Shown here: in pieces, positions 1 through 64,000 of the stretch
Numbering within the stretch: the stretch's first letter is position 1
How the letters are laid out: every line of letters begins with the position of its first letter
NCBI RefSeq assembly: GCF_000403455.2
Contig: NZ_KE159759.1
Span: 123,661-187,660, forward strand
Length of the DNA: 64,000 nucleotides
Source: Dorea sp. 5-2
GTDB taxonomy: Bacteria; Bacillota; Clostridia; Lachnospirales; Lachnospiraceae
Direction: 5' to 3'
The notes under the pieces: model-generated
What the model was told of the DNA's origin: nothing
What the model saw: the letters and a program-made list of their open reading frames with translations, nothing else
Databases searched by the model: none
Position numbers and translations under genes: made by a program

Positions 1-441
1 GTATGGCACTGCCATCGGGTCAGACTGGCAGAAGGTGATCGCCGCAAGGCCTTCTTTTGCACACATCTCTGTGTAGTATCCAATGGATCCGGTATGCGAG
101 ATATTCGCCATACCGACGATCGCCACGCCGTTCTCTTTTGCGATCTCGATCGCTTTCTCCGTAGCCTTGGTCGCTACCCAGTAACCGATCCCGTTGTCTC
201 CGTCCATAATACCGGAGCAAGGGCCTGTCTGTTTCCATGTGATGTTCGGATCATTGGTGATGCCGCCTTTTGCGATCCTCTCACTGTAATACTCTACACG
301 TACGGCGCCGTGGGAAGCATATCCTCTCTCATGTGACCATGTGAGGATCTCCGCGGTCTGCTCGGCATGCTCTTCCTTAAGTCCTGCCTGCATCATCTTA
401 TTCTTCATTAAACCTTTTAATTCATCTCTTGAAAGCTTCAT
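1..441 (-). CDS. allD: Ureidoglycolate dehydrogenase, partial (C-terminus beyond window)
   Basis: This reads as the first 147 residues of a malate/L-lactate-dehydrogenase-family enzyme; the frame stays open to the window edge, so the C-terminus is missing. AllD oxidises (S)-ureidoglycolate to oxalurate with NAD+ in the cytoplasm. Visible family features are the N-terminal helical region, SHERGYASHGAVR near residues 36-48 (substrate His), and IVGMANISHTGSIGYY around residues 108-123. The start has a GGTGGAAG ribosome binding site. It lies 84 bp downstream of allE on the same strand, and AllE makes its substrate, which supports AllD over a general lactate or malate dehydrogenase. Family confident; substrate inferred from context. 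Confidence 0.82.
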   Translation of the reverse strand, partial: MKLSRDELKGLMKNKMMQAGLKEEHAEQTAEILTWSHERGYASHGAVRVEYYSERIAKGGITNDPNITWKQTGPCSGIMDGDNGIGYWVATKATEKAIEIAKENGVAIVGMANISHTGSIGYYTEMCAKEGLAAITFCQSDPMAVPY

Positions 442-525
442 TACACTTCCACCATCCTTATATTTTCTAATAGATTTCCCGTATTATATATTCTCTTACG
501 TACTTTTTCCTGCCAAGCGTCCGCT

Positions 526-1320
526 CTATAATGCGACGTCTCTGTTGCAGTCCTTAGAATAAATATATGTCAGGACTTCTTCACGGCCTTCGTCGCCGAC
601 TGCGTAGCATGCCTGCGGACAGTATGCGTCCATGAATACATAGTCGCCTTTCTTAAGCGGCACCCACTCGTCGTCCAGCCTGTACATTGCCTTGCCTGAC
701 AGGAATAACATACCATGCTCCTGAACATGTGTCTCGATATATCCGTGGGAAGCGCCGATGTGGAACTTCAGGATGTGCATATTCATATCGAACCCGAAAT
801 CGTCCGTCGGAAGGAAATTCTGGATATAGCAGTTCTCCATTCCTTCATAGGAAAGCCACTCTAATTCATTGGCATTTCCAACGATGGTGTATGCGTGATA
901 GCCTTCTACCTTCTCATATCTGCGTCTGTACAGATAAAGCTTCGCGTCGGCATCGCCCTTATTCTCGAAAGATACCGGCTTATCCTCCGGGGAATAGATG
1001 TATCCGCCCTGGGTAAGATCCGCTTCTTTGTCTGCGTTCTTAACAGTAACCGCGCCCTCGACTACATAGAGGAAAGTCTCGATCCCGTCTCCGCCGATCC
1101 CATCCTTCTTGCCGCCGGCATGTGCGGTTACCAGATAATCTGCAAAAGAAGCTCCCATGGCAGGAGATCCAAGGATCGTCACGTCACAGTTCACATAACC
1201 AGGGATCGCATTCTTCACAAGTCCGTCCGGTTCAAGCAGAACCCAGTTCTCCTTCTTGATCACAGAACGTGTCTGCAGCAGTTCATCGCGGTATCCAACC
1301 TGATTGTTTAAATAACTCAT
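526..1320 (-). CDS. allE: (S)-ureidoglycine aminohydrolase, bicupin
   Basis: A 264-residue bicupin that releases ammonia from (S)-ureidoglycine to give (S)-ureidoglycolate. The C-terminal cupin carries the Mn-type ligand set: ETHVQEH (Glu, His, His), then a Gln in CPQACY, with FLSGKAMYRLDDEWVPLKKGD between. Full length for YlbA/AllE proteins. I chose the ATG at 1320 because GAGGGA sits 8 bases upstream; a GTG five codons earlier lies inside that site. It is transcribed toward allD, and a consensus-like promoter lies upstream at 1397-1425. Confidence 0.9.
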   Translation of the reverse strand: MSYLNNQVGYRDELLQTRSVIKKENWVLLEPDGLVKNAIPGYVNCDVTILGSPAMGASFADYLVTAHAGGKKDGIGGDGIETFLYVVEGAVTVKNADKEADLTQGGYIYSPEDKPVSFENKGDADAKLYLYRRRYEKVEGYHAYTIVGNANELEWLSYEGMENCYIQNFLPTDDFGFDMNMHILKFHIGASHGYIETHVQEHGMLFLSGKAMYRLDDEWVPLKKGDYVFMDAYCPQACYAVGDEGREEVLTYIYSKDCNRDVAL

Positions 1321-1396
1321 TTTTAAGTCCCTCACTTTCTTAGTTTTAATAAAATTGATTGATTGGTCTTTGTGGTCAACCGGTTTTTATAATCTA

Positions 1397-1425
1397 ATTA
1401 TGGCAATTCCACAAAAAAATTTCAA
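1397..1425 (-). promoter_or_regulatory. Putative sigma-A promoter of allE-allD
   Basis: On the minus strand TTGAAA (1420-1425) and CATAAT (1397-1402) are separated by 17 bases, about 75 bases before the allE start. A perfect inverted repeat lies just upstream of the -35 box. Confidence 0.6.
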
Positions 1426-1434
1426 TTGACATTT

Positions 1435-1464
1435 TAGACAAATCTGAACCCGTTATTTTGTCTA
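1435..1464. promoter_or_regulatory. Inverted repeat TAGACAAA-N14-TTTGTCTA, candidate operator
   Basis: Perfect 8-base arms at 1435-1442 and 1457-1464 lie between the divergent promoters of allE (minus) and the alpha/beta hydrolase (plus), the usual place for a shared operator. A PucR-type regulator is encoded in the same island, but the assignment to it is inference. Confidence 0.45.
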
Positions 1465-1494
1465 TTTTAGCAGTGCTTTCCCTACATTTTGTAC

Positions 1495-1522
1495 TTGAAC
1501 CTGCCTATATTTGTGCTATACT
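1495..1522 (+). promoter_or_regulatory. Putative sigma-A promoter of the alpha/beta hydrolase
   Basis: TTGAAC (1495-1500) and TATACT (1517-1522) are spaced by 16 bases. This leaves a leader of about 140 nt before the ATG at 1670; I recognise no known riboswitch in it. Confidence 0.55.
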
Positions 1523-1669
1523 GGTATTTACCGGCAGCCGATACCGTATTGTGTCCGCAGGGGCGGCATCCTTGTATCCCCTTCCGGTGATCGTTAAAAT
1601 TAAAACTAATGCCGAAAATTTCAGGTATTGCTTTCAACCACTTTTTAACAAATATGAAAGGAGAAAAAC

Positions 1670-2581
1670 ATGCTGCAGACCAAAGAAATCGCAATCCCAA
1701 ACGAATACTATGACAAACACGCCACCATATACTTCGATACGGATCAAAAACCAAAAGCCTTTATACTATATTTCCACGGCGGCGGATTATTATTCGGAAC
1801 ACGGACAGATCTTCCGAAGCTTCACTTAGAATCCCTGACCGGATCCGGGTACTGCATCGTCGCGTATGACTATCCCCTTGCCCCCGCCGTAAAGCTCGGC
1901 AAGATCTTTGAGGATGTATGCGCCTCTGTCAGACATTATATCGAGAACTTTCCGATCTACCTGGAGGCTTATGGCGAGAACGCCGGGGCGGATCCATCCG
2001 CCGCTCCTTCTCCCTACTTCCTGTGGGGACGCTCGGCAGGCGCTTATCTGTGCCTGCTTGCGGGAGCACATGGCTCCTTCCCCCAACCCCCCGCCGGGAT
2101 CCTCTCTTACTACGGATACGGCTTCCTGTGCGACGGCTGGTTCATGACGCCGAGCAATTACTACTGCTCTCTTCCTGCAGTCAGTGAATCCATCCTGAAC
2201 GCCCTCTCCGGCGAAGTCCATGCCGGCGGAGACATGAACACTCACTACAGCGTCTATGTCTACGCAAGACAGACCGGAAAATGGGCGGACTTAATCTACG
2301 ACGGACGCCAGAAATTCTTCTACCTTGACTATACCTTACGCACCTGCGATAAACTGCCCTGCCCCATCTTCTGCGCCCATAGTACCGGCGATACCGACGT
2401 GCCCTACTCCGAATTCCTGGAGCTGTGCAACCGGTACCAGGCGCAGCGGTTCGTCGCCTCCCACAGTATGCACGATTTTGACCGGGACGAGAAGAATCCC
2501 GTCACTGCAAGGCTTATGGAAGCAACATTGAAATTCCTGGAACTGAAGCTTGACCGCATCCAGGCAAGCGCCAAGATCTAA
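1670..2581 (+). CDS. Alpha/beta hydrolase of the HSL/acetyl-esterase type
   Basis: A 303-residue cytoplasmic alpha/beta hydrolase with no signal peptide. YFHGGG near residues 34-39 is the oxyanion-hole motif, GRSAG near 119-123 the nucleophile elbow, DTDVPY near 241-246 holds the likely acid, and HDFDRD near 265 the His. AAAGGAG lies 6 bases before the ATG. It is divergent from allE across a candidate operator, so it may be co-regulated with ureide breakdown. The substrate cannot be told from sequence; an ester or amide of an island metabolite is possible. Confidence 0.75.
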   Translation: MLQTKEIAIPNEYYDKHATIYFDTDQKPKAFILYFHGGGLLFGTRTDLPKLHLESLTGSGYCIVAYDYPLAPAVKLGKIFEDVCASVRHYIENFPIYLEAYGENAGADPSAAPSPYFLWGRSAGAYLCLLAGAHGSFPQPPAGILSYYGYGFLCDGWFMTPSNYYCSLPAVSESILNALSGEVHAGGDMNTHYSVYVYARQTGKWADLIYDGRQKFFYLDYTLRTCDKLPCPIFCAHSTGDTDVPYSEFLELCNRYQAQRFVASHSMHDFDRDEKNPVTARLMEATLKFLELKLDRIQASAKI

Positions 2582-2610
2582 CATGTAAAGATCTGAAACT
2601 ACTGATACAG

Positions 2611-2636
2611 AGAGGGACGGCATCCGCCGTCCCTCT
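2611..2636. terminator. Hairpin between convergent genes
   Basis: An 11-bp perfect stem AGAGGGACGGC/GCCGTCCCTCT with a 4-base loop lies between the convergent hydrolase and permease genes. U-tracts are weak, so it may act in both directions. Confidence 0.65.
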
Positions 2637-2703
2637 CTATTCTGCGGATTCCAAAACCTGACCTTCTCATGCAGACATGAAACGCATGGTATTTAGACCC
2701 TAT

Positions 2704-4065
2704 TTATCTCTCGAAGATCGTTCCCTTGCAGAATGGCTTAGCCTGCGGCATAACTTTCATCAGCAGATAGTATGCGACGCCTGTCGGAATCAGGCTTACA
2801 TACCATGACAGCTGCATGATCAGCAGCGAGCATAAGGAGCCGAACACGATCGCGATCACCGCCGCCCAGTTGATTCCCTTGAAGCAGCCCTTCTTGTCGT
2901 ACATATCGTTGATATCCAGTTTCTTCTTACGAAGGATGAAATAATCTACTGCCATAACCGCAAAGATCGGTCCAAGGAATGCGGAATAGAACTGCGTGAA
3001 CAGGTTAAGGCCTGCCGCAGACTCATCTGTAACCAGCTTCCATGGCATTACGCAAGCAGAAAGCACGCCTACAAGCACGGTAGCGTGAGTCCATTTCATC
3101 TTGAAGGACTCCATAAGTACATATGCCGGAGGTACGATATTGTTCAATACATTGGTCGTAACCTGTGCAAATGCGATAAAGAGCAGAGTCACGATCGTCA
3201 GGAACTTACTCCCCATGGTGGTAGAGAATACAACAACCGGATCGCTGTTTCCCGTCGCCGCCGTTACAAGGAGCCCTATAAGGCCCATGAACAGGGTTAC
3301 CGGAAGGATCGCTACGGTATAGATACTTGCAGCCTTCACCGGCTTCACATTATCCGTCGCGTTACGTGAGTAATCGGACGCATTGATGATCATCGTGGAG
3401 TAGATCCCAAGGAAAGAGGTTGTAGCAGCCCAGAACGGCATTCCCCATGTTCCTTTGATCCCTGAGAACACATCGCCGATCTCTGATGAGAACTGTGTAT
3501 TTACCACATACAGCATATAGATCAGGATCGCAATGATGAATACACAGGAGATATTCTCAAGCCACTTGATCCCCTCGAATCCTTTGATCGCAAGCGCAAC
3601 CTGCAGAAGGGTGAACAATGCGTATACAACCGGAAGGTTGCTTACGCCAAATAAGATGTTCATACAACTGTTGATGGCTCCCGCTCCCACCCAGCTCTGG
3701 AAACCAAACCACACGATCGCCGGAAGTCCTCTTAAGACGCCGGGGATCTTAACGCCTGTCGTACCAAAACTGCTTCTTAACTGCACGGTAAACGGAATAC
3801 CATAGGTATGGCCGCACTCGCCGATGATCGCCAGTGCAATGGCAATGACCAGACATCCGATCGTCATCGCAAGGATCGCCTGTGTTACCGTCAGGGCGCC
3901 GATAAGTCCCGCACCCATGGAAAATGTACCGATAGATACACAACCGCCCATGAAACTTGCCGCATAGGACAACGGTCCCATGATACGCTTCTTAGTCGGC
4001 TGAAGATCCGGATCTACATCCTTTACCAATTCCGGATTCAGATTTTTGTTGTCAACAATACCCAT
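2704..4065 (-). CDS. NCS1-family purine/pyrimidine/hydantoin permease A
   Basis: A 453-residue membrane protein with about 12 transmembrane segments, of the NCS1 family (CodB, PucI, Mhp1), which imports nucleobases, allantoin or hydantoins with a cation. Family signatures are the GGCVSIGTF first helix, YGIPFTVQLRSSFG near residues 88-101, and GLPAIVWFGFQSWVGAGAIN near 112-131. AAGGAG lies 7 bases before the start. It follows cyclic amidohydrolase 1 by 29 bp and forms one of two hydrolase/permease pairs. Allantoin is the likeliest cargo from context, not from motif. Confidence 0.85.
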   Translation of the reverse strand: MGIVDNKNLNPELVKDVDPDLQPTKKRIMGPLSYAASFMGGCVSIGTFSMGAGLIGALTVTQAILAMTIGCLVIAIALAIIGECGHTYGIPFTVQLRSSFGTTGVKIPGVLRGLPAIVWFGFQSWVGAGAINSCMNILFGVSNLPVVYALFTLLQVALAIKGFEGIKWLENISCVFIIAILIYMLYVVNTQFSSEIGDVFSGIKGTWGMPFWAATTSFLGIYSTMIINASDYSRNATDNVKPVKAASIYTVAILPVTLFMGLIGLLVTAATGNSDPVVVFSTTMGSKFLTIVTLLFIAFAQVTTNVLNNIVPPAYVLMESFKMKWTHATVLVGVLSACVMPWKLVTDESAAGLNLFTQFYSAFLGPIFAVMAVDYFILRKKKLDINDMYDKKGCFKGINWAAVIAIVFGSLCSLLIMQLSWYVSLIPTGVAYYLLMKVMPQAKPFCKGTIFER

Positions 4066-4094
4066 ACTCTCTCTCCTTTTTCTTCTCTTGGATT

Positions 4095-5468
4095 CTATTT
4101 AAGCTTTTTTACCAGCTCGCCGACACCTTTTTCGGCAACGACCTTGCCGTCCTCGGCGATCACATTGCCGCGAACCAGTGTCATGACCGGAATCCCCTTG
4201 CCCTTAAGCCCTACAAAGGCGGAAATCTTATTCACATACAGCAGGGATTCTTCCGTGATCTCCCATTCCTTCTCCGGATCGACGATCAGAAGATCCGCGT
4301 CGAACCCCGGCTTGATATCGCCCTTTTTCCCGTAGATGCCGAATGCCTTCGCAGGCTTCACGGACATGGCATTGGCAAGCACGGTCGGACATACGCCCCG
4401 CTTTACCACGCCTTCGCTGAACGCCGCCTGGAAACCGCTCTGGATACCGGAGCAGCCGCCCCATACGTCGAATACCGTCTCGATCTTATTGCCAAGGATC
4501 TCGTTATACTTCTCGTCGTAAGAACATGGAGAATGATCGGAAGCGATCCCGCTGAATACGCCAGCCTTCACATACTCCCACATCTCTTCGACAGCTTCTT
4601 TCGGCTGAAGGATCGGCGCGCACTTATAGAGCGGTCCCTTCTCGATGACATCTTCATTACTGAAAGTCAGATAATGGGTACAGGTTTCTGCCGTAATATC
4701 ATAGCCTTCGTCCTGAGCCGCCTTGATCTTCTTCGCAACCGCCGGATGAGATACGTGGCAGATATGCGCCTTACATCCCGTCGCCTTGGCGATCTCGATG
4801 ATCGCGTCGGTCGCAACGATCTCTGCAACCACCGGACGGGACTCAAGAAACGCCTTCCAGTCGTTGCGTCCGGACTCCTTCATCCGCTTCTCCTGGTTCT
4901 TGATGATCGCATAGTCTTCACAGTGGAAGCCCGCGCGTCCGTCAAACTCCTTGATGATATCCATCGCCTCCATCGCCTGGCCGTAGTTTAACGACTCATA
5001 GTCCGGAGACACCGGTCCGATGAAGGATTTAAAGGATACGCAGCCCTTCGCATCCAGGTCTTTAAGATCATTAAAATTATAGCTTGTAAGCCCGCCCCAG
5101 AAGCAATAATCTACATACGCATTCAGGGAAACCTTATTCTCTTTGAAATCAAACGCTTCCGCGTTCGTCATACACGGATCGTTCTGGAGAGGCATGTCGA
5201 TCACGGTGGTATATCCGCCGAGCGCTGCGGCAGCCGTACCATGCTCATAATCCTCGCGCCACTCAAATCCCGGATCATTCAGATGGGCGTGGGTGTCGAT
5301 CGCCCCTGGAAATACATATTTCCCTGCCGCATCGATGACCTTTGCCGCCTCCGGTTCCTCGCCTGCAGTCAGCACCGCTGCGATCTTGCCTTCCTTCACC
5401 GCAATATTGCCCTCTGTCACGGCGTCCGCCGTAACGATCCTGCCATTCTTGATCAATACGTCATACAT
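4095..5468 (-). CDS. allB: Cyclic amidohydrolase 1 (allantoinase-like)
   Basis: A 457-residue amidohydrolase of the dihydroorotase/allantoinase/hydantoinase group, which opens a five-membered cyclic ureide. Metal ligands are visible: DTHAHLNDPG (HxH) near residue 60, FKSFIG with the Lys normally carboxylated near 147, HCED near 183, CHVSH near 240 and SDHSP near 313. The ATG at 5468 has GGAGG 8 bases upstream; an ATG six codons earlier lies upstream of that site. It is followed by permease A. Its closest relative in the window is amidohydrolase 2 at 6899-8305; which one uses allantoin is not certain. Confidence 0.82.
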   Translation of the reverse strand: MYDVLIKNGRIVTADAVTEGNIAVKEGKIAAVLTAGEEPEAAKVIDAAGKYVFPGAIDTHAHLNDPGFEWREDYEHGTAAAALGGYTTVIDMPLQNDPCMTNAEAFDFKENKVSLNAYVDYCFWGGLTSYNFNDLKDLDAKGCVSFKSFIGPVSPDYESLNYGQAMEAMDIIKEFDGRAGFHCEDYAIIKNQEKRMKESGRNDWKAFLESRPVVAEIVATDAIIEIAKATGCKAHICHVSHPAVAKKIKAAQDEGYDITAETCTHYLTFSNEDVIEKGPLYKCAPILQPKEAVEEMWEYVKAGVFSGIASDHSPCSYDEKYNEILGNKIETVFDVWGGCSGIQSGFQAAFSEGVVKRGVCPTVLANAMSVKPAKAFGIYGKKGDIKPGFDADLLIVDPEKEWEITEESLLYVNKISAFVGLKGKGIPVMTLVRGNVIAEDGKVVAEKGVGELVKKLK

Positions 5469-5493
5469 CGGTAATACCTCCTTCATATGAATC

Positions 5494-6849
5494 TTACTCC
5501 AATATTGTTCCTTTTCTGAAACGCTCGCAGGACGGCATCTTCTTCATCAGGAAGTAGAAGATAAGTCCTGTCGGGATCGTCGCCGTAAAGAAGGAAATAT
5601 TTACATTGATAAGCCCGATCACAGCGCCGACCGCGATCGCGATGATCGCCGCCCAGTTAATGCCCGCATGATTTCCGTTATCATCATACAGATCGTTCAG
5701 TACATCCATCGTTACGTTCCTCTTATGGAGAACGAAGAAGTCTGTGATCAATACCGCAAAGATCGGTGCGAAGAATGCGGAATAGATCTTAACGAATAAG
5801 TCAAGTCCTGCTGCGGAACTGTCGTTTGTGAGGATCCACGGGCAGGTGGCTACCGCAAGGATACCAACGATGATAACCGCCGTCCTGTGCTTGATCTTGA
5901 ATACATCCATGAACGCATATGCAGGCGGGATAACATTACTTGCCAGGTTGGTGGACAGCTGTGCGAAGATAATGAAGCCCAGCGTCACCAGAAGGACGAT
6001 CTTGTTATCTACCATCTGCGCAAATGCATTGATCGGATTCGCAATTCCGGTAGCCGTGGAAGCCATAGCTCCGATCAGTCCAAGCAGTACCGTTGCCGGA
6101 ACCATCGCACAGAAGTAAGACGCTCCACGTGCAACGGATGAATAGCCCGCCTTCACCTCACGGGAATAATCGCCCGCATTCAGCATAACTGTCGTACTGT
6201 TCCCGAAGAACGCGATCACGGCGCCGATAAACGGCATACCCCAGGTTCCGCCATGGCTCATCAGCTTATCGCCGATGACGTCGCCGTACTGTGAGATACA
6301 GATATAAAGCAGATAGATCATAGCGATGGAGATTACGACACCGCCGATATTCCCTACCCATTTTGCTCCCTGGAAGCCCTTGATGGACAGGAGGATCTGG
6401 ATCAGCTGGAATGCGATAAAGAACACCCAGATATTATCAAACCCAAAGAACACAATGGATATGTTGTTAAGCGCCGCGCCTCCAAGCCATGTCTGGAAGC
6501 CGTACCATACAATCGCAGGAAGTCCTCGGATCAATACCGGGATGGAACTTCCCTTTGTACCAAATGCACTTTTCAGCTGGATCGCATAAGGTGCGCCCGT
6601 CTTGTAGCTGAACTGATCGTTCGCCGCGATACCGATGATCAGGATCAGCGAACCGATGAATACAGCCAGGAACAACTGTACCAGATTCAATCCCTTCTCA
6701 AGCTGAGCGGAACCCATCGTCAGAGTTCCGATGGAAATACAGCCTCCAAGCCAAAGCATGGTGTTGGAGCCCCAGCTCATGATCCGGTCCTGAGCCTTAA
6801 TAGGCGCTAATGAGCTCGCCTCTTTCTTTTCATTACTTACATCACCCAT
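5494..6849 (-). CDS. NCS1-family purine/pyrimidine/hydantoin permease B
   Basis: A 451-residue paralogue of the permease at 2704-4065 with the same helix signatures: GGCISIGTLTMG, KTGAPYAIQLKSAFGTKG and GLPAIVWYGFQTWLGGAALN. About 12 transmembrane segments are visible. AAGGAGAGAG precedes the ATG. It begins 49 bp after amidohydrolase 2 and ends 25 bp before amidohydrolase 1, so the order is hydrolase, permease, hydrolase, permease, which points to duplication of a two-gene unit. The paralogues differ clearly in sequence, which suggests different cargo. Confidence 0.85.
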   Translation of the reverse strand: MGDVSNEKKEASSLAPIKAQDRIMSWGSNTMLWLGGCISIGTLTMGSAQLEKGLNLVQLFLAVFIGSLILIIGIAANDQFSYKTGAPYAIQLKSAFGTKGSSIPVLIRGLPAIVWYGFQTWLGGAALNNISIVFFGFDNIWVFFIAFQLIQILLSIKGFQGAKWVGNIGGVVISIAMIYLLYICISQYGDVIGDKLMSHGGTWGMPFIGAVIAFFGNSTTVMLNAGDYSREVKAGYSSVARGASYFCAMVPATVLLGLIGAMASTATGIANPINAFAQMVDNKIVLLVTLGFIIFAQLSTNLASNVIPPAYAFMDVFKIKHRTAVIIVGILAVATCPWILTNDSSAAGLDLFVKIYSAFFAPIFAVLITDFFVLHKRNVTMDVLNDLYDDNGNHAGINWAAIIAIAVGAVIGLINVNISFFTATIPTGLIFYFLMKKMPSCERFRKGTILE

Positions 6850-6898
6850 AAATCTCTCTCCTTTTTCTTATTTGTCGTCTTTTTTCGCTCTGGTCAGA

Positions 6899-8305
6899 TC
6901 ATGCTTTGACCGGAGTCACATATTCACCGTATCCTACCGCTTCATCCTTATACATACCGTCGGCAGCCACTACCTTGCCGCGGATGATGGTACATGTCGG
7001 AGCGCCCTTGCCCTCCTGTCCGTCGAAGCAGGACACATGCCCCTTCGTCAGAAGCTTCGTCTGGTCAACCTTCCATGCCTTCTCCGGATCCACGATCACG
7101 ATATCACCGTCGAATCCAAGCTCGAAAGCGCCCTTACGTCCGTACAGGCCGAAGATCTTAGCCGGATTATAATCCATCACCTTCGCAATAAGCGTCGGGC
7201 TTAACCCCTTCTTATTCACAACCATATCGAACATCATCGGAAGGAAGAACTGGATCGCGTTGAGCCCGCCCCATGCGTGCCAGATATCCTTAGTAGCATT
7301 GTCCTTCTCCTCGTCAGCGGCAGGTGAATGATCGCTTCCCACACATGACAGAGTTCCGTCAAGCACATAGTCCCACAGCTTCTCCATATCCTCTTTGGTC
7401 CGCATCGGCGGCGTACACTTTGCCGGAGCACCCTTCTCGAATACAAATTCCTCGGTGAATCCAAGATAATGCGGGCAGGTCTCAGCCGTGATCGGAAGCC
7501 CTTCATGGATCGCATCCTTCACCACCTGCGCCACCATCGGATGGCTTACGTGGCAGATATGGACACGTCCGCCGGTTGCCCTTGCCATGTCGATCACGTT
7601 CTTCGTCGCAACATATTCCGTCCACACATCATGGGAATCCAGGAAGTCACGGATCTTCTGCTCGTTGGTCTGGCCTTCTTTAGCCTTTGCTTCCTTCTCT
7701 CTCTCAAGTACCTGGCCGAACTCCTCACAGTGAAATCCACACAGAGCGCCGTACGGTTTCAGGATCTCAAGCGCTTTCCTCACATTCCCCATGTTCACGG
7801 TCGGGAACAGATTGCCGTTGGGGCAGGTGAATCCCTTGAACGCAGCAACACCGCAGTTATGCAGGTCTACAAGGTCATTCATATTGTTCTTCACGGAATC
7901 CGGCTTGTCATCGTAGTCTCCTACAAGCCCGCCCCACAGCGCATAATCAATCACAGAATGCTTGCTGATCTTGCCCATCTTAAGATCAAAGATCTCCTTG
8001 TTCATCAGGGAAGGATCATTGTTAAGCGGCATGTCGATCAATGTCGTACATCCGGCAACCGCCGCCGCACGGGAACCCGTCTCGAAGTCTTCTCTGTACT
8101 CAAATCCCGGCTCGTTCAGATGTGCGTGGCAGTCGATGATCCCCGGGAACACATAATTCCCCTTTGCGTCGATCGTCTCTTTCGCCTCCGCCTCGGCTCC
8201 TTTGGCAAGAAACGCCGCATACTTCCCGTCCCGGATCGCGATATCCGCTTCGTAGATACGATCTGGAGTCACCAGCCTGCCGTTTCGAATCAATAAATCA
8301 TACAT
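6899..8305 (-). CDS. Cyclic amidohydrolase 2 (allantoinase/hydantoinase-like)
   Basis: A 468-residue enzyme of the same family as the product of 4095-5468. Ligand motifs are all present: DCHAHLNEPG near residue 60, FKGF (Lys), HCEE, CHVSH and SDHSP. An insertion of about ten residues after the HCEE region distinguishes it from its paralogue. AGGAGG lies 7 bases before the ATG. It is the first gene of the minus-strand ureide operon, behind a TTGTGA-N17-TAAAAT promoter. It could be the allantoinase or a hydantoinase or dihydropyrimidinase; sequence inspection alone does not decide. Confidence 0.8.
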   Translation of the reverse strand: MYDLLIRNGRLVTPDRIYEADIAIRDGKYAAFLAKGAEAEAKETIDAKGNYVFPGIIDCHAHLNEPGFEYREDFETGSRAAAVAGCTTLIDMPLNNDPSLMNKEIFDLKMGKISKHSVIDYALWGGLVGDYDDKPDSVKNNMNDLVDLHNCGVAAFKGFTCPNGNLFPTVNMGNVRKALEILKPYGALCGFHCEEFGQVLEREKEAKAKEGQTNEQKIRDFLDSHDVWTEYVATKNVIDMARATGGRVHICHVSHPMVAQVVKDAIHEGLPITAETCPHYLGFTEEFVFEKGAPAKCTPPMRTKEDMEKLWDYVLDGTLSCVGSDHSPAADEEKDNATKDIWHAWGGLNAIQFFLPMMFDMVVNKKGLSPTLIAKVMDYNPAKIFGLYGRKGAFELGFDGDIVIVDPEKAWKVDQTKLLTKGHVSCFDGQEGKGAPTCTIIRGKVVAADGMYKDEAVGYGEYVTPVKA

Positions 8306-8364
8306 AACATAACCTCCTAAAAATAAAAATTACCGTTCAACCACATTTTAACTATCTGTATTCT

Positions 8365-8393
8365 ATTTTAATCTAAAATGAAACAAATCACAA
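8365..8393 (-). promoter_or_regulatory. Putative sigma-A promoter of the ureide operon
   Basis: TTGTGA (8388-8393) and TAAAAT (8365-8370) are spaced by 17 bases on the minus strand, about 60 bases before cyclic amidohydrolase 2. The surrounding 8306-8594 segment is AT-rich and holds only the divergent promoters. A loose TTTTGT/ACAAAA inverted repeat lies near 8425-8446. Confidence 0.55.
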
Positions 8394-8516
8394 TAGCACA
8401 AAATATAGAATATAACTCCCATTTTTTGTGCATTGTTTACAAAATTTCCCAATTATCATCGTTAATTTATTATCACAATGCACTAAAATTCTAAACCAGT
8501 TTTTAATTCATTCCCA

Positions 8517-8545
8517 TTGTATTTTCCTGCATTCTTTGATACTAT
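8517..8545 (+). promoter_or_regulatory. Putative sigma-A promoter of allH
   Basis: TTGTAT (8517-8522) and TACTAT (8540-8545) are spaced by 17 bases, about 50 bases before the allH ATG. Confidence 0.5.
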
Positions 8546-8594
8546 GTATGAAAGCAGTAAAACAAGAAAGGAACTGCAAAAAGGAGGCACATCC

Positions 8595-9464
8595 ATGGAA
8601 TATCAGATCAGACAATTATCTCTTTATGCCGAAGATATCCTTAAGAATCTTACATCCGGAACCGTACATTCCGTATACCGGCGCACGATCAATCTTACGG
8701 ACGGGAAACAGATCCTTGCCCTGCAGGCAGAGGGTTCGCCCCTGTCCCCCATAAGCCTGATCTTAGATCTATCCGCCAAGGATATGGAAGCTTTATCCGT
8801 CAAAGCAGGCGATAAGGCAATCTTCGCAGACGGCGGCATCCATCTTCCCTGCCCCGCCGCATCCCACCGTCCGGCTTATCACTTCACCAGCCTGGATGCG
8901 AAACGATACGGCCTTACATTAACCGGATCCCTTGACCCTGCGTCTTTATCGGCTCTTGCCCGCCACATCCGGACCGCATTATCCCTTGCCGGCACCGGTG
9001 GATTCGCCGTACTGTTCCAAGACGAGAAACAGGACACAGAGAGCCTCTCTCTTATCCTCCTTGCCGCACAGAATCATATCCTGCACAGCAGGGAGCTGTA
9101 CCTCCATGGGAATTACCAGGATGCCGCTCTCACACTCTCGCAGCTTCTGGGACTAGGCACCGGCCTGACTCCAAGCGGAGACGACTTCCTGTGCGGCGTG
9201 CTGGCAGGCAGCATCCTCACCGGAAAGGACCAACACCCATTCACGGGTTACCTGAAATCCGAGATCGCACGCCGGCTGTCCGACACCATCGACATAAGCG
9301 CCGCCTTCCTCTCCTGCGCTCTTAAAGGTGAATTCAGCCTCCAAGTCAAAAGCCTTCTTAAGCTCCCGGCTCCCGAAGAACTCCTCGCCTCCTTTCAGGA
9401 GATTGGACACTCCTCCGGAACCGACACCCTATGCGGCATTCTCTGGAGCCTTTGGCACAATTAA
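8595..9464 (+). CDS. allH: DUF2877 protein, AllH-like component of oxamate carbamoyltransferase
   Basis: A 289-residue protein carrying the DUF2877 signature LLGLGTGLTPSGDDFLCGVL near residues 187-206. In E. coli the DUF2877 protein YlbF (AllH) works with FdrA (AllF) and YlbE (AllG) to convert oxalurate to oxamate and carbamoyl phosphate. GGAGG lies 7 bases before the ATG. It is transcribed away from the ureide operon. No allF, allG or carbamate kinase is in the window, so these are elsewhere (perhaps beyond allD) or this protein acts alone. Confidence 0.75.
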   Translation: MEYQIRQLSLYAEDILKNLTSGTVHSVYRRTINLTDGKQILALQAEGSPLSPISLILDLSAKDMEALSVKAGDKAIFADGGIHLPCPAASHRPAYHFTSLDAKRYGLTLTGSLDPASLSALARHIRTALSLAGTGGFAVLFQDEKQDTESLSLILLAAQNHILHSRELYLHGNYQDAALTLSQLLGLGTGLTPSGDDFLCGVLAGSILTGKDQHPFTGYLKSEIARRLSDTIDISAAFLSCALKGEFSLQVKSLLKLPAPEELLASFQEIGHSSGTDTLCGILWSLWHN

Positions 9465-9477
9465 TATAAAAAAGCGA

Positions 9478-9528
9478 AAAGGAGAATTATCTTACTGCTA
9501 TAAAAGCTCCGTCCGACAATTCTCCTTT
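9478..9528. terminator. Bidirectional hairpin between allH and etfA
   Basis: An 11-bp stem AAAGGAGAATT/AATTCTCCTTT (9478-9488 and 9518-9528) lies between convergent genes. On the minus strand it is followed by TTCGCTTTTTTA, so it is a better terminator for etfBA. Confidence 0.7.
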
Positions 9529-9577
9529 CCCCATCTATATCGCCATATTCTCTAACATATCAGAGAGCCCCCGTCTC

Positions 9578-10561
9578 CTAGAGGGAGAGGTAATTCTCCA
9601 AAACATCCTTCAGATCAGCCGTGATCCCGTAATCTGCAACGCCGAAGATCGCTGCGTCTTCATCTGTATTCACCGCCACAAATAACTTGGTATCTTTGAT
9701 ACCCTCTGTATGCTGGATCGCTCCGGATACGCCAAAGGAGATACAGATCTTCGGACGGATGGTAAGTCCGGTCTGTCCGATCTGGTGATTGAACGGGATC
9801 ATCTCAGAATCCACCATCGGCCTTGTTCCGCCGATCGCTCCGCCTACCTTCTCGGCAAACTTCTCAAGCAGTGCAAAGTTATCATCCTCAAGGACTCCTC
9901 TTCCGCCGACTACTACTACCTCGGCTCCAAGGATGCTTCCCGTCTCGTTCTCCGCTTCAACTTCCTCGATGATCTCAATCCTGGAATCACCGACCTTGAT
10001 ATCATCCAAATATTCGATCTTCGCCGTGCCGCCTTCTGCTTCCTCCTGCGGAGTATATACGCCCGGCCTTACCGTCATCATCTGCGGATAATATCCGTCT
10101 CTGGTGATAATCGTCACGAATACATTCTCGCCGAATGACGGCTTATTCTGCTTGATATAATAAGAACCGTCTTCCTTCGTTCCTACCAGGACCTCCGTAC
10201 AGTCTGCCGTCAGTCCGCAGCCGAGCTTCATCGCCACTCTCGAGAAGATGGAACGCCCCTCCGGAGTCGCAGGGATCAGGACGCTTGACGGGTCGATCTT
10301 CTTAAGCATCTCGGCGATCGCCTGGCTTACGGCGTCGTCCTGCTGTGAGCAGTCGCGTCCAGCCTTGACGGCATAGATCTCTTCCACGCCTAATTTATCA
10401 AGTTCAGCAACGATACCTTCTGTCTCCTGTGCAAGAACAACCGCCTGGATCTTCTCCCCCGTCGTCTTCTTTATCTCCTTTGCCGCTGAAACCAGTTCTG
10501 CAGCTACCGGCTCTAATTTACCCTTATAACTTTCTGCATAAACACAAATTCCATTAGCCAT
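9578..10561 (-). CDS. etfA: Electron transfer flavoprotein alpha subunit
   Basis: A 327-residue EtfA. The C-terminal FAD domain shows GGTRPMVDSEMIPFNHQIGQ and TIRPKICISFGVSGAIQH (about residues 244-290). With EtfB it accepts electrons from a flavoprotein dehydrogenase. The start at 10561 was chosen for the AAGGAAAG site upstream; EtfB ends 4 bp before it. The only dehydrogenase in this operon is the DAO-family protein at 11399-12559, its probable electron donor. No acyl-CoA dehydrogenase is nearby, so a role in fatty-acid oxidation is less likely. Confidence 0.92.
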   Translation of the reverse strand: MANGICVYAESYKGKLEPVAAELVSAAKEIKKTTGEKIQAVVLAQETEGIVAELDKLGVEEIYAVKAGRDCSQQDDAVSQAIAEMLKKIDPSSVLIPATPEGRSIFSRVAMKLGCGLTADCTEVLVGTKEDGSYYIKQNKPSFGENVFVTIITRDGYYPQMMTVRPGVYTPQEEAEGGTAKIEYLDDIKVGDSRIEIIEEVEAENETGSILGAEVVVVGGRGVLEDDNFALLEKFAEKVGGAIGGTRPMVDSEMIPFNHQIGQTGLTIRPKICISFGVSGAIQHTEGIKDTKLFVAVNTDEDAAIFGVADYGITADLKDVLENYLSL

Positions 10562-10565
10562 AGGT

Positions 10566-11357
10566 CTACTTTCCTTTCTCCTCTTCAATCAGATCCTTAA
10601 GCTTCTTCGCAAGCTCTGCCGCCGTTCCTTCCAGCATAGTCGCCTTTCTTCCCGCTTTCGGTGAGAAGGAATCCACAACCGTCGTAGGGGAACCTGCGAT
10701 ACCAACCTCCTCAAGCGGAAGTCCAAGATCCGCATTGGTGTAAGTCGCAAGCGGCTTCGTCTTTGCCGCACGTTTTGAGCGCAGTGTCGCAAGACGCGGC
10801 TCATTACAGCCAAAGTTAAATGATATCATCGCCGGAAGCGCGCACTTGATGCTCAGTTTCTTGTCATGGAACTTCTTCACTGCCACGATCTTATCCGCTT
10901 CCGCCTCGTCATATTTGATCCCCTGCGCCTCTACCACATGAGGAATATCAAGACATTCCGCAACCATCGCGCCTACCTGTCCGGTTGCGCCGTCCGCAGA
11001 CAAAGCGCCGCCTAAGATCAGGTCGAACTCTCCGTATTTTTTGATCGCTGCCGCAAGCGGCTTCGCTGTCGCAACCGTATCTCCGCCTGCCAAAGCCCTG
11101 TCCGTAACCAGACAGGATTCGTCGCATCCAAGCGCCATAGCGTCCCTGAGCGCCTTCTCTGCGTCCGGCGGTCCCATGGTGAACACGACAACCTTTCCGC
11201 CTGTCTGCTCCTTCAAAAGCATAGCCTCCTCGATCGCGTTCAGATCCGCCGGGTTTACCATACCTTCTGAACTTGCACGCACCAGTGCATGAGTCTCCGG
11301 ATCCACGGATACATCGTTTGAAACCGGAACCTGTTTAATAAGAACTGCTATATTCAT
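10566..11357 (-). CDS. etfB: Electron transfer flavoprotein beta subunit
   Basis: A 263-residue EtfB with the usual N-terminus (MNIAVLIKQVPVS), NPADLNAIEEAMLLKE near 36-51, GCDESCLVTDRALAGGDTVATAK near 77-99 and the GALSADGATGQVG loop near 117-129. GGAGG lies upstream of the ATG. It sits between the DAO-family gene and etfA. Whether this EtfAB bifurcates electrons cannot be judged by eye. Confidence 0.92.
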   Translation of the reverse strand: MNIAVLIKQVPVSNDVSVDPETHALVRASSEGMVNPADLNAIEEAMLLKEQTGGKVVVFTMGPPDAEKALRDAMALGCDESCLVTDRALAGGDTVATAKPLAAAIKKYGEFDLILGGALSADGATGQVGAMVAECLDIPHVVEAQGIKYDEAEADKIVAVKKFHDKKLSIKCALPAMISFNFGCNEPRLATLRSKRAAKTKPLATYTNADLGLPLEEVGIAGSPTTVVDSFSPKAGRKATMLEGTAAELAKKLKDLIEEEKGK

Positions 11358-11398
11358 GGTTTCCTCCTGAATTATTTTCTATCAATTATCCGTTACTC

Positions 11399-12559
11399 TT
11401 ACAGAAGACGCTTGAACGCCCAGTTCTCCAGCAGCGGTGTGCTCTCGCCGCGCATGATAAGCTTCGCCAGATCGCGGGTTGCAGCAGGCGCTTCGATGAC
11501 GCCGTTTCCGCCGTATCCTGTAGAAAGCATATAACCTTCAACCGGAGTCTCGCCCAGGATCGGCCAGAAGTCCTTCGGCTCTGCACGGTAGGATAACCAG
11601 GAGGATACCAGACCGCTGTCTACGATTCCAGGAACCTTCGCCTCTAACTGATCAAGCAGGAAGTCGATGAAGTAATCATCTGTTCCGCCTGTCGCCGGCA
11701 GCTTATCCGGATCCCACTGCCCTGCATGCATCGGATTATTAAGATCCATGGATAAATGAGACTTGCAGATGAAGATGTTATCTCCGGCACGTAATCCGTA
11801 GAATTCAGGATATTTCAGTACAGGGAAGGTATAGTCAAGCTTCTTTCCCGGAGGACATAAGAAGAAAGCTTCTGCCTTGGTATGCCAGATCGGAACGTCT
11901 AAGCCTACCATCTCGCCAGTAAACTTACTCCATGGCCCGGTACAGTCTACAACTACGTCAAATTCATAATCCTGTCCGTCGTCTGTCTTAAGCCCTTTCA
12001 CCTTCTTGTCCTCTACGACAACCTCCGTCACCTTCACACCGGTCTTAACAACGACGCCATTTTTCTGAGCCTTCTTGGCATACGTATTGGAGATCATAGT
12101 TCCGTCAAAATATCCGTCGTCCGCAGTATAGCCTGCTCCAAGAATATTATCCGTAGAGATGTCTGGCAGGATCTCTTTGATGCGGTCTTTGTCTGTGATG
12201 TACTCGCCTGTGTAGCCTGCTGCCTTCGCAAGGGCGATACCGGTCTTGATCACCTTCTCAACTTCCTCGTTGGTAGCTACAACCAGCGTACCGGTCTTAT
12301 CAAAGCCTGCGCTTCCCTTCTCTTCTTCTTCCATCTTCAGATAGGACTCGAAACCATAAAGTCTTACGTCCCAGTATCTGTTCTTTAAAGAATCGTCGAA
12401 CAGACAAACCGTACCTGCTGATTTCGCTGTAGAAGCTCCTCCGATCGTATCCTTCTCAAATACAACCACTTCTGCTTCTCCGTCATAGAGGCTCAAATGA
12501 TAAGCCAGTGCTGCTCCGGAGATACCTCCGCCGATGATACCGATTTTTTTCTTTGCCAT
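11399..12559 (-). CDS. FAD-dependent oxidoreductase, DAO (glycine/sarcosine/D-amino-acid oxidase) family
   Basis: A 386-residue flavoprotein with an N-terminal Rossmann motif GIIGGGISGAALAYHL near residues 7-22 and the C-terminal FAD segment PILGETPVEGYMLSTGYGGNGV near 335-356, typical of the DAO fold (sarcosine, glycine or N-methyl-amino-acid oxidation). AGAAGGAAGG lies 8 bases before the ATG. It is placed between the M20 ureido-hydrolase and etfBA, so it probably oxidises an amine or amino acid released by the hydrolase and passes electrons to Etf instead of oxygen, fitting an anaerobe. The substrate is inference. Confidence 0.8.
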   Translation of the reverse strand: MAKKKIGIIGGGISGAALAYHLSLYDGEAEVVVFEKDTIGGASTAKSAGTVCLFDDSLKNRYWDVRLYGFESYLKMEEEEKGSAGFDKTGTLVVATNEEVEKVIKTGIALAKAAGYTGEYITDKDRIKEILPDISTDNILGAGYTADDGYFDGTMISNTYAKKAQKNGVVVKTGVKVTEVVVEDKKVKGLKTDDGQDYEFDVVVDCTGPWSKFTGEMVGLDVPIWHTKAEAFFLCPPGKKLDYTFPVLKYPEFYGLRAGDNIFICKSHLSMDLNNPMHAGQWDPDKLPATGGTDDYFIDFLLDQLEAKVPGIVDSGLVSSWLSYRAEPKDFWPILGETPVEGYMLSTGYGGNGVIEAPAATRDLAKLIMRGESTPLLENWAFKRLL

Positions 12560-12676
12560 AGTGATTACCTTCCTTCTTTTATTATTTAACATGGGATAAG
12601 CGGCAAGACACTGTCCGTTTTTGCATCGCGTCTCCATGCTATATGCCTATGATCTGTCAATGATCTATACTTTTAT

Positions 12677-13909
12677 CTACTTATCTACATTTAGAACAGT
12701 CTGAAGCAAAACGTTGCATCCGTTCTGAATATCTCCGTCTTCTGTAAATTCATACCTGGAATGGCTGATTCCTTTCTCACTGGGGACGAAGATCATCCCA
12801 GTGGGGAACACGCTGGTCATGATCAGCGAATCATGGAACGCGCCGCTTGGGATCACACTGTAGTCGATACCCAGTTCCTTCACCGCCTGCTCCACGCTTC
12901 CCTTCACCCACTCGGACATCGGCGCCGGTTCATGGAAGGATGTAGGAACAAATGTATGGGAAACCCCGTATTTCTCACAGATCCCCTCCAGAGACTCCCT
13001 AAGCTTCTCTTCGATCCGCTTCATAAGCTTTGCATCCTGATCCCGGATCTCCAGGCTGAACGTGCAGGTTCCCGGAATTACATTGACGGAGTGCGGCGTT
13101 ACCTTGATCGTGCCTACGGTTGCAACCGTAAATTCATTGCCGTATTCTGCCGTGATCTTTGGTATCTTGTTGATAAATCCCGCCGCAGCTACAAGCGCGT
13201 CCTTACGGTCTGCCATTGCCGTGCTTCCGGCATGGTTCGCCTCACCGGCCACAGTGACGTCGTAACGGTTCACCCCTGCAATGGAGGATACCACTCCGAC
13301 TGAGGTCTTCGTCTTATACAATCTTGCTCCCTGTTCTACATGGAGCTCTATAAAACAATGAACAGAAGAAGGATCCTTCGCTGCCTTGAGCATGTCCTTG
13401 CAGGTAATGCCATAAGACTCCATGACCTTACCTCTCTCTTCTCCGTAGATATCTAATTCCGAATCGCTGACATCCGGATCCTGTCCGCAGATCGCGCTGC
13501 TTCCGGTAAGCCCTTTACCAAAACGGAACCCCTCTTCATCGGTAAATACGATCACCTCGATAGGATGCCTCGGAACATATCCTTCCTCCCGGAATGTCTC
13601 GCAGACCTCTAGCCCGCCTACGCATCCAAGGACTCCGTCATACCTCCCGCCGTCCGGCACAGTGTCCAGATGAGATCCCATGAGGATCGCCGGAAGACTG
13701 CTATCCTGCCCTTCCATACGTGCGATCAGATTGCCTGCCTCGTCCACCCGGCACGTCATGCCCAAGCCTTCCGCCCAGGAGGCAAAGAGCTTTCTTCCTT
13801 TTACATCTTCTGCCGAAAATGCCATTCGCGTAAAGGTTCCGTCTTCCTTCTTTCCGCATTGGTAGATCTCCTCTAATCGGGAGACAACTCTTTTCCCGTT
13901 TGCTTTCAT
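12677..13909 (-). CDS. allC: M20-family allantoate amidohydrolase / N-carbamoyl-amino-acid hydrolase
   Basis: A 410-residue M20 metallo-amidase. Metal residues: GSHLDTVPDGGRYDG near 77-91 (His, Asp), TDEEGFRF near 123 (Glu), ELHVEQG near 187 (His) and SGAFHDS near 358 (His). AllC proteins remove the ureido group of allantoate to give ureidoglycine; close relatives hydrolyse N-carbamoyl amino acids. The ATG at 13909 has AGGAGG 14 bases upstream, longer than usual, so the start could differ slightly. It heads the operon with the DAO-family flavoprotein and EtfBA instead of lying beside allE. Either activity would fit. Confidence 0.78.
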   Translation of the reverse strand: MKANGKRVVSRLEEIYQCGKKEDGTFTRMAFSAEDVKGRKLFASWAEGLGMTCRVDEAGNLIARMEGQDSSLPAILMGSHLDTVPDGGRYDGVLGCVGGLEVCETFREEGYVPRHPIEVIVFTDEEGFRFGKGLTGSSAICGQDPDVSDSELDIYGEERGKVMESYGITCKDMLKAAKDPSSVHCFIELHVEQGARLYKTKTSVGVVSSIAGVNRYDVTVAGEANHAGSTAMADRKDALVAAAGFINKIPKITAEYGNEFTVATVGTIKVTPHSVNVIPGTCTFSLEIRDQDAKLMKRIEEKLRESLEGICEKYGVSHTFVPTSFHEPAPMSEWVKGSVEQAVKELGIDYSVIPSGAFHDSLIMTSVFPTGMIFVPSEKGISHSRYEFTEDGDIQNGCNVLLQTVLNVDK

Positions 13910-14076
13910 AATTACAACCAATTCCTCCTTTCACAACTCATTATTCAGCATAATCTACAAATCCACATATTAGCTTATAGATATATTGCACAAATACCAT
14001 CTCGCTGACTTATAAATATTGTCTATAGTTCACATTATAGATAAATATTTAACGATAAGCATTGGAGAAACAGGAT

Positions 14077-14123
14077 AAAAAAAGAGATATTCTTTATCCG
14101 TTTTGGACAAAAACTATCTCTTT
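14077..14123 (-). terminator. Rho-independent terminator of pucR
   Basis: On the minus strand AAAGAGATA pairs with TATCTCTTT (14081-14089 and 14115-14123) and is followed by a run of T. Confidence 0.75.
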
Positions 14124-14128
14124 CGTAT

Positions 14129-15817
14129 CTATCTCTCCATATTCCCGATCATTTTATAGACGATCAACCCGATCCTGACCGCCAGGACTTCGCTTGGGTT
14201 GTTAAAATCAATCCCCGTGATCCCGGAGATCCGTTCAATCCGGTACGCCGCCGTCTTATAGTGTACAAAAAGATCCTGCGCCGTCTTCGTAAGATTCTGG
14301 TTCCGATCCAGATAGGTGTTCAAGGTCAGGATCAGCTCCTGTCTCTGCTGTTTCTTATAATGAAGAAGCTTCTGCAGCGACTCCGGTATATACTCATAGA
14401 GCTCCTTCGTACTATTGACTTTGCACAACAGCTTGAATAATCCCATATCCGAGAAAAAGACGATCCGGGAGTCATACTCTGCATTCTGCTCTTCGAATAT
14501 TCCGATGAATTCCAGAGAATCCCCCGCCTCCTTGTAGCTGTCCGAGATACCGGCGACGCCTTTTACTTCCTTCCCCACGCCGGCTCTTACCCGAAGCCCC
14601 TTGTTCTTCTGGATGACCCGCTTCTGGATCCTCTCCACCGTCGCCTTTAACTCCCTGCGGTATTCCTCCTGCTTCTGATCCTGCCGGATCTGCTGGATAA
14701 CGATCACCTTGTCTACGTCATTCCTGACTCTGACCTCTTCGAATTCATTCAGGATCGCATCCCGCAGGATACTGTCATATTTGTATTTTTCATTCAGCTT
14801 CTCGTATTCTCCCGCATTCTCATTCCATATCTTGAATATCAGCACGCGGTAATCTGCTTCCAACGGAATCCCAAGATGCCTGACTGCCCGGTCAAACTCG
14901 ATCGGCGAATGTATCTTTCCTTTCAGCAGCTGCGTGATGATATCATTCTGGAATTTCTCCTCCAGCTCTTCCACCGAGTGCTGGCGGTACAACTCCTGCC
15001 GCAGCGCAGTCACCGCATTCTCGACCGCGATATCGTCCATATCCCCCCATGCGCCATTCGATGCCGTGACTACCAGATACATGCTCCTGTTGTACATAGC
15101 CCTCCACTTCACAAGATACTGTACGCACGCCTTCCCATCCTCTTCTTCCAACACCGTCATCTGTTTCAGATATGTATAATTGGAATAGAACGGCGGATGA
15201 TATTCCTCAATCTGCTTTGATATCGTCAAATGCGGTATGCAGCCTTCGGTCCCGGCAAGATAATCCTTATTCTGATTGAAAAGAGCTATCGGATTGCCGA
15301 TCATCTTTTCCAGGACATCCAGGATCTTACGGATGCTGTCCTGTGCGGAGCGAAAGGAAAAGGATAATGCCGTGAAATTATCGTATGTAGTCTTAAAGTA
15401 CTTAAGCTGCTTCACTTCCTCATTAAAAAGCTGCTCCAGGATCGGTTTTAAGATCTCCCGAAAAGACAGTTCAAAAGCGACCTCCAGAACCGGAACCGAG
15501 AACTCCTCTGCAAATTTCAGAATAAACCTTACCTTCTCCTCAATATCATCCACATCGCCTCCGCGCTTAATGACGATGGCGCTGACTCTCTTCATCGCCA
15601 GCTGTCTGAAATACCCGTCAAACTCCTCCATCGTGCATGCCTGGAATGCGTAAAACCTTGTCAGCAATACCTCCCCGCCGTTGATAAACCGGACAATATC
15701 AGGAGCTTCTATGATCGTAGCGCCCTGTATCTCATTATCAAGACCTGCTTCTCCGCCCAGAAGCTTTGCTCTGCTAAAGATATGAAGCTTCAGCATGTCC
15801 CTTACACGAAATGCCAT
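14129..15817 (-). CDS. pucR: PucR-family transcriptional regulator
   Basis: A 562-residue regulator with an N-terminal PucR ligand domain (about residues 6-130, including APDIVRFINGGEVLLTR), a central GGDEF-like/CdaR segment and a C-terminal helix-turn-helix of the HTH_30 type (about 495-555, LNTYLDRNQNLTKTAQDLFVHYKTAAYRI). PucR in Bacillus activates purine and ureide catabolism in response to allantoin-type metabolites. It lies beside the ureide genes, separated from allC by a terminator. AAGGG sits 7 bases before the ATG at 15817; another ATG two codons upstream is nearly as good. Confidence 0.85.
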   Translation of the reverse strand: MAFRVRDMLKLHIFSRAKLLGGEAGLDNEIQGATIIEAPDIVRFINGGEVLLTRFYAFQACTMEEFDGYFRQLAMKRVSAIVIKRGGDVDDIEEKVRFILKFAEEFSVPVLEVAFELSFREILKPILEQLFNEEVKQLKYFKTTYDNFTALSFSFRSAQDSIRKILDVLEKMIGNPIALFNQNKDYLAGTEGCIPHLTISKQIEEYHPPFYSNYTYLKQMTVLEEEDGKACVQYLVKWRAMYNRSMYLVVTASNGAWGDMDDIAVENAVTALRQELYRQHSVEELEEKFQNDIITQLLKGKIHSPIEFDRAVRHLGIPLEADYRVLIFKIWNENAGEYEKLNEKYKYDSILRDAILNEFEEVRVRNDVDKVIVIQQIRQDQKQEEYRRELKATVERIQKRVIQKNKGLRVRAGVGKEVKGVAGISDSYKEAGDSLEFIGIFEEQNAEYDSRIVFFSDMGLFKLLCKVNSTKELYEYIPESLQKLLHYKKQQRQELILTLNTYLDRNQNLTKTAQDLFVHYKTAAYRIERISGITGIDFNNPSEVLAVRIGLIVYKMIGNMER

Positions 15818-15970
15818 AACCATTCCCTTCTTTCCCTTCTCCCATCGTATTACTATATTTTACCATGGCTTGTAGATTTACTCAACCAGAAAACACGAAA
15901 GAGCCGCATCTACTTATGATACGGCTCCCCATAACATGCCTAAATATGAAAAATCTCGTAATAGTATAAC

Positions 15971-15996
15971 AGGCAGAGCACAAAAATGCTCTGCCT
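15971..15996. terminator. Hairpin downstream of rlmH
   Basis: A 10-bp stem AGGCAGAGCA/TGCTCTGCCT with a 6-base loop. A second imperfect GAGCCG-type hairpin lies near 15899-15925. The 15818-16050 segment holds no gene that I can see; both hairpins probably end rlmH transcription, though U-tracts are weak. Confidence 0.5.
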
Positions 15997-16050
15997 CTAA
16001 TATCTGGCACTTATCCTGTGAACCCGTCTCCGTAGACAGTTCTCTCTCCC

Positions 16051-16530
16051 TTACTTATGATACGGCGCCCCGTTTATGATCCTAAATCCTCTGTAAATCT
16101 GCTCCAGCAGGATCACCCGCATCAGTTGGTGCGGAAATGTCATTCTCGAAAAACTCAGCGCATGATCCGACCTTTTAAGCACCTCTTCTCCCAACCCGAT
16201 CGAACCGCCGATGATAAACACGATATGGCTCTTTCCCTGCACTCCAAGCTCTTTGATCTTATCCGCAAATTCCTCTGACGTGGCCTGCTTTCCCAGGATC
16301 TCCAGCGTGATCACATACGCATCCTCCTTCACTTGCTTTAATATCCGCTCTCCCTCTTTTGCACGCACCTCCGCCTCCTGCGCTTCACTGGCACGCTCCG
16401 CCGTCTTCTCATCCGCCACCTCTATGATCTCTAATTTACAATATTTACCCAGACGCTTCGCGTATTCCGCAACAGCGTCTCTTAGATACTTCTCCTTCAA
16501 CTTTCCAACAGTCACCAAAGTAATCCGCAT
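16051..16530 (-). CDS. rlmH: 23S rRNA pseudouridine-1915 N3-methyltransferase
   Basis: A 159-residue SPOUT methyltransferase that methylates pseudouridine 1915 in helix 69 of 23S rRNA. Typical residues are the N-terminus MRITLVTVGKLKEKYL, FIIGGSIGLGEEV near 105-117 (SAM-binding knot) and the C-terminal LLEQIYRGFRIINGAPYHK. Full family length. The start at 16530 follows a GGAGGATT site. It is 19 bp downstream of the ZIP transporter gene. Confidence 0.96.
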   Translation of the reverse strand: MRITLVTVGKLKEKYLRDAVAEYAKRLGKYCKLEIIEVADEKTAERASEAQEAEVRAKEGERILKQVKEDAYVITLEILGKQATSEEFADKIKELGVQGKSHIVFIIGGSIGLGEEVLKRSDHALSFSRMTFPHQLMRVILLEQIYRGFRIINGAPYHK

Positions 16531-16549
16531 ACCGGTAATCCTCCCCCTT

Positions 16550-17326
16550 TTATCCAAGCGCAACGTCCAGGATCATCATCAGCACAAACCCTGCCGCAAA
16601 CCCGATCGTCCCGATATTGCTGTGCTCTCCTTCTGCTGACTCTGGCACCAGCTCTTCCACGACCACGTAGATCATTGCTCCCGCCGCAAACGCGAGCAGG
16701 TACGGAAGAACCGGCGTGATATACGCGGCAAGCAGCACCGTGATCCCGCCTGCGATCGGCTCTACGATGCCAGACATAGATCCATACAGAAATGCCCTTC
16801 CCCGCCCTTTTCCTTCGCTCCGTATCGGCAGGGATACGATAAATCCTTCCGGAAGGTTCTGCACGGCGATCCCGATCGCCAGTGCAAACGCCCCTGCAAC
16901 CGTCACATCCGCGTTGCCCGTCAGAAGCCCGGCAAAGACAGCGCCGCTTGATATCCCCTCCGGTATATTGTGGATCGTGACCGCAAGCACAAGCATTGTA
17001 GATTTGTCCAGAACACACCTTGGTCCCTCGATCTCATCGGAACCCACGTGCATATGAGGGATCGCCCGGTCAAGCAGCAGCAGAAAACCAATTCCCAGAA
17101 CAAATCCTAACGCCGCCGGCACAAAGGCGAATTTGCCCATATGATCCGACATATCCATTGCCGGGATCAACAGCGACCACACGGACGCCGCAACCATGAC
17201 GCCTGCCGCAAATCCCAGAAGCGCTTTTTGAATCAAAGGTTTCAGTTCGTTTCTCATGAACAGCACACACGCCGCTCCCATCGTCGTTCCGATAAAAGGA
17301 ATCATAAGTCCCCAAAAAATCATCAT
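16550..17326 (-). CDS. ZIP-family divalent metal transporter
   Basis: A 258-residue membrane protein with about eight transmembrane helices. The ZIP metal-site motifs HNIPEG (about residues 118-123) and QNLPEGF (about 155-161) are present. It imports zinc or related divalent metals, possibly iron, manganese or cobalt. It ends 19 bp before rlmH. Confidence 0.88.
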   Translation of the reverse strand: MMIFWGLMIPFIGTTMGAACVLFMRNELKPLIQKALLGFAAGVMVAASVWSLLIPAMDMSDHMGKFAFVPAALGFVLGIGFLLLLDRAIPHMHVGSDEIEGPRCVLDKSTMLVLAVTIHNIPEGISSGAVFAGLLTGNADVTVAGAFALAIGIAVQNLPEGFIVSLPIRSEGKGRGRAFLYGSMSGIVEPIAGGITVLLAAYITPVLPYLLAFAAGAMIYVVVEELVPESAEGEHSNIGTIGFAAGFVLMMILDVALG

Positions 17327-17448
17327 ATCTATGCTCTCCTATTCCATTTTTGACGAAAGTAAGTATAACATAGATTTCAGGTCCGTCATAGGCTCCGCAT
17401 GATATTTTCTTTATTGAGAAGCACCGGCTGCACCAAAATAATTACTCG

Positions 17449-17646
17449 TTATTTTTCATTCCTATCATCTTTATTTTTTTCATTCCTAGTCAATCCACGA
17501 TAAAGCAGCATGGCACAAACTGCTGATACTGTAGCTGTCGCTGTCTGGTCTAAGTGAATGTCATGCATATTGCAAAACACATTGATGATCATTACAGCAA
17601 TCAATACCGCCGCTGCTACAGCAGCTCCTTTTAATAAATGTTTCAT
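17449..17646 (-). CDS. Small membrane protein, unknown function
   Basis: A 65-residue protein with two hydrophobic segments (about residues 8-27 and 36-52) and a charged tail ending in NEKNKDDRNEK. I do not recognise the family. The ATG at 17646 follows AGGAAG; a TTG seven codons upstream is an alternative. It is divergent from the Agr-like kinase at 17871. It lacks the features of an AgrD peptide precursor, and it is too short for AgrB. Confidence 0.5.
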   Translation of the reverse strand: MKHLLKGAAVAAAVLIAVMIINVFCNMHDIHLDQTATATVSAVCAMLLYRGLTRNEKNKDDRNEK

Positions 17647-17743
17647 AGCTTCCTGTTTCCTTTCCAAAATTAGTTTACCGGGGAATAGTATACCAAAGAA
17701 AACGGTAATTCTTTCAAAACAGTCATGAAGCGCCCCAATCCAT

Positions 17744-17784
17744 GAATAAGTGCGGTTTTCTTTTTACAGAACACGCACTTATTC
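17744..17784. repeat. Inverted repeat upstream of the sensor kinase
   Basis: Perfect 11-base arms GAATAAGTGCG/CGCACTTATTC (17744-17754 and 17774-17784) lie just upstream of the kinase promoter, between divergent genes. It may be a terminator-like hairpin or an operator. Confidence 0.5.
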
Positions 17785-17805
17785 GTCATTTTTGCAAGAG
17801 GGCGG

Positions 17806-17834
17806 TTGATATAAAGAATGGTATAAAGTATAAT
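17806..17834 (+). promoter_or_regulatory. Sigma-A promoter of the kinase/regulator pair
   Basis: TTGATA (17806-17811) and a perfect TATAAT (17829-17834) are spaced by 17 bases, about 35 bases before the kinase ATG. Confidence 0.75.
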
Positions 17835-17870
17835 TAGGGAAGTAAATATCAAAAGAAGGAATATATTGAA

Positions 17871-19166
17871 ATGCTGCTATCTTTTTTTCGTCTTTCCCTT
17901 GCTATTCGCAATGTATGGCCTAGGCATATGAACTTCAAAGCGTTTAGTGCACTTTATATACTGCTGTTGGCTGCCGGAATGCCCGTAACACTCTTCGCCT
18001 GTGTTCCATACGGTCTGTTCGGTATTCTGGCGGCGGTATGTATTTACGGGTTGGTTACCTGCCGAGACACCGCACCACAGAATGTTTTTATGGGCATGAT
18101 CGGATGTGTGCTTGCCGTTATGACAGAGAATTTGCTGTCAATTTTTCTTTATACACTGATCCCCTCGCCTTTATCAGATCAGTGGTATTTTTTTTTCGTC
18201 GTCAGTTTGATCTATATTTTTCTGTTTTATTGGATCACGCTGCTTTTCGGCAAGCTGCTGAAAAAAATATTCTTGTCTGGCAAAGGTATTTTGCGCCTTT
18301 CACAGACGTGGTATGTGATAGACGCTATATTACTGCTCCTTATCACCATCTATCTGTTTGATAATTTGATTCCAGGTCAGAACGGCTCTATCGGCAGAAT
18401 GATATACAATAATGCCTTACATATTTCGGGGTATCTGCTTGTAATGTGTTTTTTACTTCTGGCTATGCGCCGCTCCTATCTCGAACAGATCCGGACCGAA
18501 GCAAAGCAGAAAGCCTTGCAGGACTTACAAGACTACACCCGGAATTTAGAAGCTATGTATAACGGCCTGCGTTCCTTTAAGCATGATTATGTTAATATCC
18601 TGCTCTCTCTTTCCGGCTATATTGAAGATGGTGATATGGATAGATTAAAAAATTTTTTTGAAAGCAAAATCTTCCCAACAAAGAATCTGATCACGAGGGG
18701 AGATTATAAGCTGAACCAGCTTAGCAATATCGGTGTGTTGGAGATCAAAAGCCTGCTCTCTGCAAAAATGATCTACGCCCATGAATCGGGGATCGATATC
18801 ACCATTGATATTCCCGACAAAGTGGAAAGCTTTCTGATAGACACGGTTGACCTTGCCAGAATACTGGGAATCTTTTTAGACAATGCGATTGAAGCCGCAT
18901 TGGAGACAGAACAGCCGCAAATAGGCTTAAATATTATCCAAAATGAAGCCGGCGTATCCATCATCATAAGCAACTGTTTCCAGGATAACGGTGCAATGCT
19001 GCATAACATAAAGCAAAAAGGCTTCAGCACAAAAAACGGACATCAAGGAATCGGGCTTTGGAACGCCCAGAAAATCATCAGTTCTTATAATAATGTGCTA
19101 TTGGAAACGACAATGAAATGCAACTGTTTCATACAACATATAGAACTTACTGACAGAAAGGAATGA
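17871..19166 (+). CDS. Agr-like GHKL sensor histidine kinase
   Basis: A 431-residue kinase of the AgrC/FsrC-type GHKL group. The N-terminal half (to about residue 205) has about six membrane segments. Then come the His box FKHDYVNILLSL with His238, the N box FLDNAIEAA near 336-344 and the G box NGHQGIGLWN near 390-399. AGAAGG lies upstream of the ATG. The LytTR regulator follows 6 bp after the stop, so they form a two-component pair. No AgrB or AgrD is adjacent, so the ligand is unknown. The GC content looks lower than that of the neighbours. Confidence 0.85.
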   Translation: MLLSFFRLSLAIRNVWPRHMNFKAFSALYILLLAAGMPVTLFACVPYGLFGILAAVCIYGLVTCRDTAPQNVFMGMIGCVLAVMTENLLSIFLYTLIPSPLSDQWYFFFVVSLIYIFLFYWITLLFGKLLKKIFLSGKGILRLSQTWYVIDAILLLLITIYLFDNLIPGQNGSIGRMIYNNALHISGYLLVMCFLLLAMRRSYLEQIRTEAKQKALQDLQDYTRNLEAMYNGLRSFKHDYVNILLSLSGYIEDGDMDRLKNFFESKIFPTKNLITRGDYKLNQLSNIGVLEIKSLLSAKMIYAHESGIDITIDIPDKVESFLIDTVDLARILGIFLDNAIEAALETEQPQIGLNIIQNEAGVSIIISNCFQDNGAMLHNIKQKGFSTKNGHQGIGLWNAQKIISSYNNVLLETTMKCNCFIQHIELTDRKE

Positions 19167-19172
19167 CATCAT

Positions 19173-19892
19173 ATGTTAGACATCTTTGTATGCGAAGACA
19201 ATGCCGCACAACGGCGGACTGTTGTAAAAATCATTCAAAATACCGTTCTGATAGAAGAATTAGACATGCGGCTTGCTTTAGATACAGGAGATCCTTATAT
19301 GTTGTTGGAAAAAGTCAAGACCAGCCAGAACACAGGCATTTATTTCCTTGATATTGACTTGAACAGCAACATGAATGGAATGAAGCTGGCACAGCAGATC
19401 AGATTGTATGACCCCCGTGGTTTCATCATATTTATAACAGCACATTCAGAACTGAGCTATATGACTTTTCAGTATCGGGTGGAGGCGATGGACTTTGTAT
19501 TAAAAGACAACCCTGCCGAAGTGAAAGTGAAACTCAGAGAATGTCTATTAAATGCAATGGAACGCCATACGCTCCAAACCAACAAGACACATAAAGCCTA
19601 TACCCTTGAAGTTAGCGGACGAAAAATCAGCGTAGATCATGATGATATTTTATTTTTTGAAACCTCCGTCAATATCCATAAAGTCATTCTCCATGCAAAA
19701 GACCGCCAGATTGAATTTCCCAGCACCTTGAAAGAACTAACAGGCGCATTGGACAGCAATTTTGTGCGTTGCCACCGGGCATTTTTGGTAAACAAAAATA
19801 ATATAAAAGAAGTTGACACTAAAAATCGGATCATCCATTTTGCCAACGGAGAAACTTGCTTGATGTCCACACGCATGATGAAAGGGCTTTAA
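19173..19892 (+). CDS. LytTR-family response regulator (AgrA-like)
   Basis: A 239-residue regulator: receiver domain about residues 1-125 with acidic pair ED near 8-9 and the phosphoacceptor Asp60 in YFLDIDLN, then a LytTR DNA-binding domain about 137-235 (SVDHDDILFFETSVNIHKV, VRCHRAFLVNKNNI). It is co-transcribed with the kinase. The target is unknown; one candidate is the divergent small membrane gene or its own promoter region. A strong terminator follows. Confidence 0.88.
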   Translation: MLDIFVCEDNAAQRRTVVKIIQNTVLIEELDMRLALDTGDPYMLLEKVKTSQNTGIYFLDIDLNSNMNGMKLAQQIRLYDPRGFIIFITAHSELSYMTFQYRVEAMDFVLKDNPAEVKVKLRECLLNAMERHTLQTNKTHKAYTLEVSGRKISVDHDDILFFETSVNIHKVILHAKDRQIEFPSTLKELTGALDSNFVRCHRAFLVNKNNIKEVDTKNRIIHFANGETCLMSTRMMKGL

Positions 19893-19910
19893 AGAAAATT
19901 TTAAAGCCCT
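19883..19910 (+). terminator. Terminator of the kinase/regulator operon
   Basis: An 11-bp stem AGGGCTTTAAA/TTTAAAGCCCT followed by GTTTT; it begins inside the last codons of the regulator gene. Confidence 0.75.
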
Positions 19911-19916
19911 GTTTTG

Positions 19917-19939
19917 GACTATCCATTTCCTGATAGTCC
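19917..19939 (-). terminator. Hairpin downstream of the nfnAB operon
   Basis: An 8-bp stem GGACTATC/GATAGTCC between convergent genes; on the minus strand it is followed by AAAACAGGGC, so the U-tract is poor. Confidence 0.45.
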
Positions 19940-19951
19940 CCTTACTTTACC

Positions 19952-21337
19952 TTATTTACTTAATAACTCATGAATTCCTTTCGCGCCGGCCTTACCTGCT
20001 CCCATAGCAAGGATAACGGTTGCCGCTCCCGTCACGGCGTCTCCGCCGGCAAATACAGCCGCCTTGGAGGTCTGTCCGTTCTCTTCCTCGGCAACGATAC
20101 ACTTTCTTCTGTTGGTCTCAAGTCCCTTGGTCGTGGATGCGATCAACGGATTCGGAGAAGTTCCAAGAGACATGATCACCGTATCAAGCTCGATCTCATA
20201 CTCAGAACCTTCGATCTCTACCGGACGCCTTCTTCCGGATGCATCCGGCTCGCCAAGCTCCATCTTGATGACCTTCATGCCTTTCACCCAGCCGTTCTCG
20301 TCCACAAGGATCTCCTTCGGATTAGTCAGCAGGTCGAAGATCACGCCTTCTTCCTTCGCATGATGTACTTCCTCTACTCTTGCCGGAAGCTCTGCCTCGC
20401 TTCTGCGGTATACGATATGTACTTCCGCGCCAAGACGAAGCGCTGTTCTTGCGGCATCCATCGCCACGTTACCGCCGCCTACAACGGCAACCTTCTTGCC
20501 CGCAACGATCGGAGTATCATAGGAATCGTCAAACGCCTTCATCAGGTTGCTTCTGGTCAGGTACTCATTGGCAGAGAACACGCCGTTCGCCGTCTCGCCC
20601 GGAATACCCATGAACATCGGAAGCCCTGCTCCTGAGCCGATGAATACAGCCTCGAACTCTTCCTCTTCCATCAACTGGTCGATGGTCGTGGACTTTCCGA
20701 TCACCACATTGGTCTCAAACTTCACGCCTAACTCTTTTACCTTCTCGATCTCCTTCTTCACAACCTTGTGCTTCGGAAGACGGAACTCAGGGATACCATA
20801 TACCAATACGCCGCCAAGCTCATGAAGCGCCTCGAATACGGTCACTTCATAGCCTAACTTGGCAAGATCGCCTGCGCAGGTCAGGCCGGACGGACCGGAA
20901 CCGATGACAGCAACCTTGTGTCCGTTGGTCTTCTCAGCCTTCACCGGCTTGATGTCATGCTCCAACGCGTAATCCGCAACAAATCTCTCAAGCTTACCGA
21001 TGGATACCGGATCTCCCTTGATCCCGCGGATACACTTGCACTCACACTGGGACTCCTGCGGGCATACACGGCCGCAGATCGCCGGAAGCGCGGAAGACTC
21101 GCCGATCACCTTGTAAGCCTCTTCGATATTGCCTTCCTTCACCTGAGAAATGAATCCTGGGATATTGATCGCAACCGGGCATCCCTCGATACACTTGGCG
21201 TTCTTACAGTTCAGGCAGCGTGTCGCCTCTTCCATTGCCTCTTCCTTATTATATCCATAACAAACTTCCTCAAAGTTCGTTGCTCTCTCCTTCGCGTCCT
21301 GCTCTCTTACAGGAACTCTCTTTAATACATCAGCCAT
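19952..21337 (-). CDS. nfnB: NADPH-dependent glutamate-synthase-like flavoprotein, NfnB-type
   Basis: A 461-residue protein with an N-terminal Cys-rich Fe-S region (CLNCKNAKCIEGCP near 42-55 and CGRVCPQESQCECKCIRG near 88-105), an FAD Rossmann motif VAVIGSGPSGLTCA near 143-156 and an NADPH motif VAVVGGGNVAMDAA near 283-296. The family covers GltD-like small subunits and NfnB. The adjacent NfnA-like partner overlaps it by one base, which favours the electron-bifurcating NADH-dependent ferredoxin:NADP+ oxidoreductase NfnAB over an assimilatory glutamate synthase. Confidence 0.85.
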   Translation of the reverse strand: MADVLKRVPVREQDAKERATNFEEVCYGYNKEEAMEEATRCLNCKNAKCIEGCPVAINIPGFISQVKEGNIEEAYKVIGESSALPAICGRVCPQESQCECKCIRGIKGDPVSIGKLERFVADYALEHDIKPVKAEKTNGHKVAVIGSGPSGLTCAGDLAKLGYEVTVFEALHELGGVLVYGIPEFRLPKHKVVKKEIEKVKELGVKFETNVVIGKSTTIDQLMEEEEFEAVFIGSGAGLPMFMGIPGETANGVFSANEYLTRSNLMKAFDDSYDTPIVAGKKVAVVGGGNVAMDAARTALRLGAEVHIVYRRSEAELPARVEEVHHAKEEGVIFDLLTNPKEILVDENGWVKGMKVIKMELGEPDASGRRRPVEIEGSEYEIELDTVIMSLGTSPNPLIASTTKGLETNRRKCIVAEEENGQTSKAAVFAGGDAVTGAATVILAMGAGKAGAKGIHELLSK

Positions 21338-22224
21338 TAGTTGTCACCTCCGCAATTACCGCACCCGCCATGATGGGTGTCTCCCTCTTGTACTTTCAGA
21401 ATCGCACGGCCTTCCTCCGTCCTGTACATCTGCTGTCTCTTCATCGCGTTGTCAAAATCAACCAGATGTCCGTCGAACTCCGGTCCGTCTACGCAGGCAA
21501 ACTTCACTTCTCCGCCTACGATCACACGGCAGGCTCCGCACATACCCGTACCGTCCACCATGATCGGGTTCATGCTGACGATGGTCGGGATCTCAAGCTT
21601 CTTGGTCAGAAGACAGGTAAACTTCATCATGATCATCGGTCCGATGGCAACACAGACATCATACTTATTGCCCTCTTCCACCAGCTTCTCGATCTTCGTC
21701 GTAACCATGCCCGCATGGCCGTATGTACCGTCGTCTGTACATGGATAGTAATTTCCTGCTACCTCTTCCATCTCCTTTTCCAGGATCAGCATATCCTTGG
21801 TCTTAGAACCAACAATTACATCTACGTCAACACCATGCTCCTTAAGCCACTTCACCTGCGGGTAAACCGGAGCCGCCCCGACGCCGCCGGCTACAAAGAG
21901 CATCTTCTTATTCTTCAAAGCCTCAAGATCTTCCTCTACAAATTCAGACGGACATCCCAGAGGTCCGATAAAGTCGCGGAAGGAATCTCCTGCCTTCATG
22001 TTGGACATCTTCATAGTAGAAGCCCCGATCTCCTGGAACACGATCGTGATCGTTCCTGCTTCTCTGTCATAATCACAGATGGTAAGCGGGATCCTCTCGC
22101 CTTTTTCATCCATCTTAACGATCACAAACTGTCCTGGTTCACAATGCTTGGCAACACGCGGCGCTTCCACATCCATAAGATAAATCTTATCAGCCAGTTT
22201 CTCGGCTTTTAATATCTTGTACAT
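21337..22224 (-). CDS. nfnA: Ferredoxin-NADP+ reductase-like subunit, NfnA-type
   Basis: A 295-residue FAD/NAD-binding reductase subunit with an FAD domain (ERIPLTICDYDREAGTI near 43-59), an NAD domain (MLFVAGGVGAAPVYPQ near 108-123) and a C-terminal [2Fe-2S] region with MCGACRV near 226, an FACVDGPEFDGH segment and a terminal Cys cluster HHGGCGNCGG. It pairs with the downstream NfnB-like subunit; a sulfide dehydrogenase SudAB annotation of the same family is the alternative name. Confidence 0.87.
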   Translation of the reverse strand: MYKILKAEKLADKIYLMDVEAPRVAKHCEPGQFVIVKMDEKGERIPLTICDYDREAGTITIVFQEIGASTMKMSNMKAGDSFRDFIGPLGCPSEFVEEDLEALKNKKMLFVAGGVGAAPVYPQVKWLKEHGVDVDVIVGSKTKDMLILEKEMEEVAGNYYPCTDDGTYGHAGMVTTKIEKLVEEGNKYDVCVAIGPMIMMKFTCLLTKKLEIPTIVSMNPIMVDGTGMCGACRVIVGGEVKFACVDGPEFDGHLVDFDNAMKRQQMYRTEEGRAILKVQEGDTHHGGCGNCGGDN

Positions 22225-22369
22225 CTTACGTTCCTCCTAATAATTTATACTCTTATCATAATAATGTATCTGAAAAGAAATATCAAGTATATAGGCAGAA
22301 AATCCTCCGGAGAAAATTTTACATTTTCTGTAATTTTATTTAATCTGTCAATATATTTCGCCGTCTTAT

Positions 22370-23512
22370 TTATTCCACAGGGAAGTGTACTTCATTCACT
22401 ATGATCTCTGCGATCTCATCCGTATCCACCAGACGGTTCAGCGCCGTCTTATACCACGTATCCACACCGAACACATACCCATTGTTTTCTATACATTTCT
22501 CGCGGTCAGACACAATATAACTGCTTCCGTCCTTATATCGGATCTCCAGATATTGCAGATAGTAAGGATCCTGCGCTTCCTCTGCGGAAAGCCCCATCCC
22601 TTTAGACATATCCACACTAAGAGATACCGGAGAATACTCAAGATAACCGCCTTCTCCCAGATCAATACTCTTAACCGGGATCTGTCCCTTAACCGGCAGA
22701 GCAACCGTCTCTGTCTGTATTTCTGCCGAGATCTCCTGGAATTCTTCCTCAGACACAGCATACATTTCTCCGCGCGTACATGGATACTTCTCAATAGACA
22801 GCTGCGGGATGTCTCCCTCTTTCAGGCTATCCGACCACAGGATATATTCCGAACAATATAACATCTCGTCCGTGCTCTTCTCCATATCTATATAGATATT
22901 CTCACCTGCAAAGATATCGTCCTTGCAATTCAGGCTGAAATAAAAGTCCGCTTCATCTGTAAATACCGCGCCCTTGGTCAGATTGGTTTCTTCATTGCCC
23001 GCCAGCGCCTTGACGCCGCCTTCACGTCCCAGGGTAAAATACAATAACGCGCCATTCTTATCATAAGCAAAGCTCTCGATCGTCAGTGTATGGTCTCCGA
23101 TCTTTTTTACGATCGGTTCATCCATGACCCACTGTCCGATCAATTCATCTGCCTTCTCCTCATCTACCGCCACATATTCTTTAGAAGGGATATCCACGGC
23201 AACCTTGCCGCCCTTGCCGTCGTCAATCTCCGTATGGATCACATCCGTAGATTTCTTCGTCGTATTCCCAAACATCCCCTCGAAGAACCCGGTCTTCACC
23301 GACGCATATACCACGGTCGGCACAGCGCAGCATACGATTGCCGCCACTGCTGCCGCCACGTGCAGATTTTTCTTATAAGAATATCTTTTCCCTGAAGTCT
23401 TCTGCCGTTTCTCTAATATCTCATACGTTTCCTGAAGCCTCTGGTTCACCGTTTCTGACACCCGGATCTCCTGACTCAGCACATCCTTCATCTGTTTCTC
23501 CGTTCTGTTCAT
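22370..23512 (-). CDS. DUF4179 membrane protein, probable anti-sigma partner
   Basis: A 380-residue protein with a short cytoplasmic N-terminus (about 1-48), one transmembrane segment (about 51-71) and a large extracytoplasmic domain of the DUF4179 type. Such proteins are usually encoded next to ECF sigma factors and hold them at the membrane. It starts 13 bp after the sigma-factor gene. The signal sensed is unknown. Confidence 0.75.
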   Translation of the reverse strand: MNRTEKQMKDVLSQEIRVSETVNQRLQETYEILEKRQKTSGKRYSYKKNLHVAAAVAAIVCCAVPTVVYASVKTGFFEGMFGNTTKKSTDVIHTEIDDGKGGKVAVDIPSKEYVAVDEEKADELIGQWVMDEPIVKKIGDHTLTIESFAYDKNGALLYFTLGREGGVKALAGNEETNLTKGAVFTDEADFYFSLNCKDDIFAGENIYIDMEKSTDEMLYCSEYILWSDSLKEGDIPQLSIEKYPCTRGEMYAVSEEEFQEISAEIQTETVALPVKGQIPVKSIDLGEGGYLEYSPVSLSVDMSKGMGLSAEEAQDPYYLQYLEIRYKDGSSYIVSDREKCIENNGYVFGVDTWYKTALNRLVDTDEIAEIIVNEVHFPVE

Positions 23513-23525
23513 ATCCGCTACCTCC

Positions 23526-24020
23526 TTAATAACACAGCACCTGTTTTAATCTGTCCCTGCCTCTTCTTAACCTGCTCTTCACCGTATTCTCATTTACATC
23601 AAGAATCTGTGCGATCTCATTCGTCTTGAATCCCTCGCCATAATATAACAAGAATATCATACGGTAATCTTCCGGCAGTTCTTTGATCAGCTCATAGAAT
23701 TCCCGGTTGTTCTCCGGCATCTCATATGGCGTCTCCGCGATCTTGTCCGACACTACGTACTTCTTCTGCTGCCTTAAGAAATCTTTACACTGATTGATCA
23801 GGATCCTGGTAAGCCACGTCTTAAAATACGATGCATTCTTAAGCTCTTTGATATGCTCGTATGCCGCAAGCACCGTGTCCTGCATGACATCCGCAATATC
23901 ATCCTCACTGCCCAGATAACTCTTCGCCACTTTATAGAGAGCCGTCTTGTACTTCTCCATCAGTTCAACGAACGCCCCAACATCTTCTCTCTGCGCACGT
24001 TTTACAAGCAAAGCATCCAT
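23526..24020 (-). CDS. ECF sigma factor (sigma-70 family)
   Basis: A 164-residue sigma factor with region 2 (about 25-85: YKVAKSYLGSEDDIADVMQDTVLAAYEHI) and region 4 (about 108-160: ELPEDYRMIFLLYYGEGFKTNEIAQILDVNENTVKSRLRRGR). GGAGGAAG precedes the ATG. It is followed by the DUF4179 gene. The regulon is not visible here, though such sigma factors often control their own operon. Confidence 0.9.
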   Translation of the reverse strand: MDALLVKRAQREDVGAFVELMEKYKTALYKVAKSYLGSEDDIADVMQDTVLAAYEHIKELKNASYFKTWLTRILINQCKDFLRQQKKYVVSDKIAETPYEMPENNREFYELIKELPEDYRMIFLLYYGEGFKTNEIAQILDVNENTVKSRLRRGRDRLKQVLCY

Positions 24021-24092
24021 GTCTCTTCCTCCTTCCTGCCTTCTTACTTACACTCATTAGACGTATGACTTACCCATTTGGGTGCATGTATA

Positions 24093-24557
24093 TTAAAAAT
24101 TATCTTTCCGATGTATCCGTATCCCGCGCCTTTGCTTCGCCCGTTCCCATTCCTGCCGTTCTTCGTCCGTCGTAAGCTCAAGCCCCGGCACCTCCACCGG
24201 CCTGTCCGACCCATCAAGCGCCACCATCGTAAAATATGCCCGGTTGATCAGCACCCTCTCTCCATCTATATTTTCCACATAAGAATCCACCTTTACTTCC
24301 ATAGATGTCCGTCCTACATACGTCACCTTCCCCCTGATGACGATCACGTCTTTCTGATAAGCGCCCTTCAAAAACCTGAGATCATCTACAGATGCAGTGA
24401 TCACATTCCTGTGGCTGTGCCGCTTCGCCGCAAGCGCCGCAACCTCATCGATCCATTGCATCAGGATTCCTCCGAAGAGGCGCTCCGCGCCGTTTAGATG
24501 GTTCGGCCTGACGATATGGACCGTTTCAACGATAGATTCCGATACTTTTCTATTCAT
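24093..24557 (-). CDS. Acyl-CoA thioesterase, hotdog fold
   Basis: A 154-residue single-domain hotdog protein of the YciA/BFIT-like acyl-CoA hydrolase group. Recognisable parts are HLNGAERLFGGILMQWIDEVAALAAKRHS near 20-48 (the D-containing active-site helix) and VGRTSMEVKVDSY near 81-93. The ATG at 24557 follows AGGGTGA. It hydrolyses acyl-CoA in the cytoplasm; the chain length is unknown. Confidence 0.82.
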   Translation of the reverse strand: MNRKVSESIVETVHIVRPNHLNGAERLFGGILMQWIDEVAALAAKRHSHRNVITASVDDLRFLKGAYQKDVIVIRGKVTYVGRTSMEVKVDSYVENIDGERVLINRAYFTMVALDGSDRPVEVPGLELTTDEERQEWERAKQRRGIRIHRKDNF

Positions 24558-24720
24558 CTTTCTTTCACCCTTCCTGCTTTTTTTAGCTTGTCTTCTTTCA
24601 TAATTAAGTACTCTATCCCGCCATTCTTTTTCTGTCAAGCCCTTTTATTATCCCGCCGGATTTGCTATACTTAGATTGATCTATATCATCCTAATCGAAA
24701 GAAAGTTGAGGTCTCCCGCT

Positions 24721-25497
24721 ATGTTTAGAAAAGAAAAGAAAGCAGACGAACCAAGCACCTTAAGAAATATCAGGCTTACGATCGAATATGACGGAAGCCG
24801 CTATCAGGGCTGGGCACGCCTTGGCAAAGGCGAATCCAACAATACGATTTCTAATAAGATCCTGGAAGTTCTAAAGAAGATGACGGGAGAAGACCAGATC
24901 GAACTAAATTGCGGATGCAGGACCGAAGTCGGTGTACACGCATACGCACAGATCGCTAATTTTAAGACAGCCTCAGATATGAAAACATCCGATATGAAGC
25001 ATTATCTGAACCGATATCTGCCGATGGATATCGCTATCATAGATGTAAGAGATGCGCTTGCACGGTTCCATGCACAGTTGAACGCCCTTTCCAAAACCTA
25101 CGTATACCGCATGACCATAGACGACGTTCCAAGTGTATTTGACCGCAAATATACCTATCACTGTTTCAAAGCTCCGGAAAAGAGCCGGATGCAGCAGGCG
25201 GCGGCTCTGCTCATGGGCTCTCATGATTTTCAGAACTTCTCTTCTGCCAGGAAGAGTAAGTCCACCGTCCGCCAGATCTACGATATCGAGATCTATGGCG
25301 CCGGACAGGAGATGCAGATCCTGATCCATGCAGATGATTTCCTTCATAACATGGCGCGCCATATCATCAGCACTCTCCTGGACATCGGGTTTGGGACGCG
25401 CCCTGTAGATGATATCAAAGATATCTTCGCAGGCATCCAGACCCCCAGCGCTCCCTGCGACCCAAAGGGACTCTATCTTCAGGAAATTTCTTATTAG
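24721..25497 (+). CDS. truA: TruA-family tRNA pseudouridine synthase with Asp-to-Glu active-site change
   Basis: A 258-residue TruA-family protein (RLTIEYDGSRYQGWAR near 18-33; FHAQLNALSKTYVYR near 119-133; LIHADDFLHNMARHIISTL near 199-217). The catalytic motif, normally GRTDxGVHA, reads CRTEVGVHA at about residues 64-72: the codon at the catalytic position is GAA, so Glu replaces the nucleophilic Asp. Either this paralogue has lost activity or it works differently; a canonical truA may lie elsewhere. The ATG at 24721 follows a weak GAGG site. Confidence 0.85.
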   Translation: MFRKEKKADEPSTLRNIRLTIEYDGSRYQGWARLGKGESNNTISNKILEVLKKMTGEDQIELNCGCRTEVGVHAYAQIANFKTASDMKTSDMKHYLNRYLPMDIAIIDVRDALARFHAQLNALSKTYVYRMTIDDVPSVFDRKYTYHCFKAPEKSRMQQAAALLMGSHDFQNFSSARKSKSTVRQIYDIEIYGAGQEMQILIHADDFLHNMARHIISTLLDIGFGTRPVDDIKDIFAGIQTPSAPCDPKGLYLQEISY

Positions 25498-25514
25498 TGT
25501 CCCATCATAATTTA

Positions 25515-25560
25515 TGCCGGATCCAGATCGTGCGGCGGGCCGCACTTTCTGGATCCGGCA
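25515..25560. terminator. Long bidirectional hairpin between truA and yjbQ
   Basis: Arms TGCCGGATCCAGA/TCTGGATCCGGCA (25515-25527 and 25548-25560) enclose a second perfect 7-bp stem GTGCGGC/GCCGCAC (25530-25536 and 25539-25545). It sits between convergent genes. Confidence 0.7.
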
Positions 25561-25565
25561 TATCA

Positions 25566-25970
25566 TTACCCCTCTACGATCTTCACATAGAACTTCCGGT
25601 TCCTTGGCCCGTCGAATTCGCAAAAATACAGATCCTGCCAGATTCCAAGCACCAACCCTCCTTCATGAAGGATCAACGTCTGGGACGGTCCCACAAAACT
25701 GGTCTTGATATGCGCATGGGAATTCCCTTCCATATGCTGATAATATCCTGTCCTGGTGGGAAATGCCTCCTCAAGCCCGTACAGCATATCATGCACCACA
25801 TCCGGATCCGCATTCTCATTGATGGTAAATCCTGCCGTCGTATGCGGCGAATATACAACCACGATCCCTTCCCTGATCCCGCTTTTTGCAATATCTTCCC
25901 GTACCATGTCTGTCACTTTAGCCATCTGCTGCGCATCTCTCGTCGAGATTCTGTGTTCATATAAATTCAT
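25566..25970 (-). CDS. yjbQ: YjbQ/UPF0047 family protein
   Basis: A 134-residue protein with the family core VVVYSPHTTAGFTINENADPD near 45-65 and HGGLVLGIWQDLYFCEFDGPRNRKFYVKI near the C-terminus. Some members have weak thiamin-phosphate synthase activity; the true role is unsettled. The ATG at 25970 has GGAGG 7 bases upstream. Confidence 0.85.
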   Translation of the reverse strand: MNLYEHRISTRDAQQMAKVTDMVREDIAKSGIREGIVVVYSPHTTAGFTINENADPDVVHDMLYGLEEAFPTRTGYYQHMEGNSHAHIKTSFVGPSQTLILHEGGLVLGIWQDLYFCEFDGPRNRKFYVKIVEG

Positions 25971-26081
25971 ATCCATTCCTCCATCCTTTTAAACCGCGCA
26001 AGTACTAGAATTATTATATACCCAATCCTCAATCTGGTACAACCCTTTTCGCCAGAGCACATCTGAAAGTCAAGAAAATTA

Positions 26082-26110
26082 TTGACAAGAAAACTTGACA
26101 CATTTATAAT
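26082..26110 (+). promoter_or_regulatory. Consensus sigma-A promoter of the membrane-protein/XRE module
   Basis: TTGACA (26082-26087) and TATAAT (26105-26110) match consensus perfectly with 17-base spacing, so the promoter should be strong unless repressed. Confidence 0.85.
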
Positions 26111-26132
26111 AGAGATGTAAAGAAAACTTGAC
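26087..26132. repeat. Direct repeats AAGAAAACTTGAC over the promoter, candidate operators
   Basis: Two identical 13-base copies at 26087-26099 and 26120-26132 are 33 bases apart (about three helical turns), with a partial third copy near 26072. One lies between -35 and -10, the other just after the start of transcription: a repressor-type layout. The XRE regulator of the same transcript is the likely binder. Confidence 0.6.
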
Positions 26133-26157
26133 TATTGTAGGAAGCGAGGCAGCAGAT

Positions 26158-26478
26158 ATGGATAAAGATGAGATTTTACGCAGAGTGCAGAAGAATCAGA
26201 AGCCTAACCGATTGGATGAGATGGAACTGGATATTTTAAACAAGGGCTGCAAGGTCGGGATGATCGTAGGATTTATTGCCTGCCTGATCACGATGTGCGT
26301 CAAGATGTTCGCAGGTATTCCCTACTACGACGTATACGCGATCTACTGCTTTATGTCCGGCGGGCAGTGGTTCTACCGATGGATAAACCTCAAGCAGAGA
26401 CGCGACTTATATTATGGAATTCTATGGTGTATAACGGCTGCCGGATTCTTCATCGGCTATTTATATGAGATTTTCTGA
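26158..26478 (+). CDS. Small membrane protein of the XRE module (DUF6442-like)
   Basis: A 106-residue protein with a charged N-terminus (MDKDEILRRVQKNQKPNRLDEMELD) and two to three hydrophobic segments after residue 30. Proteins like this are usually encoded just upstream of a short XRE regulator in Firmicutes. Its function is unknown. GAGG precedes the ATG, and the XRE gene begins 10 bp after the stop. Confidence 0.65.
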   Translation: MDKDEILRRVQKNQKPNRLDEMELDILNKGCKVGMIVGFIACLITMCVKMFAGIPYYDVYAIYCFMSGGQWFYRWINLKQRRDLYYGILWCITAAGFFIGYLYEIF

Positions 26479-26488
26479 TGGTGGACGC

Positions 26489-26695
26489 ATGGATACAGAA
26501 CTGATCTTAAGAAATAATCTGAAGCAGGCAAGGCTTGAGAAGAAATTATCACAGAATGAGCTTGCCAAGCTGGTCGGCGTATCCCGCCAGACGATCTGCT
26601 CGATCGAAACCGGCGTATTCAACCCGACAGCCAAGCTTGCCTTGATCCTGTGCATTGCATTGGATAAAAAGTTCGAAGAACTATTTTATTTCTGA
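26489..26695 (+). CDS. Small XRE-family transcriptional regulator
   Basis: A 68-residue regulator that is almost entirely one helix-turn-helix domain (LKQARLEKKLSQNELAKLVGVSRQTICSIETG, about residues 9-40) with the usual C-terminal LALILCIALDKKFEELF. It is co-transcribed with the membrane protein before it. Autoregulation through the direct repeats at 26087-26132 is likely but inferred. Confidence 0.85.
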   Translation: MDTELILRNNLKQARLEKKLSQNELAKLVGVSRQTICSIETGVFNPTAKLALILCIALDKKFEELFYF

Positions 26696-26724
26696 AAAAA
26701 AGAGACCGTGCCGCAACACGGTCT
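26694..26724 (-). terminator. Rho-independent terminator of trpS
   Basis: On the minus strand AGACCGTG/CACGGTCT (26703-26710 and 26717-26724) is followed by CTTTTTTTC. Confidence 0.8.
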
Positions 26725-26792
26725 TGGGTTTAAAATCATTGAACAGAATACCGTCAATCAGAACCAGACGGATCCGACAGCAATTCCTTTCT

Positions 26793-27797
26793 CTACCGGA
26801 TCCTCTCTGGAAATCCGATCTTCTTCTGCACCTTCCGCAGTGTCTTATTGGCAAAATACTGTGCTTTCTCTGCATTGTTCTTGATGATCCCGTCGATATA
26901 TGCCTTATCCTTCTCAAGCCTTGCCACTTCGTCCTGCAACGGCTTCAGCACCGACACAACCGCTTCTCCCACTGCCGTCTTAAAATCACCATAACCCTTG
27001 CCGTCGAATTCCGCAGCCACCTCTTCCGGCTTCTTCCCGGTACATGCACTGTAGATATCGATCAGATTCTTAACGCCCGGCTGTTCGTCGCGGTACAGGA
27101 TCTTCGCTTCCGAATCCGTCACGGCGCGTTTGCATTTCCGCATGATCGTATCCGGGTCATCCATCAGATAGATGCTGGCGTTCGGATTCTCGTCAGACTT
27201 TGACATCTTCTTTGACGGATCCTGAAGGCTCATGATCTTGGCGCCTACTTTACCGATATATGCCTCCGGTATGGTAAATACATCTCCGTAGATATTGTTG
27301 AACCGCTCCGCAATATCCCTGGTGATCTCCAGATGCTGCATCTGGTCGACGCCCACCGGAACCACATCCGCCTGGTAGAGCAGGATATCCGCCGCCATCA
27401 GTACCGGATAGGTGAATAATCCGGCGTTGATATTATCCGCATGCTTCGCAGACTTATCCTTGAACTGGGTCATACGGTTCAGCTCGCCCATATAAGTGAA
27501 GCAGTTCAGGATCCATGAAAGCTCTGCATGGCCGGATACATGGGACTGGTAATAGATACAGTTTTTCTCGGGATCAAGCCCTGCGGCAATATAAAGAGTA
27601 AGGAGCGCCCTTGCCCTCTTCCTTAACGTCGCCGGATCCTGTCTTACTGTGATGGAATGCATATCTACCACACTGTAAAAGCACTCGTACTCATCACTCA
27701 ATGTCACCCAGTTCTTCAAAGCTCCCAGGTAATTCCCAAGCGTCAGATTCCCTGTCGCCTGCATACCGCTGAATAATACTTTCTTATCATTGATCAT
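26793..27797 (-). CDS. trpS: Tryptophanyl-tRNA synthetase
   Basis: A 334-residue class I aminoacyl-tRNA synthetase charging tRNA-Trp. The HIGH-type motif is TGNLTLGNYLG near 15-25 and the KMSKS loop is KKMSKSDENP near 194-203. The ATG at 27797 has GGAGG 8 bases upstream. Family length is normal. It is not in an operon with trpB2, which carries its own Trp T-box 2.7 kb away. Confidence 0.96.
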   Translation of the reverse strand: MINDKKVLFSGMQATGNLTLGNYLGALKNWVTLSDEYECFYSVVDMHSITVRQDPATLRKRARALLTLYIAAGLDPEKNCIYYQSHVSGHAELSWILNCFTYMGELNRMTQFKDKSAKHADNINAGLFTYPVLMAADILLYQADVVPVGVDQMQHLEITRDIAERFNNIYGDVFTIPEAYIGKVGAKIMSLQDPSKKMSKSDENPNASIYLMDDPDTIMRKCKRAVTDSEAKILYRDEQPGVKNLIDIYSACTGKKPEEVAAEFDGKGYGDFKTAVGEAVVSVLKPLQDEVARLEKDKAYIDGIIKNNAEKAQYFANKTLRKVQKKIGFPERIR

Positions 27798-27865
27798 CTT
27801 ACTATCCTCCATATTCTATATCTCTCCTGAATCTGACAATTCATATAGTCAAGCCCCAGGAAAAG

Positions 27866-27874
27866 TGCTATAAT
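27866..27874 (+). promoter_or_regulatory. Extended -10 promoter of luxS
   Basis: TGCTATAAT: a perfect -10 box preceded by the TGN extension, about 33 bases before the luxS ATG; no good -35 is visible. Confidence 0.5.
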
Positions 27875-27907
27875 AACTTAACAATACATAAAAAGGAGCC
27901 ATATATC

Positions 27908-28387
27908 ATGGAAAAGATCACAAGTTTTACCATAGACCATCTACGCCTGGTCCCGGGACTCTATGTATCCCGCATCGACCAAGTAGAAGGCCATCCTATC
28001 ACCACATTTGACATACGTATGACAAGCCCTAACGATGAGCCTGTCATGAACACTGCCGAGATGCATGCCATAGAACATCTGGCGGCGACCTTTCTGCGCA
28101 ACCATGCGACATATGCTGACAAGACGCTCTATTTCGGTCCTATGGGCTGCCGGACTGGTTTCTACCTCCTGCTCGCCGGGGAGTATGCTTCCAGGGATAT
28201 CGTCCCATTGATGACGGAGATGTTCACCTTCATCGCAAGTTTTGACGGTGATGTTCCCGGCGCATGCGCAAAAGACTGCGGAAACTATCTGGATATGAAC
28301 CTTCCAATGGCGAGATATCTTGCCCGGAAGTACCTAAGAGAGGTGCTTACGGATATCACGGATCAGCAGCTGCTCTATCCGGAGTGA
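27908..28387 (+). CDS. luxS: S-ribosylhomocysteine lyase
   Basis: A 159-residue LuxS that converts S-ribosylhomocysteine to homocysteine and the autoinducer-2 precursor DPD. The metal motif HAIEH is near residues 54-58, GPMGCRTGFY with the catalytic Cys near 78-87, and the third ligand in ACAKDCGNY near 119-127. AAGGAG lies 9 bases before the ATG. It stands alone, divergent from trpS. Confidence 0.97.
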   Translation: MEKITSFTIDHLRLVPGLYVSRIDQVEGHPITTFDIRMTSPNDEPVMNTAEMHAIEHLAATFLRNHATYADKTLYFGPMGCRTGFYLLLAGEYASRDIVPLMTEMFTFIASFDGDVPGACAKDCGNYLDMNLPMARYLARKYLREVLTDITDQQLLYPE

Positions 28388-28417
28388 TCCCGGATCTTAT
28401 CCACCTTATCCACAGGA

Positions 28418-28489
28418 AGCGGACAGAACGCTCCCGGCGAATGGATATCTACATTTCCACGCCGATCGTATACGCGATCTCTGTCCGCT
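28418..28489 (+). terminator. Terminator region of luxS
   Basis: A 10-bp stem AGCGGACAGA/TCTGTCCGCT with a long loop that itself folds (GATCG...CGATC), followed by GTTTTC. A smaller CCGGC/GCCGG hairpin follows near 28503-28517. Confidence 0.5.
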
Positions 28490-28542
28490 GTTTTCATTCT
28501 CTCCGGCTTTCTGCCGGCGCTTTGTAAGCTGTCTTAAAGCTG

Positions 28543-29076
28543 CTACTCACATGTGATCTGGCACATCTTCATTGCCTCCAGCGCATTTTCATGGCTCTGA
28601 GGCGTCACTCCCGCACAGCATGCGGAATCCACCAGGATCGGAACCTCCGGTATGAATGCCTTTGCGATCATCGCATTCGAGATCACGCAGATGTCCGTGC
28701 ACAGCCCCACAAAAGTGACGGATTCAAGCCCGCCCATGGCGCGCTGCCTGCATTCCCCGTCTATCGTCTTAAGCCTGTTTCCAAGCTCCTGGCTTGCAAA
28801 AGACGGTTTATCGATCGGCTCTTCTTTACACAACGCCTCGATCTTTGGATGCAGTTCCCATCCCTTGGTCCCCCTGATACAATGTACCACCGGCAGTTTC
28901 TTTCCCTCCTGCGTGTCCAGGTAATCCTCCCCGTGTGTATCTCTGGTGTACAGAACCATTCCGTCAAAATCGCGGATCTTCTCAGCCACCTTCGGCACGA
29001 TCGCTTCCGCTTCCTTTGTTCCCAATGCCCCGTCAATAAAATCATTCTGCATATCTACGACTACTAAAACCTTCAT
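28543..29076 (-). CDS. pncA: Isochorismatase-family cysteine hydrolase, nicotinamidase-like
   Basis: A 177-residue cysteine hydrolase. The catalytic triad is visible as Asp in VVVDMQNDF (near 5-13), Lys in IDKPSFASQ (near 88) and Cys in GLCTDICV (near 128-135). Small size and the cysteine motif match nicotinamidase-related proteins; nicotinamide deamidation for NAD salvage is probable but not proven. It starts 10 bp after trpB2 ends, so it is co-transcribed and would also fall under the Trp T-box. Confidence 0.78.
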   Translation of the reverse strand: MKVLVVVDMQNDFIDGALGTKEAEAIVPKVAEKIRDFDGMVLYTRDTHGEDYLDTQEGKKLPVVHCIRGTKGWELHPKIEALCKEEPIDKPSFASQELGNRLKTIDGECRQRAMGGLESVTFVGLCTDICVISNAMIAKAFIPEVPILVDSACCAGVTPQSHENALEAMKMCQITCE

Positions 29077-29086
29077 ACCGCATCTC

Positions 29087-30472
29087 CTACTCCATGTTCC
29101 CCGGGAATCTCGGAATACCGTCGAATCCAACTTTCAACTCCTCATCCGTAGGAACATAATCTTTCATTTCTTTGTTATGGAACTTCTCGTATGCCACCAT
29201 GTCGAAATATCCCGTACCGGTCAGTCCGAATACGATCGTCTTCTCTTCCCCAGTCTCCTTACACTTCATCGCTTCGTCGATCGCCGCCTTGATGGCATGG
29301 CTGCTCTCAGGCGCCGGCAGGATCCCCTCTACTTTTGCGAACTGTTCTGCCGCTTCGAAGACTGCCGTCTGTTCTACCGACCTTGCCTCCATGTAACCGT
29401 CTGCATAGAGCTGTGACAGGACAGAACTCATCCCATGATATCTCAGCCCTCCGGCATGGTTCGCAGAAGGAATGAACCCGCTTCCCAGGGTATACATCTT
29501 CGCAAGCGGACATACCATACCCGTATCACAGAAATCATAGGCATAGACGCCTCTTGTCAGGCTCGGACAGGATGCCGGCTCTACTGCGATAAACCGATAA
29601 TCCTTCTCGCCTCTTAGCTTCTCTCCCATGAAAGGCGAGATCAGCCCGCCAAGGTTCGAGCCGCCGCCTGCACATCCGATGATGATATCCGGCGTGATCC
29701 CGTATTTATCCAGCGCGCTCTTCGTCTCCATACCGATAATCGACTGATGCAGCAATACCTGGTTCAGCACACTTCCAAGCACATATCTGTAACCTTCGCT
29801 TCCCACTGCAACCTCGACCGCTTCTGAGATGGCGCATCCAAGGCTTCCCGTCGTACCCGGGTGCTCTGCCAGGATCTTCTTTCCCACCTCGGTCTCCATA
29901 GACGGCGACGGAGTCACGCTTGCCCCGTAGGTACGCATCACCTCACGACGGAAAGGCTTCTGCTCATACGAACATTTGACCATGAATACCTTACAGTCCA
30001 GATCCAGGTAAGCGCATGCCATAGAAAGCGCTGTCCCCCACTGTCCTGCCCCGGTCTCGGTAGTTACTCCTTTCAGGCCCTGTTTCTTCGCATAATATGC
30101 CTGCGCGATCGCTGAATTCAGCTTATGGCTTCCGCTTGTGTTATTTCCTTCGAACTTATAATAGATCTTTGCCGGCGTCTTAAGTTTCTCTTCCAGGCAG
30201 TATGCTCGCACCAACGGCGCCGGACGGTACATCTTATAAAAATCAATGATCTCCTGCGGGATATCAATGTAACGGTTATCGTTGTCAAGTTCCTGCCGCA
30301 CCAACTCTTCACAGAACACTCCGGACAACTCTCCTGCCGTCATCGGCTTCAAAGTTCCGGGATTCAGCAAGGGCGCCGGCTTATTCTTCATATCTGCACG
30401 GACGTTATACCATTGCTTTGGCATCTCGCTCTCTTCCAGATAGATTTTGTAAGGGATTTTTTGTTCACTCAT
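29087..30472 (-). CDS. trpB: TrpB2-type tryptophan synthase beta chain-like PLP enzyme
   Basis: A 461-residue PLP enzyme, longer than classical TrpB (about 400), matching the TrpB2 subgroup that lacks a trpA partner. NTSGSHKLNSA near 109-119 holds the PLP Lys, ETGAGQWGTAL near 137-147 the catalytic Glu, and GCAGGGSNLGG near 259-269 binds phosphate. No other trp biosynthetic gene is present. It may make tryptophan from indole and serine. Expression is controlled by the upstream T-box. Confidence 0.88.
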   Translation of the reverse strand: MSEQKIPYKIYLEESEMPKQWYNVRADMKNKPAPLLNPGTLKPMTAGELSGVFCEELVRQELDNDNRYIDIPQEIIDFYKMYRPAPLVRAYCLEEKLKTPAKIYYKFEGNNTSGSHKLNSAIAQAYYAKKQGLKGVTTETGAGQWGTALSMACAYLDLDCKVFMVKCSYEQKPFRREVMRTYGASVTPSPSMETEVGKKILAEHPGTTGSLGCAISEAVEVAVGSEGYRYVLGSVLNQVLLHQSIIGMETKSALDKYGITPDIIIGCAGGGSNLGGLISPFMGEKLRGEKDYRFIAVEPASCPSLTRGVYAYDFCDTGMVCPLAKMYTLGSGFIPSANHAGGLRYHGMSSVLSQLYADGYMEARSVEQTAVFEAAEQFAKVEGILPAPESSHAIKAAIDEAMKCKETGEEKTIVFGLTGTGYFDMVAYEKFHNKEMKDYVPTDEELKVGFDGIPRFPGNME

Positions 30473-30542
30473 AGTCCTGTTCTCCTTTCACTTTTTATGG
30501 ACGGCATACCTCAAGATCGCAGGAAGTCAAATACCCCGCGGA

Positions 30543-30592
30543 AATAAAAAATACTCCTGTCCCACGCAATAAACAATTGCTGGGACAAGAGT
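30543..30592 (-). terminator. T-box-controlled terminator before trpB2
   Basis: On the minus strand ACTCTTGTCCCA/TGGGACAGGAGT (about 30553-30564 and 30581-30592) followed by ATTTTTTATT, directly after the T-box sequence, as in transcription-attenuating T-boxes. Confidence 0.85.
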
Positions 30593-30852
30593 AATCATCA
30601 TCAACTCCTGCGGTGCCACCCGGCTTGGTATCTTTATCCTATACCCACTCATACGTACCATCATACGCGTACTTTGTTAACGGAGTACCCTCTCCGGCTC
30701 GCTTACTATTATCCACTGTCCAATCTATCCGTCAGATACTTCAGCTCGCCCTCGGAAGTCCATTCCTGATAGCTCCGGCATGCCGCATTCCCACCATCCG
30801 CGGCTCTCTGTAAAGCAGATCTCTAACAGTACTCACTCTTCCTCATCGGTTT
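30545..30852 (-). promoter_or_regulatory. T-box riboswitch specific for tRNA-Trp
   Basis: The minus-strand leader has the T-box box GGGTGGCACCGC (about 30609-30620), a stem I with an AGAG-type motif, and the specifier TGG at 30760-30762 in context GAATGGACTTCCGAGG. The specifier TGG is the Trp codon, and the acceptor-reading TGGC pairs with discriminator G, as in tRNA-Trp. Uncharged tRNA-Trp should stabilise the antiterminator and turn on trpB2 and pncA. Confidence 0.9.
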
Positions 30853-30858
30853 AATAAA

Positions 30859-30887
30859 ACTTTATCACGGCATCCCGCCTGTGTCAA
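30859..30887 (-). promoter_or_regulatory. Sigma-A promoter of the T-box/trpB2 transcript
   Basis: TTGACA (30882-30887) and TAAAGT (30859-30864) spaced by 17 bases; transcription would start at about 30852 at the T-box 5-prime end. Confidence 0.75.
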
Positions 30888-30922
30888 GAACTTTTCGAAA
30901 TTACTTTTCACTTACTTTTCGC

Positions 30923-31558
30923 TTAATCCTCCCACGGCTCTACTTCATCATCATAATAAACCACATTCTCCGACAGGATCTTCGGCTTCCCGTCCGTCAC
31001 TTGTACCTCCGTCACGGCACAGTTCTTATGCACGCCCTCTCCCCAGTATTCGGCAAGCGATCTCTCCTTGATGTTGTTCAGAAGCCCTGCAAGCGCCGCG
31101 CCGTGGGTCGCGATCAGGATATTGCTGTCCTGATACTCTGTCCTGCCGTAAAGTTCCTTAAGGAATTCCCCGGTACGCTCCTTCACCTGCGCAAAGCTCT
31201 CTCCCCCGGCTGGAGCCTGGTACTTATCCGGTCCGTCAAAAAACCTGCGGAATTCCTCCGGCAGATCCCATCCGCTTCTGGAACAACATCTGCCTTCATA
31301 TTCCCCAAACGCCATCTCTAAGATCCGCGCATCCTCTATCACAGGCGTATCTCTTCCCTCAAGGAGCAGAGCCGCCGTCTCCCTTGCACGGGACAGGGGG
31401 CTTGAATAACACAGGTCAAAGGTTATATCCGAAAGCCCCTTTGCCGTCTTCCTTGCAAGCCTTCTTCCGAACTCGTTCAGCGGGATATCCACCTGCCCCT
31501 GGATCCTGCGCGCCTTGTTCCACTCCGTCTCTCCATGTCTGACAATATATAGCTTCAT
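30923..31558 (-). CDS. Histidine phosphatase (phosphoglycerate-mutase family), possible alpha-ribazole phosphatase
   Basis: A 211-residue histidine phosphatase with the phospho-His motif YIVRHGETEWN near residues 4-14, SSPLSRARETA near 57-67 and ATHGAALAGL near 154-163. AGGAGG lies 6 bases before the ATG. It is the last gene of the corrin operon, 55 bp after the NEAT-like lipoprotein, so a CobC-type role (removing phosphate from alpha-ribazole phosphate or adenosylcobalamin phosphate) is likely; a second such gene occurs at 44784-45362. Confidence 0.75.
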   Translation of the reverse strand: MKLYIVRHGETEWNKARRIQGQVDIPLNEFGRRLARKTAKGLSDITFDLCYSSPLSRARETAALLLEGRDTPVIEDARILEMAFGEYEGRCCSRSGWDLPEEFRRFFDGPDKYQAPAGGESFAQVKERTGEFLKELYGRTEYQDSNILIATHGAALAGLLNNIKERSLAEYWGEGVHKNCAVTEVQVTDGKPKILSENVVYYDDEVEPWED

Positions 31559-31613
31559 CTTCTGCCTCCTTAAAAAACTGCATAACATTCTGTCTTATCT
31601 GACAACATAAATC

Positions 31614-32096
31614 CTATGGCTCATCTCCTGCAGGCGCCGGGTCTGAGACGCTTACCTTATGGTCGTACCATGTCCCTTTCTTCCCGATCAGCGCCAAGTC
31701 AAACTCTTCTTCCAACACCGGAACCGGCACATCGAATCCATAGACCTCCTCCGTGATACCGTCGCTGTACGTAACCTCATCCGTGGTGGGCAGAAGGGCT
31801 TGATCCTCTTCCTTCCGGGCATCCTTCGCAAGACCGGGATAGAGATTGACGATATTCTTAGAGGCAAGGGAAATATGTATCACCATCTCGCCGTTCTCTA
31901 CCGTCAGTGTTCCCTTTCCCTCACACGCTTCATTCACATGGAACATACTGCTGTCCGTATGAAATTCTGCCACATAAGTTCCGTCGGGCAGTTCCGTCAC
32001 ATTCGACGTTTTCTCTTCTTCGCTTCCCGCGTCTGCACAGCCCGTAAGCAGAAACACACTCATCAGCAGATATATACCTGTCTTCCTCCACTTCAT
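31614..32096 (-). CDS. NEAT-like domain lipoprotein
   Basis: A 160-residue lipoprotein: signal peptide with lipobox LLTGC (Cys20), then one domain (about 35-150) with LPDGTYVAEFHTDSSMFHVN, EGKGTLTVENGEMVIHISLAS and FDLALIGKKGTWYDHKVSV. The beta-rich layout DGxY...GKGTL.VENGEM...HxSLxS resembles the NEAT / iron-transport-associated surface domain, and parts match the proteins at 36447-37103 and 55916-57070. The family call is by eye. The ATG at 32096 follows GAGGTGA. It directly follows lipoprotein CbiK, suggesting both work on the outer face of the membrane. Confidence 0.65.
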   Translation of the reverse strand: MKWRKTGIYLLMSVFLLTGCADAGSEEEKTSNVTELPDGTYVAEFHTDSSMFHVNEACEGKGTLTVENGEMVIHISLASKNIVNLYPGLAKDARKEEDQALLPTTDEVTYSDGITEEVYGFDVPVPVLEEEFDLALIGKKGTWYDHKVSVSDPAPAGDEP

Positions 32097-32134
32097 CCGG
32101 ATCACCTCTTTCTTCTTGTTCTTGGCTTTGATCA

Positions 32135-33349
32135 TTAGCGGTCCATAACTTCCGCCGTATGCTGTACATATATCTTCTGGATGGCATCCACGGAACCAAG
32201 GCCTGTGATCTGCGCCTCCACACTGTCGAAACAGCCCGAAGCCTTGAAGCTGCTCATCCAGGAATCTTCATCCTCCCCTGCCATATCGTTATTGGCATGG
32301 TCGCCTGCCACGACCATGAGCGGACGCAGGATCACCTTCTTATATCCCGCCTGCTCTGCCGCCTCCCTCACCGCCTCACAGGAGGTCTCTTCCGGTTCTC
32401 CTTCCACCGTGCCGACAAACACATTCTCATACCCTAGATCTGTCATCTGTGCCTGCATCTGAGTGTATGACACCTTCGCCGTATGTGACGTCCCATGCCC
32501 CAGAAATACAAATGCCACGTCTTCCTCCTTCGCCGCATCCAGGCTGTCAAAACCGGCGTCCTTCACCGCTTCTTTGGTAATTGCCTTCGCAACGGCTTCC
32601 TTATCCGCATTGATCACAGAAGCGTCCGTGCCGACCTCGCCAAGCAGCGGTTCTGCCACCCTCACGGATCCGAACTTATCCTGGTATGTTTCCACTGCTT
32701 TCATCAACTCGTCATATTCCGCGCCATGCATCAGATGGGTGGGCTGTATCACCAGATTTTTAACCTGATTCGCCGCCGCACGCTCCAACGCCTGTTCCAT
32801 ATTGTCAATAGCTTCTCCGTCTCTTGCCAGCACATGGTTGATGATGATCTGCGACGTAAATGCCCTTCGGACCGACCAGTCCGGATACGCCGCCTCCATG
32901 GCGTCTTCGATCCCCTTGATATCCTGCGCACGGCTGTCATTGAAAGAAGTCCCAAAGCTTACCACCAGGATCTCATTTTCCCCGATGTCATCCTGATTCC
33001 GCGGGTCATCCTTCGCCGCGTCGCCGGTATCTTTACCGAAATAATCCGGATCGGCGTTCTTCCCCTCCACCAACTCCTTCTGGGAATCTGTCAACGCGTC
33101 CCATGCTTCCTTTGCTTTCTTACACTGCTTATCCGTCATATCCGTCCACTCCTGTACATAGATCGCATCGATCAGCGCCGCTGCCTCGTCGGCTTTTTTC
33201 TGATCCACATCTGTTTGCCCTTTTGCATCCGCCTTACTCTTTTCCGAAACCATATCCTCCTGTCCGCTGCTTCCTTCCGAACAGCCGGTCAGCGCCATTA
33301 CCCCAAGGATAACGCCTGTCAATAAAACAGTAACTGTCTTTTTCTTCAT
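32135..33349 (-). CDS. cbiK: Extracytoplasmic (lipoprotein) sirohydrochlorin cobaltochelatase CbiK
   Basis: A 404-residue protein. The N-terminus is a lipoprotein signal peptide with lipobox ALTGC (Cys23). A charged linker follows, including DALTDSQKELVEG near 85-97, a segment common in Gram-positive surface proteins. From about residue 125 it is CbiK: ILVVSFGTSFNDSR, INHVLARDGEAI, IQPTHLMHGAEYDEL (His) and FLGHGTSHTAKVSY (His). Cytosolic CbiK puts cobalt into sirohydrochlorin; a periplasmic CbiK that binds haem is known from Desulfovibrio. No cytosolic copy is in the window. The secretion signal makes a biosynthetic role puzzling; metal or tetrapyrrole handling at the surface is the alternative. 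Confidence 0.88.
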   Translation of the reverse strand: MKKKTVTVLLTGVILGVMALTGCSEGSSGQEDMVSEKSKADAKGQTDVDQKKADEAAALIDAIYVQEWTDMTDKQCKKAKEAWDALTDSQKELVEGKNADPDYFGKDTGDAAKDDPRNQDDIGENEILVVSFGTSFNDSRAQDIKGIEDAMEAAYPDWSVRRAFTSQIIINHVLARDGEAIDNMEQALERAAANQVKNLVIQPTHLMHGAEYDELMKAVETYQDKFGSVRVAEPLLGEVGTDASVINADKEAVAKAITKEAVKDAGFDSLDAAKEEDVAFVFLGHGTSHTAKVSYTQMQAQMTDLGYENVFVGTVEGEPEETSCEAVREAAEQAGYKKVILRPLMVVAGDHANNDMAGEDEDSWMSSFKASGCFDSVEAQITGLGSVDAIQKIYVQHTAEVMDR

Positions 33350-33392
33350 CTCTTTCTCCTTTTTCTTTGTAACACCTTTTCATTCTGAGGCT

Positions 33393-34895
33393 TTATCCAA
33401 CACACGCCGCGATCTCATCAAGCGTCGCATTCCGGGCAGAAACCGCCTGCATACCGGCTTTTTCGGCTGTCTGTGCGGTCTTCCTGCCGATGCATACTGC
33501 CTTCACTCTGTCATAAGGAAATGCTCCTAACATCCGGACAAATCCTTCCACCGTCGAACTGCTCGTAAATACCACCTTCGTAACGCTCCCGTCTTCCATG
33601 AAGGAACGAAGCCGCGCCGTCTGCCCCTCGAGAAATCTTGTGTCATAGACCGCCAGGTCCGTGAAGGTAAGCCGGGGATTCTTCTCAAGCTCCCGAAGGA
33701 TCTCCGAACCGCCTATGGACGACCTTGCAAGCAAGATCCGCGCCTCCTCCCTGATGTTCTCTGCAAGAAGCCTTCCCAGGGACGCGCCGTCATACTGATC
33801 CGGCATATAGTCGGCGCGGATCCCCCGCTTTCCAAGCGCCTCACAGGTGCCCTGCCCGATCACGGCGAACCTCATATGCGACACATGGCGGATATCCATT
33901 CCCGCTTCCAACAAAAGCTCGAAGAAACGCTCCACTCCATATGCCGAGGTAAATACCAGCACCTCATATTCTCCAAGCCTCTCCAGTTCCTTCCGGATCG
34001 CCGCAGCGCGTGCATGATCCGCAACCGGAACCGTCCGGATGACCGGAACAGAGAGTACCTCCGCCCCCAGTGACCTTAACTGCTCCTGAAGCTTGAAGCC
34101 CCGCTCGGACGGGCGCGTCACAACAATTCTTTCTCCTGACAGCGGAAGCTTATCATACCATGAGAACTGATCCGCAAGGCGGCAGACCTCCCCCACGACA
34201 ATGATAGACGGCGTCCGGATCTCCTGCCGCCTTGCTTCCTTTGCCAGAGTCGCAACAGATGCAACGATCCGCCTCTGCCCTGCCGTGGTTCCCTGCTGTA
34301 AGACGGCGGCAGGCATATCTCCATTCATTCCCGCGTGCAGAAGTCCCTCCATGATCTCCTCAAGCGCTCCTACTCCCATGAGGAATACCAGCGTTCCCCC
34401 CGTGCGGACCAGCGCTTCATAGTCTATCCCTTCCTCTTTCCCGGCTCTTTGATGTCCGGTAATGATATGAACGCTTGACACATAGTCCCTGTGCGTGACC
34501 GGGATTCCCTGGTATGCCGGAACCGCAATGGAAGAAGACACTCCCGGAACTACTTCGAAAGGAATCTTCGCCTCGCACAGCGCCTCCACCTCTTCGCCTC
34601 CCCTTCCAAACAGAAAGGGATCGCCTCCCTTAAGCCGTATCACCTTCTTGCCAAGCCTCGCCTCCCGGACTAAGATCTGATTGATCTCAGACTGGGGAAC
34701 CGTATGGTTCCCGGCGGATTTCCCCACGTCGATCCATTCCTTATCCGGTGGAAGCATCGCCAGGACCTCTCTTCCGACGAGCCTGTCATATACGATACAG
34801 TCGCCCGTATCCAGAAGGCTTCTTGCCTTCACGGTCAGAAGATCCGCCGAGCCCGGTCCGGCTCCGACAAGCCATACTTTTCCTGTTTTTCCCAT
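33393..34895 (-). CDS. cobA-hemD: Fused uroporphyrinogen-III methyltransferase / uroporphyrinogen-III synthase
   Basis: A 500-residue fusion. Residues about 1-245 are CobA/SUMT ([50 protein letters not shown]), making precorrin-2. Residues about 255-498 are HemD ([40 protein letters not shown]), closing hydroxymethylbilane to uroporphyrinogen III. Such fusions are common in Clostridia. The ATG at 34895 was preferred to one eight codons upstream. It lies 39 bp after hemC, its substrate supplier. Confidence 0.95.
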
Positions 34896-34934
34896 ATTTT
34901 CCCGTCTCTCCTCACACATATGTTATCCTGTCTC

Positions 34935-35822
34935 TCAGATATTTTCTTTTCCCAACATCTTCCTTGCAAGCAACGTCCCCAGCGCTTCGGGCATATCCCG
35001 GTCCCCTGTCACGCACATTTTCCGGGCGGTCCCTATCCCCGCGTCATAGTATAACCCCATTGCTTTCATACGCTTCTCATCCAGAATCTCTGCATAAACT
35101 CCGCCGGGCAAAGAACAGCCGCCGTTCAGATATGCCATATAAGCTCTCTCACAGCGGGCGCATGCGGCGGCGTCCGCATCAAAAAACCCCTCCAGGAAAT
35201 CATAGGAAAGATCCTTACGCCCCTGCACACAGAGAATCCCCTGTCCGGCAGCCGGTATCATCTCCTCCACCGTAAAGTACCTGCCGATGCGCCCTGCAAG
35301 GCCAAGCCGCTTTAAGCCTGCCGCCGCAAGGACCAACGCGCCGTATTCCCCCCCATCCAGCTTATCAAGCCTTGTCAGTACATTTCCCCTCACCGTCTTG
35401 ATCTCGGCGTCCGGGTACAGCTCTTTAAGCTGCAGGATCCTCCGGTTGCTGGAACAGCCGATGGGACTGCGCCCGTCATACGCCGCAGTTCCTCTGGGAA
35501 GTACGAGCACGTCCCGGGCATCCTCTCTGGCAGAAAATCCAATGATCGGCAGGTCTTTCGGAACCTCCATGGGCATATCCTTCAGAGAATGTACGGACAG
35601 TTCCGTCTCCCCGTTTCTCAATGCAATGTCCAGTTCTTTGACAAATACTCCCTTCTCTCCGATCTCATCTAACTTCTTTGATAAGATCCTGTCCCCGGTT
35701 GTCGTAAGCTTTACAAGCCTTGCCTCATATCCCCCGCAGCGGCTCCTGATATATTCCGCCACGATTTCCGCCTGTATACATGCAAGCCTGCTTCTCCTTG
35801 TTCCTATTCTAATCTTCCTCAT
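34935..35822 (-). CDS. hemC: Porphobilinogen deaminase (hydroxymethylbilane synthase)
   Basis: A 295-residue HemC that polymerises four porphobilinogens. IGTRRSRLACIQ near 5-16, the catalytic Asp in HSLKDMP near 78-84 and the dipyrromethane-cofactor Cys in LNGGCSLPGG near 232-241 are present. It feeds the following CobA-HemD fusion. hemA, hemL and hemB are not in the window. Confidence 0.95.
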   Translation of the reverse strand: MRKIRIGTRRSRLACIQAEIVAEYIRSRCGGYEARLVKLTTTGDRILSKKLDEIGEKGVFVKELDIALRNGETELSVHSLKDMPMEVPKDLPIIGFSAREDARDVLVLPRGTAAYDGRSPIGCSSNRRILQLKELYPDAEIKTVRGNVLTRLDKLDGGEYGALVLAAAGLKRLGLAGRIGRYFTVEEMIPAAGQGILCVQGRKDLSYDFLEGFFDADAAACARCERAYMAYLNGGCSLPGGVYAEILDEKRMKAMGLYYDAGIGTARKMCVTGDRDMPEALGTLLARKMLGKENI

Positions 35823-35862
35823 ATTCCATCCTTCTTCATATCCTGTCTTTTCAGCTTCTTTC

Positions 35863-36450
35863 CTAACCGTACAAGGAATCCCTGACCACGCCTCTTAATT
35901 TCGAAGCCGCTCCCACCGCAGCCACGCACAGGGCAAAATCCGGTCCCGCCGTGAGAAGGAATCCATTTACCAGCAGGATCTTCCATGTGACCTCCTGGAA
36001 GATCAGAAAACGGCACACGATAAAATAATATAGCATTCCGATCCCATAATAGACCAGAAGCCCCGCTGCGGAGATCATAAGAAGTTTCCCAAACCGCAGG
36101 ATCCCAAACCGCTCGCACATCCATGCCATACTATATGCCGCGGCTGCAAATCCCAGAAGATACCCGAAGCCGGGTCTTAACAGATAAGAAGGCCCGCCTC
36201 CCGAAGCGAACACAGGCACCCCGGACAACCCGATCAGCAGGTACACCCCCACGCTGACCCCCGCGAGCCGCTTGTTCAGCAGAAGCCCCGCAAGCAGCAC
36301 GAAGAACCACTGCAGGGTAAAATGCATGGGGATCGGTTCTGTCGGCAGTGTGACCTTGAGAAACGCACCCACGGCGATCAACGCCGAGAACAGACCGCCC
36401 GCCGTCAATTCCCGGATACTTAAAAACTGTTTTTGACTCTTTATATTCAT
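35863..36450 (-). CDS. bioY: BioY-family ECF transporter S component
   Basis: A 195-residue integral membrane protein with about six helices matching BioY: LPTEPIPMHFTLQWFFVLLAGLLLN near 34-58 and GVPVFASGGGPSYLLRPGFGYLLGF near 76-100. BioY imports biotin, alone or with an ECF module. The usual PTGGYLLGF is changed to PGFGYLLGF. No bio genes are near; it sits between hemC and a NEAT-like protein in a corrin operon and overlaps the preceding gene by 4 bases (ATGA). Biotin is the default cargo; a tetrapyrrole-related cargo is speculative. Confidence 0.75.
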   Translation of the reverse strand: MNIKSQKQFLSIRELTAGGLFSALIAVGAFLKVTLPTEPIPMHFTLQWFFVLLAGLLLNKRLAGVSVGVYLLIGLSGVPVFASGGGPSYLLRPGFGYLLGFAAAAYSMAWMCERFGILRFGKLLMISAAGLLVYYGIGMLYYFIVCRFLIFQEVTWKILLVNGFLLTAGPDFALCVAAVGAASKLRGVVRDSLYG

Positions 36451-37103
36451 CTTCCTGCTCCCGAGTAATCTCTCTTTCTCCTCTTATTCGTAAAGTAATT
36501 CAATATCCCGCCCGCTACGATGATACATGCCGCCATGATCAGCACACGCTTAGCGCCTTCCCTTGGAAGGCTGCTCTCACTGCCGACAGAATCCGAATAG
36601 AAGTGAAGCGTATATTGGATCTCGTGAGGCGCGCCCATCGCCACGGTATCCGCAATGACCGGCATTTCCTCATCGAATGCCAGGACGGGGATCTGAAACA
36701 TCGAATTTCCGCCGTCCGCATTTTCATTATAATAAGTCTCGCCTTCCACGATCATATAATCATAGTTCGAGCTGCTCCATGTGATCTGCGCAAAATATTT
36801 CCCGTCCTTTACCTCTAACAGTGTCGGAGATTCCACGCTCGCCTTCCCGCTTCCGCCCGATAAGACCACGTCCACCGCATATCTCCCGTCCGCAAGTCCC
36901 CCGGCAGACGAAGCCGACGCCGCCTGTCCATCCATCCCTGATGAACCCTCCGTCGCCTGTCCGTCCTTCCCGGATGAAGCTGACGCCGCCTTTACATCCT
37001 CATGGGTCATCATGCCTGCTGCCGTCTGTCCGGCGATGAGGACAGTCACAAGAAAGACACGGCGCAATGCCGCCCGCACTTTCCTGTCGATCCGTTTTCC
37101 CAT
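36447..37103 (-). CDS. Membrane-anchored NEAT-like domain protein
   Basis: A 218-residue surface protein: basic N-terminus and signal segment (about 10-35), a Ser/Gly/Ala-rich linker with repeated DGQA and ASASS units, a domain at about 75-180 (ADGRYAVDVVLSGGSGKASV, LEVKDGKYFAQITWSSSNYDYM, HEIQYTLHFYSDS), then a C-terminal helix (about 190-208) and a basic tail. The domain aligns by eye with that of the protein at 55916-57070, sharing SGGxGK, the SSxNYDYM/SGSYSYV strand and HEIxYT. The ATG at 37103 follows GGGGGAG. It overlaps bioY. Confidence 0.7.
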   Translation of the reverse strand: MGKRIDRKVRAALRRVFLVTVLIAGQTAAGMMTHEDVKAASASSGKDGQATEGSSGMDGQAASASSAGGLADGRYAVDVVLSGGSGKASVESPTLLEVKDGKYFAQITWSSSNYDYMIVEGETYYNENADGGNSMFQIPVLAFDEEMPVIADTVAMGAPHEIQYTLHFYSDSVGSESSLPREGAKRVLIMAACIIVAGGILNYFTNKRRKRDYSGAGR

Positions 37104-37200
37104 ATAGCTCCCCCTCTCTTTCTTCCTTTCCGCCTGTGTCATTACCGTCTTCACTGCCTATGCCTTCCTTATCCGGCATGAATCTCCCGCCAGGCATGCC

Positions 37201-37932
37201 TCACAGGTTCTTCTTCTTATACAGAAAGCCAAACGCAAGCAGCGACAGCACGGCAAGATAGACTGCCAGTATCCCGATCCCCGTATAGGAAAATGCTTCC
37301 CCGTTGGCAATACTGCGGATCATACTGCTGGCCTGGGAGAGCGGCAGATACTGGATAACCTCCCGCAAGCCATGGGGTATATTGTCTGCCGCAAAGAATG
37401 TATTGCACAGATAAGCCATCGGCATGATCACATAATTGGAGAAACGCGGTACATCCGTATGCGTCCTGGCATAGAATGACACCACGACTCCCAGGGTCGA
37501 GAACACGGCGCCGTTCAAAAACATGATGAGAAACGACCATCCGTTGAAGCAGAGCGGAAGCCCGATGGGAAGCACCAACAGGATGATGATGCATCCGGCA
37601 TAGATTCCCCGCAGGCTTCCCCCGATGATCTGGCCTGCAATGAACTGCCACAGAGGCGTCGGCGAGATCATCACCTGATCGAAGGCTTTCTCATACAGAC
37701 GCTGCACGTTCAGGTTCTGCGCGATCGCATTGAAGCTTCCATTCATCGTGGTGAGCGCGACCACGCCGGGGATCAAAAACTGCAGATACGGCTGTCCGTG
37801 GGAGATCGTCTGAATCCCCATCCCGAACACAAGGATATACATCAGAGGGGCGATCATCGCCGCCAATGTGATCTTGTAAAAATCTCTTCTAAATTCCACC
37901 CATTTTTCCCATAATACGGTTACAATACCCAT
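37201..37932 (-). CDS. ABC-2 type permease
   Basis: A 243-residue membrane protein with about six helices of the ABC-2/DrrB/NodJ type (PLMYILVFGMGIQ near 30-42, YEKAFDQVMISPTPLWQFIAGQIIGG near 83-108, NTFFAADNIPHGLREVIQYLPLSQA near 183-207). It ends 97 bp before the NEAT-like gene and starts 3 bp after its ATPase partner. ABC-2 systems usually export lipids, polymers or small hydrophobic molecules. Its reason for being in a corrin operon is unknown. Confidence 0.82.
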   Translation of the reverse strand: MGIVTVLWEKWVEFRRDFYKITLAAMIAPLMYILVFGMGIQTISHGQPYLQFLIPGVVALTTMNGSFNAIAQNLNVQRLYEKAFDQVMISPTPLWQFIAGQIIGGSLRGIYAGCIIILLVLPIGLPLCFNGWSFLIMFLNGAVFSTLGVVVSFYARTHTDVPRFSNYVIMPMAYLCNTFFAADNIPHGLREVIQYLPLSQASSMIRSIANGEAFSYTGIGILAVYLAVLSLLAFGFLYKKKNL

Positions 37933-37935
37933 ACG

Positions 37936-38781
37936 CTACGCTTCTCCTGTTCCTTTTTTCCCCGCTCTCTCAAGAAATACATCCTCAAGCGTCGTATTCC
38001 TCAGCGAAGCGTCTCTTTTTAATCCTTTCAGATACCGGATCGCTTCCTCCTGTGTCCCAAAGAAGCGGCTTTCCATCTCCTCTTCCGACACATGATCCAC
38101 CGCGTACCTTCCAAGCCGTCCGATCATTGCGCGCGGGGTGTCTACCTCGTTAAGCCTTCCGCGGTCCATCAGCCCCACACGGTCACAGAGGATCTCTGCC
38201 TCTTCCATGTAATGGGTGGTGAGCAGGATGGTCAGACGGTTTTGGTTCAGCTTCTTAAGCAGATTCCACATCTGCCGTCTCGCCAGCGCATCCATTCCCG
38301 CCGTCGGCTCGTCCAGAAGGAGAATGTCCGGCTTTGTAAGCAGCGCGCGGCACACCATCAGCTTCCGCTTCATGCCTCCTGACAGCTTGCGCACGGTGCG
38401 CCTTCTATAATCCATCAGGCCGCAGAACTCAAGCAGCTCCCGGATCTTCTCCCTTCTCTCCTTCTTCGGCACGAAATACAGCCTTCCCTGGTATTCCATG
38501 ATCTCTTCTATGGTCATGTCCTGGCGCATGGAATACTCCTGGGTCACGACGCTGATCCTGCGCTTCAGGGCGGTATTCTTCCTGGTCAGCTTCTCTCCGT
38601 CGATCAGGATCTCGCCTTCGGTCGGCAAAAACAAGGTTGACAGCATCCCGATCGTCGTGGATTTCCCCGCGCCGTTTGGCCCGAGCAGCCCGAAGAAGCC
38701 TCCGGTCTCAATGGTGAGGTTCAGGTTGTTCACAGCCGTGAAATCATCATATTTCTTCGTAAGATTCTTTAATTCAATCAT
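37936..38781 (-). CDS. ABC transporter ATPase, DrrA/CcmA-like
   Basis: A 281-residue ATPase: Walker A GPNGAGKSTT near 34-43, signature LSGGMKRKL near 135-143, Walker B ILLLDEPTAGMD near 155-166 and an H-loop HYMEEAE near 192. It pairs with the ABC-2 permease. The start overlaps the end of cbiL by 8 bases, so it is translated from the same transcript. Substrate unknown; efflux of a porphyrin or corrinoid intermediate is one possibility. Confidence 0.85.
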   Translation of the reverse strand: MIELKNLTKKYDDFTAVNNLNLTIETGGFFGLLGPNGAGKSTTIGMLSTLFLPTEGEILIDGEKLTRKNTALKRRISVVTQEYSMRQDMTIEEIMEYQGRLYFVPKKERREKIRELLEFCGLMDYRRRTVRKLSGGMKRKLMVCRALLTKPDILLLDEPTAGMDALARRQMWNLLKKLNQNRLTILLTTHYMEEAEILCDRVGLMDRGRLNEVDTPRAMIGRLGRYAVDHVSEEEMESRFFGTQEEAIRYLKGLKRDASLRNTTLEDVFLERAGKKGTGEA

Positions 38782-39466
38782 GCTTGTTCTCTTTTACTAC
38801 CACGATGGAATAATAGCTCGCCCTCTCCGGCATATCGTCCACGGTCTCATAAATGTGTTCATCCGGCATACCGCAGTTCTCCACCATGATCCCCTTTATC
38901 TCCTTCTCTTTAAGCCTGTCCTTCACTGCGGAAATCCTGGACGCCGCTTTCATCAGGACTTTACTGCCCGGGTAAGTCAGCGCTTCCTCGATCTCATAGG
39001 TGGAGGGAATGATATGGAGCTGCTGTGCACGGTCTGCCAGGCTGTCTCCAAGCTTTGCCGCCACCGCACAGAAAGACGGGATCCCGTTTATGATCTGTGT
39101 CTCATATCCCCGCGCCCTGACGATACGGTGGATGTAGATATAGGTAGAATAGATGGTCGGATCTCCAAGTGTGAGATACGCCACGTCCTTCCCCTGTTCT
39201 AACTGTTCTATGATCCTGTCCGCCGCCGTCTCGTAATTCTGCTTCAGGATCTGCATATCCTTCGTCATAGGCGTGGACAGATTCAGACATTCCTTCCCGT
39301 CAAGATCCTTCACGATTCCCGCCGCGATCCTGTAACTTACCGCATGCTCCCGTCCTTCTGCGGGAACGGCGATCACGGGACAGTTTTTTACCGTCTCCGC
39401 CGCAAGGTATGTCATAAGCCTTGGATCGCCCGGACCGACGCCCACGCCGTATAATGTTCCTTTCAA
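38774..39466 (-). CDS. cbiL: Precorrin-2 / cobalt-factor II C20-methyltransferase
   Basis: A 230-residue SAM-dependent methyltransferase. The N-terminal GTLYGVGVGPGDPRLMTYLA and YLTLGDPTIYSTYIYI near 92-107 are typical of CbiL/CobI, with NGIPSFCAVAAKLG near 120. I chose the TTG at 39466 (AAAGGGTG upstream), which makes the protein begin at the family position; an ATG twelve codons upstream at 39502, overlapping the previous gene by ATGA, is the alternative. Confidence 0.9.
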   Translation of the reverse strand: MKGTLYGVGVGPGDPRLMTYLAAETVKNCPVIAVPAEGREHAVSYRIAAGIVKDLDGKECLNLSTPMTKDMQILKQNYETAADRIIEQLEQGKDVAYLTLGDPTIYSTYIYIHRIVRARGYETQIINGIPSFCAVAAKLGDSLADRAQQLHIIPSTYEIEEALTYPGSKVLMKAASRISAVKDRLKEKEIKGIMVENCGMPDEHIYETVDDMPERASYYSIVVVKENKHD

Positions 39467-39498
39467 TGTTATCACCCTTTCTGCATTTTTAGAAAGCC

Positions 39499-40554
39499 TC
39501 ATTCCATCATATACAAGAAAGCATTGCAGATACATGCCGCTATATTGCTTCCTCCCTTTCGCCCCCTTGCCACAATGTAAGGCGTATCCTTAAGTGTAAG
39601 GATCAACTCTTTTGACTGCACCACATTCACGAACCCCACGGGGACCGCGATGACCGCCTCCGGCAGAAGACGCCCTTCCCGGATCAGTTCATACAGGCGG
39701 ATCAGCGCCGTAGGCGCGTTCCCGACGGCGAAGATCAGCTTCGCATCAAGCTTTGCCGCCTTCTCCATGCTGACAGCCGCGCGGGTTAGTCCGCGGCGTT
39801 TTGCTTCTATGGCAACGTCTTCGTCGCTCATGAAACAATATACCTGTCCGCCGTATTTCTTAAGCCGGTTCTTGTTGATCCCTGCCTTCCCCATCTGTGT
39901 GTCTGTCACAATGGACGCGCCGTTTTTGACCGCCTCCTGTATCTTCTCTACCGCATTTTCGGAAAATACCAGATTCTTCGCATACTCAAAATCCGCGCTG
40001 GTATGGATGCATCGCTTTACGATGGCTTCTGTTCCGGGAACAAGCGGCGTATCTTTCAGCTCCTCTGTAATGATCTCGAAACTCTTCTTCTCTATTTCCT
40101 CCGGAGGGATCCGGTCGCACCGGACCTCCTTCAAAACCTCCGGCGCCGCCTCTTCACACATGTCCCGGCGTCTTGTCTTGATCGCCGTCCCGATCCCGCA
40201 GACTATCCGGTCAACCTGTTCTGCATCCGCTGCCAGCCTGGTGCAGATCCTGCCTGCCGTCTCGCGGTATCTGCGCTCGAACGGATCTGCCGGCACCAGC
40301 CCATACCCGATCTCGTCACTGATGACCACGATCCCTGGATTGATCTTGGAAAGCCCGCACAGCAGATCAAGATACTGCCTGCCTTCCTTCTCCTGCATGG
40401 CGCGGCGGATATATGCCTCCAGATGATAAATCCCTTCGCATGTCCTGACTGCATCATAAGGGCAGTCTCTTCCGTCCGCCCAGGCGATCCCGGGATATTT
40501 TCTCCTGGCGTAATCTGTCTTCCCCTGAAAGGAACCTCCTATGATCATCTTCAT
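39499..40554 (-). CDS. cbiC: Fusion of a CobU-like domain and precorrin-8X methylmutase CbiC
   Basis: A 351-residue fusion. Residues about 1-130 are CobU-like: P-loop IIGGSFQGKTDYA near 4-16 and ISDEIGYGLVPADPFERRYRETAGR near 77-101. They lack the CobU RIxxH segment with the guanylyl-accepting His. Residues about 145-351 are CbiC: catalytic His in RCIHTSADFEYA near 187, TDTQMGKAGINK near 218 and VPVGFVNVVQSKE near 307. CbiC moves the C11 methyl group to C12 in the corrin ring. The start overlaps the stop of the full cobU by 4 bases. Confidence 0.9.
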   Translation of the reverse strand: MKMIIGGSFQGKTDYARRKYPGIAWADGRDCPYDAVRTCEGIYHLEAYIRRAMQEKEGRQYLDLLCGLSKINPGIVVISDEIGYGLVPADPFERRYRETAGRICTRLAADAEQVDRIVCGIGTAIKTRRRDMCEEAAPEVLKEVRCDRIPPEEIEKKSFEIITEELKDTPLVPGTEAIVKRCIHTSADFEYAKNLVFSENAVEKIQEAVKNGASIVTDTQMGKAGINKNRLKKYGGQVYCFMSDEDVAIEAKRRGLTRAAVSMEKAAKLDAKLIFAVGNAPTALIRLYELIREGRLLPEAVIAVPVGFVNVVQSKELILTLKDTPYIVARGRKGGSNIAACICNAFLYMME

Positions 40555-41111
40555 AATCTGTTCTTCACCTCCACCGCGATCCCATATACAACCTCTGTCA
40601 CTCTGTCCGCCAGTTCCGCCAGGCGGCAGTTGACTTCTCCCATAACCTGCTTATAACGTATCATCTCCGCATCATAAGCAAGCCCTTCCGACTCCACTTC
40701 ATTGGTCACGATCACCACATTCCCTGATGCGCTTCGGATCGCTTCGACCCCTTGCAGGATCTGGTCGGCAGTACGCTCTCCTGCCGGTATGCCGGTATAG
40801 GATCCGGCATACAATTCATTCGATACCAGATTAGAGATACATTCGATCAGCACAGACGCCCCGCCGCAGGGTCTCAGCATCCCGGCAACACGAGCCAGTC
40901 CGGTATAGCATTCCACCGTCTCAAATCCCTTGCCTTCCCGCATCTTCTGGTGCCGCCTGATCTTCCTCCTTGTCTCTTCCCCGTAAGGATACATCGTTGC
41001 CACATAGATAAGAGGCTCTTCCAGGCTCTTATCTATGTGGCAACGGCACGCCATATCCTCGGCATACTCCGATTTGCCGCTTCCGCTCCCTCCCGTTATA
41101 AGATGAACCAT
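40551..41111 (-). CDS. cobU: Adenosylcobinamide kinase / adenosylcobinamide-phosphate guanylyltransferase
   Basis: A 186-residue CobU: P-loop LITGGSGSGKSEYAED near 4-19, YVATMYPYGEETRRKIRRHQKMR near 36-58 with the guanylyl-accepting His, and VTNEVESEGLAYDAEM near 133-148. The last motif is usually NEVGxGIVP, so it is diverged here, while the CobU-like domain of the next gene keeps GxGxVP. A perfect 20-base inverted repeat lies inside the coding region at 40995-41045. It makes adenosyl-GDP-cobinamide. Confidence 0.9.
   Translation of the reverse strand: MVHLITGGSGSGKSEYAEDMACRCHIDKSLEEPLIYVATMYPYGEETRRKIRRHQKMREGKGFETVECYTGLARVAGMLRPCGGASVLIECISNLVSNELYAGSYTGIPAGERTADQILQGVEAIRSASGNVVIVTNEVESEGLAYDAEMIRYKQVMGEVNCRLAELADRVTEVVYGIAVEVKNRL
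40995..41045. repeat. Perfect 20-base inverted repeat inside cobU
   Basis: Arms CGTTGCCACATAGATAAGAG (40995-41014) and its exact complement at 41026-41045 flank an 11-base spacer. The right arm encodes the conserved LIYVAT strand, the left arm the variable CRCHIDKS stretch just before it. In mRNA it would form a very stable hairpin about 70 nt from the start codon. Confidence 0.9.
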
Positions 41112-41126
41112 TGCTACTCCCCCCTT

Positions 41127-42638
41127 CTATTTTTCGCCGTCTGCATTCAGGATCCGGTAAACCGCATCCATGTCCACATTTTCCCGGATGATCCCAGCCA
41201 GCCTGTTATACTGCTCTTCTTTATACTCTGACAGATCGACTGCCTTCACCGCTTCGTTGCAATAGCCCTTCTGCCGAAGCAGCGCGCCCACGACCTCCTC
41301 CACAACCTCCGCCCGGTCGAAGATCCCGTGCACATAACAGCCGTACACATGATCCGTACACAGCCCGTCTTCCTTCGGCGCTCCCTGCGCCGCGGCATCC
41401 CGAAGCCACAGCATCTTCTCTTCCCTGGTCTCCGAGACGCCCATGTGGATCTCGTAACCTTCTATCTCCACCTGCTCCAGTCCGCCAAGGAGTCCTCTGA
41501 TCTTCTGAAAATGCCCTTTCACACGGGTACGTGTCTTCTCCGGAACGAACGTAGTCTTCATCGGAAGCAGCCCCAATCCCCTGACGCTTCCCTTCTGCTC
41601 TATCCCTTCCGGATCCTCGATACTCTCGCCCAGCATCTGATAACCGCCGCAGATCCCGAACACCAGCCTGCCTTTGCCGCTGTGCCTTACGATCTTTGCC
41701 TCTAACCCGCTTTGCCTGAGCCACAGCAGGTCTGCGATCGTATTTTTCGTACCGGGCAGTATCACCGCATCCGGATCGCCGAACTCACCCGCTCTGCTCA
41801 CATACCGAAGCGTCACGTCCTCCATTCCCTCCAACGGCGCAAGATCCGTGAAGTTCGAGATCCTGGGCAGACGGATCACCGCAATGTCTACCCTGCCGGT
41901 CTTCCCCTTTCTTCCGAATCTCTCCGTCAGGCTGTCCTCGTCGTCGATATCCAGATAAAAATACGGTATTACGCCGCAGACAGGGATCTTCGTCTTCTCC
42001 TGCAGCATCTCAAGCCCGGGCATTAAGATCTCCTTGTCTCCCCGGAATTTATTTATGATCGTACCTTTGACGCGTCTTCGCTCCTCTTCCTCCAGAAGCT
42101 CGATGGTTCCCACGATCTGGGCAAATACGCCCCCGCGGTCAATATCCCCCACAAGAAGAACCGGTGCGTCCACCAGCTTTGCCAGTCCCATATTCACGAT
42201 ATCATTCTTCTTCAGATTGATCTCTGCCGGGCTTCCCGCTCCTTCTATCACGATCACCTCATAGGCTTCGTCAAGCCGGCGGTATGCCTTCAGGATATCC
42301 GGAATATATGCTTCCTTCTTCCTATAATATTCCGCCGCCGACATAACGCCTGCCACTTCCCCGTTCAGGATCACCTGGGAACCGGTGTCGTTCGTCGGCT
42401 TTAGAAGGATCGGGTTCATCGCCGCCTCCGGTTCGATCCCCGCCGCCTCTGCCTGCATCACCTGCGCCCGTCCCATCTCCAGTCCTTCTCTTGTGATAAA
42501 TGAGTTCAGCGCCATGTTCTGTGATTTAAACGGCGTCACCCGGAAGCCGTCCTGATGAAACACCCGGCACAGTCCGCCGACAAGGATACTTTTGCCCGCG
42601 TTCGACATGGTTCCCTGAATCATGATTGATCTTGCCAT
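41127..42638 (-). CDS. cbiP: Cobyric acid synthase
   Basis: A 503-residue amidase: N-terminal ATPase domain with [22 protein letters not shown] near 5-26 and a C-terminal class I glutamine amidotransferase domain with Cys in [15 protein letters not shown] near 332-346. It amidates side chains b, d, e and g of adenosylcobyrinic acid a,c-diamide. The ATG at 42638 has GGAG 6 bases upstream; a more upstream ATG lacks a good site. Confidence 0.95.
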
Positions 42639-42682
42639 CTCCTTCTCCTTCTTCCCATTCACTGCCTGGTCATAGCCTGGGG

Positions 42683-43723
42683 CTATCTCAGACAGATCCG
42701 TCTTAGTTCTTCTGCCAGCCTGAGGTTCTCCTCCCTCTTCTTTACCGCAAACCTGTAATACCCTTTGTCCAGTCCGTCGTAATTACTGCAGTCCCGGATC
42801 AGGATCCCCCGCTTCTTCAATTCCTCATACAGATCATATTCACTTCGGATAAAGATATAATTCGCCTCCGGGGTATAATATTTGATTCCGATCTCGTCCA
42901 ATCGGCAAAGCAGCCATTCCCGCTCTTTTCGGATATATTCCCTGGTCCTTGCCGGATGGGCGGTATCCCGTACCGCCGCTTCCCCCGCCTCCTGCGCCAC
43001 CACGGATATACTCCAGGGCTGCCGCATCCGTTCCAGCCGCTTTAACAGCTCAAGATCGCCGCATACTCCATACCCCAGGCGAAGCCCCGGCATCCCGTAC
43101 ATCTTCGTGAACGCCCGCAGGACAAACAGTTCCGGATATTTTGCTGTCTGCCGCAGCAATGTATGCGCTTCCCACTCATCCAGGAATTCACAGAAGCTCT
43201 CATCCATCACCATACGGATCCCTTTCTCTTTGCAGCGCGCAAGGATCCTAAGCAGCAGTTCCTGTTCGATCACATTTCCCACCGGATTACTGGGGGAACA
43301 CAGGAAGATCATATCAATCTCATCCGTCAGAGATTCCAGATACTCCTCCCCAAGCTTAAATCCCTCCGACTCCTTAAGCCCAAACAGGACGATCTCACAG
43401 TCTGCCGCCAGAAGCGCCTGCCGGTATTCGAGAAAGGACGGCGCCAGAAGAACCGCCTTCTTCGGATGCTCCGCCATCGCCAGTGCAAAGATAAGCTCCG
43501 CTCCTCCGTTTCCGAATATGAAGCAATCCTCCCTAAGCCCAAGCCTTTCAGAAAGCGCCCTGCGAAGCCTCCGGCATCTGGCGTCCGGATACTGCGTCAT
43601 TCTGGCCACCGCGCCGTGCGCCGCCTCTATTGCCGCACTGCCCGGTCCAAGAGGATTGATGTTCGCCGAGAAATCAAGCATCCCCTCATAGGTATATACA
43701 TCACCGCCGTGTTGATATTCCAT
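42683..43723 (-). CDS. cobD: Threonine-phosphate decarboxylase CobD (histidinol-phosphate-aminotransferase-like)
   Basis: A 346-residue fold-type I PLP enzyme: [22 protein letters not shown] near 5-26, [13 protein letters not shown] near 140-152 and the PLP Lys in [17 protein letters not shown] near 206-222. It makes (R)-1-amino-2-propanol phosphate, the aminopropanol linker, from threonine phosphate. It lies next to cbiB, which attaches the product. Here cobD is the Salmonella name, distinct from the cbiB-type CobD. Confidence 0.9.
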
Positions 43724-43812
43724 TTATCTTATGCCGTCCTTTCTTATGTTTTGCACTGCCTGGGCGCCGCCGTGTACAATTCAGAAATCCTCTGCATCCT
43801 CGTCCGCTCATC

Positions 43813-44787
43813 TCACACAAAGAGCATCCGCACCCCGGCTCCTACAACCAACATCAGTACCGCCGTCACATACATCAAGGTACATGTTCTCGGGATATCC
43901 CCGGGACAGACGCCGCGTACCGGATCCCCGATCGTCGGCTTCTCATATAATTTTCCGAAATAATATGCATTCCCCGCAAGCTGCACCTCAAGCGCCCCGG
44001 CACACACCGCCTCCGTCTGCGCCGCGTTGGGACTGGCATGGTTGTGTCTGTCCCTCCGGTAGATCTGCCATGCCTTCCGGGCGTTAAACCGGCAGATAAA
44101 AGCCGCCGCGATCATAAGCGCCGCCGATATCCTTGCCGGAATATAGTTGAAGACGTCATCCATCTTCGCCGCCGCCCTGCCAAAATAAAGATACCGTTCG
44201 TTCTTATATCCCAGCATGGAATCCATGGTATTGACCGCTTTGTAGAGAAATGCAAGGGGCGCGCCTCCGATCAGCATATAGAACAACGGCGCGATCACTC
44301 CGTCTGACGTATTCTCCGCGATCGTCTCCACCGCCGCTTTCGTAACGCCTTCCTCCGTCAGATCTTCCGTATCCCTGCCCACGATCATGGACACCGCATA
44401 TCTGGCGCCGGGAAGGTCTCCCTCCTTGAGCTTTTCATACACCTTCATGCTTTCTTTTCGCAGGGAAGCCGCCGCCAGCAGCTGATAACACCAGAATACT
44501 TCTATGGCAGATGCGAAAGCCGGATGTACTTTTCCCGCCAGGATCAGGATTCCTGCAGCCACTCCGAGCGTCAGCCCGCATACCATGACCCACAGAATAC
44601 TGCCTGCGATCTTTAACTTCCTGCCCTCCGGATCTCCACTCTCTTGCCTTCCCGCCGCCTTACGCAATATCTTCTCAAGCCCCGTGATCAGAAGCCCGAT
44701 CACACGGACCGGATGATACAGCCACACCGGATCCCCCCATAACAGATCCAGCAAAAACGCCAGGAAACATATCACTGTGATTCTCAT
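43813..44787 (-). CDS. cbiB: Adenosylcobinamide-phosphate synthase
   Basis: A 324-residue membrane protein with several helices: LAFLLDLLWGDPVWLYHPVRVIG near 9-31, VGRDTEDLTEEGVTKAAVETIAENTSDGVIAP near 135-166 and YFGRAAAKMDDVFNYIPARISA near 195-216. It joins adenosylcobyric acid to aminopropanol phosphate. The ATG at 44787 overlaps the end of the preceding phosphatase gene (ATGA), so translation is coupled. Confidence 0.93.
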   Translation of the reverse strand: MRITVICFLAFLLDLLWGDPVWLYHPVRVIGLLITGLEKILRKAAGRQESGDPEGRKLKIAGSILWVMVCGLTLGVAAGILILAGKVHPAFASAIEVFWCYQLLAAASLRKESMKVYEKLKEGDLPGARYAVSMIVGRDTEDLTEEGVTKAAVETIAENTSDGVIAPLFYMLIGGAPLAFLYKAVNTMDSMLGYKNERYLYFGRAAAKMDDVFNYIPARISAALMIAAAFICRFNARKAWQIYRRDRHNHASPNAAQTEAVCAGALEVQLAGNAYYFGKLYEKPTIGDPVRGVCPGDIPRTCTLMYVTAVLMLVVGAGVRMLFV

Positions 44788-45362
44788 AGTCTCTCTATCT
44801 CCGTTAATCTTCGTACGCCTCTTCGCCACTGCTCTTCATCCAGCTTCACACGAAATCCATCTCCGTTCTTCACCTGCCAGTGATAGAAGCCTTCCTCATG
44901 GTGCGCCAACCGATCGAGCACCGCCATGATGGTACCGCCGTGTACCACGAATGCCGCAGTCCGGCAGCCTTCTTCTATGAATCGCCCGGTCATATTGCAG
45001 AATCCCTTCACACATCTCTCACAGAACGTATCCATCCCCTCTCCTTCGGGAAACGGGATCTTTCCTCCCGAATCAAGCCATCTCTGGTAATCCGGATGCT
45101 CTTTAAGCTCCTCATAGTTCTTGTTTTCGAACATCCCGAAATCACACTCCCGAAGCTCCCTGCAGACATATTTCTTCACATCCGGGTAGATCCGTTCTGC
45201 CGTCTCCATACAACGCCTCAAAGGACTGACGGCGACCGCCCCGGCGGCGGGATACCGGCGTCTGACCGGCTGCCCCGGCAGCAGAGGCTCGTCTGTCGTC
45301 CCGATATAGCGCCGTTCTATATTTCCCTGTGTCATAAAATGGCGTATCAATGTTATCTCCAT
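44784..45362 (-). CDS. cobC: Histidine phosphatase, CobC-like, with variant RHF motif
   Basis: A 192-residue histidine phosphatase. The motif normally RHGxT reads LIRHFMTQGN near residues 5-14, so Phe replaces Gly, but the nucleophilic His stays. SPLRRCMETAERI near 46-58, the acid-bearing LRECDFGMFENK near 69-80 and VVHGGTIMAVL near 138-148 are present. Between cobS and cbiB it is probably the alpha-ribazole-phosphate phosphatase. A second family member ends the operon at 30923-31558. Confidence 0.8.
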   Translation of the reverse strand: MEITLIRHFMTQGNIERRYIGTTDEPLLPGQPVRRRYPAAGAVAVSPLRRCMETAERIYPDVKKYVCRELRECDFGMFENKNYEELKEHPDYQRWLDSGGKIPFPEGEGMDTFCERCVKGFCNMTGRFIEEGCRTAAFVVHGGTIMAVLDRLAHHEEGFYHWQVKNGDGFRVKLDEEQWRRGVRRLTEIERL

Positions 45363-45388
45363 CGTTCTTTCATCCGTTTCTTAATATA

Positions 45389-46135
45389 TTAGATCACCAC
45401 GCATCCTAACACCGCCAGTTCGCACAACTGCAGGAAATAGCCTGCCAGATCGCCGGTCACGCCGCCGAATTGCCGCACCGCCGTCACACGGTAGCAGGCA
45501 AAGATCCCAAGCGCCCCGGCAACCGTCAGAAGCCCCCTTCCCGGCGACAGAAGGATCATCCCCGCAGCCGGGACCAGGATGTAGAGGATCAGAAGAACTG
45601 CCGCGTGCAGCTTTCTCGTCCCTTCCTTGAAGGTGCGTGCTAGCCCCTTCTTCGATGCAGAGGGGAAGGTAAGAACGGCGAACCCGCTCATTCCCCGCGA
45701 CAGCACATACCCGCAGGCGATCACCGGCAGCATCTCTGCCGTCACCTCGCTCCAGAGCCCCAGGCACAGGACGAAGTAACAGCATGCGCCGATCACGGCA
45801 AACGCACCCGCATGAGGATCCTTCAGGATCTCAAGCTTCCGTTCCCTGTCCCCGTAAGAACTGAGCGCGTCGATCGTATCCAACAGCCCGTCCATATGGA
45901 TCCCTCCGTTGACCGCGATCGGAAGAACCGTCATGACCGAGGAAAATAACAGGGTCTTGCATCCGTTTCTAAGAAGCAGCATTCCTGTGCCCCACACACA
46001 GACGCCCGTTATGATCCCGACCACGGGAAAGAAACACATCACATGCTTTGTGTTCTCCTGCGTCCACGTGATCCGCGGCATGGGGATCTTCGAATACATG
46101 GATAACGCTATGATAAGGGATTGCAGTATTGCCAT
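45389..46135 (-). CDS. cobS: Cobalamin (5-prime-phosphate) synthase
   Basis: A 248-residue multi-spanning membrane protein. NGGIHMDGLLDTIDAL near 76-91 holds the conserved acidic residues, and FGGVTGDLAGYFLQLCELAVL near 222-242 is the C-terminal signature. It joins adenosyl-GDP-cobinamide to alpha-ribazole (phosphate). It ends 26 bp before the cobC-like gene and starts 10 bp after cobT, both partners of lower-ligand assembly. Confidence 0.93.
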   Translation of the reverse strand: MAILQSLIIALSMYSKIPMPRITWTQENTKHVMCFFPVVGIITGVCVWGTGMLLLRNGCKTLLFSSVMTVLPIAVNGGIHMDGLLDTIDALSSYGDRERKLEILKDPHAGAFAVIGACCYFVLCLGLWSEVTAEMLPVIACGYVLSRGMSGFAVLTFPSASKKGLARTFKEGTRKLHAAVLLILYILVPAAGMILLSPGRGLLTVAGALGIFACYRVTAVRQFGGVTGDLAGYFLQLCELAVLGCVVI

Positions 46136-46145
46136 ACGATCTACC

Positions 46146-47237
46146 TCACTTCAATATCTCATATTTTTCAACCCGGATATCCTCGAAGGTTCCCATCTCT
46201 CGATACACCCGAAGCGCCATGTCAAGGAGCGGCATAAGCGCCACCGCCCCGCTTCCCTCTCCTAAGAACATCCCGCAGGTCAGGAACGGGGTAAACCCCA
46301 GCGCCTCCAACAAGATCCTGCCGCCCGGCTCATTCGACACATGGGAAGGCAGCATATAATCCCTTGCCTTCTCAGTGATCCGAACCGCGCACAACGCCGC
46401 CACAGAAGAGATCAGCCCGTCGATGACCACTGGAATCCGAAAGAGCGCTCCTCCTAAGAACACGCCGACAAGGCCTGCAATATCAAGGCCTCCCACCTTG
46501 GAAAGGACATCTATCACGTCGTCCGGTCTCGGTTCATGCTTCCGGATGGCTTCCCGGATCACGCGGATCTTTCTTCTAAGTCCTTCCGAGTCAAGGCCCG
46601 CGCCCTTTCCTGTGATATCCTCCACCCGCCCGCCAAGGAGCACGCCGGCGACTGCACTGCTGGTCGTGGTGTTGCCGATCCCCATCTCGCCGGTCGCAAG
46701 GATCTCGTATCCTTGCTCCTTTAATTCGGATACCATACCGATCCCCACCGCGATCGCCTTCCGGACCTCTTCCTCCGTCATCGCCGGTTCCTTTGCAAAA
46801 TTCCTGGTTCCGTATGCAACCTTCCGTTCGCCCTTTGTAAGCGAAGGAACGTCCACTGCGATCCCGATATCCACCGGATAGACATCCACTCCCGCTACTT
46901 TGCTCATCAGGCACACACTTGCCATATCTCTGGTGAAGTTCTCTGCAACCACCGCCGTAACCTCCTGCCCGGTCTGGGTCACCCCCTCTTCCACCACACC
47001 GTTATCGGCGCACATGATGACAAGCCCCTTCTTCGTCAGATGAAAATCCGGCGTACCTTTGATCCCTGCGATCCGAACGATCGCATCCTCAAGTTTCCCG
47101 AGACTGAATAAGGGTTTGCCCACGGACAGCCATTGCTTCTTCGCCCGCTCCATTATAGCCGCGTCTGCCGGCCCGATCCTCTTACAGATCTCTTCTATCT
47201 CAAGATCCCTGTGGTTTTTAAGATTCCTCTGATTCAT
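46146..47237 (-). CDS. cobT: Nicotinate-nucleotide:dimethylbenzimidazole phosphoribosyltransferase
   Basis: A 363-residue CobT: VMCADNGVVEEGVTQTGQEVTAVVAENF near 78-105, EMGIGNTTTSSAV near 178-190 and the catalytic Glu in FLGEGSGAVALMPLLDMAL near 330-348. It activates the lower-ligand base as its alpha-ribotide. The ATG at 47237 has AAGGGA upstream and overlaps the cbiA stop as ATGA; a longer upstream frame has no support. No bza/blu benzimidazole genes are in the window. Confidence 0.94.
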   Translation of the reverse strand: MNQRNLKNHRDLEIEEICKRIGPADAAIMERAKKQWLSVGKPLFSLGKLEDAIVRIAGIKGTPDFHLTKKGLVIMCADNGVVEEGVTQTGQEVTAVVAENFTRDMASVCLMSKVAGVDVYPVDIGIAVDVPSLTKGERKVAYGTRNFAKEPAMTEEEVRKAIAVGIGMVSELKEQGYEILATGEMGIGNTTTSSAVAGVLLGGRVEDITGKGAGLDSEGLRRKIRVIREAIRKHEPRPDDVIDVLSKVGGLDIAGLVGVFLGGALFRIPVVIDGLISSVAALCAVRITEKARDYMLPSHVSNEPGGRILLEALGFTPFLTCGMFLGEGSGAVALMPLLDMALRVYREMGTFEDIRVEKYEILK

Positions 47238-48643
47238 ATGTATTTCCCTTCTTTCTCCCTGACAGCCCGAAACTTTCTCATTCTGTCCACGAATCTTCTG
47301 GCAAACAAAAGATTCGAGTAGTAGTGTATGTGCGGAAACCCCGCAAATGTATTTCCTTTCATATGAATGCAATCCCATGCAACATCCCGCCCCGGTTTTC
47401 TGGCAATACAGGCGTCTCCGTTATTTGAGCTGTCCCAGTAATGGAACTCGTGCCCCTTCAAGGTATCTCCCCGTTCCAGATATGCTCCGTCCTGATCTCC
47501 TTCGATCTCAACATATCCAAACCGTACCAGGCGGTCTTTTCGGACCGCACTCCCCTCTATGAAACCCGCCATCTCGTAATCTATTCCGTCCACGCCCTCC
47601 ATCGACTCGTGCAGGTACAGGAAGCCTCCGCATTCCGCATGGCAGGGAAGCCCTCCCTCAAGCTTCGCCTTGATCTCCCTTCTAAGCCGGACATTTTCAG
47701 ACAGCTCCTTCGCATACACTTCCGGATAGCCTCCTCCAAGCAACAGACCGCTGATCCCGTCCGGAAGGCACGCATCCGTAAGAGGGCTGAAAGGGACAAG
47801 CTCACATCCAAGCTCTTCGAAAAGCCTTAAGTTGTCCTTATAGTAGAAGCAAAAGGCAAGATCCCGGGCAACTGCCAGACGCAGCCCATCCGGCGATGCC
47901 TTCGCTGCTCTTTGTGCGCCTTCCGTTATCTTCAGATCTCCCGCCGCCCCTGCGATCCGCAGGATTGCTTCCAGATCCATGGTCTCTTCGAATACCTTTC
48001 CGATCTTTACAAATGCCTCCTGAAGATCCCGAAGCTCTCCCGGCACGACAAGTCCCAGATGCCTGCTCTCGATCTGAAAGATCGGATCCTCCGGAACATA
48101 CCCTACCACCGGAACCGGATAGCCCATATCCCAAAGCCCCTGTTCGATCATCTTCTTCATCCTTCCATACACCGCCTTCGAGGTACGGTTCAGGATGATG
48201 CCTGCAATATGATGATCCTTTCGGAACGTAAGGAACCCTTTCAATAAAGCAAGGACAGACAGCGCGGCTCCCTTGCCGTTCACAGTCAGGATCACCGGCG
48301 CCTGAAGCGCCTTTGCCGTCTCGTAGGAGCTTGCCCTCTCACTGTCAAGCGCCATCCCGTCGTAATATCCCATCACCCCTTCGATCACCGTCACATCTGC
48401 TCTCCCTGCATGTTCCGCAAAAAGCCTCGTCATAACCTCCTGCCTTAAGAAGAACAGATCCAGATTCTGAGAGTCGATCCCCAGTACTTCCCGGTGGAAC
48501 ATCGGGTCTATATAGTCCGGTCCGCATTTTGCCCCGGCAACCCTGTATCCCCTGCTCCCGAATGCCTGCATCAGACCGCAGGCAACGGTCGTCTTCCCGC
48601 ATCCGCTCATAGGCGCGGCGATCATAATTCTCGGAATTTTCAT
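47234..48643 (-). CDS. cbiA: Cobyrinate a,c-diamide synthase
   Basis: A 469-residue glutamine-dependent amidase with N-terminal ATPase motif MIAAPMSGCGKTTVACGLMQAF near 6-27 and a C-terminal amidotransferase domain with Cys in LPCHAECGGFLYL near 330-342. It amidates carboxylates a and c of the corrin ring. The ATG at 48643 follows GGGAAAGGGG and overlaps the cbiET stop as ATGA. Confidence 0.95.
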   Translation of the reverse strand: MKIPRIMIAAPMSGCGKTTVACGLMQAFGSRGYRVAGAKCGPDYIDPMFHREVLGIDSQNLDLFFLRQEVMTRLFAEHAGRADVTVIEGVMGYYDGMALDSERASSYETAKALQAPVILTVNGKGAALSVLALLKGFLTFRKDHHIAGIILNRTSKAVYGRMKKMIEQGLWDMGYPVPVVGYVPEDPIFQIESRHLGLVVPGELRDLQEAFVKIGKVFEETMDLEAILRIAGAAGDLKITEGAQRAAKASPDGLRLAVARDLAFCFYYKDNLRLFEELGCELVPFSPLTDACLPDGISGLLLGGGYPEVYAKELSENVRLRREIKAKLEGGLPCHAECGGFLYLHESMEGVDGIDYEMAGFIEGSAVRKDRLVRFGYVEIEGDQDGAYLERGDTLKGHEFHYWDSSNNGDACIARKPGRDVAWDCIHMKGNTFAGFPHIHYYSNLLFARRFVDRMRKFRAVREKEGKYI

Positions 48644-49863
48644 CGTATCCCCTTTCCCGCTATACGCGCGGAGATAATATAGATCGGATTCTGTGCCATC
48701 ATCATATGATGATCTGCAACCTTCTTCGCCCGTGAGATACCTGCCTGGATGATCTCTACGTCCCAAAGAAGCCCCTTCTCTTCTGCCGTCAGCGCCTCCT
48801 TCACGGTTTCCAGCGTGATCGCATTCAGGACCACTCTTACCGAAGGGCTCTTCTCCCCTATACAGCGCAGGATCCCTTCCAGGCTGCCCAGACTGCCTCC
48901 GATAAAGACATGGGTCGGGGCTTTTAGATCCTGTAATGCCTCCGGCGCGGTTCCTTCTATGACCTCTACCTGATCCACACAGAATTTTCTTCGGTTCTGC
49001 CGGATCAGTTCTGCCGCTTCCGGCTTTCTCTCAATGGCATATACCTGTGCATTCTCATAGAGAACCGCCGCCGTGACGGCAATAGAGCCGGTGCCCGCCC
49101 CAATGTCATAGAACACGCAGCCTTCTGACAGCTCAAGTTTCGCAAGGCTGACGGCGCGGATCTCCTCCTTGGTCATGGGCACATTCCCCCGGATAAACGC
49201 ATCGTCCCGGATCTGGACGCCTTTTTCCATAGGCGACGGATTCTCCACATACAGCGCCGCCAGACCTTGCAGATCCTCCGGCTGTATATCTGCTCCGCTG
49301 CGGCAGACAATGCTTTCATCCTTGTAGGAAAGATCCTTGCCGATCCAGATCTTAAGATCTGTCAGGCTATAGTCCTTGATCTTACTGCAGAAGTCTTCCG
49401 CCTGTCCGCTCCCGCCCAGAAGCAGAAATGTCTTCCGATGCCTTGCAACGATATGGATATAAGGCTGCTTTCGTCCATGGATGCTTACAAGCCGTGCATC
49501 CTCCCAGGAAACATGGAGCTTTGCCGCCAGGTATACGATGGAGGCGATCCCCGGGATCCCCTTTACCTCACAGAGATCTTTCAATAATCCATACAACTCT
49601 TTGGAACCGCTGTAGAAACCGATATCACCGGAATATAAGACAGCCGTCTTCTGATATTCCGGATGCGAAGCGATGATCTCCCGGATCCTCTCCGGCATAT
49701 ATTCGCAATGGACCGCCTTTCCCTCCATATGGATCGCCTCTAACATCCGCTTCGCTCCGATGACACAGTCGCTCTCCTGAATAGCCTTCCTCGCCTCCGC
49801 CGAGAGGGTTCCCTCGTTTCCCATCCCGATCCCGATCAGGAATGCCTTTCTCTTATCTGACAT
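48640..49863 (-). CDS. cbiET: Fused cobalt-precorrin-7 C5-methyltransferase / C15-methyltransferase-decarboxylase
   Basis: A 407-residue fusion. Residues about 6-205 are CbiE (FLIGIGMGNEGTLSAEARKAI, LYSGDIGFYSGSKEL, GIASIVYLAAKL). Residues about 215-400 are CbiT (VPMTKEEIRAVSLAKLEL, FYDIGAGTGSIAVTAAVLY, HVFIGGSLGSLEGIL). Together they methylate C5 and C15 and remove the C12 acetate carboxyl. Such a fusion equals aerobic CobL. The start at 49863 matches the family N-terminus. Confidence 0.94.
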   Translation of the reverse strand: MSDKRKAFLIGIGMGNEGTLSAEARKAIQESDCVIGAKRMLEAIHMEGKAVHCEYMPERIREIIASHPEYQKTAVLYSGDIGFYSGSKELYGLLKDLCEVKGIPGIASIVYLAAKLHVSWEDARLVSIHGRKQPYIHIVARHRKTFLLLGGSGQAEDFCSKIKDYSLTDLKIWIGKDLSYKDESIVCRSGADIQPEDLQGLAALYVENPSPMEKGVQIRDDAFIRGNVPMTKEEIRAVSLAKLELSEGCVFYDIGAGTGSIAVTAAVLYENAQVYAIERKPEAAELIRQNRRKFCVDQVEVIEGTAPEALQDLKAPTHVFIGGSLGSLEGILRCIGEKSPSVRVVLNAITLETVKEALTAEEKGLLWDVEIIQAGISRAKKVADHHMMMAQNPIYIISARIAGKGIR

Positions 49864-49900
49864 CTGATACCCCGTCCCTTCTTTCTGTCTCTTCCCTTTA

Positions 49901-50659
49901 CTATTCTTTATCCCTGTAACCTCTGGGCGTGACCATCCTGCCATTTCTCTCTTTCGTCTGGCTGTTGCCGATGAATACGGTCGTAAACATGTCTGTCTGC
50001 GCATCTTTTAATTTCTCTAAGGAACAAAGCGTACTGCTCTGCCCTTCCCGCCCAATGTTCCTGACGATCCCGCATACCGTGTCTGCTGCCTTTGCCTCCA
50101 ATAATATTTCACACGCCTTCTTAAGATGATCGTGCCTCTTCTTACTGGAAGGGTTATACAGACAGATACCAAAATCCGCCTCCGCCGCCGCCTTAAGCCT
50201 CTTTGCGATCTTCTCCCAGGGAGTCAGAAGGTCGCTTAAGCTTATGACTGCGAAATCATGGATCAACGGCGCGCCAAGTACCGCCGCTCCGCTTAATGCC
50301 GCAGTGATCCCGGGAACCACCTGAATCTCCGTATCCGGATGATCTTCGGACAATTCAAGAAGCAGCCCCGCCATGCCATAGACTCCCGCGTCTCCGCTGC
50401 ACACCATCGCCACATTCTTCCCGCACTGCGCCTGTTCAAACGCGATCTGGCAGCGCCGCACTTCCTGCGTCATGGGCGTGGTAATAAATTCCTTCCCCTT
50501 TAACTCACTCTCTTCTAATTCCTTTTTCACCAGATCCACATACACCGTATAACCTGTCACGACGTCGCAGGAAGCTATTGCCTCCCTTGCTTCTGCCGTC
50601 ATCTGCCCTGCATTCCCCGGACCGATCCCCACTGCATAGATCTTTCCCATATGATCCAC
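49901..50659 (-). CDS. cbiH: Cobalt-precorrin-3B / precorrin-3B C17-methyltransferase
   Basis: A 252-residue methyltransferase: YAVGIGPGNAGQMTAEAREAI near 8-28, VCSGDAGVYGMAGLLLEL near 84-101 and LCLYNPSSKKRHDHL near 163-177. It methylates C17 and contracts the ring. The GTG at 50659, directly after the cbiF stop with AGGAAG 8 bases before it, is preferred; an ATG three codons later is possible. No iron-sulphur C-terminal extension (as in CobZ/CbiH60 fusions) is present. Confidence 0.93.
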   Translation of the reverse strand: MDHMGKIYAVGIGPGNAGQMTAEAREAIASCDVVTGYTVYVDLVKKELEESELKGKEFITTPMTQEVRRCQIAFEQAQCGKNVAMVCSGDAGVYGMAGLLLELSEDHPDTEIQVVPGITAALSGAAVLGAPLIHDFAVISLSDLLTPWEKIAKRLKAAAEADFGICLYNPSSKKRHDHLKKACEILLEAKAADTVCGIVRNIGREGQSSTLCSLEKLKDAQTDMFTTVFIGNSQTKERNGRMVTPRGYRDKE

Positions 50660-51415
50660 CTATTTGCTTCCTTTCCGAAATTCTGTCGTAAACGCAGGAT
50701 CATAAAGCTTAGAACGCCTGTACTCACTGTCCAGGAATCTGCCGACGATGATCAGCGCCGTCTTCGTGATCCCTTCTGCTTCTGCCGTCTCTGCCAGAGA
50801 ACCTACGGTACACCGGCATACCTTTTCATCCTGCCAGGTTGCCTTATATACGACCGCCGCCGGAGTATCTTCCGGATAACCGCCTGCCTCAAGCTCTCTT
50901 TGAAGCTTCCGGAGCATCCCCGTACTTAAGAAGATCACCATCGTAGCCTGATGGGCGGCAAGATCCCGTATGGATTCCTTCTCCGGAACCTTCGTCCTCC
51001 CTGCCATCCGGGTGATGAGCACAGACTGGGAGATATCCGGGAGCGTGTATTCTGCCTTCAAGGCTGCTGCCGCCCCGCAGAAGGAACTCACCCCCGGACA
51101 GACGTCATACGATATCCCTTCCCGTTCCAGGACGTCCATCTGTTCCTTGACCGCGCCGTAGATACTCGGATCGCCCGTGTGGAGCCGCACCACCTTCCTT
51201 CCCTTCTTCTCGGCGCCGGCAATGACTTCTATCACTTCTTCCAGCGTCATATACGCACTGTTATGGATCTCGCAGCCTTCCTTGCAGCTCTCAAGCAACT
51301 GTGGATTCACCAGCGACCCTGCATATACGACCACATCTGCCTCTTCCAGAAGCCTCTGCCCCCGCACCGTGATCAGATCCGCCGCTCCCGGCCCCGCTCC
51401 TACAAAATGAACCAT
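50660..51415 (-). CDS. cbiF: Cobalt-precorrin-4 C11-methyltransferase
   Basis: A 251-residue methyltransferase: MVHFVGAGPGAADLITVRGQRLLEEADVVVYAGSLV near the N-terminus, LHTGDPSIYGAVKEQMDVL near 78-96 and GVSSFCGAAAALKAEYTLP near 107-125. It methylates C11. It is 21 bp after cbiD and abuts cbiH. Confidence 0.95.
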   Translation of the reverse strand: MVHFVGAGPGAADLITVRGQRLLEEADVVVYAGSLVNPQLLESCKEGCEIHNSAYMTLEEVIEVIAGAEKKGRKVVRLHTGDPSIYGAVKEQMDVLEREGISYDVCPGVSSFCGAAAALKAEYTLPDISQSVLITRMAGRTKVPEKESIRDLAAHQATMVIFLSTGMLRKLQRELEAGGYPEDTPAAVVYKATWQDEKVCRCTVGSLAETAEAEGITKTALIIVGRFLDSEYRRSKLYDPAFTTEFRKGSK

Positions 51416-51436
51416 CTCTTCTCTTCCTTCCCTTCT

Positions 51437-52567
51437 TCATTTCTTTACTTCTTCCGACAGCTTCACTGCCTTCCTTGTCATACCGAGGATCCCGTACTTT
51501 GGCGAGAACATGACCGCACCGATCTCAAGGCTGTCTCCGGCGCGCTTTTCCAAGTGGTCTTCCATTTTCGCCATGATCGTCTTCATTGCCGGCTCTAAGA
51601 GTTTCTCCTCCGACATCCGCGCCAATGCCTCTGCGGTCGTGACGCTTCCCATGATCTCACGGATCACCTCCGTGCGGGCTCCGGCGAGCGCCGCATGCGC
51701 CGCCAGTATCTCGAACCTTCCGTCCGCCTGCTGCGAATGTGTATTCATGATTCCCGCGGCAACCTTGATAAGCTTCCCAATATGCCCCGCAAAAAGCAGC
51801 CCTTTCATCCCAAGCCTCACCGCGATATCAATGGTTTCTCCGATATAATTGCTGCACTTAACCGCCGCCTTCCCCTGATATCCCCAGGTATCACTGAGAA
51901 AATCACTTCCATAATTCCCGGGCACGGCATAACACACCTCATAACCGCCGCTTTTTATGACGCTCATCTGCGCATAGATCGTATCCACCAGCGCCTGCTC
52001 ACTCATGGGTTCCACGATCCCGGTCGTCCCAAGGACAGAGATCCCTCCTTCGATCCCGAGCCTTGGGTTAAAGGTCCGCCTGGCAAGCTCTGTCCCTTCC
52101 GGGATCGAGATCACGACAGATATCCCCTTCTCATATCCATAAGAGGAACACACACCCTCCACCGCTTCCCGGATCATCTGTCTTGGGATTCGATTGATCG
52201 CAGGTTCTCCCACAGCCTGTTCAAGCCCCTTCCTGGTCACGATGCCGATCCCTTCGCCTCCCCGGATCTTAACCCCTTTCTCTTCGGTCTTCTCAACCTT
52301 CGCATAGACATAGACTCCGTCGGTCACGTCCGGATCGTCTCCGCTGTCTTTTTGGATCGCGCAGACGACTCCGCCTGGATTCCTTACGATCCGTTCCACA
52401 TCCAGATAAAGCGTAACCCCTTTCGGCGTACGCAGCTTCACCTGCCCTACCGTCTCTTCTCCAAGAAGCATCTGCACCGCCGCCTTTGCTGCCCCCGCGG
52501 CGCAGCTCCCCGTCGTGTATCCGGTCCGCAGCTTCTTCTGATTCTTCCACACATACTGACTATCCAT
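51437..52567 (-). CDS. cbiD: Cobalt-precorrin-5B C1-methyltransferase
   Basis: A 376-residue CbiD, found only in the anaerobic route: LRTGYTTGSCAAGAAKAA near 13-30, DDPDVTDGVYVYAKV near 76-90, NPRLGIEGGISVLGTTGIVEPMSE near 169-192. It methylates C1 after ring opening by CbiG. The ATG at 52567 has GGAAG 8 bases before it; the upstream frame to 52591 overlaps the ATPase gene and has no site. Confidence 0.94.
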   Translation of the reverse strand: MDSQYVWKNQKKLRTGYTTGSCAAGAAKAAVQMLLGEETVGQVKLRTPKGVTLYLDVERIVRNPGGVVCAIQKDSGDDPDVTDGVYVYAKVEKTEEKGVKIRGGEGIGIVTRKGLEQAVGEPAINRIPRQMIREAVEGVCSSYGYEKGISVVISIPEGTELARRTFNPRLGIEGGISVLGTTGIVEPMSEQALVDTIYAQMSVIKSGGYEVCYAVPGNYGSDFLSDTWGYQGKAAVKCSNYIGETIDIAVRLGMKGLLFAGHIGKLIKVAAGIMNTHSQQADGRFEILAAHAALAGARTEVIREIMGSVTTAEALARMSEEKLLEPAMKTIMAKMEDHLEKRAGDSLEIGAVMFSPKYGILGMTRKAVKLSEEVKK

Positions 52568-52572
52568 ATCCC

Positions 52573-53682
52573 TTACTTCCAATACACACATTCTATATCA
52601 TCCCTGGCTTTTACTTCTTCTAATAAGTCCCGAAGCCGCTCGTTACAGCTCCCCCACGGGATATCCGTATAGATCACCCTGCTGCACTTTGACACTGCCC
52701 GTCTCGCTTCTTCATACACAGGATCACTGATCTCCTGAAAAGGCTTCTCAAGGATCACCTGTGCCGCAAGATGTCTGGCAAGCTGATAATCCACGTCATT
52801 CTGATACAGGATTCCCGCAATAAATGGAATCCCCTCCCTCTGAAGCCGCCGATAGACCGGGATCCCGCCGCCGCACGCTGAGACCACCATCGTCGCAGCC
52901 TCGCCCTCCGGCGGCGGAAGCTCGATACTGCCGAAGACCGGATCAAAACTTCCCTTCTCCATCCCATATAACTCCCGGATAAACGCTTCCTTCAGAAGAT
53001 CTTCCGGCGCTTTGCAGCCGTACGCCTCTCCCGCCTTCACCGGCAGCACCTTGTCTGATACCTTGCCCGCAAGATCGATCTCATGCAGGGACATGACGAC
53101 CGTGATCCCCTGCTCTTTTGCCATCTTGCGTAAGATGGCAAGAAGCTCTAACTTATACTTGATATCCAGAAATGACGTCGGTTCATCCAGCACCAGGATC
53201 TCCGGCTCCTGGCAGATCGCCCTTGCAAGCAGGATCCGCTGCTTCTGCCCGTCGCTTAAGGAGGTAAAAAGCCGGTTTCTAAGATTCCCGGCGCTCACGA
53301 GCTTCATCGCCTCGTCTACCTTCTCTTCGTCCTCCCTGCAAAGGATACCAAGCCTCCCGGTATAGGGATACCTGCCGGTGGCAACGATATCATGGCAGGT
53401 CATAAGCTCCGGCCTTACACGGTCAGTCAAGACCACCGCCATCTTCCGGGCGAGCTCCCGGTAGGTAAGCTTACTTAGTTCTTTCTCTCCGATGACGACT
53501 CTTCCTCCCAGGATCTGAAGCTGCTTCGTGATACTCTTAAGGATCGTCGACTTCCCCGCACCGTTTGGTCCCACCAGCGTCAGGATCTCGCCTTTCCTTA
53601 AGTGAATACATACCTGGTTGAGCAATGCCCTGCCCCCATAGCCTACCTTAAGATCCTCCGTACGAAAATAATGATCCCCCAT
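52573..53682 (-). CDS. BtuD/FecE-type importer ATPase with extra C-terminal domain
   Basis: A 369-residue ATPase. Residues about 5-255 are the usual domain: Walker A GPNGAGKSTI near 38, signature SLSDGQKQR near 140 (LSDGQ instead of LSGGQ), Walker B ILVLDEPTSFLD near 163-174 and H-loop SLHEIDLA near 196. Residues about 265-369 form an added domain (TMVVSACGGGIPVYRRLQREGIP, QLARHLAAQVILEKPFQEI, SRVIYTDIPWGSCNE) that I do not recognise. It pairs with the permease just upstream and works with the binding protein. Placement in a B12-controlled operon suggests corrinoid import. Confidence 0.87.
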   Translation of the reverse strand: MGDHYFRTEDLKVGYGGRALLNQVCIHLRKGEILTLVGPNGAGKSTILKSITKQLQILGGRVVIGEKELSKLTYRELARKMAVVLTDRVRPELMTCHDIVATGRYPYTGRLGILCREDEEKVDEAMKLVSAGNLRNRLFTSLSDGQKQRILLARAICQEPEILVLDEPTSFLDIKYKLELLAILRKMAKEQGITVVMSLHEIDLAGKVSDKVLPVKAGEAYGCKAPEDLLKEAFIRELYGMEKGSFDPVFGSIELPPPEGEAATMVVSACGGGIPVYRRLQREGIPFIAGILYQNDVDYQLARHLAAQVILEKPFQEISDPVYEEARRAVSKCSRVIYTDIPWGSCNERLRDLLEEVKARDDIECVYWK

Positions 53683-53683
53683 A

Positions 53684-54703
53684 CTACTGCTTCTCCTTCT
53701 CACGATGTACCAACATCCAGATAACCACCGGCGCCCCAAAGACAGACGTCACCGTACTGATATTCAGCTCCAGCGGCGCAAAAGCCATCCGCGCGGCGAG
53801 ATCGCAGAACATACAGAACACCGCGCCGCCAAGGAACGAAGCCGGTATCACCACCAACGGCTTCGAGGTATGGAGCGCCAGCTTCACAAGCTGCGGAACG
53901 GCGATCCCCACGAATGAGATCGGGCCTGCAAATGCAGTCACACAGGCAGAGAATACACTGGAGAGCACGATCAATATGACCCGGAAGATCCGGATATCCA
54001 CCCCCATGCTCCTGGCGTAAGCCTCGCCCATCTGATAGGCGCCGATCGGCTTGGACATCAGGAATGTAAAAGCAAAGGTTACGGCTACGACCGCAGCAGC
54101 AACTTTCACATTCCCCCAATTCATCCCGGAGAAACTCCCCATCGACCATCCCCGCAGGCTTACGATATCCGAATCCTCCGCAAAGGTTATGATAAAATCC
54201 GTAACTGCCGAACAGATATAAGAGATCATGATCCCTGCAACCAGAAGCGCCGACATATTCCGAAGCCTTTTTGCCGCCAGCAGCACAAAGCTTACCGATA
54301 TCAGTGAGCCTCCAAAGGCAGAACCGATCAGCGCAAACGACGTCATACTGCCGATGCTGCCTGCAGAACATATCATCACCAACGCTACCATCATCTTTGC
54401 TCCCGACGATATCCCAAGGATAAACGGTCCTGCGATCGGATTATGGAAGAATACCTGGAGCAGGAAACCAGACAGGGACAACGCCCCTCCTAAGATCGCA
54501 GCCATCAGGATCCGGGGCAGGCGGATCTGCCAGATAATATGGTATCCCGTTCCTTCCTCCCGCCCGGCGGTCAGGATCTCTAAGATCTCCTTCACCGATA
54601 TGTTCACCGTCCCCGTATTGATATTGATCAGCACCATTAGAAAAAGCGCCAGAAACATCACCGTAAATACTGCCGCATAGCGGCTCCTCCTACTCTCTGT
54701 CAT
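53684..54703 (-). CDS. FecCD/BtuC-family ABC permease
   Basis: A 339-residue membrane protein with about ten helices: LPRILMAAILGGALSLSGFLLQ near 61-82, NPIAGPFILGISSGAKMMVALV near 87-108 and FAGPISFVGIAVPQLVKLAL near 265-284 are family hallmarks. The family imports cobalamin, haem or ferric siderophores. It starts 4 bases inside the binding-protein gene (overlap) and ends 1 base before the ATPase gene. Confidence 0.92.
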   Translation of the reverse strand: MTESRRSRYAAVFTVMFLALFLMVLININTGTVNISVKEILEILTAGREEGTGYHIIWQIRLPRILMAAILGGALSLSGFLLQVFFHNPIAGPFILGISSGAKMMVALVMICSAGSIGSMTSFALIGSAFGGSLISVSFVLLAAKRLRNMSALLVAGIMISYICSAVTDFIITFAEDSDIVSLRGWSMGSFSGMNWGNVKVAAAVVAVTFAFTFLMSKPIGAYQMGEAYARSMGVDIRIFRVILIVLSSVFSACVTAFAGPISFVGIAVPQLVKLALHTSKPLVVIPASFLGGAVFCMFCDLAARMAFAPLELNISTVTSVFGAPVVIWMLVHREKEKQ

Positions 54704-55950
54704 TCCTCCACCCTGTATAAAAATGTCATCTCATCCTCATCGCCCTCGGTCAGCATGATATGGATATCCGCGATCATCTCAGATACAAGATCCGTCGCCT
54801 GATAAAATTCCTTATCCGTACAGAAGACATTTCCTTCCTTCACCGCTTTCATATCCTTCAAGACCTCGTCCTTGGCAGTCAGTTCCTCCATGGAATCTAA
54901 TTCCTCGTCGATCGAAGCATTATAGATCAGGTAATCCGCGTCAGCCGCAGCTGCATAGAATTCCTCCATCGAGATCGCCGCCGTGCCCTCTTTCTCCACA
55001 ACATCGCAAAAAGGATAAGCGCCGCCTGCGATCTCGATCATCTTCGCTATATAATCCGTGCCTGTCCTTATCACCGCCTGGCCGCTTGAATTGATATAGA
55101 AATACACCACCGACTTGCCGGTATTCCCGGTCCCTTCAAGCTCATGAAGGATCTTTGTCTGCTCGTTAAAAAACGCATCCGCCTCTTCTTCTTTGCCAAG
55201 CAGCGCGCCATAGACCCTGATCCATTCCACTCTGCCCAGCGGATGCCCTTCATTGCTGGAGCAGTCGATCAATACCGGGATCTCCATCATCTGAAGCATC
55301 TCCTGTACCTTCGGCGTGTGATGGATCATCTGGGATTCCACCGCCAGGCCGCACCCTTCGTCCACCAGCATCTCATAATCCGGCTCACTGTATTTCCCCG
55401 CAAATTTTATCCTGCCTTCTTCCATAGCCTCTCTTGCGGCATCCACATACCAGTCATCCGCCTTAAGCCCGCTGAACCTGACCGCATCTAGCCCGTCCAG
55501 CGCATGGAATAATGCCATCGTCGCAGTACCGGCGACATAGATGCGCGCAAGCGGCTTTTGCAGAACCACAGTCTCTTCCGGCAGATCCTCCGGCACAGCC
55601 GCCCCCTCCGGCACCACCAGATAGGTAAGGCTGTCTTCTACAAGGATTGCCTGATAGCCGTCATTATAATAATAGATATGAAAGCCCTCCGCAAATTCCG
55701 GCTTAAGCATCGACTGACAGGTAAGGCCCCCGATCTTCGGCGCATCTTCTATACCGTACTGCCGCCCCTTTTCTTTCTCCCAAACCTGCGCTCCTTCTTC
55801 CGCCGCCGTCTGTACATCAGGAACCTCTTTCTCCTGCCGCCTGCCGCAGCCGCCTGCCGCGATCCCCGCCGTAAGCAGCAGCACCAGGATCTTGAACCCT
55901 GCTGATAAAACACCCTTACGAAACTTCCCCGCACCCAAAGATAATTTCAT
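54700..55950 (-). CDS. ABC-transporter substrate-binding lipoprotein (BtuF/FecB-type)
   Basis: A 416-residue lipoprotein: signal peptide with lipobox AAGGC (Cys35), an acidic linker, then a two-lobe binding protein of the cluster A-2 type (DAPKIGGLTCQSMLKPEFAEGF near 71-92, RIYVAGTATMALFHAL near 146-161, MAEIAGG-type stretch KMIEIAGGAYPFCDVV near 314-329, TDLVSEMIADIHIML near the end). GGAGG lies 7 bases before the ATG at 55950; another ATG six codons upstream is possible. It delivers cargo to the following permease and ATPase. Its first lobe is paralogous to the preceding gene. Confidence 0.88.
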   Translation of the reverse strand: MKLSLGAGKFRKGVLSAGFKILVLLLTAGIAAGGCGRRQEKEVPDVQTAAEEGAQVWEKEKGRQYGIEDAPKIGGLTCQSMLKPEFAEGFHIYYYNDGYQAILVEDSLTYLVVPEGAAVPEDLPEETVVLQKPLARIYVAGTATMALFHALDGLDAVRFSGLKADDWYVDAAREAMEEGRIKFAGKYSEPDYEMLVDEGCGLAVESQMIHHTPKVQEMLQMMEIPVLIDCSSNEGHPLGRVEWIRVYGALLGKEEEADAFFNEQTKILHELEGTGNTGKSVVYFYINSSGQAVIRTGTDYIAKMIEIAGGAYPFCDVVEKEGTAAISMEEFYAAAADADYLIYNASIDEELDSMEELTAKDEVLKDMKAVKEGNVFCTDKEFYQATDLVSEMIADIHIMLTEGDEDEMTFLYRVEE

Positions 55951-57070
55951 ACACTTTCCTCCATTCATCCTGCCCCTCCTTGGTCTTCTCCCTGGACGCC
56001 AGGTCAACGAACATCGGGATCCCCAGCTCCTCGCAGTACTCCAAAGTCTCCGTATATTTCCCCCGGCGCGAAGCAGATCCCTCTGCCGGAAGGATCTCTG
56101 CCGGCATGACCGCCAGATCACATCTCTCCTTCACAAGCGCCTTATAGTCAACGTCGTCATACGTACCGCCGAATACGGCATCTTGCTCTTTGGCCGAGCC
56201 CTCCGCTTCCTCTATACCGATCAGTGCAAGATGCTTCCATTGTCCGGAATCCTCCATCCACGCAAGAATCGGCAGAGACGCGGCGTATGCATGGAAGGCA
56301 GCTTCTCCTTCCCTTTGCGCCGGACGCCTGATCACCGTCATCTCACGTTCAAGCCCTGCCGGGATCCCGGCGTCAGCCGGCGCCACCAGATAGCGCAGGA
56401 TCTTCGTATCCTCCTCTGTCTGAGGGTCGGTCTCGATGCAGGTGATCCCGCCTTCATAATGAAAGATCTTATAATTCGCGGCATATTCCGCCTCCGTCTC
56501 TTCTATAAACGTCAATCCCGCGATCTTCGGCGCTGTCTTACTTAACTCTGACGGCGACAGCCCGTTATCCCCCGCAGAAGCCTTTGCCCCGGATCCTTTG
56601 CTGTCTTTTGCTTCGATGTACACGAAGACGGTGTAGGAAATCTCGTGTGCAGACGACATCTTTGTCGTGCATCCAATGACCGTATTATTCTGATTCAACC
56701 GCACCGGTATCTCAAAAGTAGAAGTATCCTCCGTGTTTACTCCCTCGTAGGTTCTGCCCCCTACCTTGACATAACTATAAGAACCACTGTCAAAGACCAG
56801 CGACGCATACGCCCTGCCATCCTGGACCGACACTTCCGGACAGCTTATCGTCACCTTCCCGGTTCCTCCGGAGAATCCAAACTGATCCGGCGTATACCTT
56901 CCGTCCTCTAGGCGCGCCAGATCCGCCTTGCCCGCGGCATCTGTAACATCTGCCTGCTCCGGTCCCGGCGCAGGCATCTCTTTTAAGAACCCACTGCAAA
57001 GGACGAGCAGGATACAGAAGACAGCCACGGCCAGGATCACCCGCCGTTTTCTCTTCGGACTCATTCCCAT
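55916..57070 (-). CDS. NEAT-like domain fused to one lobe of a substrate-binding protein
   Basis: A 384-residue membrane-anchored protein: N-terminal helix (about 9-27), a NEAT-like domain (about 50-155: LEDGRYTPDQFGFSGGTGKV, VQDGRAYASLVFDSGSYSYV, HEISYTVFVYIEA), then a segment (about 180-380) homologous to the N-lobe of the next gene product (TAPKIAGLTF, FGGTYDDVDYKALVKERCDLAV, EELGIPMFVDL, EWRKVYEIIFG). It stops where the lobe ends, so the second lobe is absent. It is the first gene after the cobalamin riboswitch. AGGGGGA precedes the start at a long spacing of about 11. It overlaps the next gene by 35 bases. Confidence 0.75.
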   Translation of the reverse strand: MGMSPKRKRRVILAVAVFCILLVLCSGFLKEMPAPGPEQADVTDAAGKADLARLEDGRYTPDQFGFSGGTGKVTISCPEVSVQDGRAYASLVFDSGSYSYVKVGGRTYEGVNTEDTSTFEIPVRLNQNNTVIGCTTKMSSAHEISYTVFVYIEAKDSKGSGAKASAGDNGLSPSELSKTAPKIAGLTFIEETEAEYAANYKIFHYEGGITCIETDPQTEEDTKILRYLVAPADAGIPAGLEREMTVIRRPAQREGEAAFHAYAASLPILAWMEDSGQWKHLALIGIEEAEGSAKEQDAVFGGTYDDVDYKALVKERCDLAVMPAEILPAEGSASRRGKYTETLEYCEELGIPMFVDLASREKTKEGQDEWRKVYEIIFGCGEVS

Positions 57071-57328
57071 AGCGTATTCTTCCCCCTCTTTTCTGCTAAA
57101 GAAGATTTTTTAGATTTTTTAGATTTTGTTGGAAAATGTAACAAGAACTCATTACGATCACATAGAAAGGCTGATCCGTTCACCGCCTTATGGCAGACTT
57201 CTGATCTTCATAAACACATGCCTCTCCCCATGTAACGCCCGTAATCCCCAAGCGCTGCAGGCAGGAAAAGCTTTCCCTTTTCAACACTTGGCCATAATCC
57301 CGTAACCATATATGCGCTCCAAAGCGCC
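57071..57328 (-). promoter_or_regulatory. Long leader between riboswitch and first gene, possible second degenerate aptamer
   Basis: These 258 bases hold no gene. On the minus strand they contain AAAAGGGAA (57273-57281), ATGGGGAGAGGC (about 57220-57231) and AAGATCAGAAGTCTGCC (57192-57208), in the order and with the look of cobalamin-aptamer boxes, but the GGTGAAAATCC part is missing. It may be expression platform, a decayed aptamer copy, or chance. Confidence 0.35.
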
Positions 57329-57555
57329 GTCTAAAAGCGGGTGTTCTGACTTAGGTATCTTCACGGACATTCCGCCTTCCCATAGGACGATCCCTACAGT
57401 GACCTAAGAACCGCCCCAGGAGATCCAACCTGTGACAATTCTTAATGGAATACCGCTCCTCCAATACAGCAACGGGTATTGTGCAGGATTCTCACCTGCT
57501 TCCCCAGCCTTACGATCGACACTAATCTGTCAATGTACGGCATATACTTTTAAAC
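57329..57555 (-). promoter_or_regulatory. Cobalamin riboswitch
   Basis: On the minus strand the conserved boxes appear in order: GGGGAAGCAGGTGAGAATCCTGC near 57483-57505, GTCACTG near 57397-57403, TGGGAAGGC near 57374-57382 and AAGTCAGAACACCCGC near 57337-57352. P1 is formed by GTTTAAAAG (57547-57555) and CTTTTAGAC (57329-57337), including one wobble pair. It should lower expression of the downstream corrin/transport operon when cobalamin is plentiful. Confidence 0.93.
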
Positions 57556-57577
57556 TGTTCTGTTATGCTTTATATCT

Positions 57578-57605
57578 ATTCTATACTTTTTTTATATTTA
57601 TTCAA
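57578..57605 (-). promoter_or_regulatory. Putative promoter of the riboswitch/corrin operon
   Basis: TTGAAT (57600-57605) and TAGAAT (57578-57583) are spaced by 16 bases and overlap the end of cbiJ; transcription would begin about 15 bases before P1 of the riboswitch. Confidence 0.6.
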
Positions 57606-58425
57606 TACCTGTTCTTAAATTTCTTCTATATATTTGGAACCTTCTATTCAATTCCTCGCAGACCTCATCCGGTGTTCTTCCCGATTCCCTGGGGTGTCTG
57701 ACCACGATCATGGTTGTTCCTGTCTCGGAACACGCCTGTATCTTCTCCTTCATCCCCCCCGCGTCTCCGGTCTCCTTCGTCACGAAGAACCTTGCTTTTG
57801 CATAATGGATCGTTGCGATATTCATCTCCTTTGAGAAGGGCGCCTGCATCGCGATCAGATTTCTTCCGGCAAATCCACATTCCGCAGCCGACCGCACAGA
57901 ATCCGGGACAGAAAGTACCCGCACGTAACACCGCGTCCGGTAAGCCGGTATCTCACAGAATCTCCTCAATTCCTTGCTTCCGGTGGTGATCAGGATATTT
58001 CCCTGTGTAGATCGCAGATAATCTGCCGCCTCTTTGACAGAGGCAACATAGATCGTCTCCGCCGGCATCTCCTTTGGCTCTTTCATCTCTTCCCGCAGGC
58101 ATCTGATATATTCTACCGGAATCTTCCCGCAGGCGCACCGGATGTTGGCGGTAACTTCCGCCGCAAAAGGATGCGTGGCGTCGATCACAAGATCGACGGA
58201 ATCCTCCCTGATCAGAGCAGCCATCTCTTCCTGTCCCATCCTGCCGCAGACAACCTTCACTCTGTCATTCTTAACGGCGATGTCTCTCCCGTACTCCGTA
58301 GCAACACTTAAGATGATATCCAGGTCGAATCCCTGCAGGAACCTAAGCACCGTCTGACTCTCCGTCGTCCCGCCGAATATCAGCACTCTGGGAATCTTCT
58401 CCTTCTTATCTTTCAATCCTTCCAC
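57598..58425 (-). CDS. cbiJ: Cobalt-precorrin-6A reductase
   Basis: A 275-residue reductase: RVLIFGGTTESQTVLRFL near 13-30, VVCGRMGQEEMAALI near 59-73, VIDATHPFAAEVTANI near 80-95 and TTGSKELRRFCEI near 146-158. It reduces the corrin ring with NAD(P)H. The GTG at 58425 has AGAGG 6 bases before it. It lies upstream of the riboswitch, 12 bp after cbiG, so it belongs to a different transcript from the rest of the pathway. Confidence 0.92.
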   Translation of the reverse strand: MEGLKDKKEKIPRVLIFGGTTESQTVLRFLQGFDLDIILSVATEYGRDIAVKNDRVKVVCGRMGQEEMAALIREDSVDLVIDATHPFAAEVTANIRCACGKIPVEYIRCLREEMKEPKEMPAETIYVASVKEAADYLRSTQGNILITTGSKELRRFCEIPAYRTRCYVRVLSVPDSVRSAAECGFAGRNLIAMQAPFSKEMNIATIHYAKARFFVTKETGDAGGMKEKIQACSETGTTMIVVRHPRESGRTPDEVCEELNRRFQIYRRNLRTGIE

Positions 58426-58437
58426 CGCATACCTCTC

Positions 58438-59541
58438 CTACTGCTTCTCTTCTTTCCCTCTAAATGTAAGGACCGGCAGCTCTTCCACAAGAGCAAATGT
58501 CATTCCGTCCATGACTCTCTTTGGCTGCAGCAGCCTTCCCTGCGGCATACAGCACCTCGCCGCCCGTTCACACACATTATCCACTCCTGTGACCTCCAAG
58601 ACAAAGCCGGAACCCGCCATCCTGCCCGGAACCTCTTTGAGCCTTGAAGCCGGGTACGTATAGAAAGGAATGTGATGCTCCGAAGCAAATTCCAGGATAC
58701 CGGGCTCTTCCTTCTTAAGGTCAATGCTTGCCAGCTTCGCAACGTTACCGAGATCAAGCCCATACTCCCAGAGCACCTTTGACAGCGCCGCCTCGATCTG
58801 CCGCTTCGTCGTTCCCCGCCGGCACCCGATCCCTGCCGCCACCCTGCCGGATCCGGAAGGCTCCAGTATCAATATATGATCCCCGTACATTCCTTCTTCT
58901 GCATGTTCCACCACCGCGATCCCGTATGTGAAGCCATGAAGCTCCTCCATACAGGCACACCGTACAAGCCCGGAAGGCAACGGATCTTCTGCCGGCAGCT
59001 CGCTATAGAAACCCACCGGCGTATCTTCTAACTCCGCCGCTGAGATCTTCGTCACGAGAGACCTGTCGGTGATCCTAAGCCGATTATCCTTTGCAAATAC
59101 GTCGACTGCGAATTTCTTCCTCACATCTGTCGCTGTCGTGATCACAGCCGCAGCGTGCACAGACCTCTCGATCTCCCTGGCAATCTCAACCGCACCGCCC
59201 ATATGCCCGGAAAGAAGCGGGATCACATACTCGCCTTTCTCATCCATCACCAGCACCGCCGAATCCGTATACTTATCCCTGACCCAGGGGGCGATATATC
59301 TGACGGCGATCCCGGCGGCGCCGATGAACAAGAAGTCCTTCTTCCCCCACTGCCGTCCGATCCACGCCTTTATATCCGTATCCGGCGCTTTCAGATCCCA
59401 GGTCCCTTCAAGCCTTGAAGTGGTATACCCCTCGCACAGATAGCCGCAGTCCGATAGCTTCTCCTGTACGCAGCGGTTCAATCTATTTGCCTCTCTGGTA
59501 AAACTAAATACTGCTATTGCTTTATCATTTTTCATACACAC
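58438..59541 (-). CDS. cbiG: Cobalt-precorrin-5A hydrolase
   Basis: A 367-residue CbiG: FIGAAGIAVRYIAPWVRDKYTDSAVLVMDEKG near 72-103, PLLSGHMGGAVEIAREI near 107-123 and the C-terminal domain VAAGIGCRRGTTKRQIEAAL near 233-252, KLASIDLKKEEPGI near 266-279. It opens the delta-lactone and releases acetaldehyde, a step only of the anaerobic route. The ribosome binding site is weak; an ATG two codons in is equally possible. It starts 47 bp after the AlgJ-like gene. Confidence 0.92.
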   Translation of the reverse strand: MCMKNDKAIAVFSFTREANRLNRCVQEKLSDCGYLCEGYTTSRLEGTWDLKAPDTDIKAWIGRQWGKKDFLFIGAAGIAVRYIAPWVRDKYTDSAVLVMDEKGEYVIPLLSGHMGGAVEIAREIERSVHAAAVITTATDVRKKFAVDVFAKDNRLRITDRSLVTKISAAELEDTPVGFYSELPAEDPLPSGLVRCACMEELHGFTYGIAVVEHAEEGMYGDHILILEPSGSGRVAAGIGCRRGTTKRQIEAALSKVLWEYGLDLGNVAKLASIDLKKEEPGILEFASEHHIPFYTYPASRLKEVPGRMAGSGFVLEVTGVDNVCERAARCCMPQGRLLQPKRVMDGMTFALVEELPVLTFRGKEEKQ

Positions 59542-59588
59542 ATCAAATTCATCCGTCTGACACCCCGATCCATTCCAGAAAACAGGCG

Positions 59589-60929
59589 CTATAAATTCAC
59601 AAGCGCCAGAAGGCTTGGAACCAGCGTATCTGTCGACGTTGCCATTACATTGTTGAGGAACAATACGTTCTTGATCTCTTTTTCCGCGATCAGTTCTGTC
59701 AGGCTCTTCGGATAGAACCGATAATCCACCACATACACGTACTCATAATGGTCTACAAGAAACGGTACAAAGGCATTCCCGTAAGATTCTTTCACCACAA
59801 GACAGGAACTGCCGTCACTCTTCTTCGGATTATGGATCCACGCAAGCGGCTGGTCGCTGCCGATGAAGCAGTTATATTTGGACGCCGAGTTCCACCCTGA
59901 CACATCCGTGATCACCTTATAATCCATCGTAGTCCCATTCTTATCAAGAAACTGCATATCATTCGTCGCCAACGGGATATACGCCGTCACGGAATCCGGA
60001 TTATTCCCCAGCGCCGGCGCCTGATTACAATACGAATACATGGTTCCCAGGAAATTATCAAACGTCATCGTCTCATAACTGTCGATCGGCGTCGGCTTCA
60101 TGTCCTGAATATCCATGAATTCACAATATGCATAATATGCTCCCAGCGCCGTCCAGTGATGATCGCTCCGGAAATACAGATATTCATCATTGTGATTCTC
60201 CAATGCAGCGAACACATCCACCGTCGTCACCTTATCATCCAGCCTGTCATAGATATACTGCACCGCTTCCTTCTGGTCGTTGCTGCCTAAGTCCTTCTGC
60301 AGCTTGGAATCCAGATATACGCCGCTGCTGATCGGCACTACCATATCATATATCTTTACCTCTTCTTCATCCACTTTATTCACCAGTGCATTCACTGCTT
60401 CTATGTAGTCGTCCGTAACATCCTGGCTGAATCCAAACAGACTGAACGCCGTGTCTTCCGCCAGATAGACTGCGCCGAATTGTTCCTGGATCTGCTCGAT
60501 CGCGCGCTGTTTCGTACCGTCTTTCAATGTCTTATCCTGCTTCTTATCCGCAGGCTCGGCATCGGTATCCACTTTCTTTTCCTTTTCTTTCTTTTCTTCC
60601 GTGTTGTCCGCCGACACCTGCATACTTCCGTAGATCTGTGTCTTCTGTATCCCGTAAGCAGAACGGAACTTCATATTCCGGGAGATCAGCCAGTCGCGGA
60701 ACGGAAAGGTATCCGCATACCATGTATTCATACTCTCGAAGAATTCCCCGTTCCACACCGTCTCAAGCGTAGGCTTCGGGAATTTCGCCAGTGTACGCTT
60801 CTCAACAGCCGATTCCTTCGGACGCAATGGGATGATCAGCGCAATCAATGCAAAGAAAAGCAGGACTCCCGCAAATACATAGATTTTCTGCCTGACGTAT
60901 TTCTTCTTTCTCCTTCTCCTCTGTCTCAT
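59589..60929 (-). CDS. DHHW-motif AlgJ-like polysaccharide O-acetylation protein
   Basis: A 446-residue protein: basic N-terminus, one signal-anchor helix (about 17-35), then an extracytoplasmic SGNH-like domain with SDHHWTALGAYYAY near 261-274 (the DHHW motif) and VKESYGNAFVPFLVDHY near 387-403. A Lys/Glu-rich low-complexity insert lies near 110-140. It works with the MBOAT protein encoded just before it to O-acetylate a cell-surface polymer. Confidence 0.85.
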   Translation of the reverse strand: MRQRRRRKKKYVRQKIYVFAGVLLFFALIALIIPLRPKESAVEKRTLAKFPKPTLETVWNGEFFESMNTWYADTFPFRDWLISRNMKFRSAYGIQKTQIYGSMQVSADNTEEKKEKEKKVDTDAEPADKKQDKTLKDGTKQRAIEQIQEQFGAVYLAEDTAFSLFGFSQDVTDDYIEAVNALVNKVDEEEVKIYDMVVPISSGVYLDSKLQKDLGSNDQKEAVQYIYDRLDDKVTTVDVFAALENHNDEYLYFRSDHHWTALGAYYAYCEFMDIQDMKPTPIDSYETMTFDNFLGTMYSYCNQAPALGNNPDSVTAYIPLATNDMQFLDKNGTTMDYKVITDVSGWNSASKYNCFIGSDQPLAWIHNPKKSDGSSCLVVKESYGNAFVPFLVDHYEYVYVVDYRFYPKSLTELIAEKEIKNVLFLNNVMATSTDTLVPSLLALVNL

Positions 60930-60946
60930 ATTTTACTGCCCTTCCT

Positions 60947-62383
60947 CTAGAATTGAAAATATAAAAACGGATTGTAACTGTTGCCTACAAGCGCCATCGT
61001 CGCGATGATGACAAGCACCGACGGCCCCGCCACTTCGATCACCATATAGACATAACGCACAGCCTTGACCCTGCCAAGCCTCTTCCGTCCCCAGTGATAA
61101 GCATTCCTAAGCAGCGGCGTACTGGCAATGATGGCTGCCGCTATAAAAAACATATTATTCTCAAAGGTCATACCAATCTCCATACTGGTGAAACCATTGC
61201 CGTTCAATCCAAACATTCCCTTCAGCACGTGTCCGAGATACGGCATACTGCTGAATTTAAAAAGTATCCATCCAAAGTATACGACTATCAGCGTATAGAT
61301 ATGTCTGACCGCTTTCGGGAGCTTCTTGAGCCTGTCCAGAAAACCATTCTTCTCGATCACCAGGAATACATAGTAGAACAGCCCCCAAAACACAAAGTTC
61401 CAGTTCGCGCCATGCCACAGCCCCGTCAGCGCCCATACGGCTAACAGATTCAGCATAGTCCTTCTCTGTCCTTTCCGGTTGCCGCCAAGCGGGATATAGA
61501 TATAATCCCGGAAAAAGGAGCTCAGGGATATATGCCAGCGTCTCCAGAAATCCGTCACCGAATCCGCCATATACGGATAGTTGAAATTCTCTTTAAAATG
61601 AAATCCTGTCATCCACCCCATCCCGATCGCCATATCGGAATACGCCGAGAAGTCCAGATAGATCTGTAACATATACAACAGTACGCCAAGCCACAGCCCG
61701 GCTGCCGGTATCTCACTAAGCTCAGCCAGTTTCTGCGGGAACATCGCATCTGCGATCTCCGCACAGGAATTTGCAAATACAGCCTTCTTCACCAGCCCTA
61801 TCGTAAAACGGTTGATCCCCTCGCCTACTTCTGACAGTTTCACTTTGCGGTTCTCTATCTCGTACGCAACGTCTTTATAGCGGACGATCGGTCCTGCGAT
61901 ACACTGAAAGAACAATCCCGCATACAGAAGCACCAGCCAGTACTGCCTCTGCGCCTTCACATCTCCCCAGTACACGTCGATCACATAGGAGATAAGCTGA
62001 AATGTATAGAACGAGATCCCGATCGGCAGGATGATCTCGGGGAGATCCTTGGGAAAACCGGTAATGCTCTTAAGGTTTGACAACAAAAAACCGGCATATT
62101 TATAATATGCCAGAAGACCCAATTGCAGACCGATCCCGGCGATCAGAAAAATCTTCTTTCGCAGCGGATCGTCCCTGTTGTCATCGATCAGGATCGCCGA
62201 CAGCCAGCTGATCACACACATCAGCAACAGGATCACAAGATATTTCGGACCGCCCCATGCGTAGAAGATCAGGGACGCTGCCAACAATACGATATTCTTC
62301 TTATTCAATGAATCCATAAAGCAATAGATCATCATCGTAAATGCAAAAAACAAAAAGACAAATAAAAGACTCGAAAAAACCAC
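60947..62383 (-). CDS. MBOAT-family O-acyltransferase (AlgI/DltB-like)
   Basis: A 478-residue membrane protein with about eleven helices. MBOAT signatures: YYKYAGFLL near 92-100, FWRRWHISLSSFFRDYIYIPLGGNRKG near 286-312 and LTGLWHGANWNFVFWG near 326-341 with the catalytic His. I chose the GTG at 62383 (GGAGG 8 bases before), giving the usual MVFSSLLFVF start; the upstream ATG lies next to the ribosome binding site. It transfers acyl groups across the membrane to the AlgJ-like partner. Confidence 0.9.
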   Translation of the reverse strand: MVFSSLLFVFLFFAFTMMIYCFMDSLNKKNIVLLAASLIFYAWGGPKYLVILLLMCVISWLSAILIDDNRDDPLRKKIFLIAGIGLQLGLLAYYKYAGFLLSNLKSITGFPKDLPEIILPIGISFYTFQLISYVIDVYWGDVKAQRQYWLVLLYAGLFFQCIAGPIVRYKDVAYEIENRKVKLSEVGEGINRFTIGLVKKAVFANSCAEIADAMFPQKLAELSEIPAAGLWLGVLLYMLQIYLDFSAYSDMAIGMGWMTGFHFKENFNYPYMADSVTDFWRRWHISLSSFFRDYIYIPLGGNRKGQRRTMLNLLAVWALTGLWHGANWNFVFWGLFYYVFLVIEKNGFLDRLKKLPKAVRHIYTLIVVYFGWILFKFSSMPYLGHVLKGMFGLNGNGFTSMEIGMTFENNMFFIAAAIIASTPLLRNAYHWGRKRLGRVKAVRYVYMVIEVAGPSVLVIIATMALVGNSYNPFLYFQF

Positions 62384-62599
62384 GGCTCTTTCCTCCATTT
62401 TTATCCATGCCTGTCCCTATACCGGCTGACGTCTGCCTTCCGGGCAGATGAAAATGCGGCGAGAACAGCGGGTATGCGCCGGAACCATAGCCTCTTGCTT
62501 CATCCGCCGTACCAACTTATACTAGTTTAATACATTTATCTACATTATTCAAACATATTCTTCACAATTTGACATTTTTTAACACGGCAGCGAGATAAA

Positions 62600-62639
62600 A
62601 AAAGAAACATTGTACCCTTAGTCTACTGATATACAATGC
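62600..62639 (-). terminator. Terminator of the HEPN-MNT locus
   Basis: On the minus strand CATTGTA/TACAATG arms (about 62608-62614 and 62632-62638) are followed by TTTCTTTTTTTATC. The rest of 62384-62648 is AT-rich and probably holds the promoter of the MBOAT gene; I see no gene in it. Confidence 0.65.
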
Positions 62640-62648
62640 TTCATAAGA

Positions 62649-62860
62649 TTATAACTCTTCCCATTTTCCCATTAAATAGGATTTTAACGTATTTATAATA
62701 TTTTCTGCTTTCTCCAACTGCTCTTGTGCCTGTTCTCTTGATATCACTACAAAATCCTGATAATCCGCTTTTTCTCTCAAACGAAAAGCTGTGCACATTC
62801 CAAATCTTCCCGGGCACTCTCAAAACGGTATTTTGACAGATCTTTTATGCTGCCGTCCAT
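62649..62860 (-). pseudogene. HEPN toxin remnant with internal deletion and frameshift
   Basis: From the ATG at 62860 the frame gives a HEPN-type N-terminus (MDGSIKDLSKYRFESAREDL) and stops after 27 residues at 62777. In another frame the following bases encode a HEPN-type C-terminus (LREKADYQDFVVISREQAQE, then KAENIINTLKSYL) ending at 62649. The middle of the domain, which carries the RNase R-x4-6-H motif and would be about 70 residues, is absent. The order and the 16-base overlap with the MNT gene fit a HEPN-MNT pair. Confidence 0.8.
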
Positions 62861-63171
62861 AATACAACTCCTTCCTGCATTACATTCTGATAGAAAGGGG
62901 TAATCTTCTGCCACTTGCAGAACATTTCATAATCAATGTCTATCACAGAAAAAACTTTATCATATTCCAGATTCATATCCACAATAAACTCCGATAATTT
63001 TCCTTCTGTCTCTTTATCCAGATTTCCCTGCATCAAAATAGCCACATCGACATCTGATTCCTCCGTATTTGTTCCTCTTGCCGCAGAACCATACAGAATA
63101 ATACCAATCACTCTGTTCTTCATAATTTCAAGGATTCCATCCACTAACTCCATTAAAATTTTTTCATCCAT
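62845..63171 (-). CDS. MNT-type nucleotidyltransferase antitoxin
   Basis: A 108-residue minimal nucleotidyltransferase with the motif GSAARGTNTEESDVDVAI near 28-45 (GS and DxD acids). MNT proteins neutralise HEPN RNases, often by adenylylating them. GGGAGG precedes the ATG. It overlaps the decayed HEPN gene by 16 bases. The protein looks intact although its toxin is not. Confidence 0.88.
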   Translation of the reverse strand: MDEKILMELVDGILEIMKNRVIGIILYGSAARGTNTEESDVDVAILMQGNLDKETEGKLSEFIVDMNLEYDKVFSVIDIDYEMFCKWQKITPFYQNVMQEGVVLWTAA

Positions 63172-63303
63172 AGGCGGCCTCCCTTCTATTATAGATTATT
63201 ATACCCATTTAAAATAAGAGCGTCAATGCCCTTGCTTACAGTTTCACTGATGTCCGGTTATTATCTGGATTTTCCGTATATGATCGGTTTGTCTACCATA
63301 TTC

Positions 63304-63345
63304 AAAAAGTCTGGGAATGCCCTCGTTATAAGGATCCCCAGACTT
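63304..63345 (-). terminator. Terminator of the 3D-domain protein gene
   Basis: On the minus strand AAGTCTGGG/CCCAGACTT (63337-63345 and 63307-63315) followed by TTTG. Bases 63172-63303 show no gene. Confidence 0.65.
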
Positions 63346-63378
63346 ATGGCTGCTATTTCAACTCTTTATTCCCGGATC

Positions 63379-64000
63379 TTACCAATCCGTATAGATATCA
63401 ATCGTACCGCTCGCGCATCCCGTATCATAGACGATACCGGGTCCTAATGATGTCTGAACCACCGTTCCCTTCGGATAATCGCTGCTTGCTAAGCACAGAT
63501 ATCCGTTCGCATCCCGGATCGTACCATCCGAAGCCACATGCCGTCCCGGAATATTCAATCCATGTCCCGGCAGGACTCTCTGGCTGTAATATGTCTCACG
63601 ATGGCCGTTGAAATAATTCACGCCCTTGTCTTTCGTAAGAACACCGTCTCCGGACGGATAAACGTAACCGCCGTTACCTCCGGATGATCCGTTGCTATTT
63701 CCGTTCGAAGGCTTATTATTCCCTCCGGTTGTCGGCTTATTATCATTCTGAGACGTCTGCGCTGCTTCTTTCGCCGCTTCGGCTTCTTTCGCCGCTTTCG
63801 CTGCCGCAGCAAGTTCCTTCGCCAACTGCTCGTCCTTCAGCTGATTGATCTTTGTCTCCAACGCTGCCAGATCCGCCGATGTCGACGCAGCCTTGGCTTT
63901 AAGTTCCTCCCGGTTCGCACTGAGTTCCCCTTCAAGCTTCAGGCAAGCCTCCTGCTGCTCCTTCAGATACTCTTCTTCTGTCTCGATCGCATAACGTAAT
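63379..64000 (-). CDS. Coiled-coil, 3D-domain cell-wall protein, partial (N-terminus beyond window)
   Basis: The frame is open to the window edge, so about 206 C-terminal residues are seen. First comes a Lys/Glu/Ala-rich coiled coil, also reading through the last bases of the window (EEEYLKEQQEACLKLEGELS), of the PcsB/CwlO-like N-terminal type. Then a Gly/Asn/Ser linker, and a C-terminal domain with RHVASDGTIRDANGYLCLAS, GTVVQTSLGPGIVYDTGCAS and IDIYTDW, which resembles the 3D double-psi barrel domain of cell-wall lytic enzymes. It is probably secreted and acts on peptidoglycan; the catalytic type is not certain. Confidence 0.75.
   Translation of the reverse strand, partial: LRYAIETEEEYLKEQQEACLKLEGELSANREELKAKAASTSADLAALETKINQLKDEQLAKELAAAAKAAKEAEAAKEAAQTSQNDNKPTTGGNNKPSNGNSNGSSGGNGGYVYPSGDGVLTKDKGVNYFNGHRETYYSQRVLPGHGLNIPGRHVASDGTIRDANGYLCLASSDYPKGTVVQTSLGPGIVYDTGCASGTIDIYTDW

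Follow-up and report, generated by a model that had tools for sequence, protein, structure and literature searches.

A cobalamin riboswitch operon of Dorea sp. 5-2 and a conserved unit of lipoprotein CbiK, NEAT-like domains and FecCD-type importer in its relatives

The Isd system combines several differently anchored NEAT domains, whose haem-ligand motif is YxxxY, with a FecCD-type importer. CbiK of Salmonella is cytosolic, and Desulfovibrio possesses a cytosolic partner enzyme in addition to the exported CbiKP. According to the passages considered of three papers (PMC545781, PMC11124144, PMC4063343), the CbiK of Desulfovibrio is exported, a B12-element regulates cbiK-cbiL and btuCDF, and the CbiK-bearing delta-proteobacteria of one study are reported to be without known cobalt transporters, while CbtX is predicted as a cobalt transporter (PMC545781, in part). 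The Iht system (IhtA-E) of P. gingivalis is proposed to serve haem iron, and this bacterium is stated not to make haem, in the part of PMC10913741 considered.

The window analysed here, a stretch of 64,000 nucleotides from Dorea sp. 5-2, contains an operon (Table 1) with likenesses to all three systems. It shares with Isd the predicted NEAT fold, several differently anchored domains and a FecCD-type importer, but its domain A appears to lack the second tyrosine of YxxxY and its domain B to carry histidine for the first, and Isd is not known to include a CbiK partner or to be controlled by cobalamin. With Desulfovibrio CbiKP it has in common an exported CbiK in a B12-element locus, whereas NEAT domains are absent from the descriptions of that locus in the passages considered. 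Like Iht, it combines a binding protein, a permease and an ATPase with an exported lipoprotein of the CbiK family; Iht has an outer-membrane receptor, while the window unit has NEAT domains, a cobalamin riboswitch and a corrin-ring operon (PMC10913741, in part). The first-pass annotation regarded the system as a candidate for an undescribed one, and our literature search found neither a description of a CbiK-NEAT-importer unit nor sirohydrochlorin as a metallophore; the unit is not described in the passages considered of PMC7689651, PMC10913741, PMC13227078, PMC545781, PMC8123684, PMC11124144, PMC4162548 and PMC4063343.

Operon content and the conserved unit

Table 1. Features of the operon in the window, in the order of transcription
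Feature	Position	Strand	Remarks
Cobalamin riboswitch RF00174	57319..57561	-	62.3 bits, E 5e-13; precedes 55916-57070 and importer genes
N-terminal helix, B-type NEAT-like domain (56609-56911), partial binding-protein-like domain	55916..57070	-	
Substrate-binding protein	54700..55950	-	Peripla_BP_2, E 1e-34; start picked by eye
FecCD-type permease	53684..54703	-	Top NCBIfam model BtuC, under cut-off
Importer ATPase (labelled BtuD)	52573..53682	-	ORF read and position in conserved unit, no family search behind the name; start picked by eye
CbiD, corrin-ring synthesis marker	51437..52591	-	
Tetrapyrrole methylase, putative CbiL	38774..39535	-	TP_methylase match; CbiL is our reading
ABC-2 transporter ATPase	37936..38781	-	
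ABC-2 transporter permease	37201..37932	-	
Signal, B-type NEAT-like domain (36576-36896), C-terminal helix	36447..37103	-	
BioY-family protein	35863..36450	-	
HemC, porphobilinogen deaminase	34935..35822	-	
CobA-HemD fusion	33393..34919	-	TP_methylase and HEM4
CbiK cobaltochelatase, predicted exported lipoprotein	32135..33349	-	Adjoins domain A gene
Lipoprotein with A-type NEAT-like domain (31629-31988)	31614..32096	-	YxxxV motif; alternative upstream ATG gives 31614-32135

The three surface proteins from which the first-pass annotation started are all present as minus-strand open reading frames, and the different anchor ascribed to each can be recognised by eye, namely the lipobox LLTGC (31614), a C-terminal helix (36447) and an N-terminal helix (55916). 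Their placement in one B12-riboswitch operon together with a FecCD/BtuC-type importer likewise stands. The best of the listed NCBIfam models for the permease is the BtuC equivalog, at 207.9 bits and so under its cut-off of 334, and the binding protein scores 28 bits against the IsdE equivalog (cut-off 298.65). No minus-strand terminator-like sites were seen by eye in the gaps between operon genes, the scan being weak evidence, with 20 and 17 terminator-like sites against 9.4 and 10.4 in shuffles, and 3 and 10 promoter-like sites against 9.7 and 10.3. Two features had been overlooked earlier. CbiK, beside domain A, is an exported lipoprotein, and the 55916-57070 protein resembles in its C-terminal half the binding protein of the next gene (34%, E 3.8e-12). 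The 55916-57070 protein is without the C-terminal part of that neighbour and is like a short form of the large multi-domain proteins found in relatives.

In relatives the unit runs B12 riboswitch, lipoprotein CbiK, domain A, domain B, binding protein, FecCD permease and ATPase. Domain B is also present in 76 of the 80 loci picked for domain A, where the gene order recurs, and fusions (CbiK-A, CbiK-A-B, A-B, A-B-binding protein and B-binding protein) join its members. A cobalamin riboswitch lies within 1.5 kb upstream of the unit in at least 36 of 45 unit genomes, and directly upstream in all eight scanned loci of other families. Isolates with the unit include Roseburia sp. 831b, Sellimonas caecigallum SW451 and Petralouisia muris NM01. 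Late cobamide genes (CbiP-CobT-CobU-CobS-CbiB) often follow the unit, an arrangement that fits corrinoid import too, and HemC with CobA-HemD stands directly beside the lipoprotein CbiK in this window and in two further loci (L098 and L177). Type II loci contain A' and B domains without CbiK, two of them (G040 and G142) in CbiD-positive genomes where no CbiK was found.

NEAT-like domains and lipoprotein CbiK

The three domains had been described as related, with a common DGxY and GGxGK layout. Between the two B domains the sequence similarity is direct (37% identity, E 3.8e-15), while domain A is tied to them as a remote relative by profile comparison alone (hhalign A-B 94.5%; through intermediates, A-A' 99.6% and A'-B 98.1%), and it contains DGxY but not GGxGK. 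The Pfam NEAT family (PF05031) matches the 36447 protein below cut-off (E 0.003; 18.4 bits, gathering score 32.8) and gives zero matches at E<=1 in the 31614 and 55916 proteins, while weak matches occur in 27 of 40 B relatives (E<=0.1), and in 14 of 31 A and 7 of 12 A' relatives (E<=1). For the NEAT question, structure models were used in place of the PDB sequence search, where the 36447 and 55916 proteins and the domain profiles had no significant NEAT match (best NEAT E 0.42). The AlphaFold model of B finds 26 PDB chains at E<=1e-3, all Hbp2 or Isd (TMq 0.59-0.75), most of which carry the NEAT name in the PDB listing; IsdX1, IsdC and IsdA among them we take to be NEAT proteins. The model of A has as its top match, and its sole one at E<=1e-3, the NEAT chain 4myp_A (E 5.8e-4, TMq 0.57), followed by weaker matches to NEAT chains as well as to GFP and further beta proteins. 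Both domains are thus predicted to adopt the NEAT beta-sandwich fold, and profile and structure comparison, which could have shown the domains to be unrelated, did not do so. In pattern searches made without structural superposition, HxxxY occurs in 132 and YxxxY in 2 of 145 B domains, and YxxxV in 109 of 111 A domains, while the pattern fits just 2 of 53 A' domains, which were trimmed at the motif. The tyrosine of A and the histidine of B are taken to occupy the presumed canonical axial-ligand position.

The window CbiK matches PF06180 (E 4e-71), scores 182.9 against the NCBIfam model SiroCoChCbiK, for which 400 is needed, and also matches haem-binding FetB (9b86), which we take to be IhtB, and the D. 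vulgaris chelatase (2xvx). It retains E211, H285 and H351, and the equivalents of Salmonella CbiK His145, His207 and Glu89, the last presumably with a role in that enzyme, are kept in 82/82 CbiKs. The lipobox pattern is found in 77 of 81 CbiK frames, and in 113 of the 124 CbiKs linked to A, A' or B (several of the other 11 are cut at locus ends) against none of 23 unlinked ones; by eye, each of the 30 genomes with no other CbiK found shows a lipobox in its unit CbiK, although the G112 locus begins inside the signal. The window CbiK has the family signature and active-site residues of the cobaltochelatase, and the linked CbiKs, judging from their export signals, probably do not share the cytosolic location of the Salmonella enzyme.

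Distribution of the unit

The sample comprises 150 mutually related genomes of the same family, and the statistics are given without tree correction. The unit occurs in 44 of 87 CbiD-positive genomes against 1 of 63 CbiD-negative ones (p 2e-12), and 51 of the 52 genomes bearing domain B are CbiD-positive, so that the domains are not widespread outside B12 loci, the second circumstance named beforehand as telling against the earlier proposal. Three CbiD-negative genomes (G031, G051 and G065) have weak A matches, which span query residues 3-78, for the most part signal sequence, and are read as chance.

In 30 of the 45 unit genomes, that of the window included, the search turned up no CbiK besides the lipoprotein of the unit, and a second CbiK match is present in the other 15. 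CbiMNQO with cytosolic CbiK answers the same need, cobalt for sirohydrochlorin, but by free-ion import, and a short CbiM is found in 0/30 of these unit-only genomes against 23/35 with CbiK away from the domains (p 5e-9), or 0/24 against 19/31 when genomes with a completeness of 90% or more are counted, with a CbiM-type limit of 320 aa that was fixed after the lengths were known. Full-length CbiM/NikM of any kind occurs in 7 of the 30, leaving weak or partial matches in G066, G091 and G147 out of the count, and of the 33 genomes in which all CbiK is outside the unit, 12 likewise lack short CbiM. Seven CbiD-positive genomes are without any CbiK, four of which (G003, G040, G094 and G142) have domain B. 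A hidden cytosolic chelatase was sought in CobN, found in 0/150 genomes, and CbiX, of which 86 of the 87 matches listed lie inside CbiK genes and the other in G084, without the unit; this candidate was rejected. The ABC-2 permease was likewise ruled out as a general ring exporter, as close relatives (E<1e-100) occur in 6 of 73 genomes searched, its own included, which is the only one of the 30 unit-only genomes to have it; no general exporter for the metal-free ring emerged from this search.

Explanations of the unit

The first-pass annotation proposed a wall relay for a corrinoid, cobalt complex or other tetrapyrrole, of which the predicted fold, the importer, the riboswitch and the link to B12 loci stand, while the ligand is not supported as written. 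With CbiK exported, the likely function is no longer uptake alone but import combined with an extracytoplasmic insertion of cobalt. Because of the gene distribution, we favour, at close to even chances, a system that acquires cobalt at the cell surface for making B12 anaerobically, for whose direction of flow, ligand and external chelatase activity we infer the following. On the outer side of the membrane, the lipoprotein CbiK would load a tetrapyrrole with cobalt, most probably the cell's own sirohydrochlorin, released by a putative exporter; domains A (Tyr) and B (His) would bind the cobalt-tetrapyrrole and hand it to the binding protein, the FecCD/ATPase importer would carry it inward for cytosolic Cbi enzymes to carry on the corrin ring, and the riboswitch would turn the unit on at low B12. 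More tentatively, the cell's own sirohydrochlorin may be a secreted or surface-displayed cobalt metallophore, relayed when loaded by His/Tyr NEAT domains and imported, with the first corrin metal insertion extracytoplasmic and replacing a cobalt-ion importer. Points weighing against the favoured reading are the missing general exporter, the second CbiK and the CbiM/NikM of some unit genomes, the non-unit genomes without short CbiM, the CbiD-positive genomes without CbiK and the late cobamide genes that often follow the unit.

Some gut B12 makers carry a B12-controlled surface set consisting of a cobalt-inserting enzyme, domains that resemble haem binders and an importer, by which a ring molecule may receive cobalt outside the cell before it is taken in. 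If true, external insertion would explain the cobalt supply of many Lachnospiraceae that have corrin-ring genes but no importer of the CbiM type, and it would hint at what other exported CbiK enzymes do (D. vulgaris CbiKP and P. gingivalis IhtB). NEAT domains would then serve more than haem, and a central step of biosynthesis would take place at the cell surface.

Riboswitch control, the late cobamide genes and the closeness of the permease to BtuC would also suit corrinoid salvage, where cobinamide or cobamides of neighbouring cells are captured and imported by the NEAT-like domains together with the binding protein and the BtuCD-like importer, and the exported CbiK is a corrinoid receptor or repairs and remetallates damaged rings; we consider this unlikely, as the unit is nearly absent from CbiD-negative genomes, where salvage should count most, and as it leaves unexplained the kept chelatase residues and the 30 CbiD-positive genomes in which no CbiK but the exported one was found. 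Quite improbable is a haem-iron system as proposed for IhtB, in which the CbiK-like lipoprotein strips iron from NEAT-caught haem and iron or haem is imported: cobalamin control, the cbi operon setting, near-restriction to CbiD-positive genomes and complementarity with CbiM speak against it, despite the NEAT fold, many solved members of which are listed with haem, the FetB and D. vulgaris chelatase matches, the weak IsdE match and the Iht precedent (PMC10913741, in part). Still less probable is scavenging of foreign cobalt-tetrapyrroles or cobalt, in which the own ring is not exported, CbiK loads or handles rings from other microbes and the importer takes the cobalt complex; the failure to find a general exporter and the type II loci agree with it, but the ring-making HemC and CobA-HemD adjoin the lipoprotein CbiK in three loci.

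As to a possible phage origin, five unannotated faecal contigs labelled 'Bacteriophage sp.' match the 36447 protein.

Related NEAT-like domains in a cobalamin operon

The first-pass annotation had described three related NEAT-like surface domains in one B12-riboswitch operon and read them as a wall relay for a corrinoid, cobalt complex or other tetrapyrrole; the observation holds in the main and proves more interesting than stated. All three proteins are encoded on the minus strand, within a cobalamin operon. The genes from 57070 down to 31614 appear to form one operon, as all lie on a single strand and are separated by no more than about 100 bases (ORF coordinates). The two B domains match each other directly (37% identity, E 3.8e-15), while the A domain, from the lipoprotein, is joined to them only by profile-profile comparison through an intermediate type, A' (A-A' 99.6%, A'-B 98.1%, A-B 94.5%; profiles from 31 A, 12 A' and 40 B sequences).

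Features of the window operon (window coordinates)
Feature	Position	Strand	Remark
Cobalamin riboswitch	57319-57561		same operon
B-domain protein	55916-57070	minus	resembles short type II protein
ABC-2 transporter pair	37201-38781		adjoins CbiL and a B-domain protein
B-domain protein	36447-37103	minus	
BioY-family protein	35863-36450		between B-domain protein and HemC; likewise in L098 and L177
A-domain lipoprotein	31614-32096	minus	

The NEAT assignment is carried by structure and not by Pfam, where one window protein matches the NEAT family below the curated cut-off and 27 of the 40 B, 14 of the 31 A and 7 of the 12 A' domains match at lax limits. Structure prediction gave confident models (pLDDT 91.7 and 93.1), and both find NEAT first, strongly for B (26 matches at E<=1e-3, every one a chain of Hbp2 or an Isd protein) and more weakly for A, with one match at E<=1e-3 (TMq 0.57) and, below it, NEAT structures mixed with unrelated beta proteins. 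On these models, A and B may be counted as remote NEAT-fold domains lying outside Pfam NEAT by threshold. The haem motif of NEAT domains is YxxxY. In a pattern search, 132 of the 145 B domains carry HxxxY and two carry YxxxY (the 11 others differ or are unmatched), while YxxxV is found in 109 of the 111 A domains; the His/Tyr exchange at one place of the motif suggests, at the level of sequence, that His may be the metal ligand used by B.

The source genome (6.14 Mb, 80 contigs) is 97% complete and 8% contaminated; most named relatives belong to the Lachnospiraceae. The A domain is matched best by L098, a locus from an uncultured Dorea (86% identity), with identical surrounding gene order. The ring-making genes HemC and CobA-HemD directly precede CbiK in the window; a BioY-family protein also lies near CobA-HemD in L183.

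The CbiK-NEAT-importer unit across the phylum

Among the 80 loci chosen for A (the best 80 of at least 551 relatives), B is present in 76, and the order CbiK, A, B, binding protein, FecCD permease and ATPase recurs, with neighbours fused in many ways. A occurs in 18 and B in 15 of 398 genomes of the phylum. In other families, CbiK adjoins A or A' in 13 of the 15 genomes with such a match (the exceptions, G443 and G241, have weak A' matches in frames of 463-2419 aa) and likewise in all 12 genomes with B, and in 8/8 loci scanned CbiK is directly preceded by a cobalamin riboswitch. The riboswitch is also directly upstream of CbiK in L213 and heads the operon, before CbiL, in L227. A conserved, B12-controlled unit of exported CbiK, NEAT domains and importer is well supported, and its existence is highly probable. 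L218 and L223 have divergent operons with a cobalamin riboswitch on each; that preceding CbiD is of the AdoCbl-II type.

The type II form (L178-L182, L184-L187) comprises large proteins with A' and B, mostly ending in a binding-protein-like stretch, with CbiK absent in and beside the protein. A binding protein follows in 9/9, permease and ATPase in 7/9 (neither was detected in L186 and L187), and CbiD is present in all nine genomes. As the protein at 55916-57070 resembles type II in a short form, the window operon seems to combine the CbiK-bearing and type II forms.

Exported CbiK and its genomic distribution

The gene before A encodes CbiK (PF06180, E 4e-71) with a lipoprotein signal in its sequence; sequence comparison with the PDB relates it to three proteins only, namely Salmonella CbiK, FetB (a haem-binding protein) and the chelatase 2xvx of D. 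vulgaris. Equivalents of Glu89, His145 and His207 are identical in all 82 aligned CbiK sequences (that of the window and 81 contributed by the 80 named loci, the short CbiK of L139 among them), the two histidines of Salmonella CbiK being named in PMC7689651. A tree of 96 of 147 sequences (all 23 unlinked to the unit, 72 linked, and L139's short form as its own group) places the 72 linked CbiKs within a supported group of 74. This group includes two non-exported members, one in G019 and the other, fused to HemC, in G081. The L139 short CbiK, beside A'-B and an ABC-2 pair, branches outside it with a long branch. A single main origin of the linked CbiKs with later changes is likely; a label count needs three changes, and the bootstrap had not converged. 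The G081 frame (L094) has 577 aa, its N-terminal part reading as HemC, and other CbiK frames of about 520-610 aa without the unit in G021, G026, G028, G059, G090 and G133 may also be HemC-CbiK.

In 150 same-family genomes, one per genus, the unit (CbiK within 4 kb of A, A' or B) was found in 45, of which 44 encode the corrin-ring marker CbiD: 44/87 CbiD-positive vs 1/63 CbiD-negative genomes (p 2e-12, kinship ignored), the single latter case being G063, 89% complete. Cobalamin riboswitches are common (at least 124/150), so that adjacency rather than presence counts; among the riboswitches listed, at least 36/45 unit CbiKs have one no more than 1.5 kb upstream. This is a lower bound, and the window's own riboswitch is about 24 kb upstream of its CbiK.

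The unit CbiK is the sole CbiK found in 30 of the 45 unit genomes, and a lipobox was read by eye in 30/30 of these (in G002, G119, G128 and G147 the script first matched another part of the frame; the G112 locus starts inside the signal). CobN was found in 0/150 genomes, and 86 of the 87 CbiX matches listed lie inside CbiK genes, the remaining one being in G084.

CbiM was searched in 80 genomes, all 45 with the unit and 35 of the 39 whose CbiK lies elsewhere (all except G026, G124, G130 and G141). Full-length matches were assigned to the CbiM type in ORFs of <=320 aa and to the NikM type in longer ORFs, a length divide which we assume and which was chosen after the lengths were known. CbiM-type importers occur in 0/30 genomes with the unit CbiK alone, 2/15 with a second CbiK match and 23/35 of the rest (p 5e-9, as for all following values with kinship ignored); weak or partial matches in G066 (contig end), G091 and G147, all of the first group, are uncounted. 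Excluding G058 and G121, in which other parts of the genome encode a long CbiK and A/B domains, the rest give 21/33 (p 1e-8); genomes at least 90% complete give 0/24 vs 19/31 (p 5e-7), and any full-length CbiM/NikM match 7/30 vs 26/35 (p 6e-5).

A possible cobalt supply outside the membrane

The best reading, which we hold tentatively, is that cobalt for B12 is supplied by the unit outside the membrane. Cells that have corrin-ring genes would need some route for cobalt into the ring; exported CbiK may insert it outside, and the loaded ring would then be imported, which would explain at once the lack of a CbiM-type importer and the only cobaltochelatase being an exported one. The ABC-2 pair of the window operon is a candidate exporter of the metal-free ring here, but close relatives of its permease occur in only 6/73 genomes. 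Seven CbiD-positive genomes are without any CbiK match (G003, G018, G040, G052, G094, G127 and G142; G018 and G052 are <90% complete, and the A'-B locus of G003 ends at a contig edge), and four of them have B domains, which would suit a relay for a cobalt complex rather than loading of the cell's own ring. In L139 and L227, the ABC-2 pair is joined by a short CbiK, that of L139 being without a signal, and such pairs are possibly a separate export unit.

Within full text whose coverage leaves out most subscription papers, no description of such a system was found for a NEAT domain with a cobalamin riboswitch, for CbiK with a NEAT domain or, going by titles and the openings of abstracts, for a NEAT domain with cobalamin. 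According to PMC545781, a B12-element regulates cbiK-cbiL and btuCDF in Desulfovibrio, and the CbiK-bearing delta-proteobacteria studied have no known cobalt transporter, CbtX being predicted instead; this is a possible independent parallel. Annotated records show parts of the unit but no notion of the system: in the single plasmid record matched, from Roseburia sp. 831b, a fusion of CbiK, A and B is annotated 'sirohydrochlorin cobaltochelatase'. After it come a substrate-binding protein, an 'iron ABC transporter permease' and an ATPase, and upstream there is a cobalamin riboswitch. A TwoAYGGAY RNA lies between this riboswitch and CbiK on the opposite strand (L250, 10436-10605). Unannotated 'Bacteriophage sp.' faecal contigs (MT835897.1, MT836069.1, MT836329.1, MT835545.1 and MT837982.1) encode B-like domains and may be bacterial sequences deposited under a phage name.
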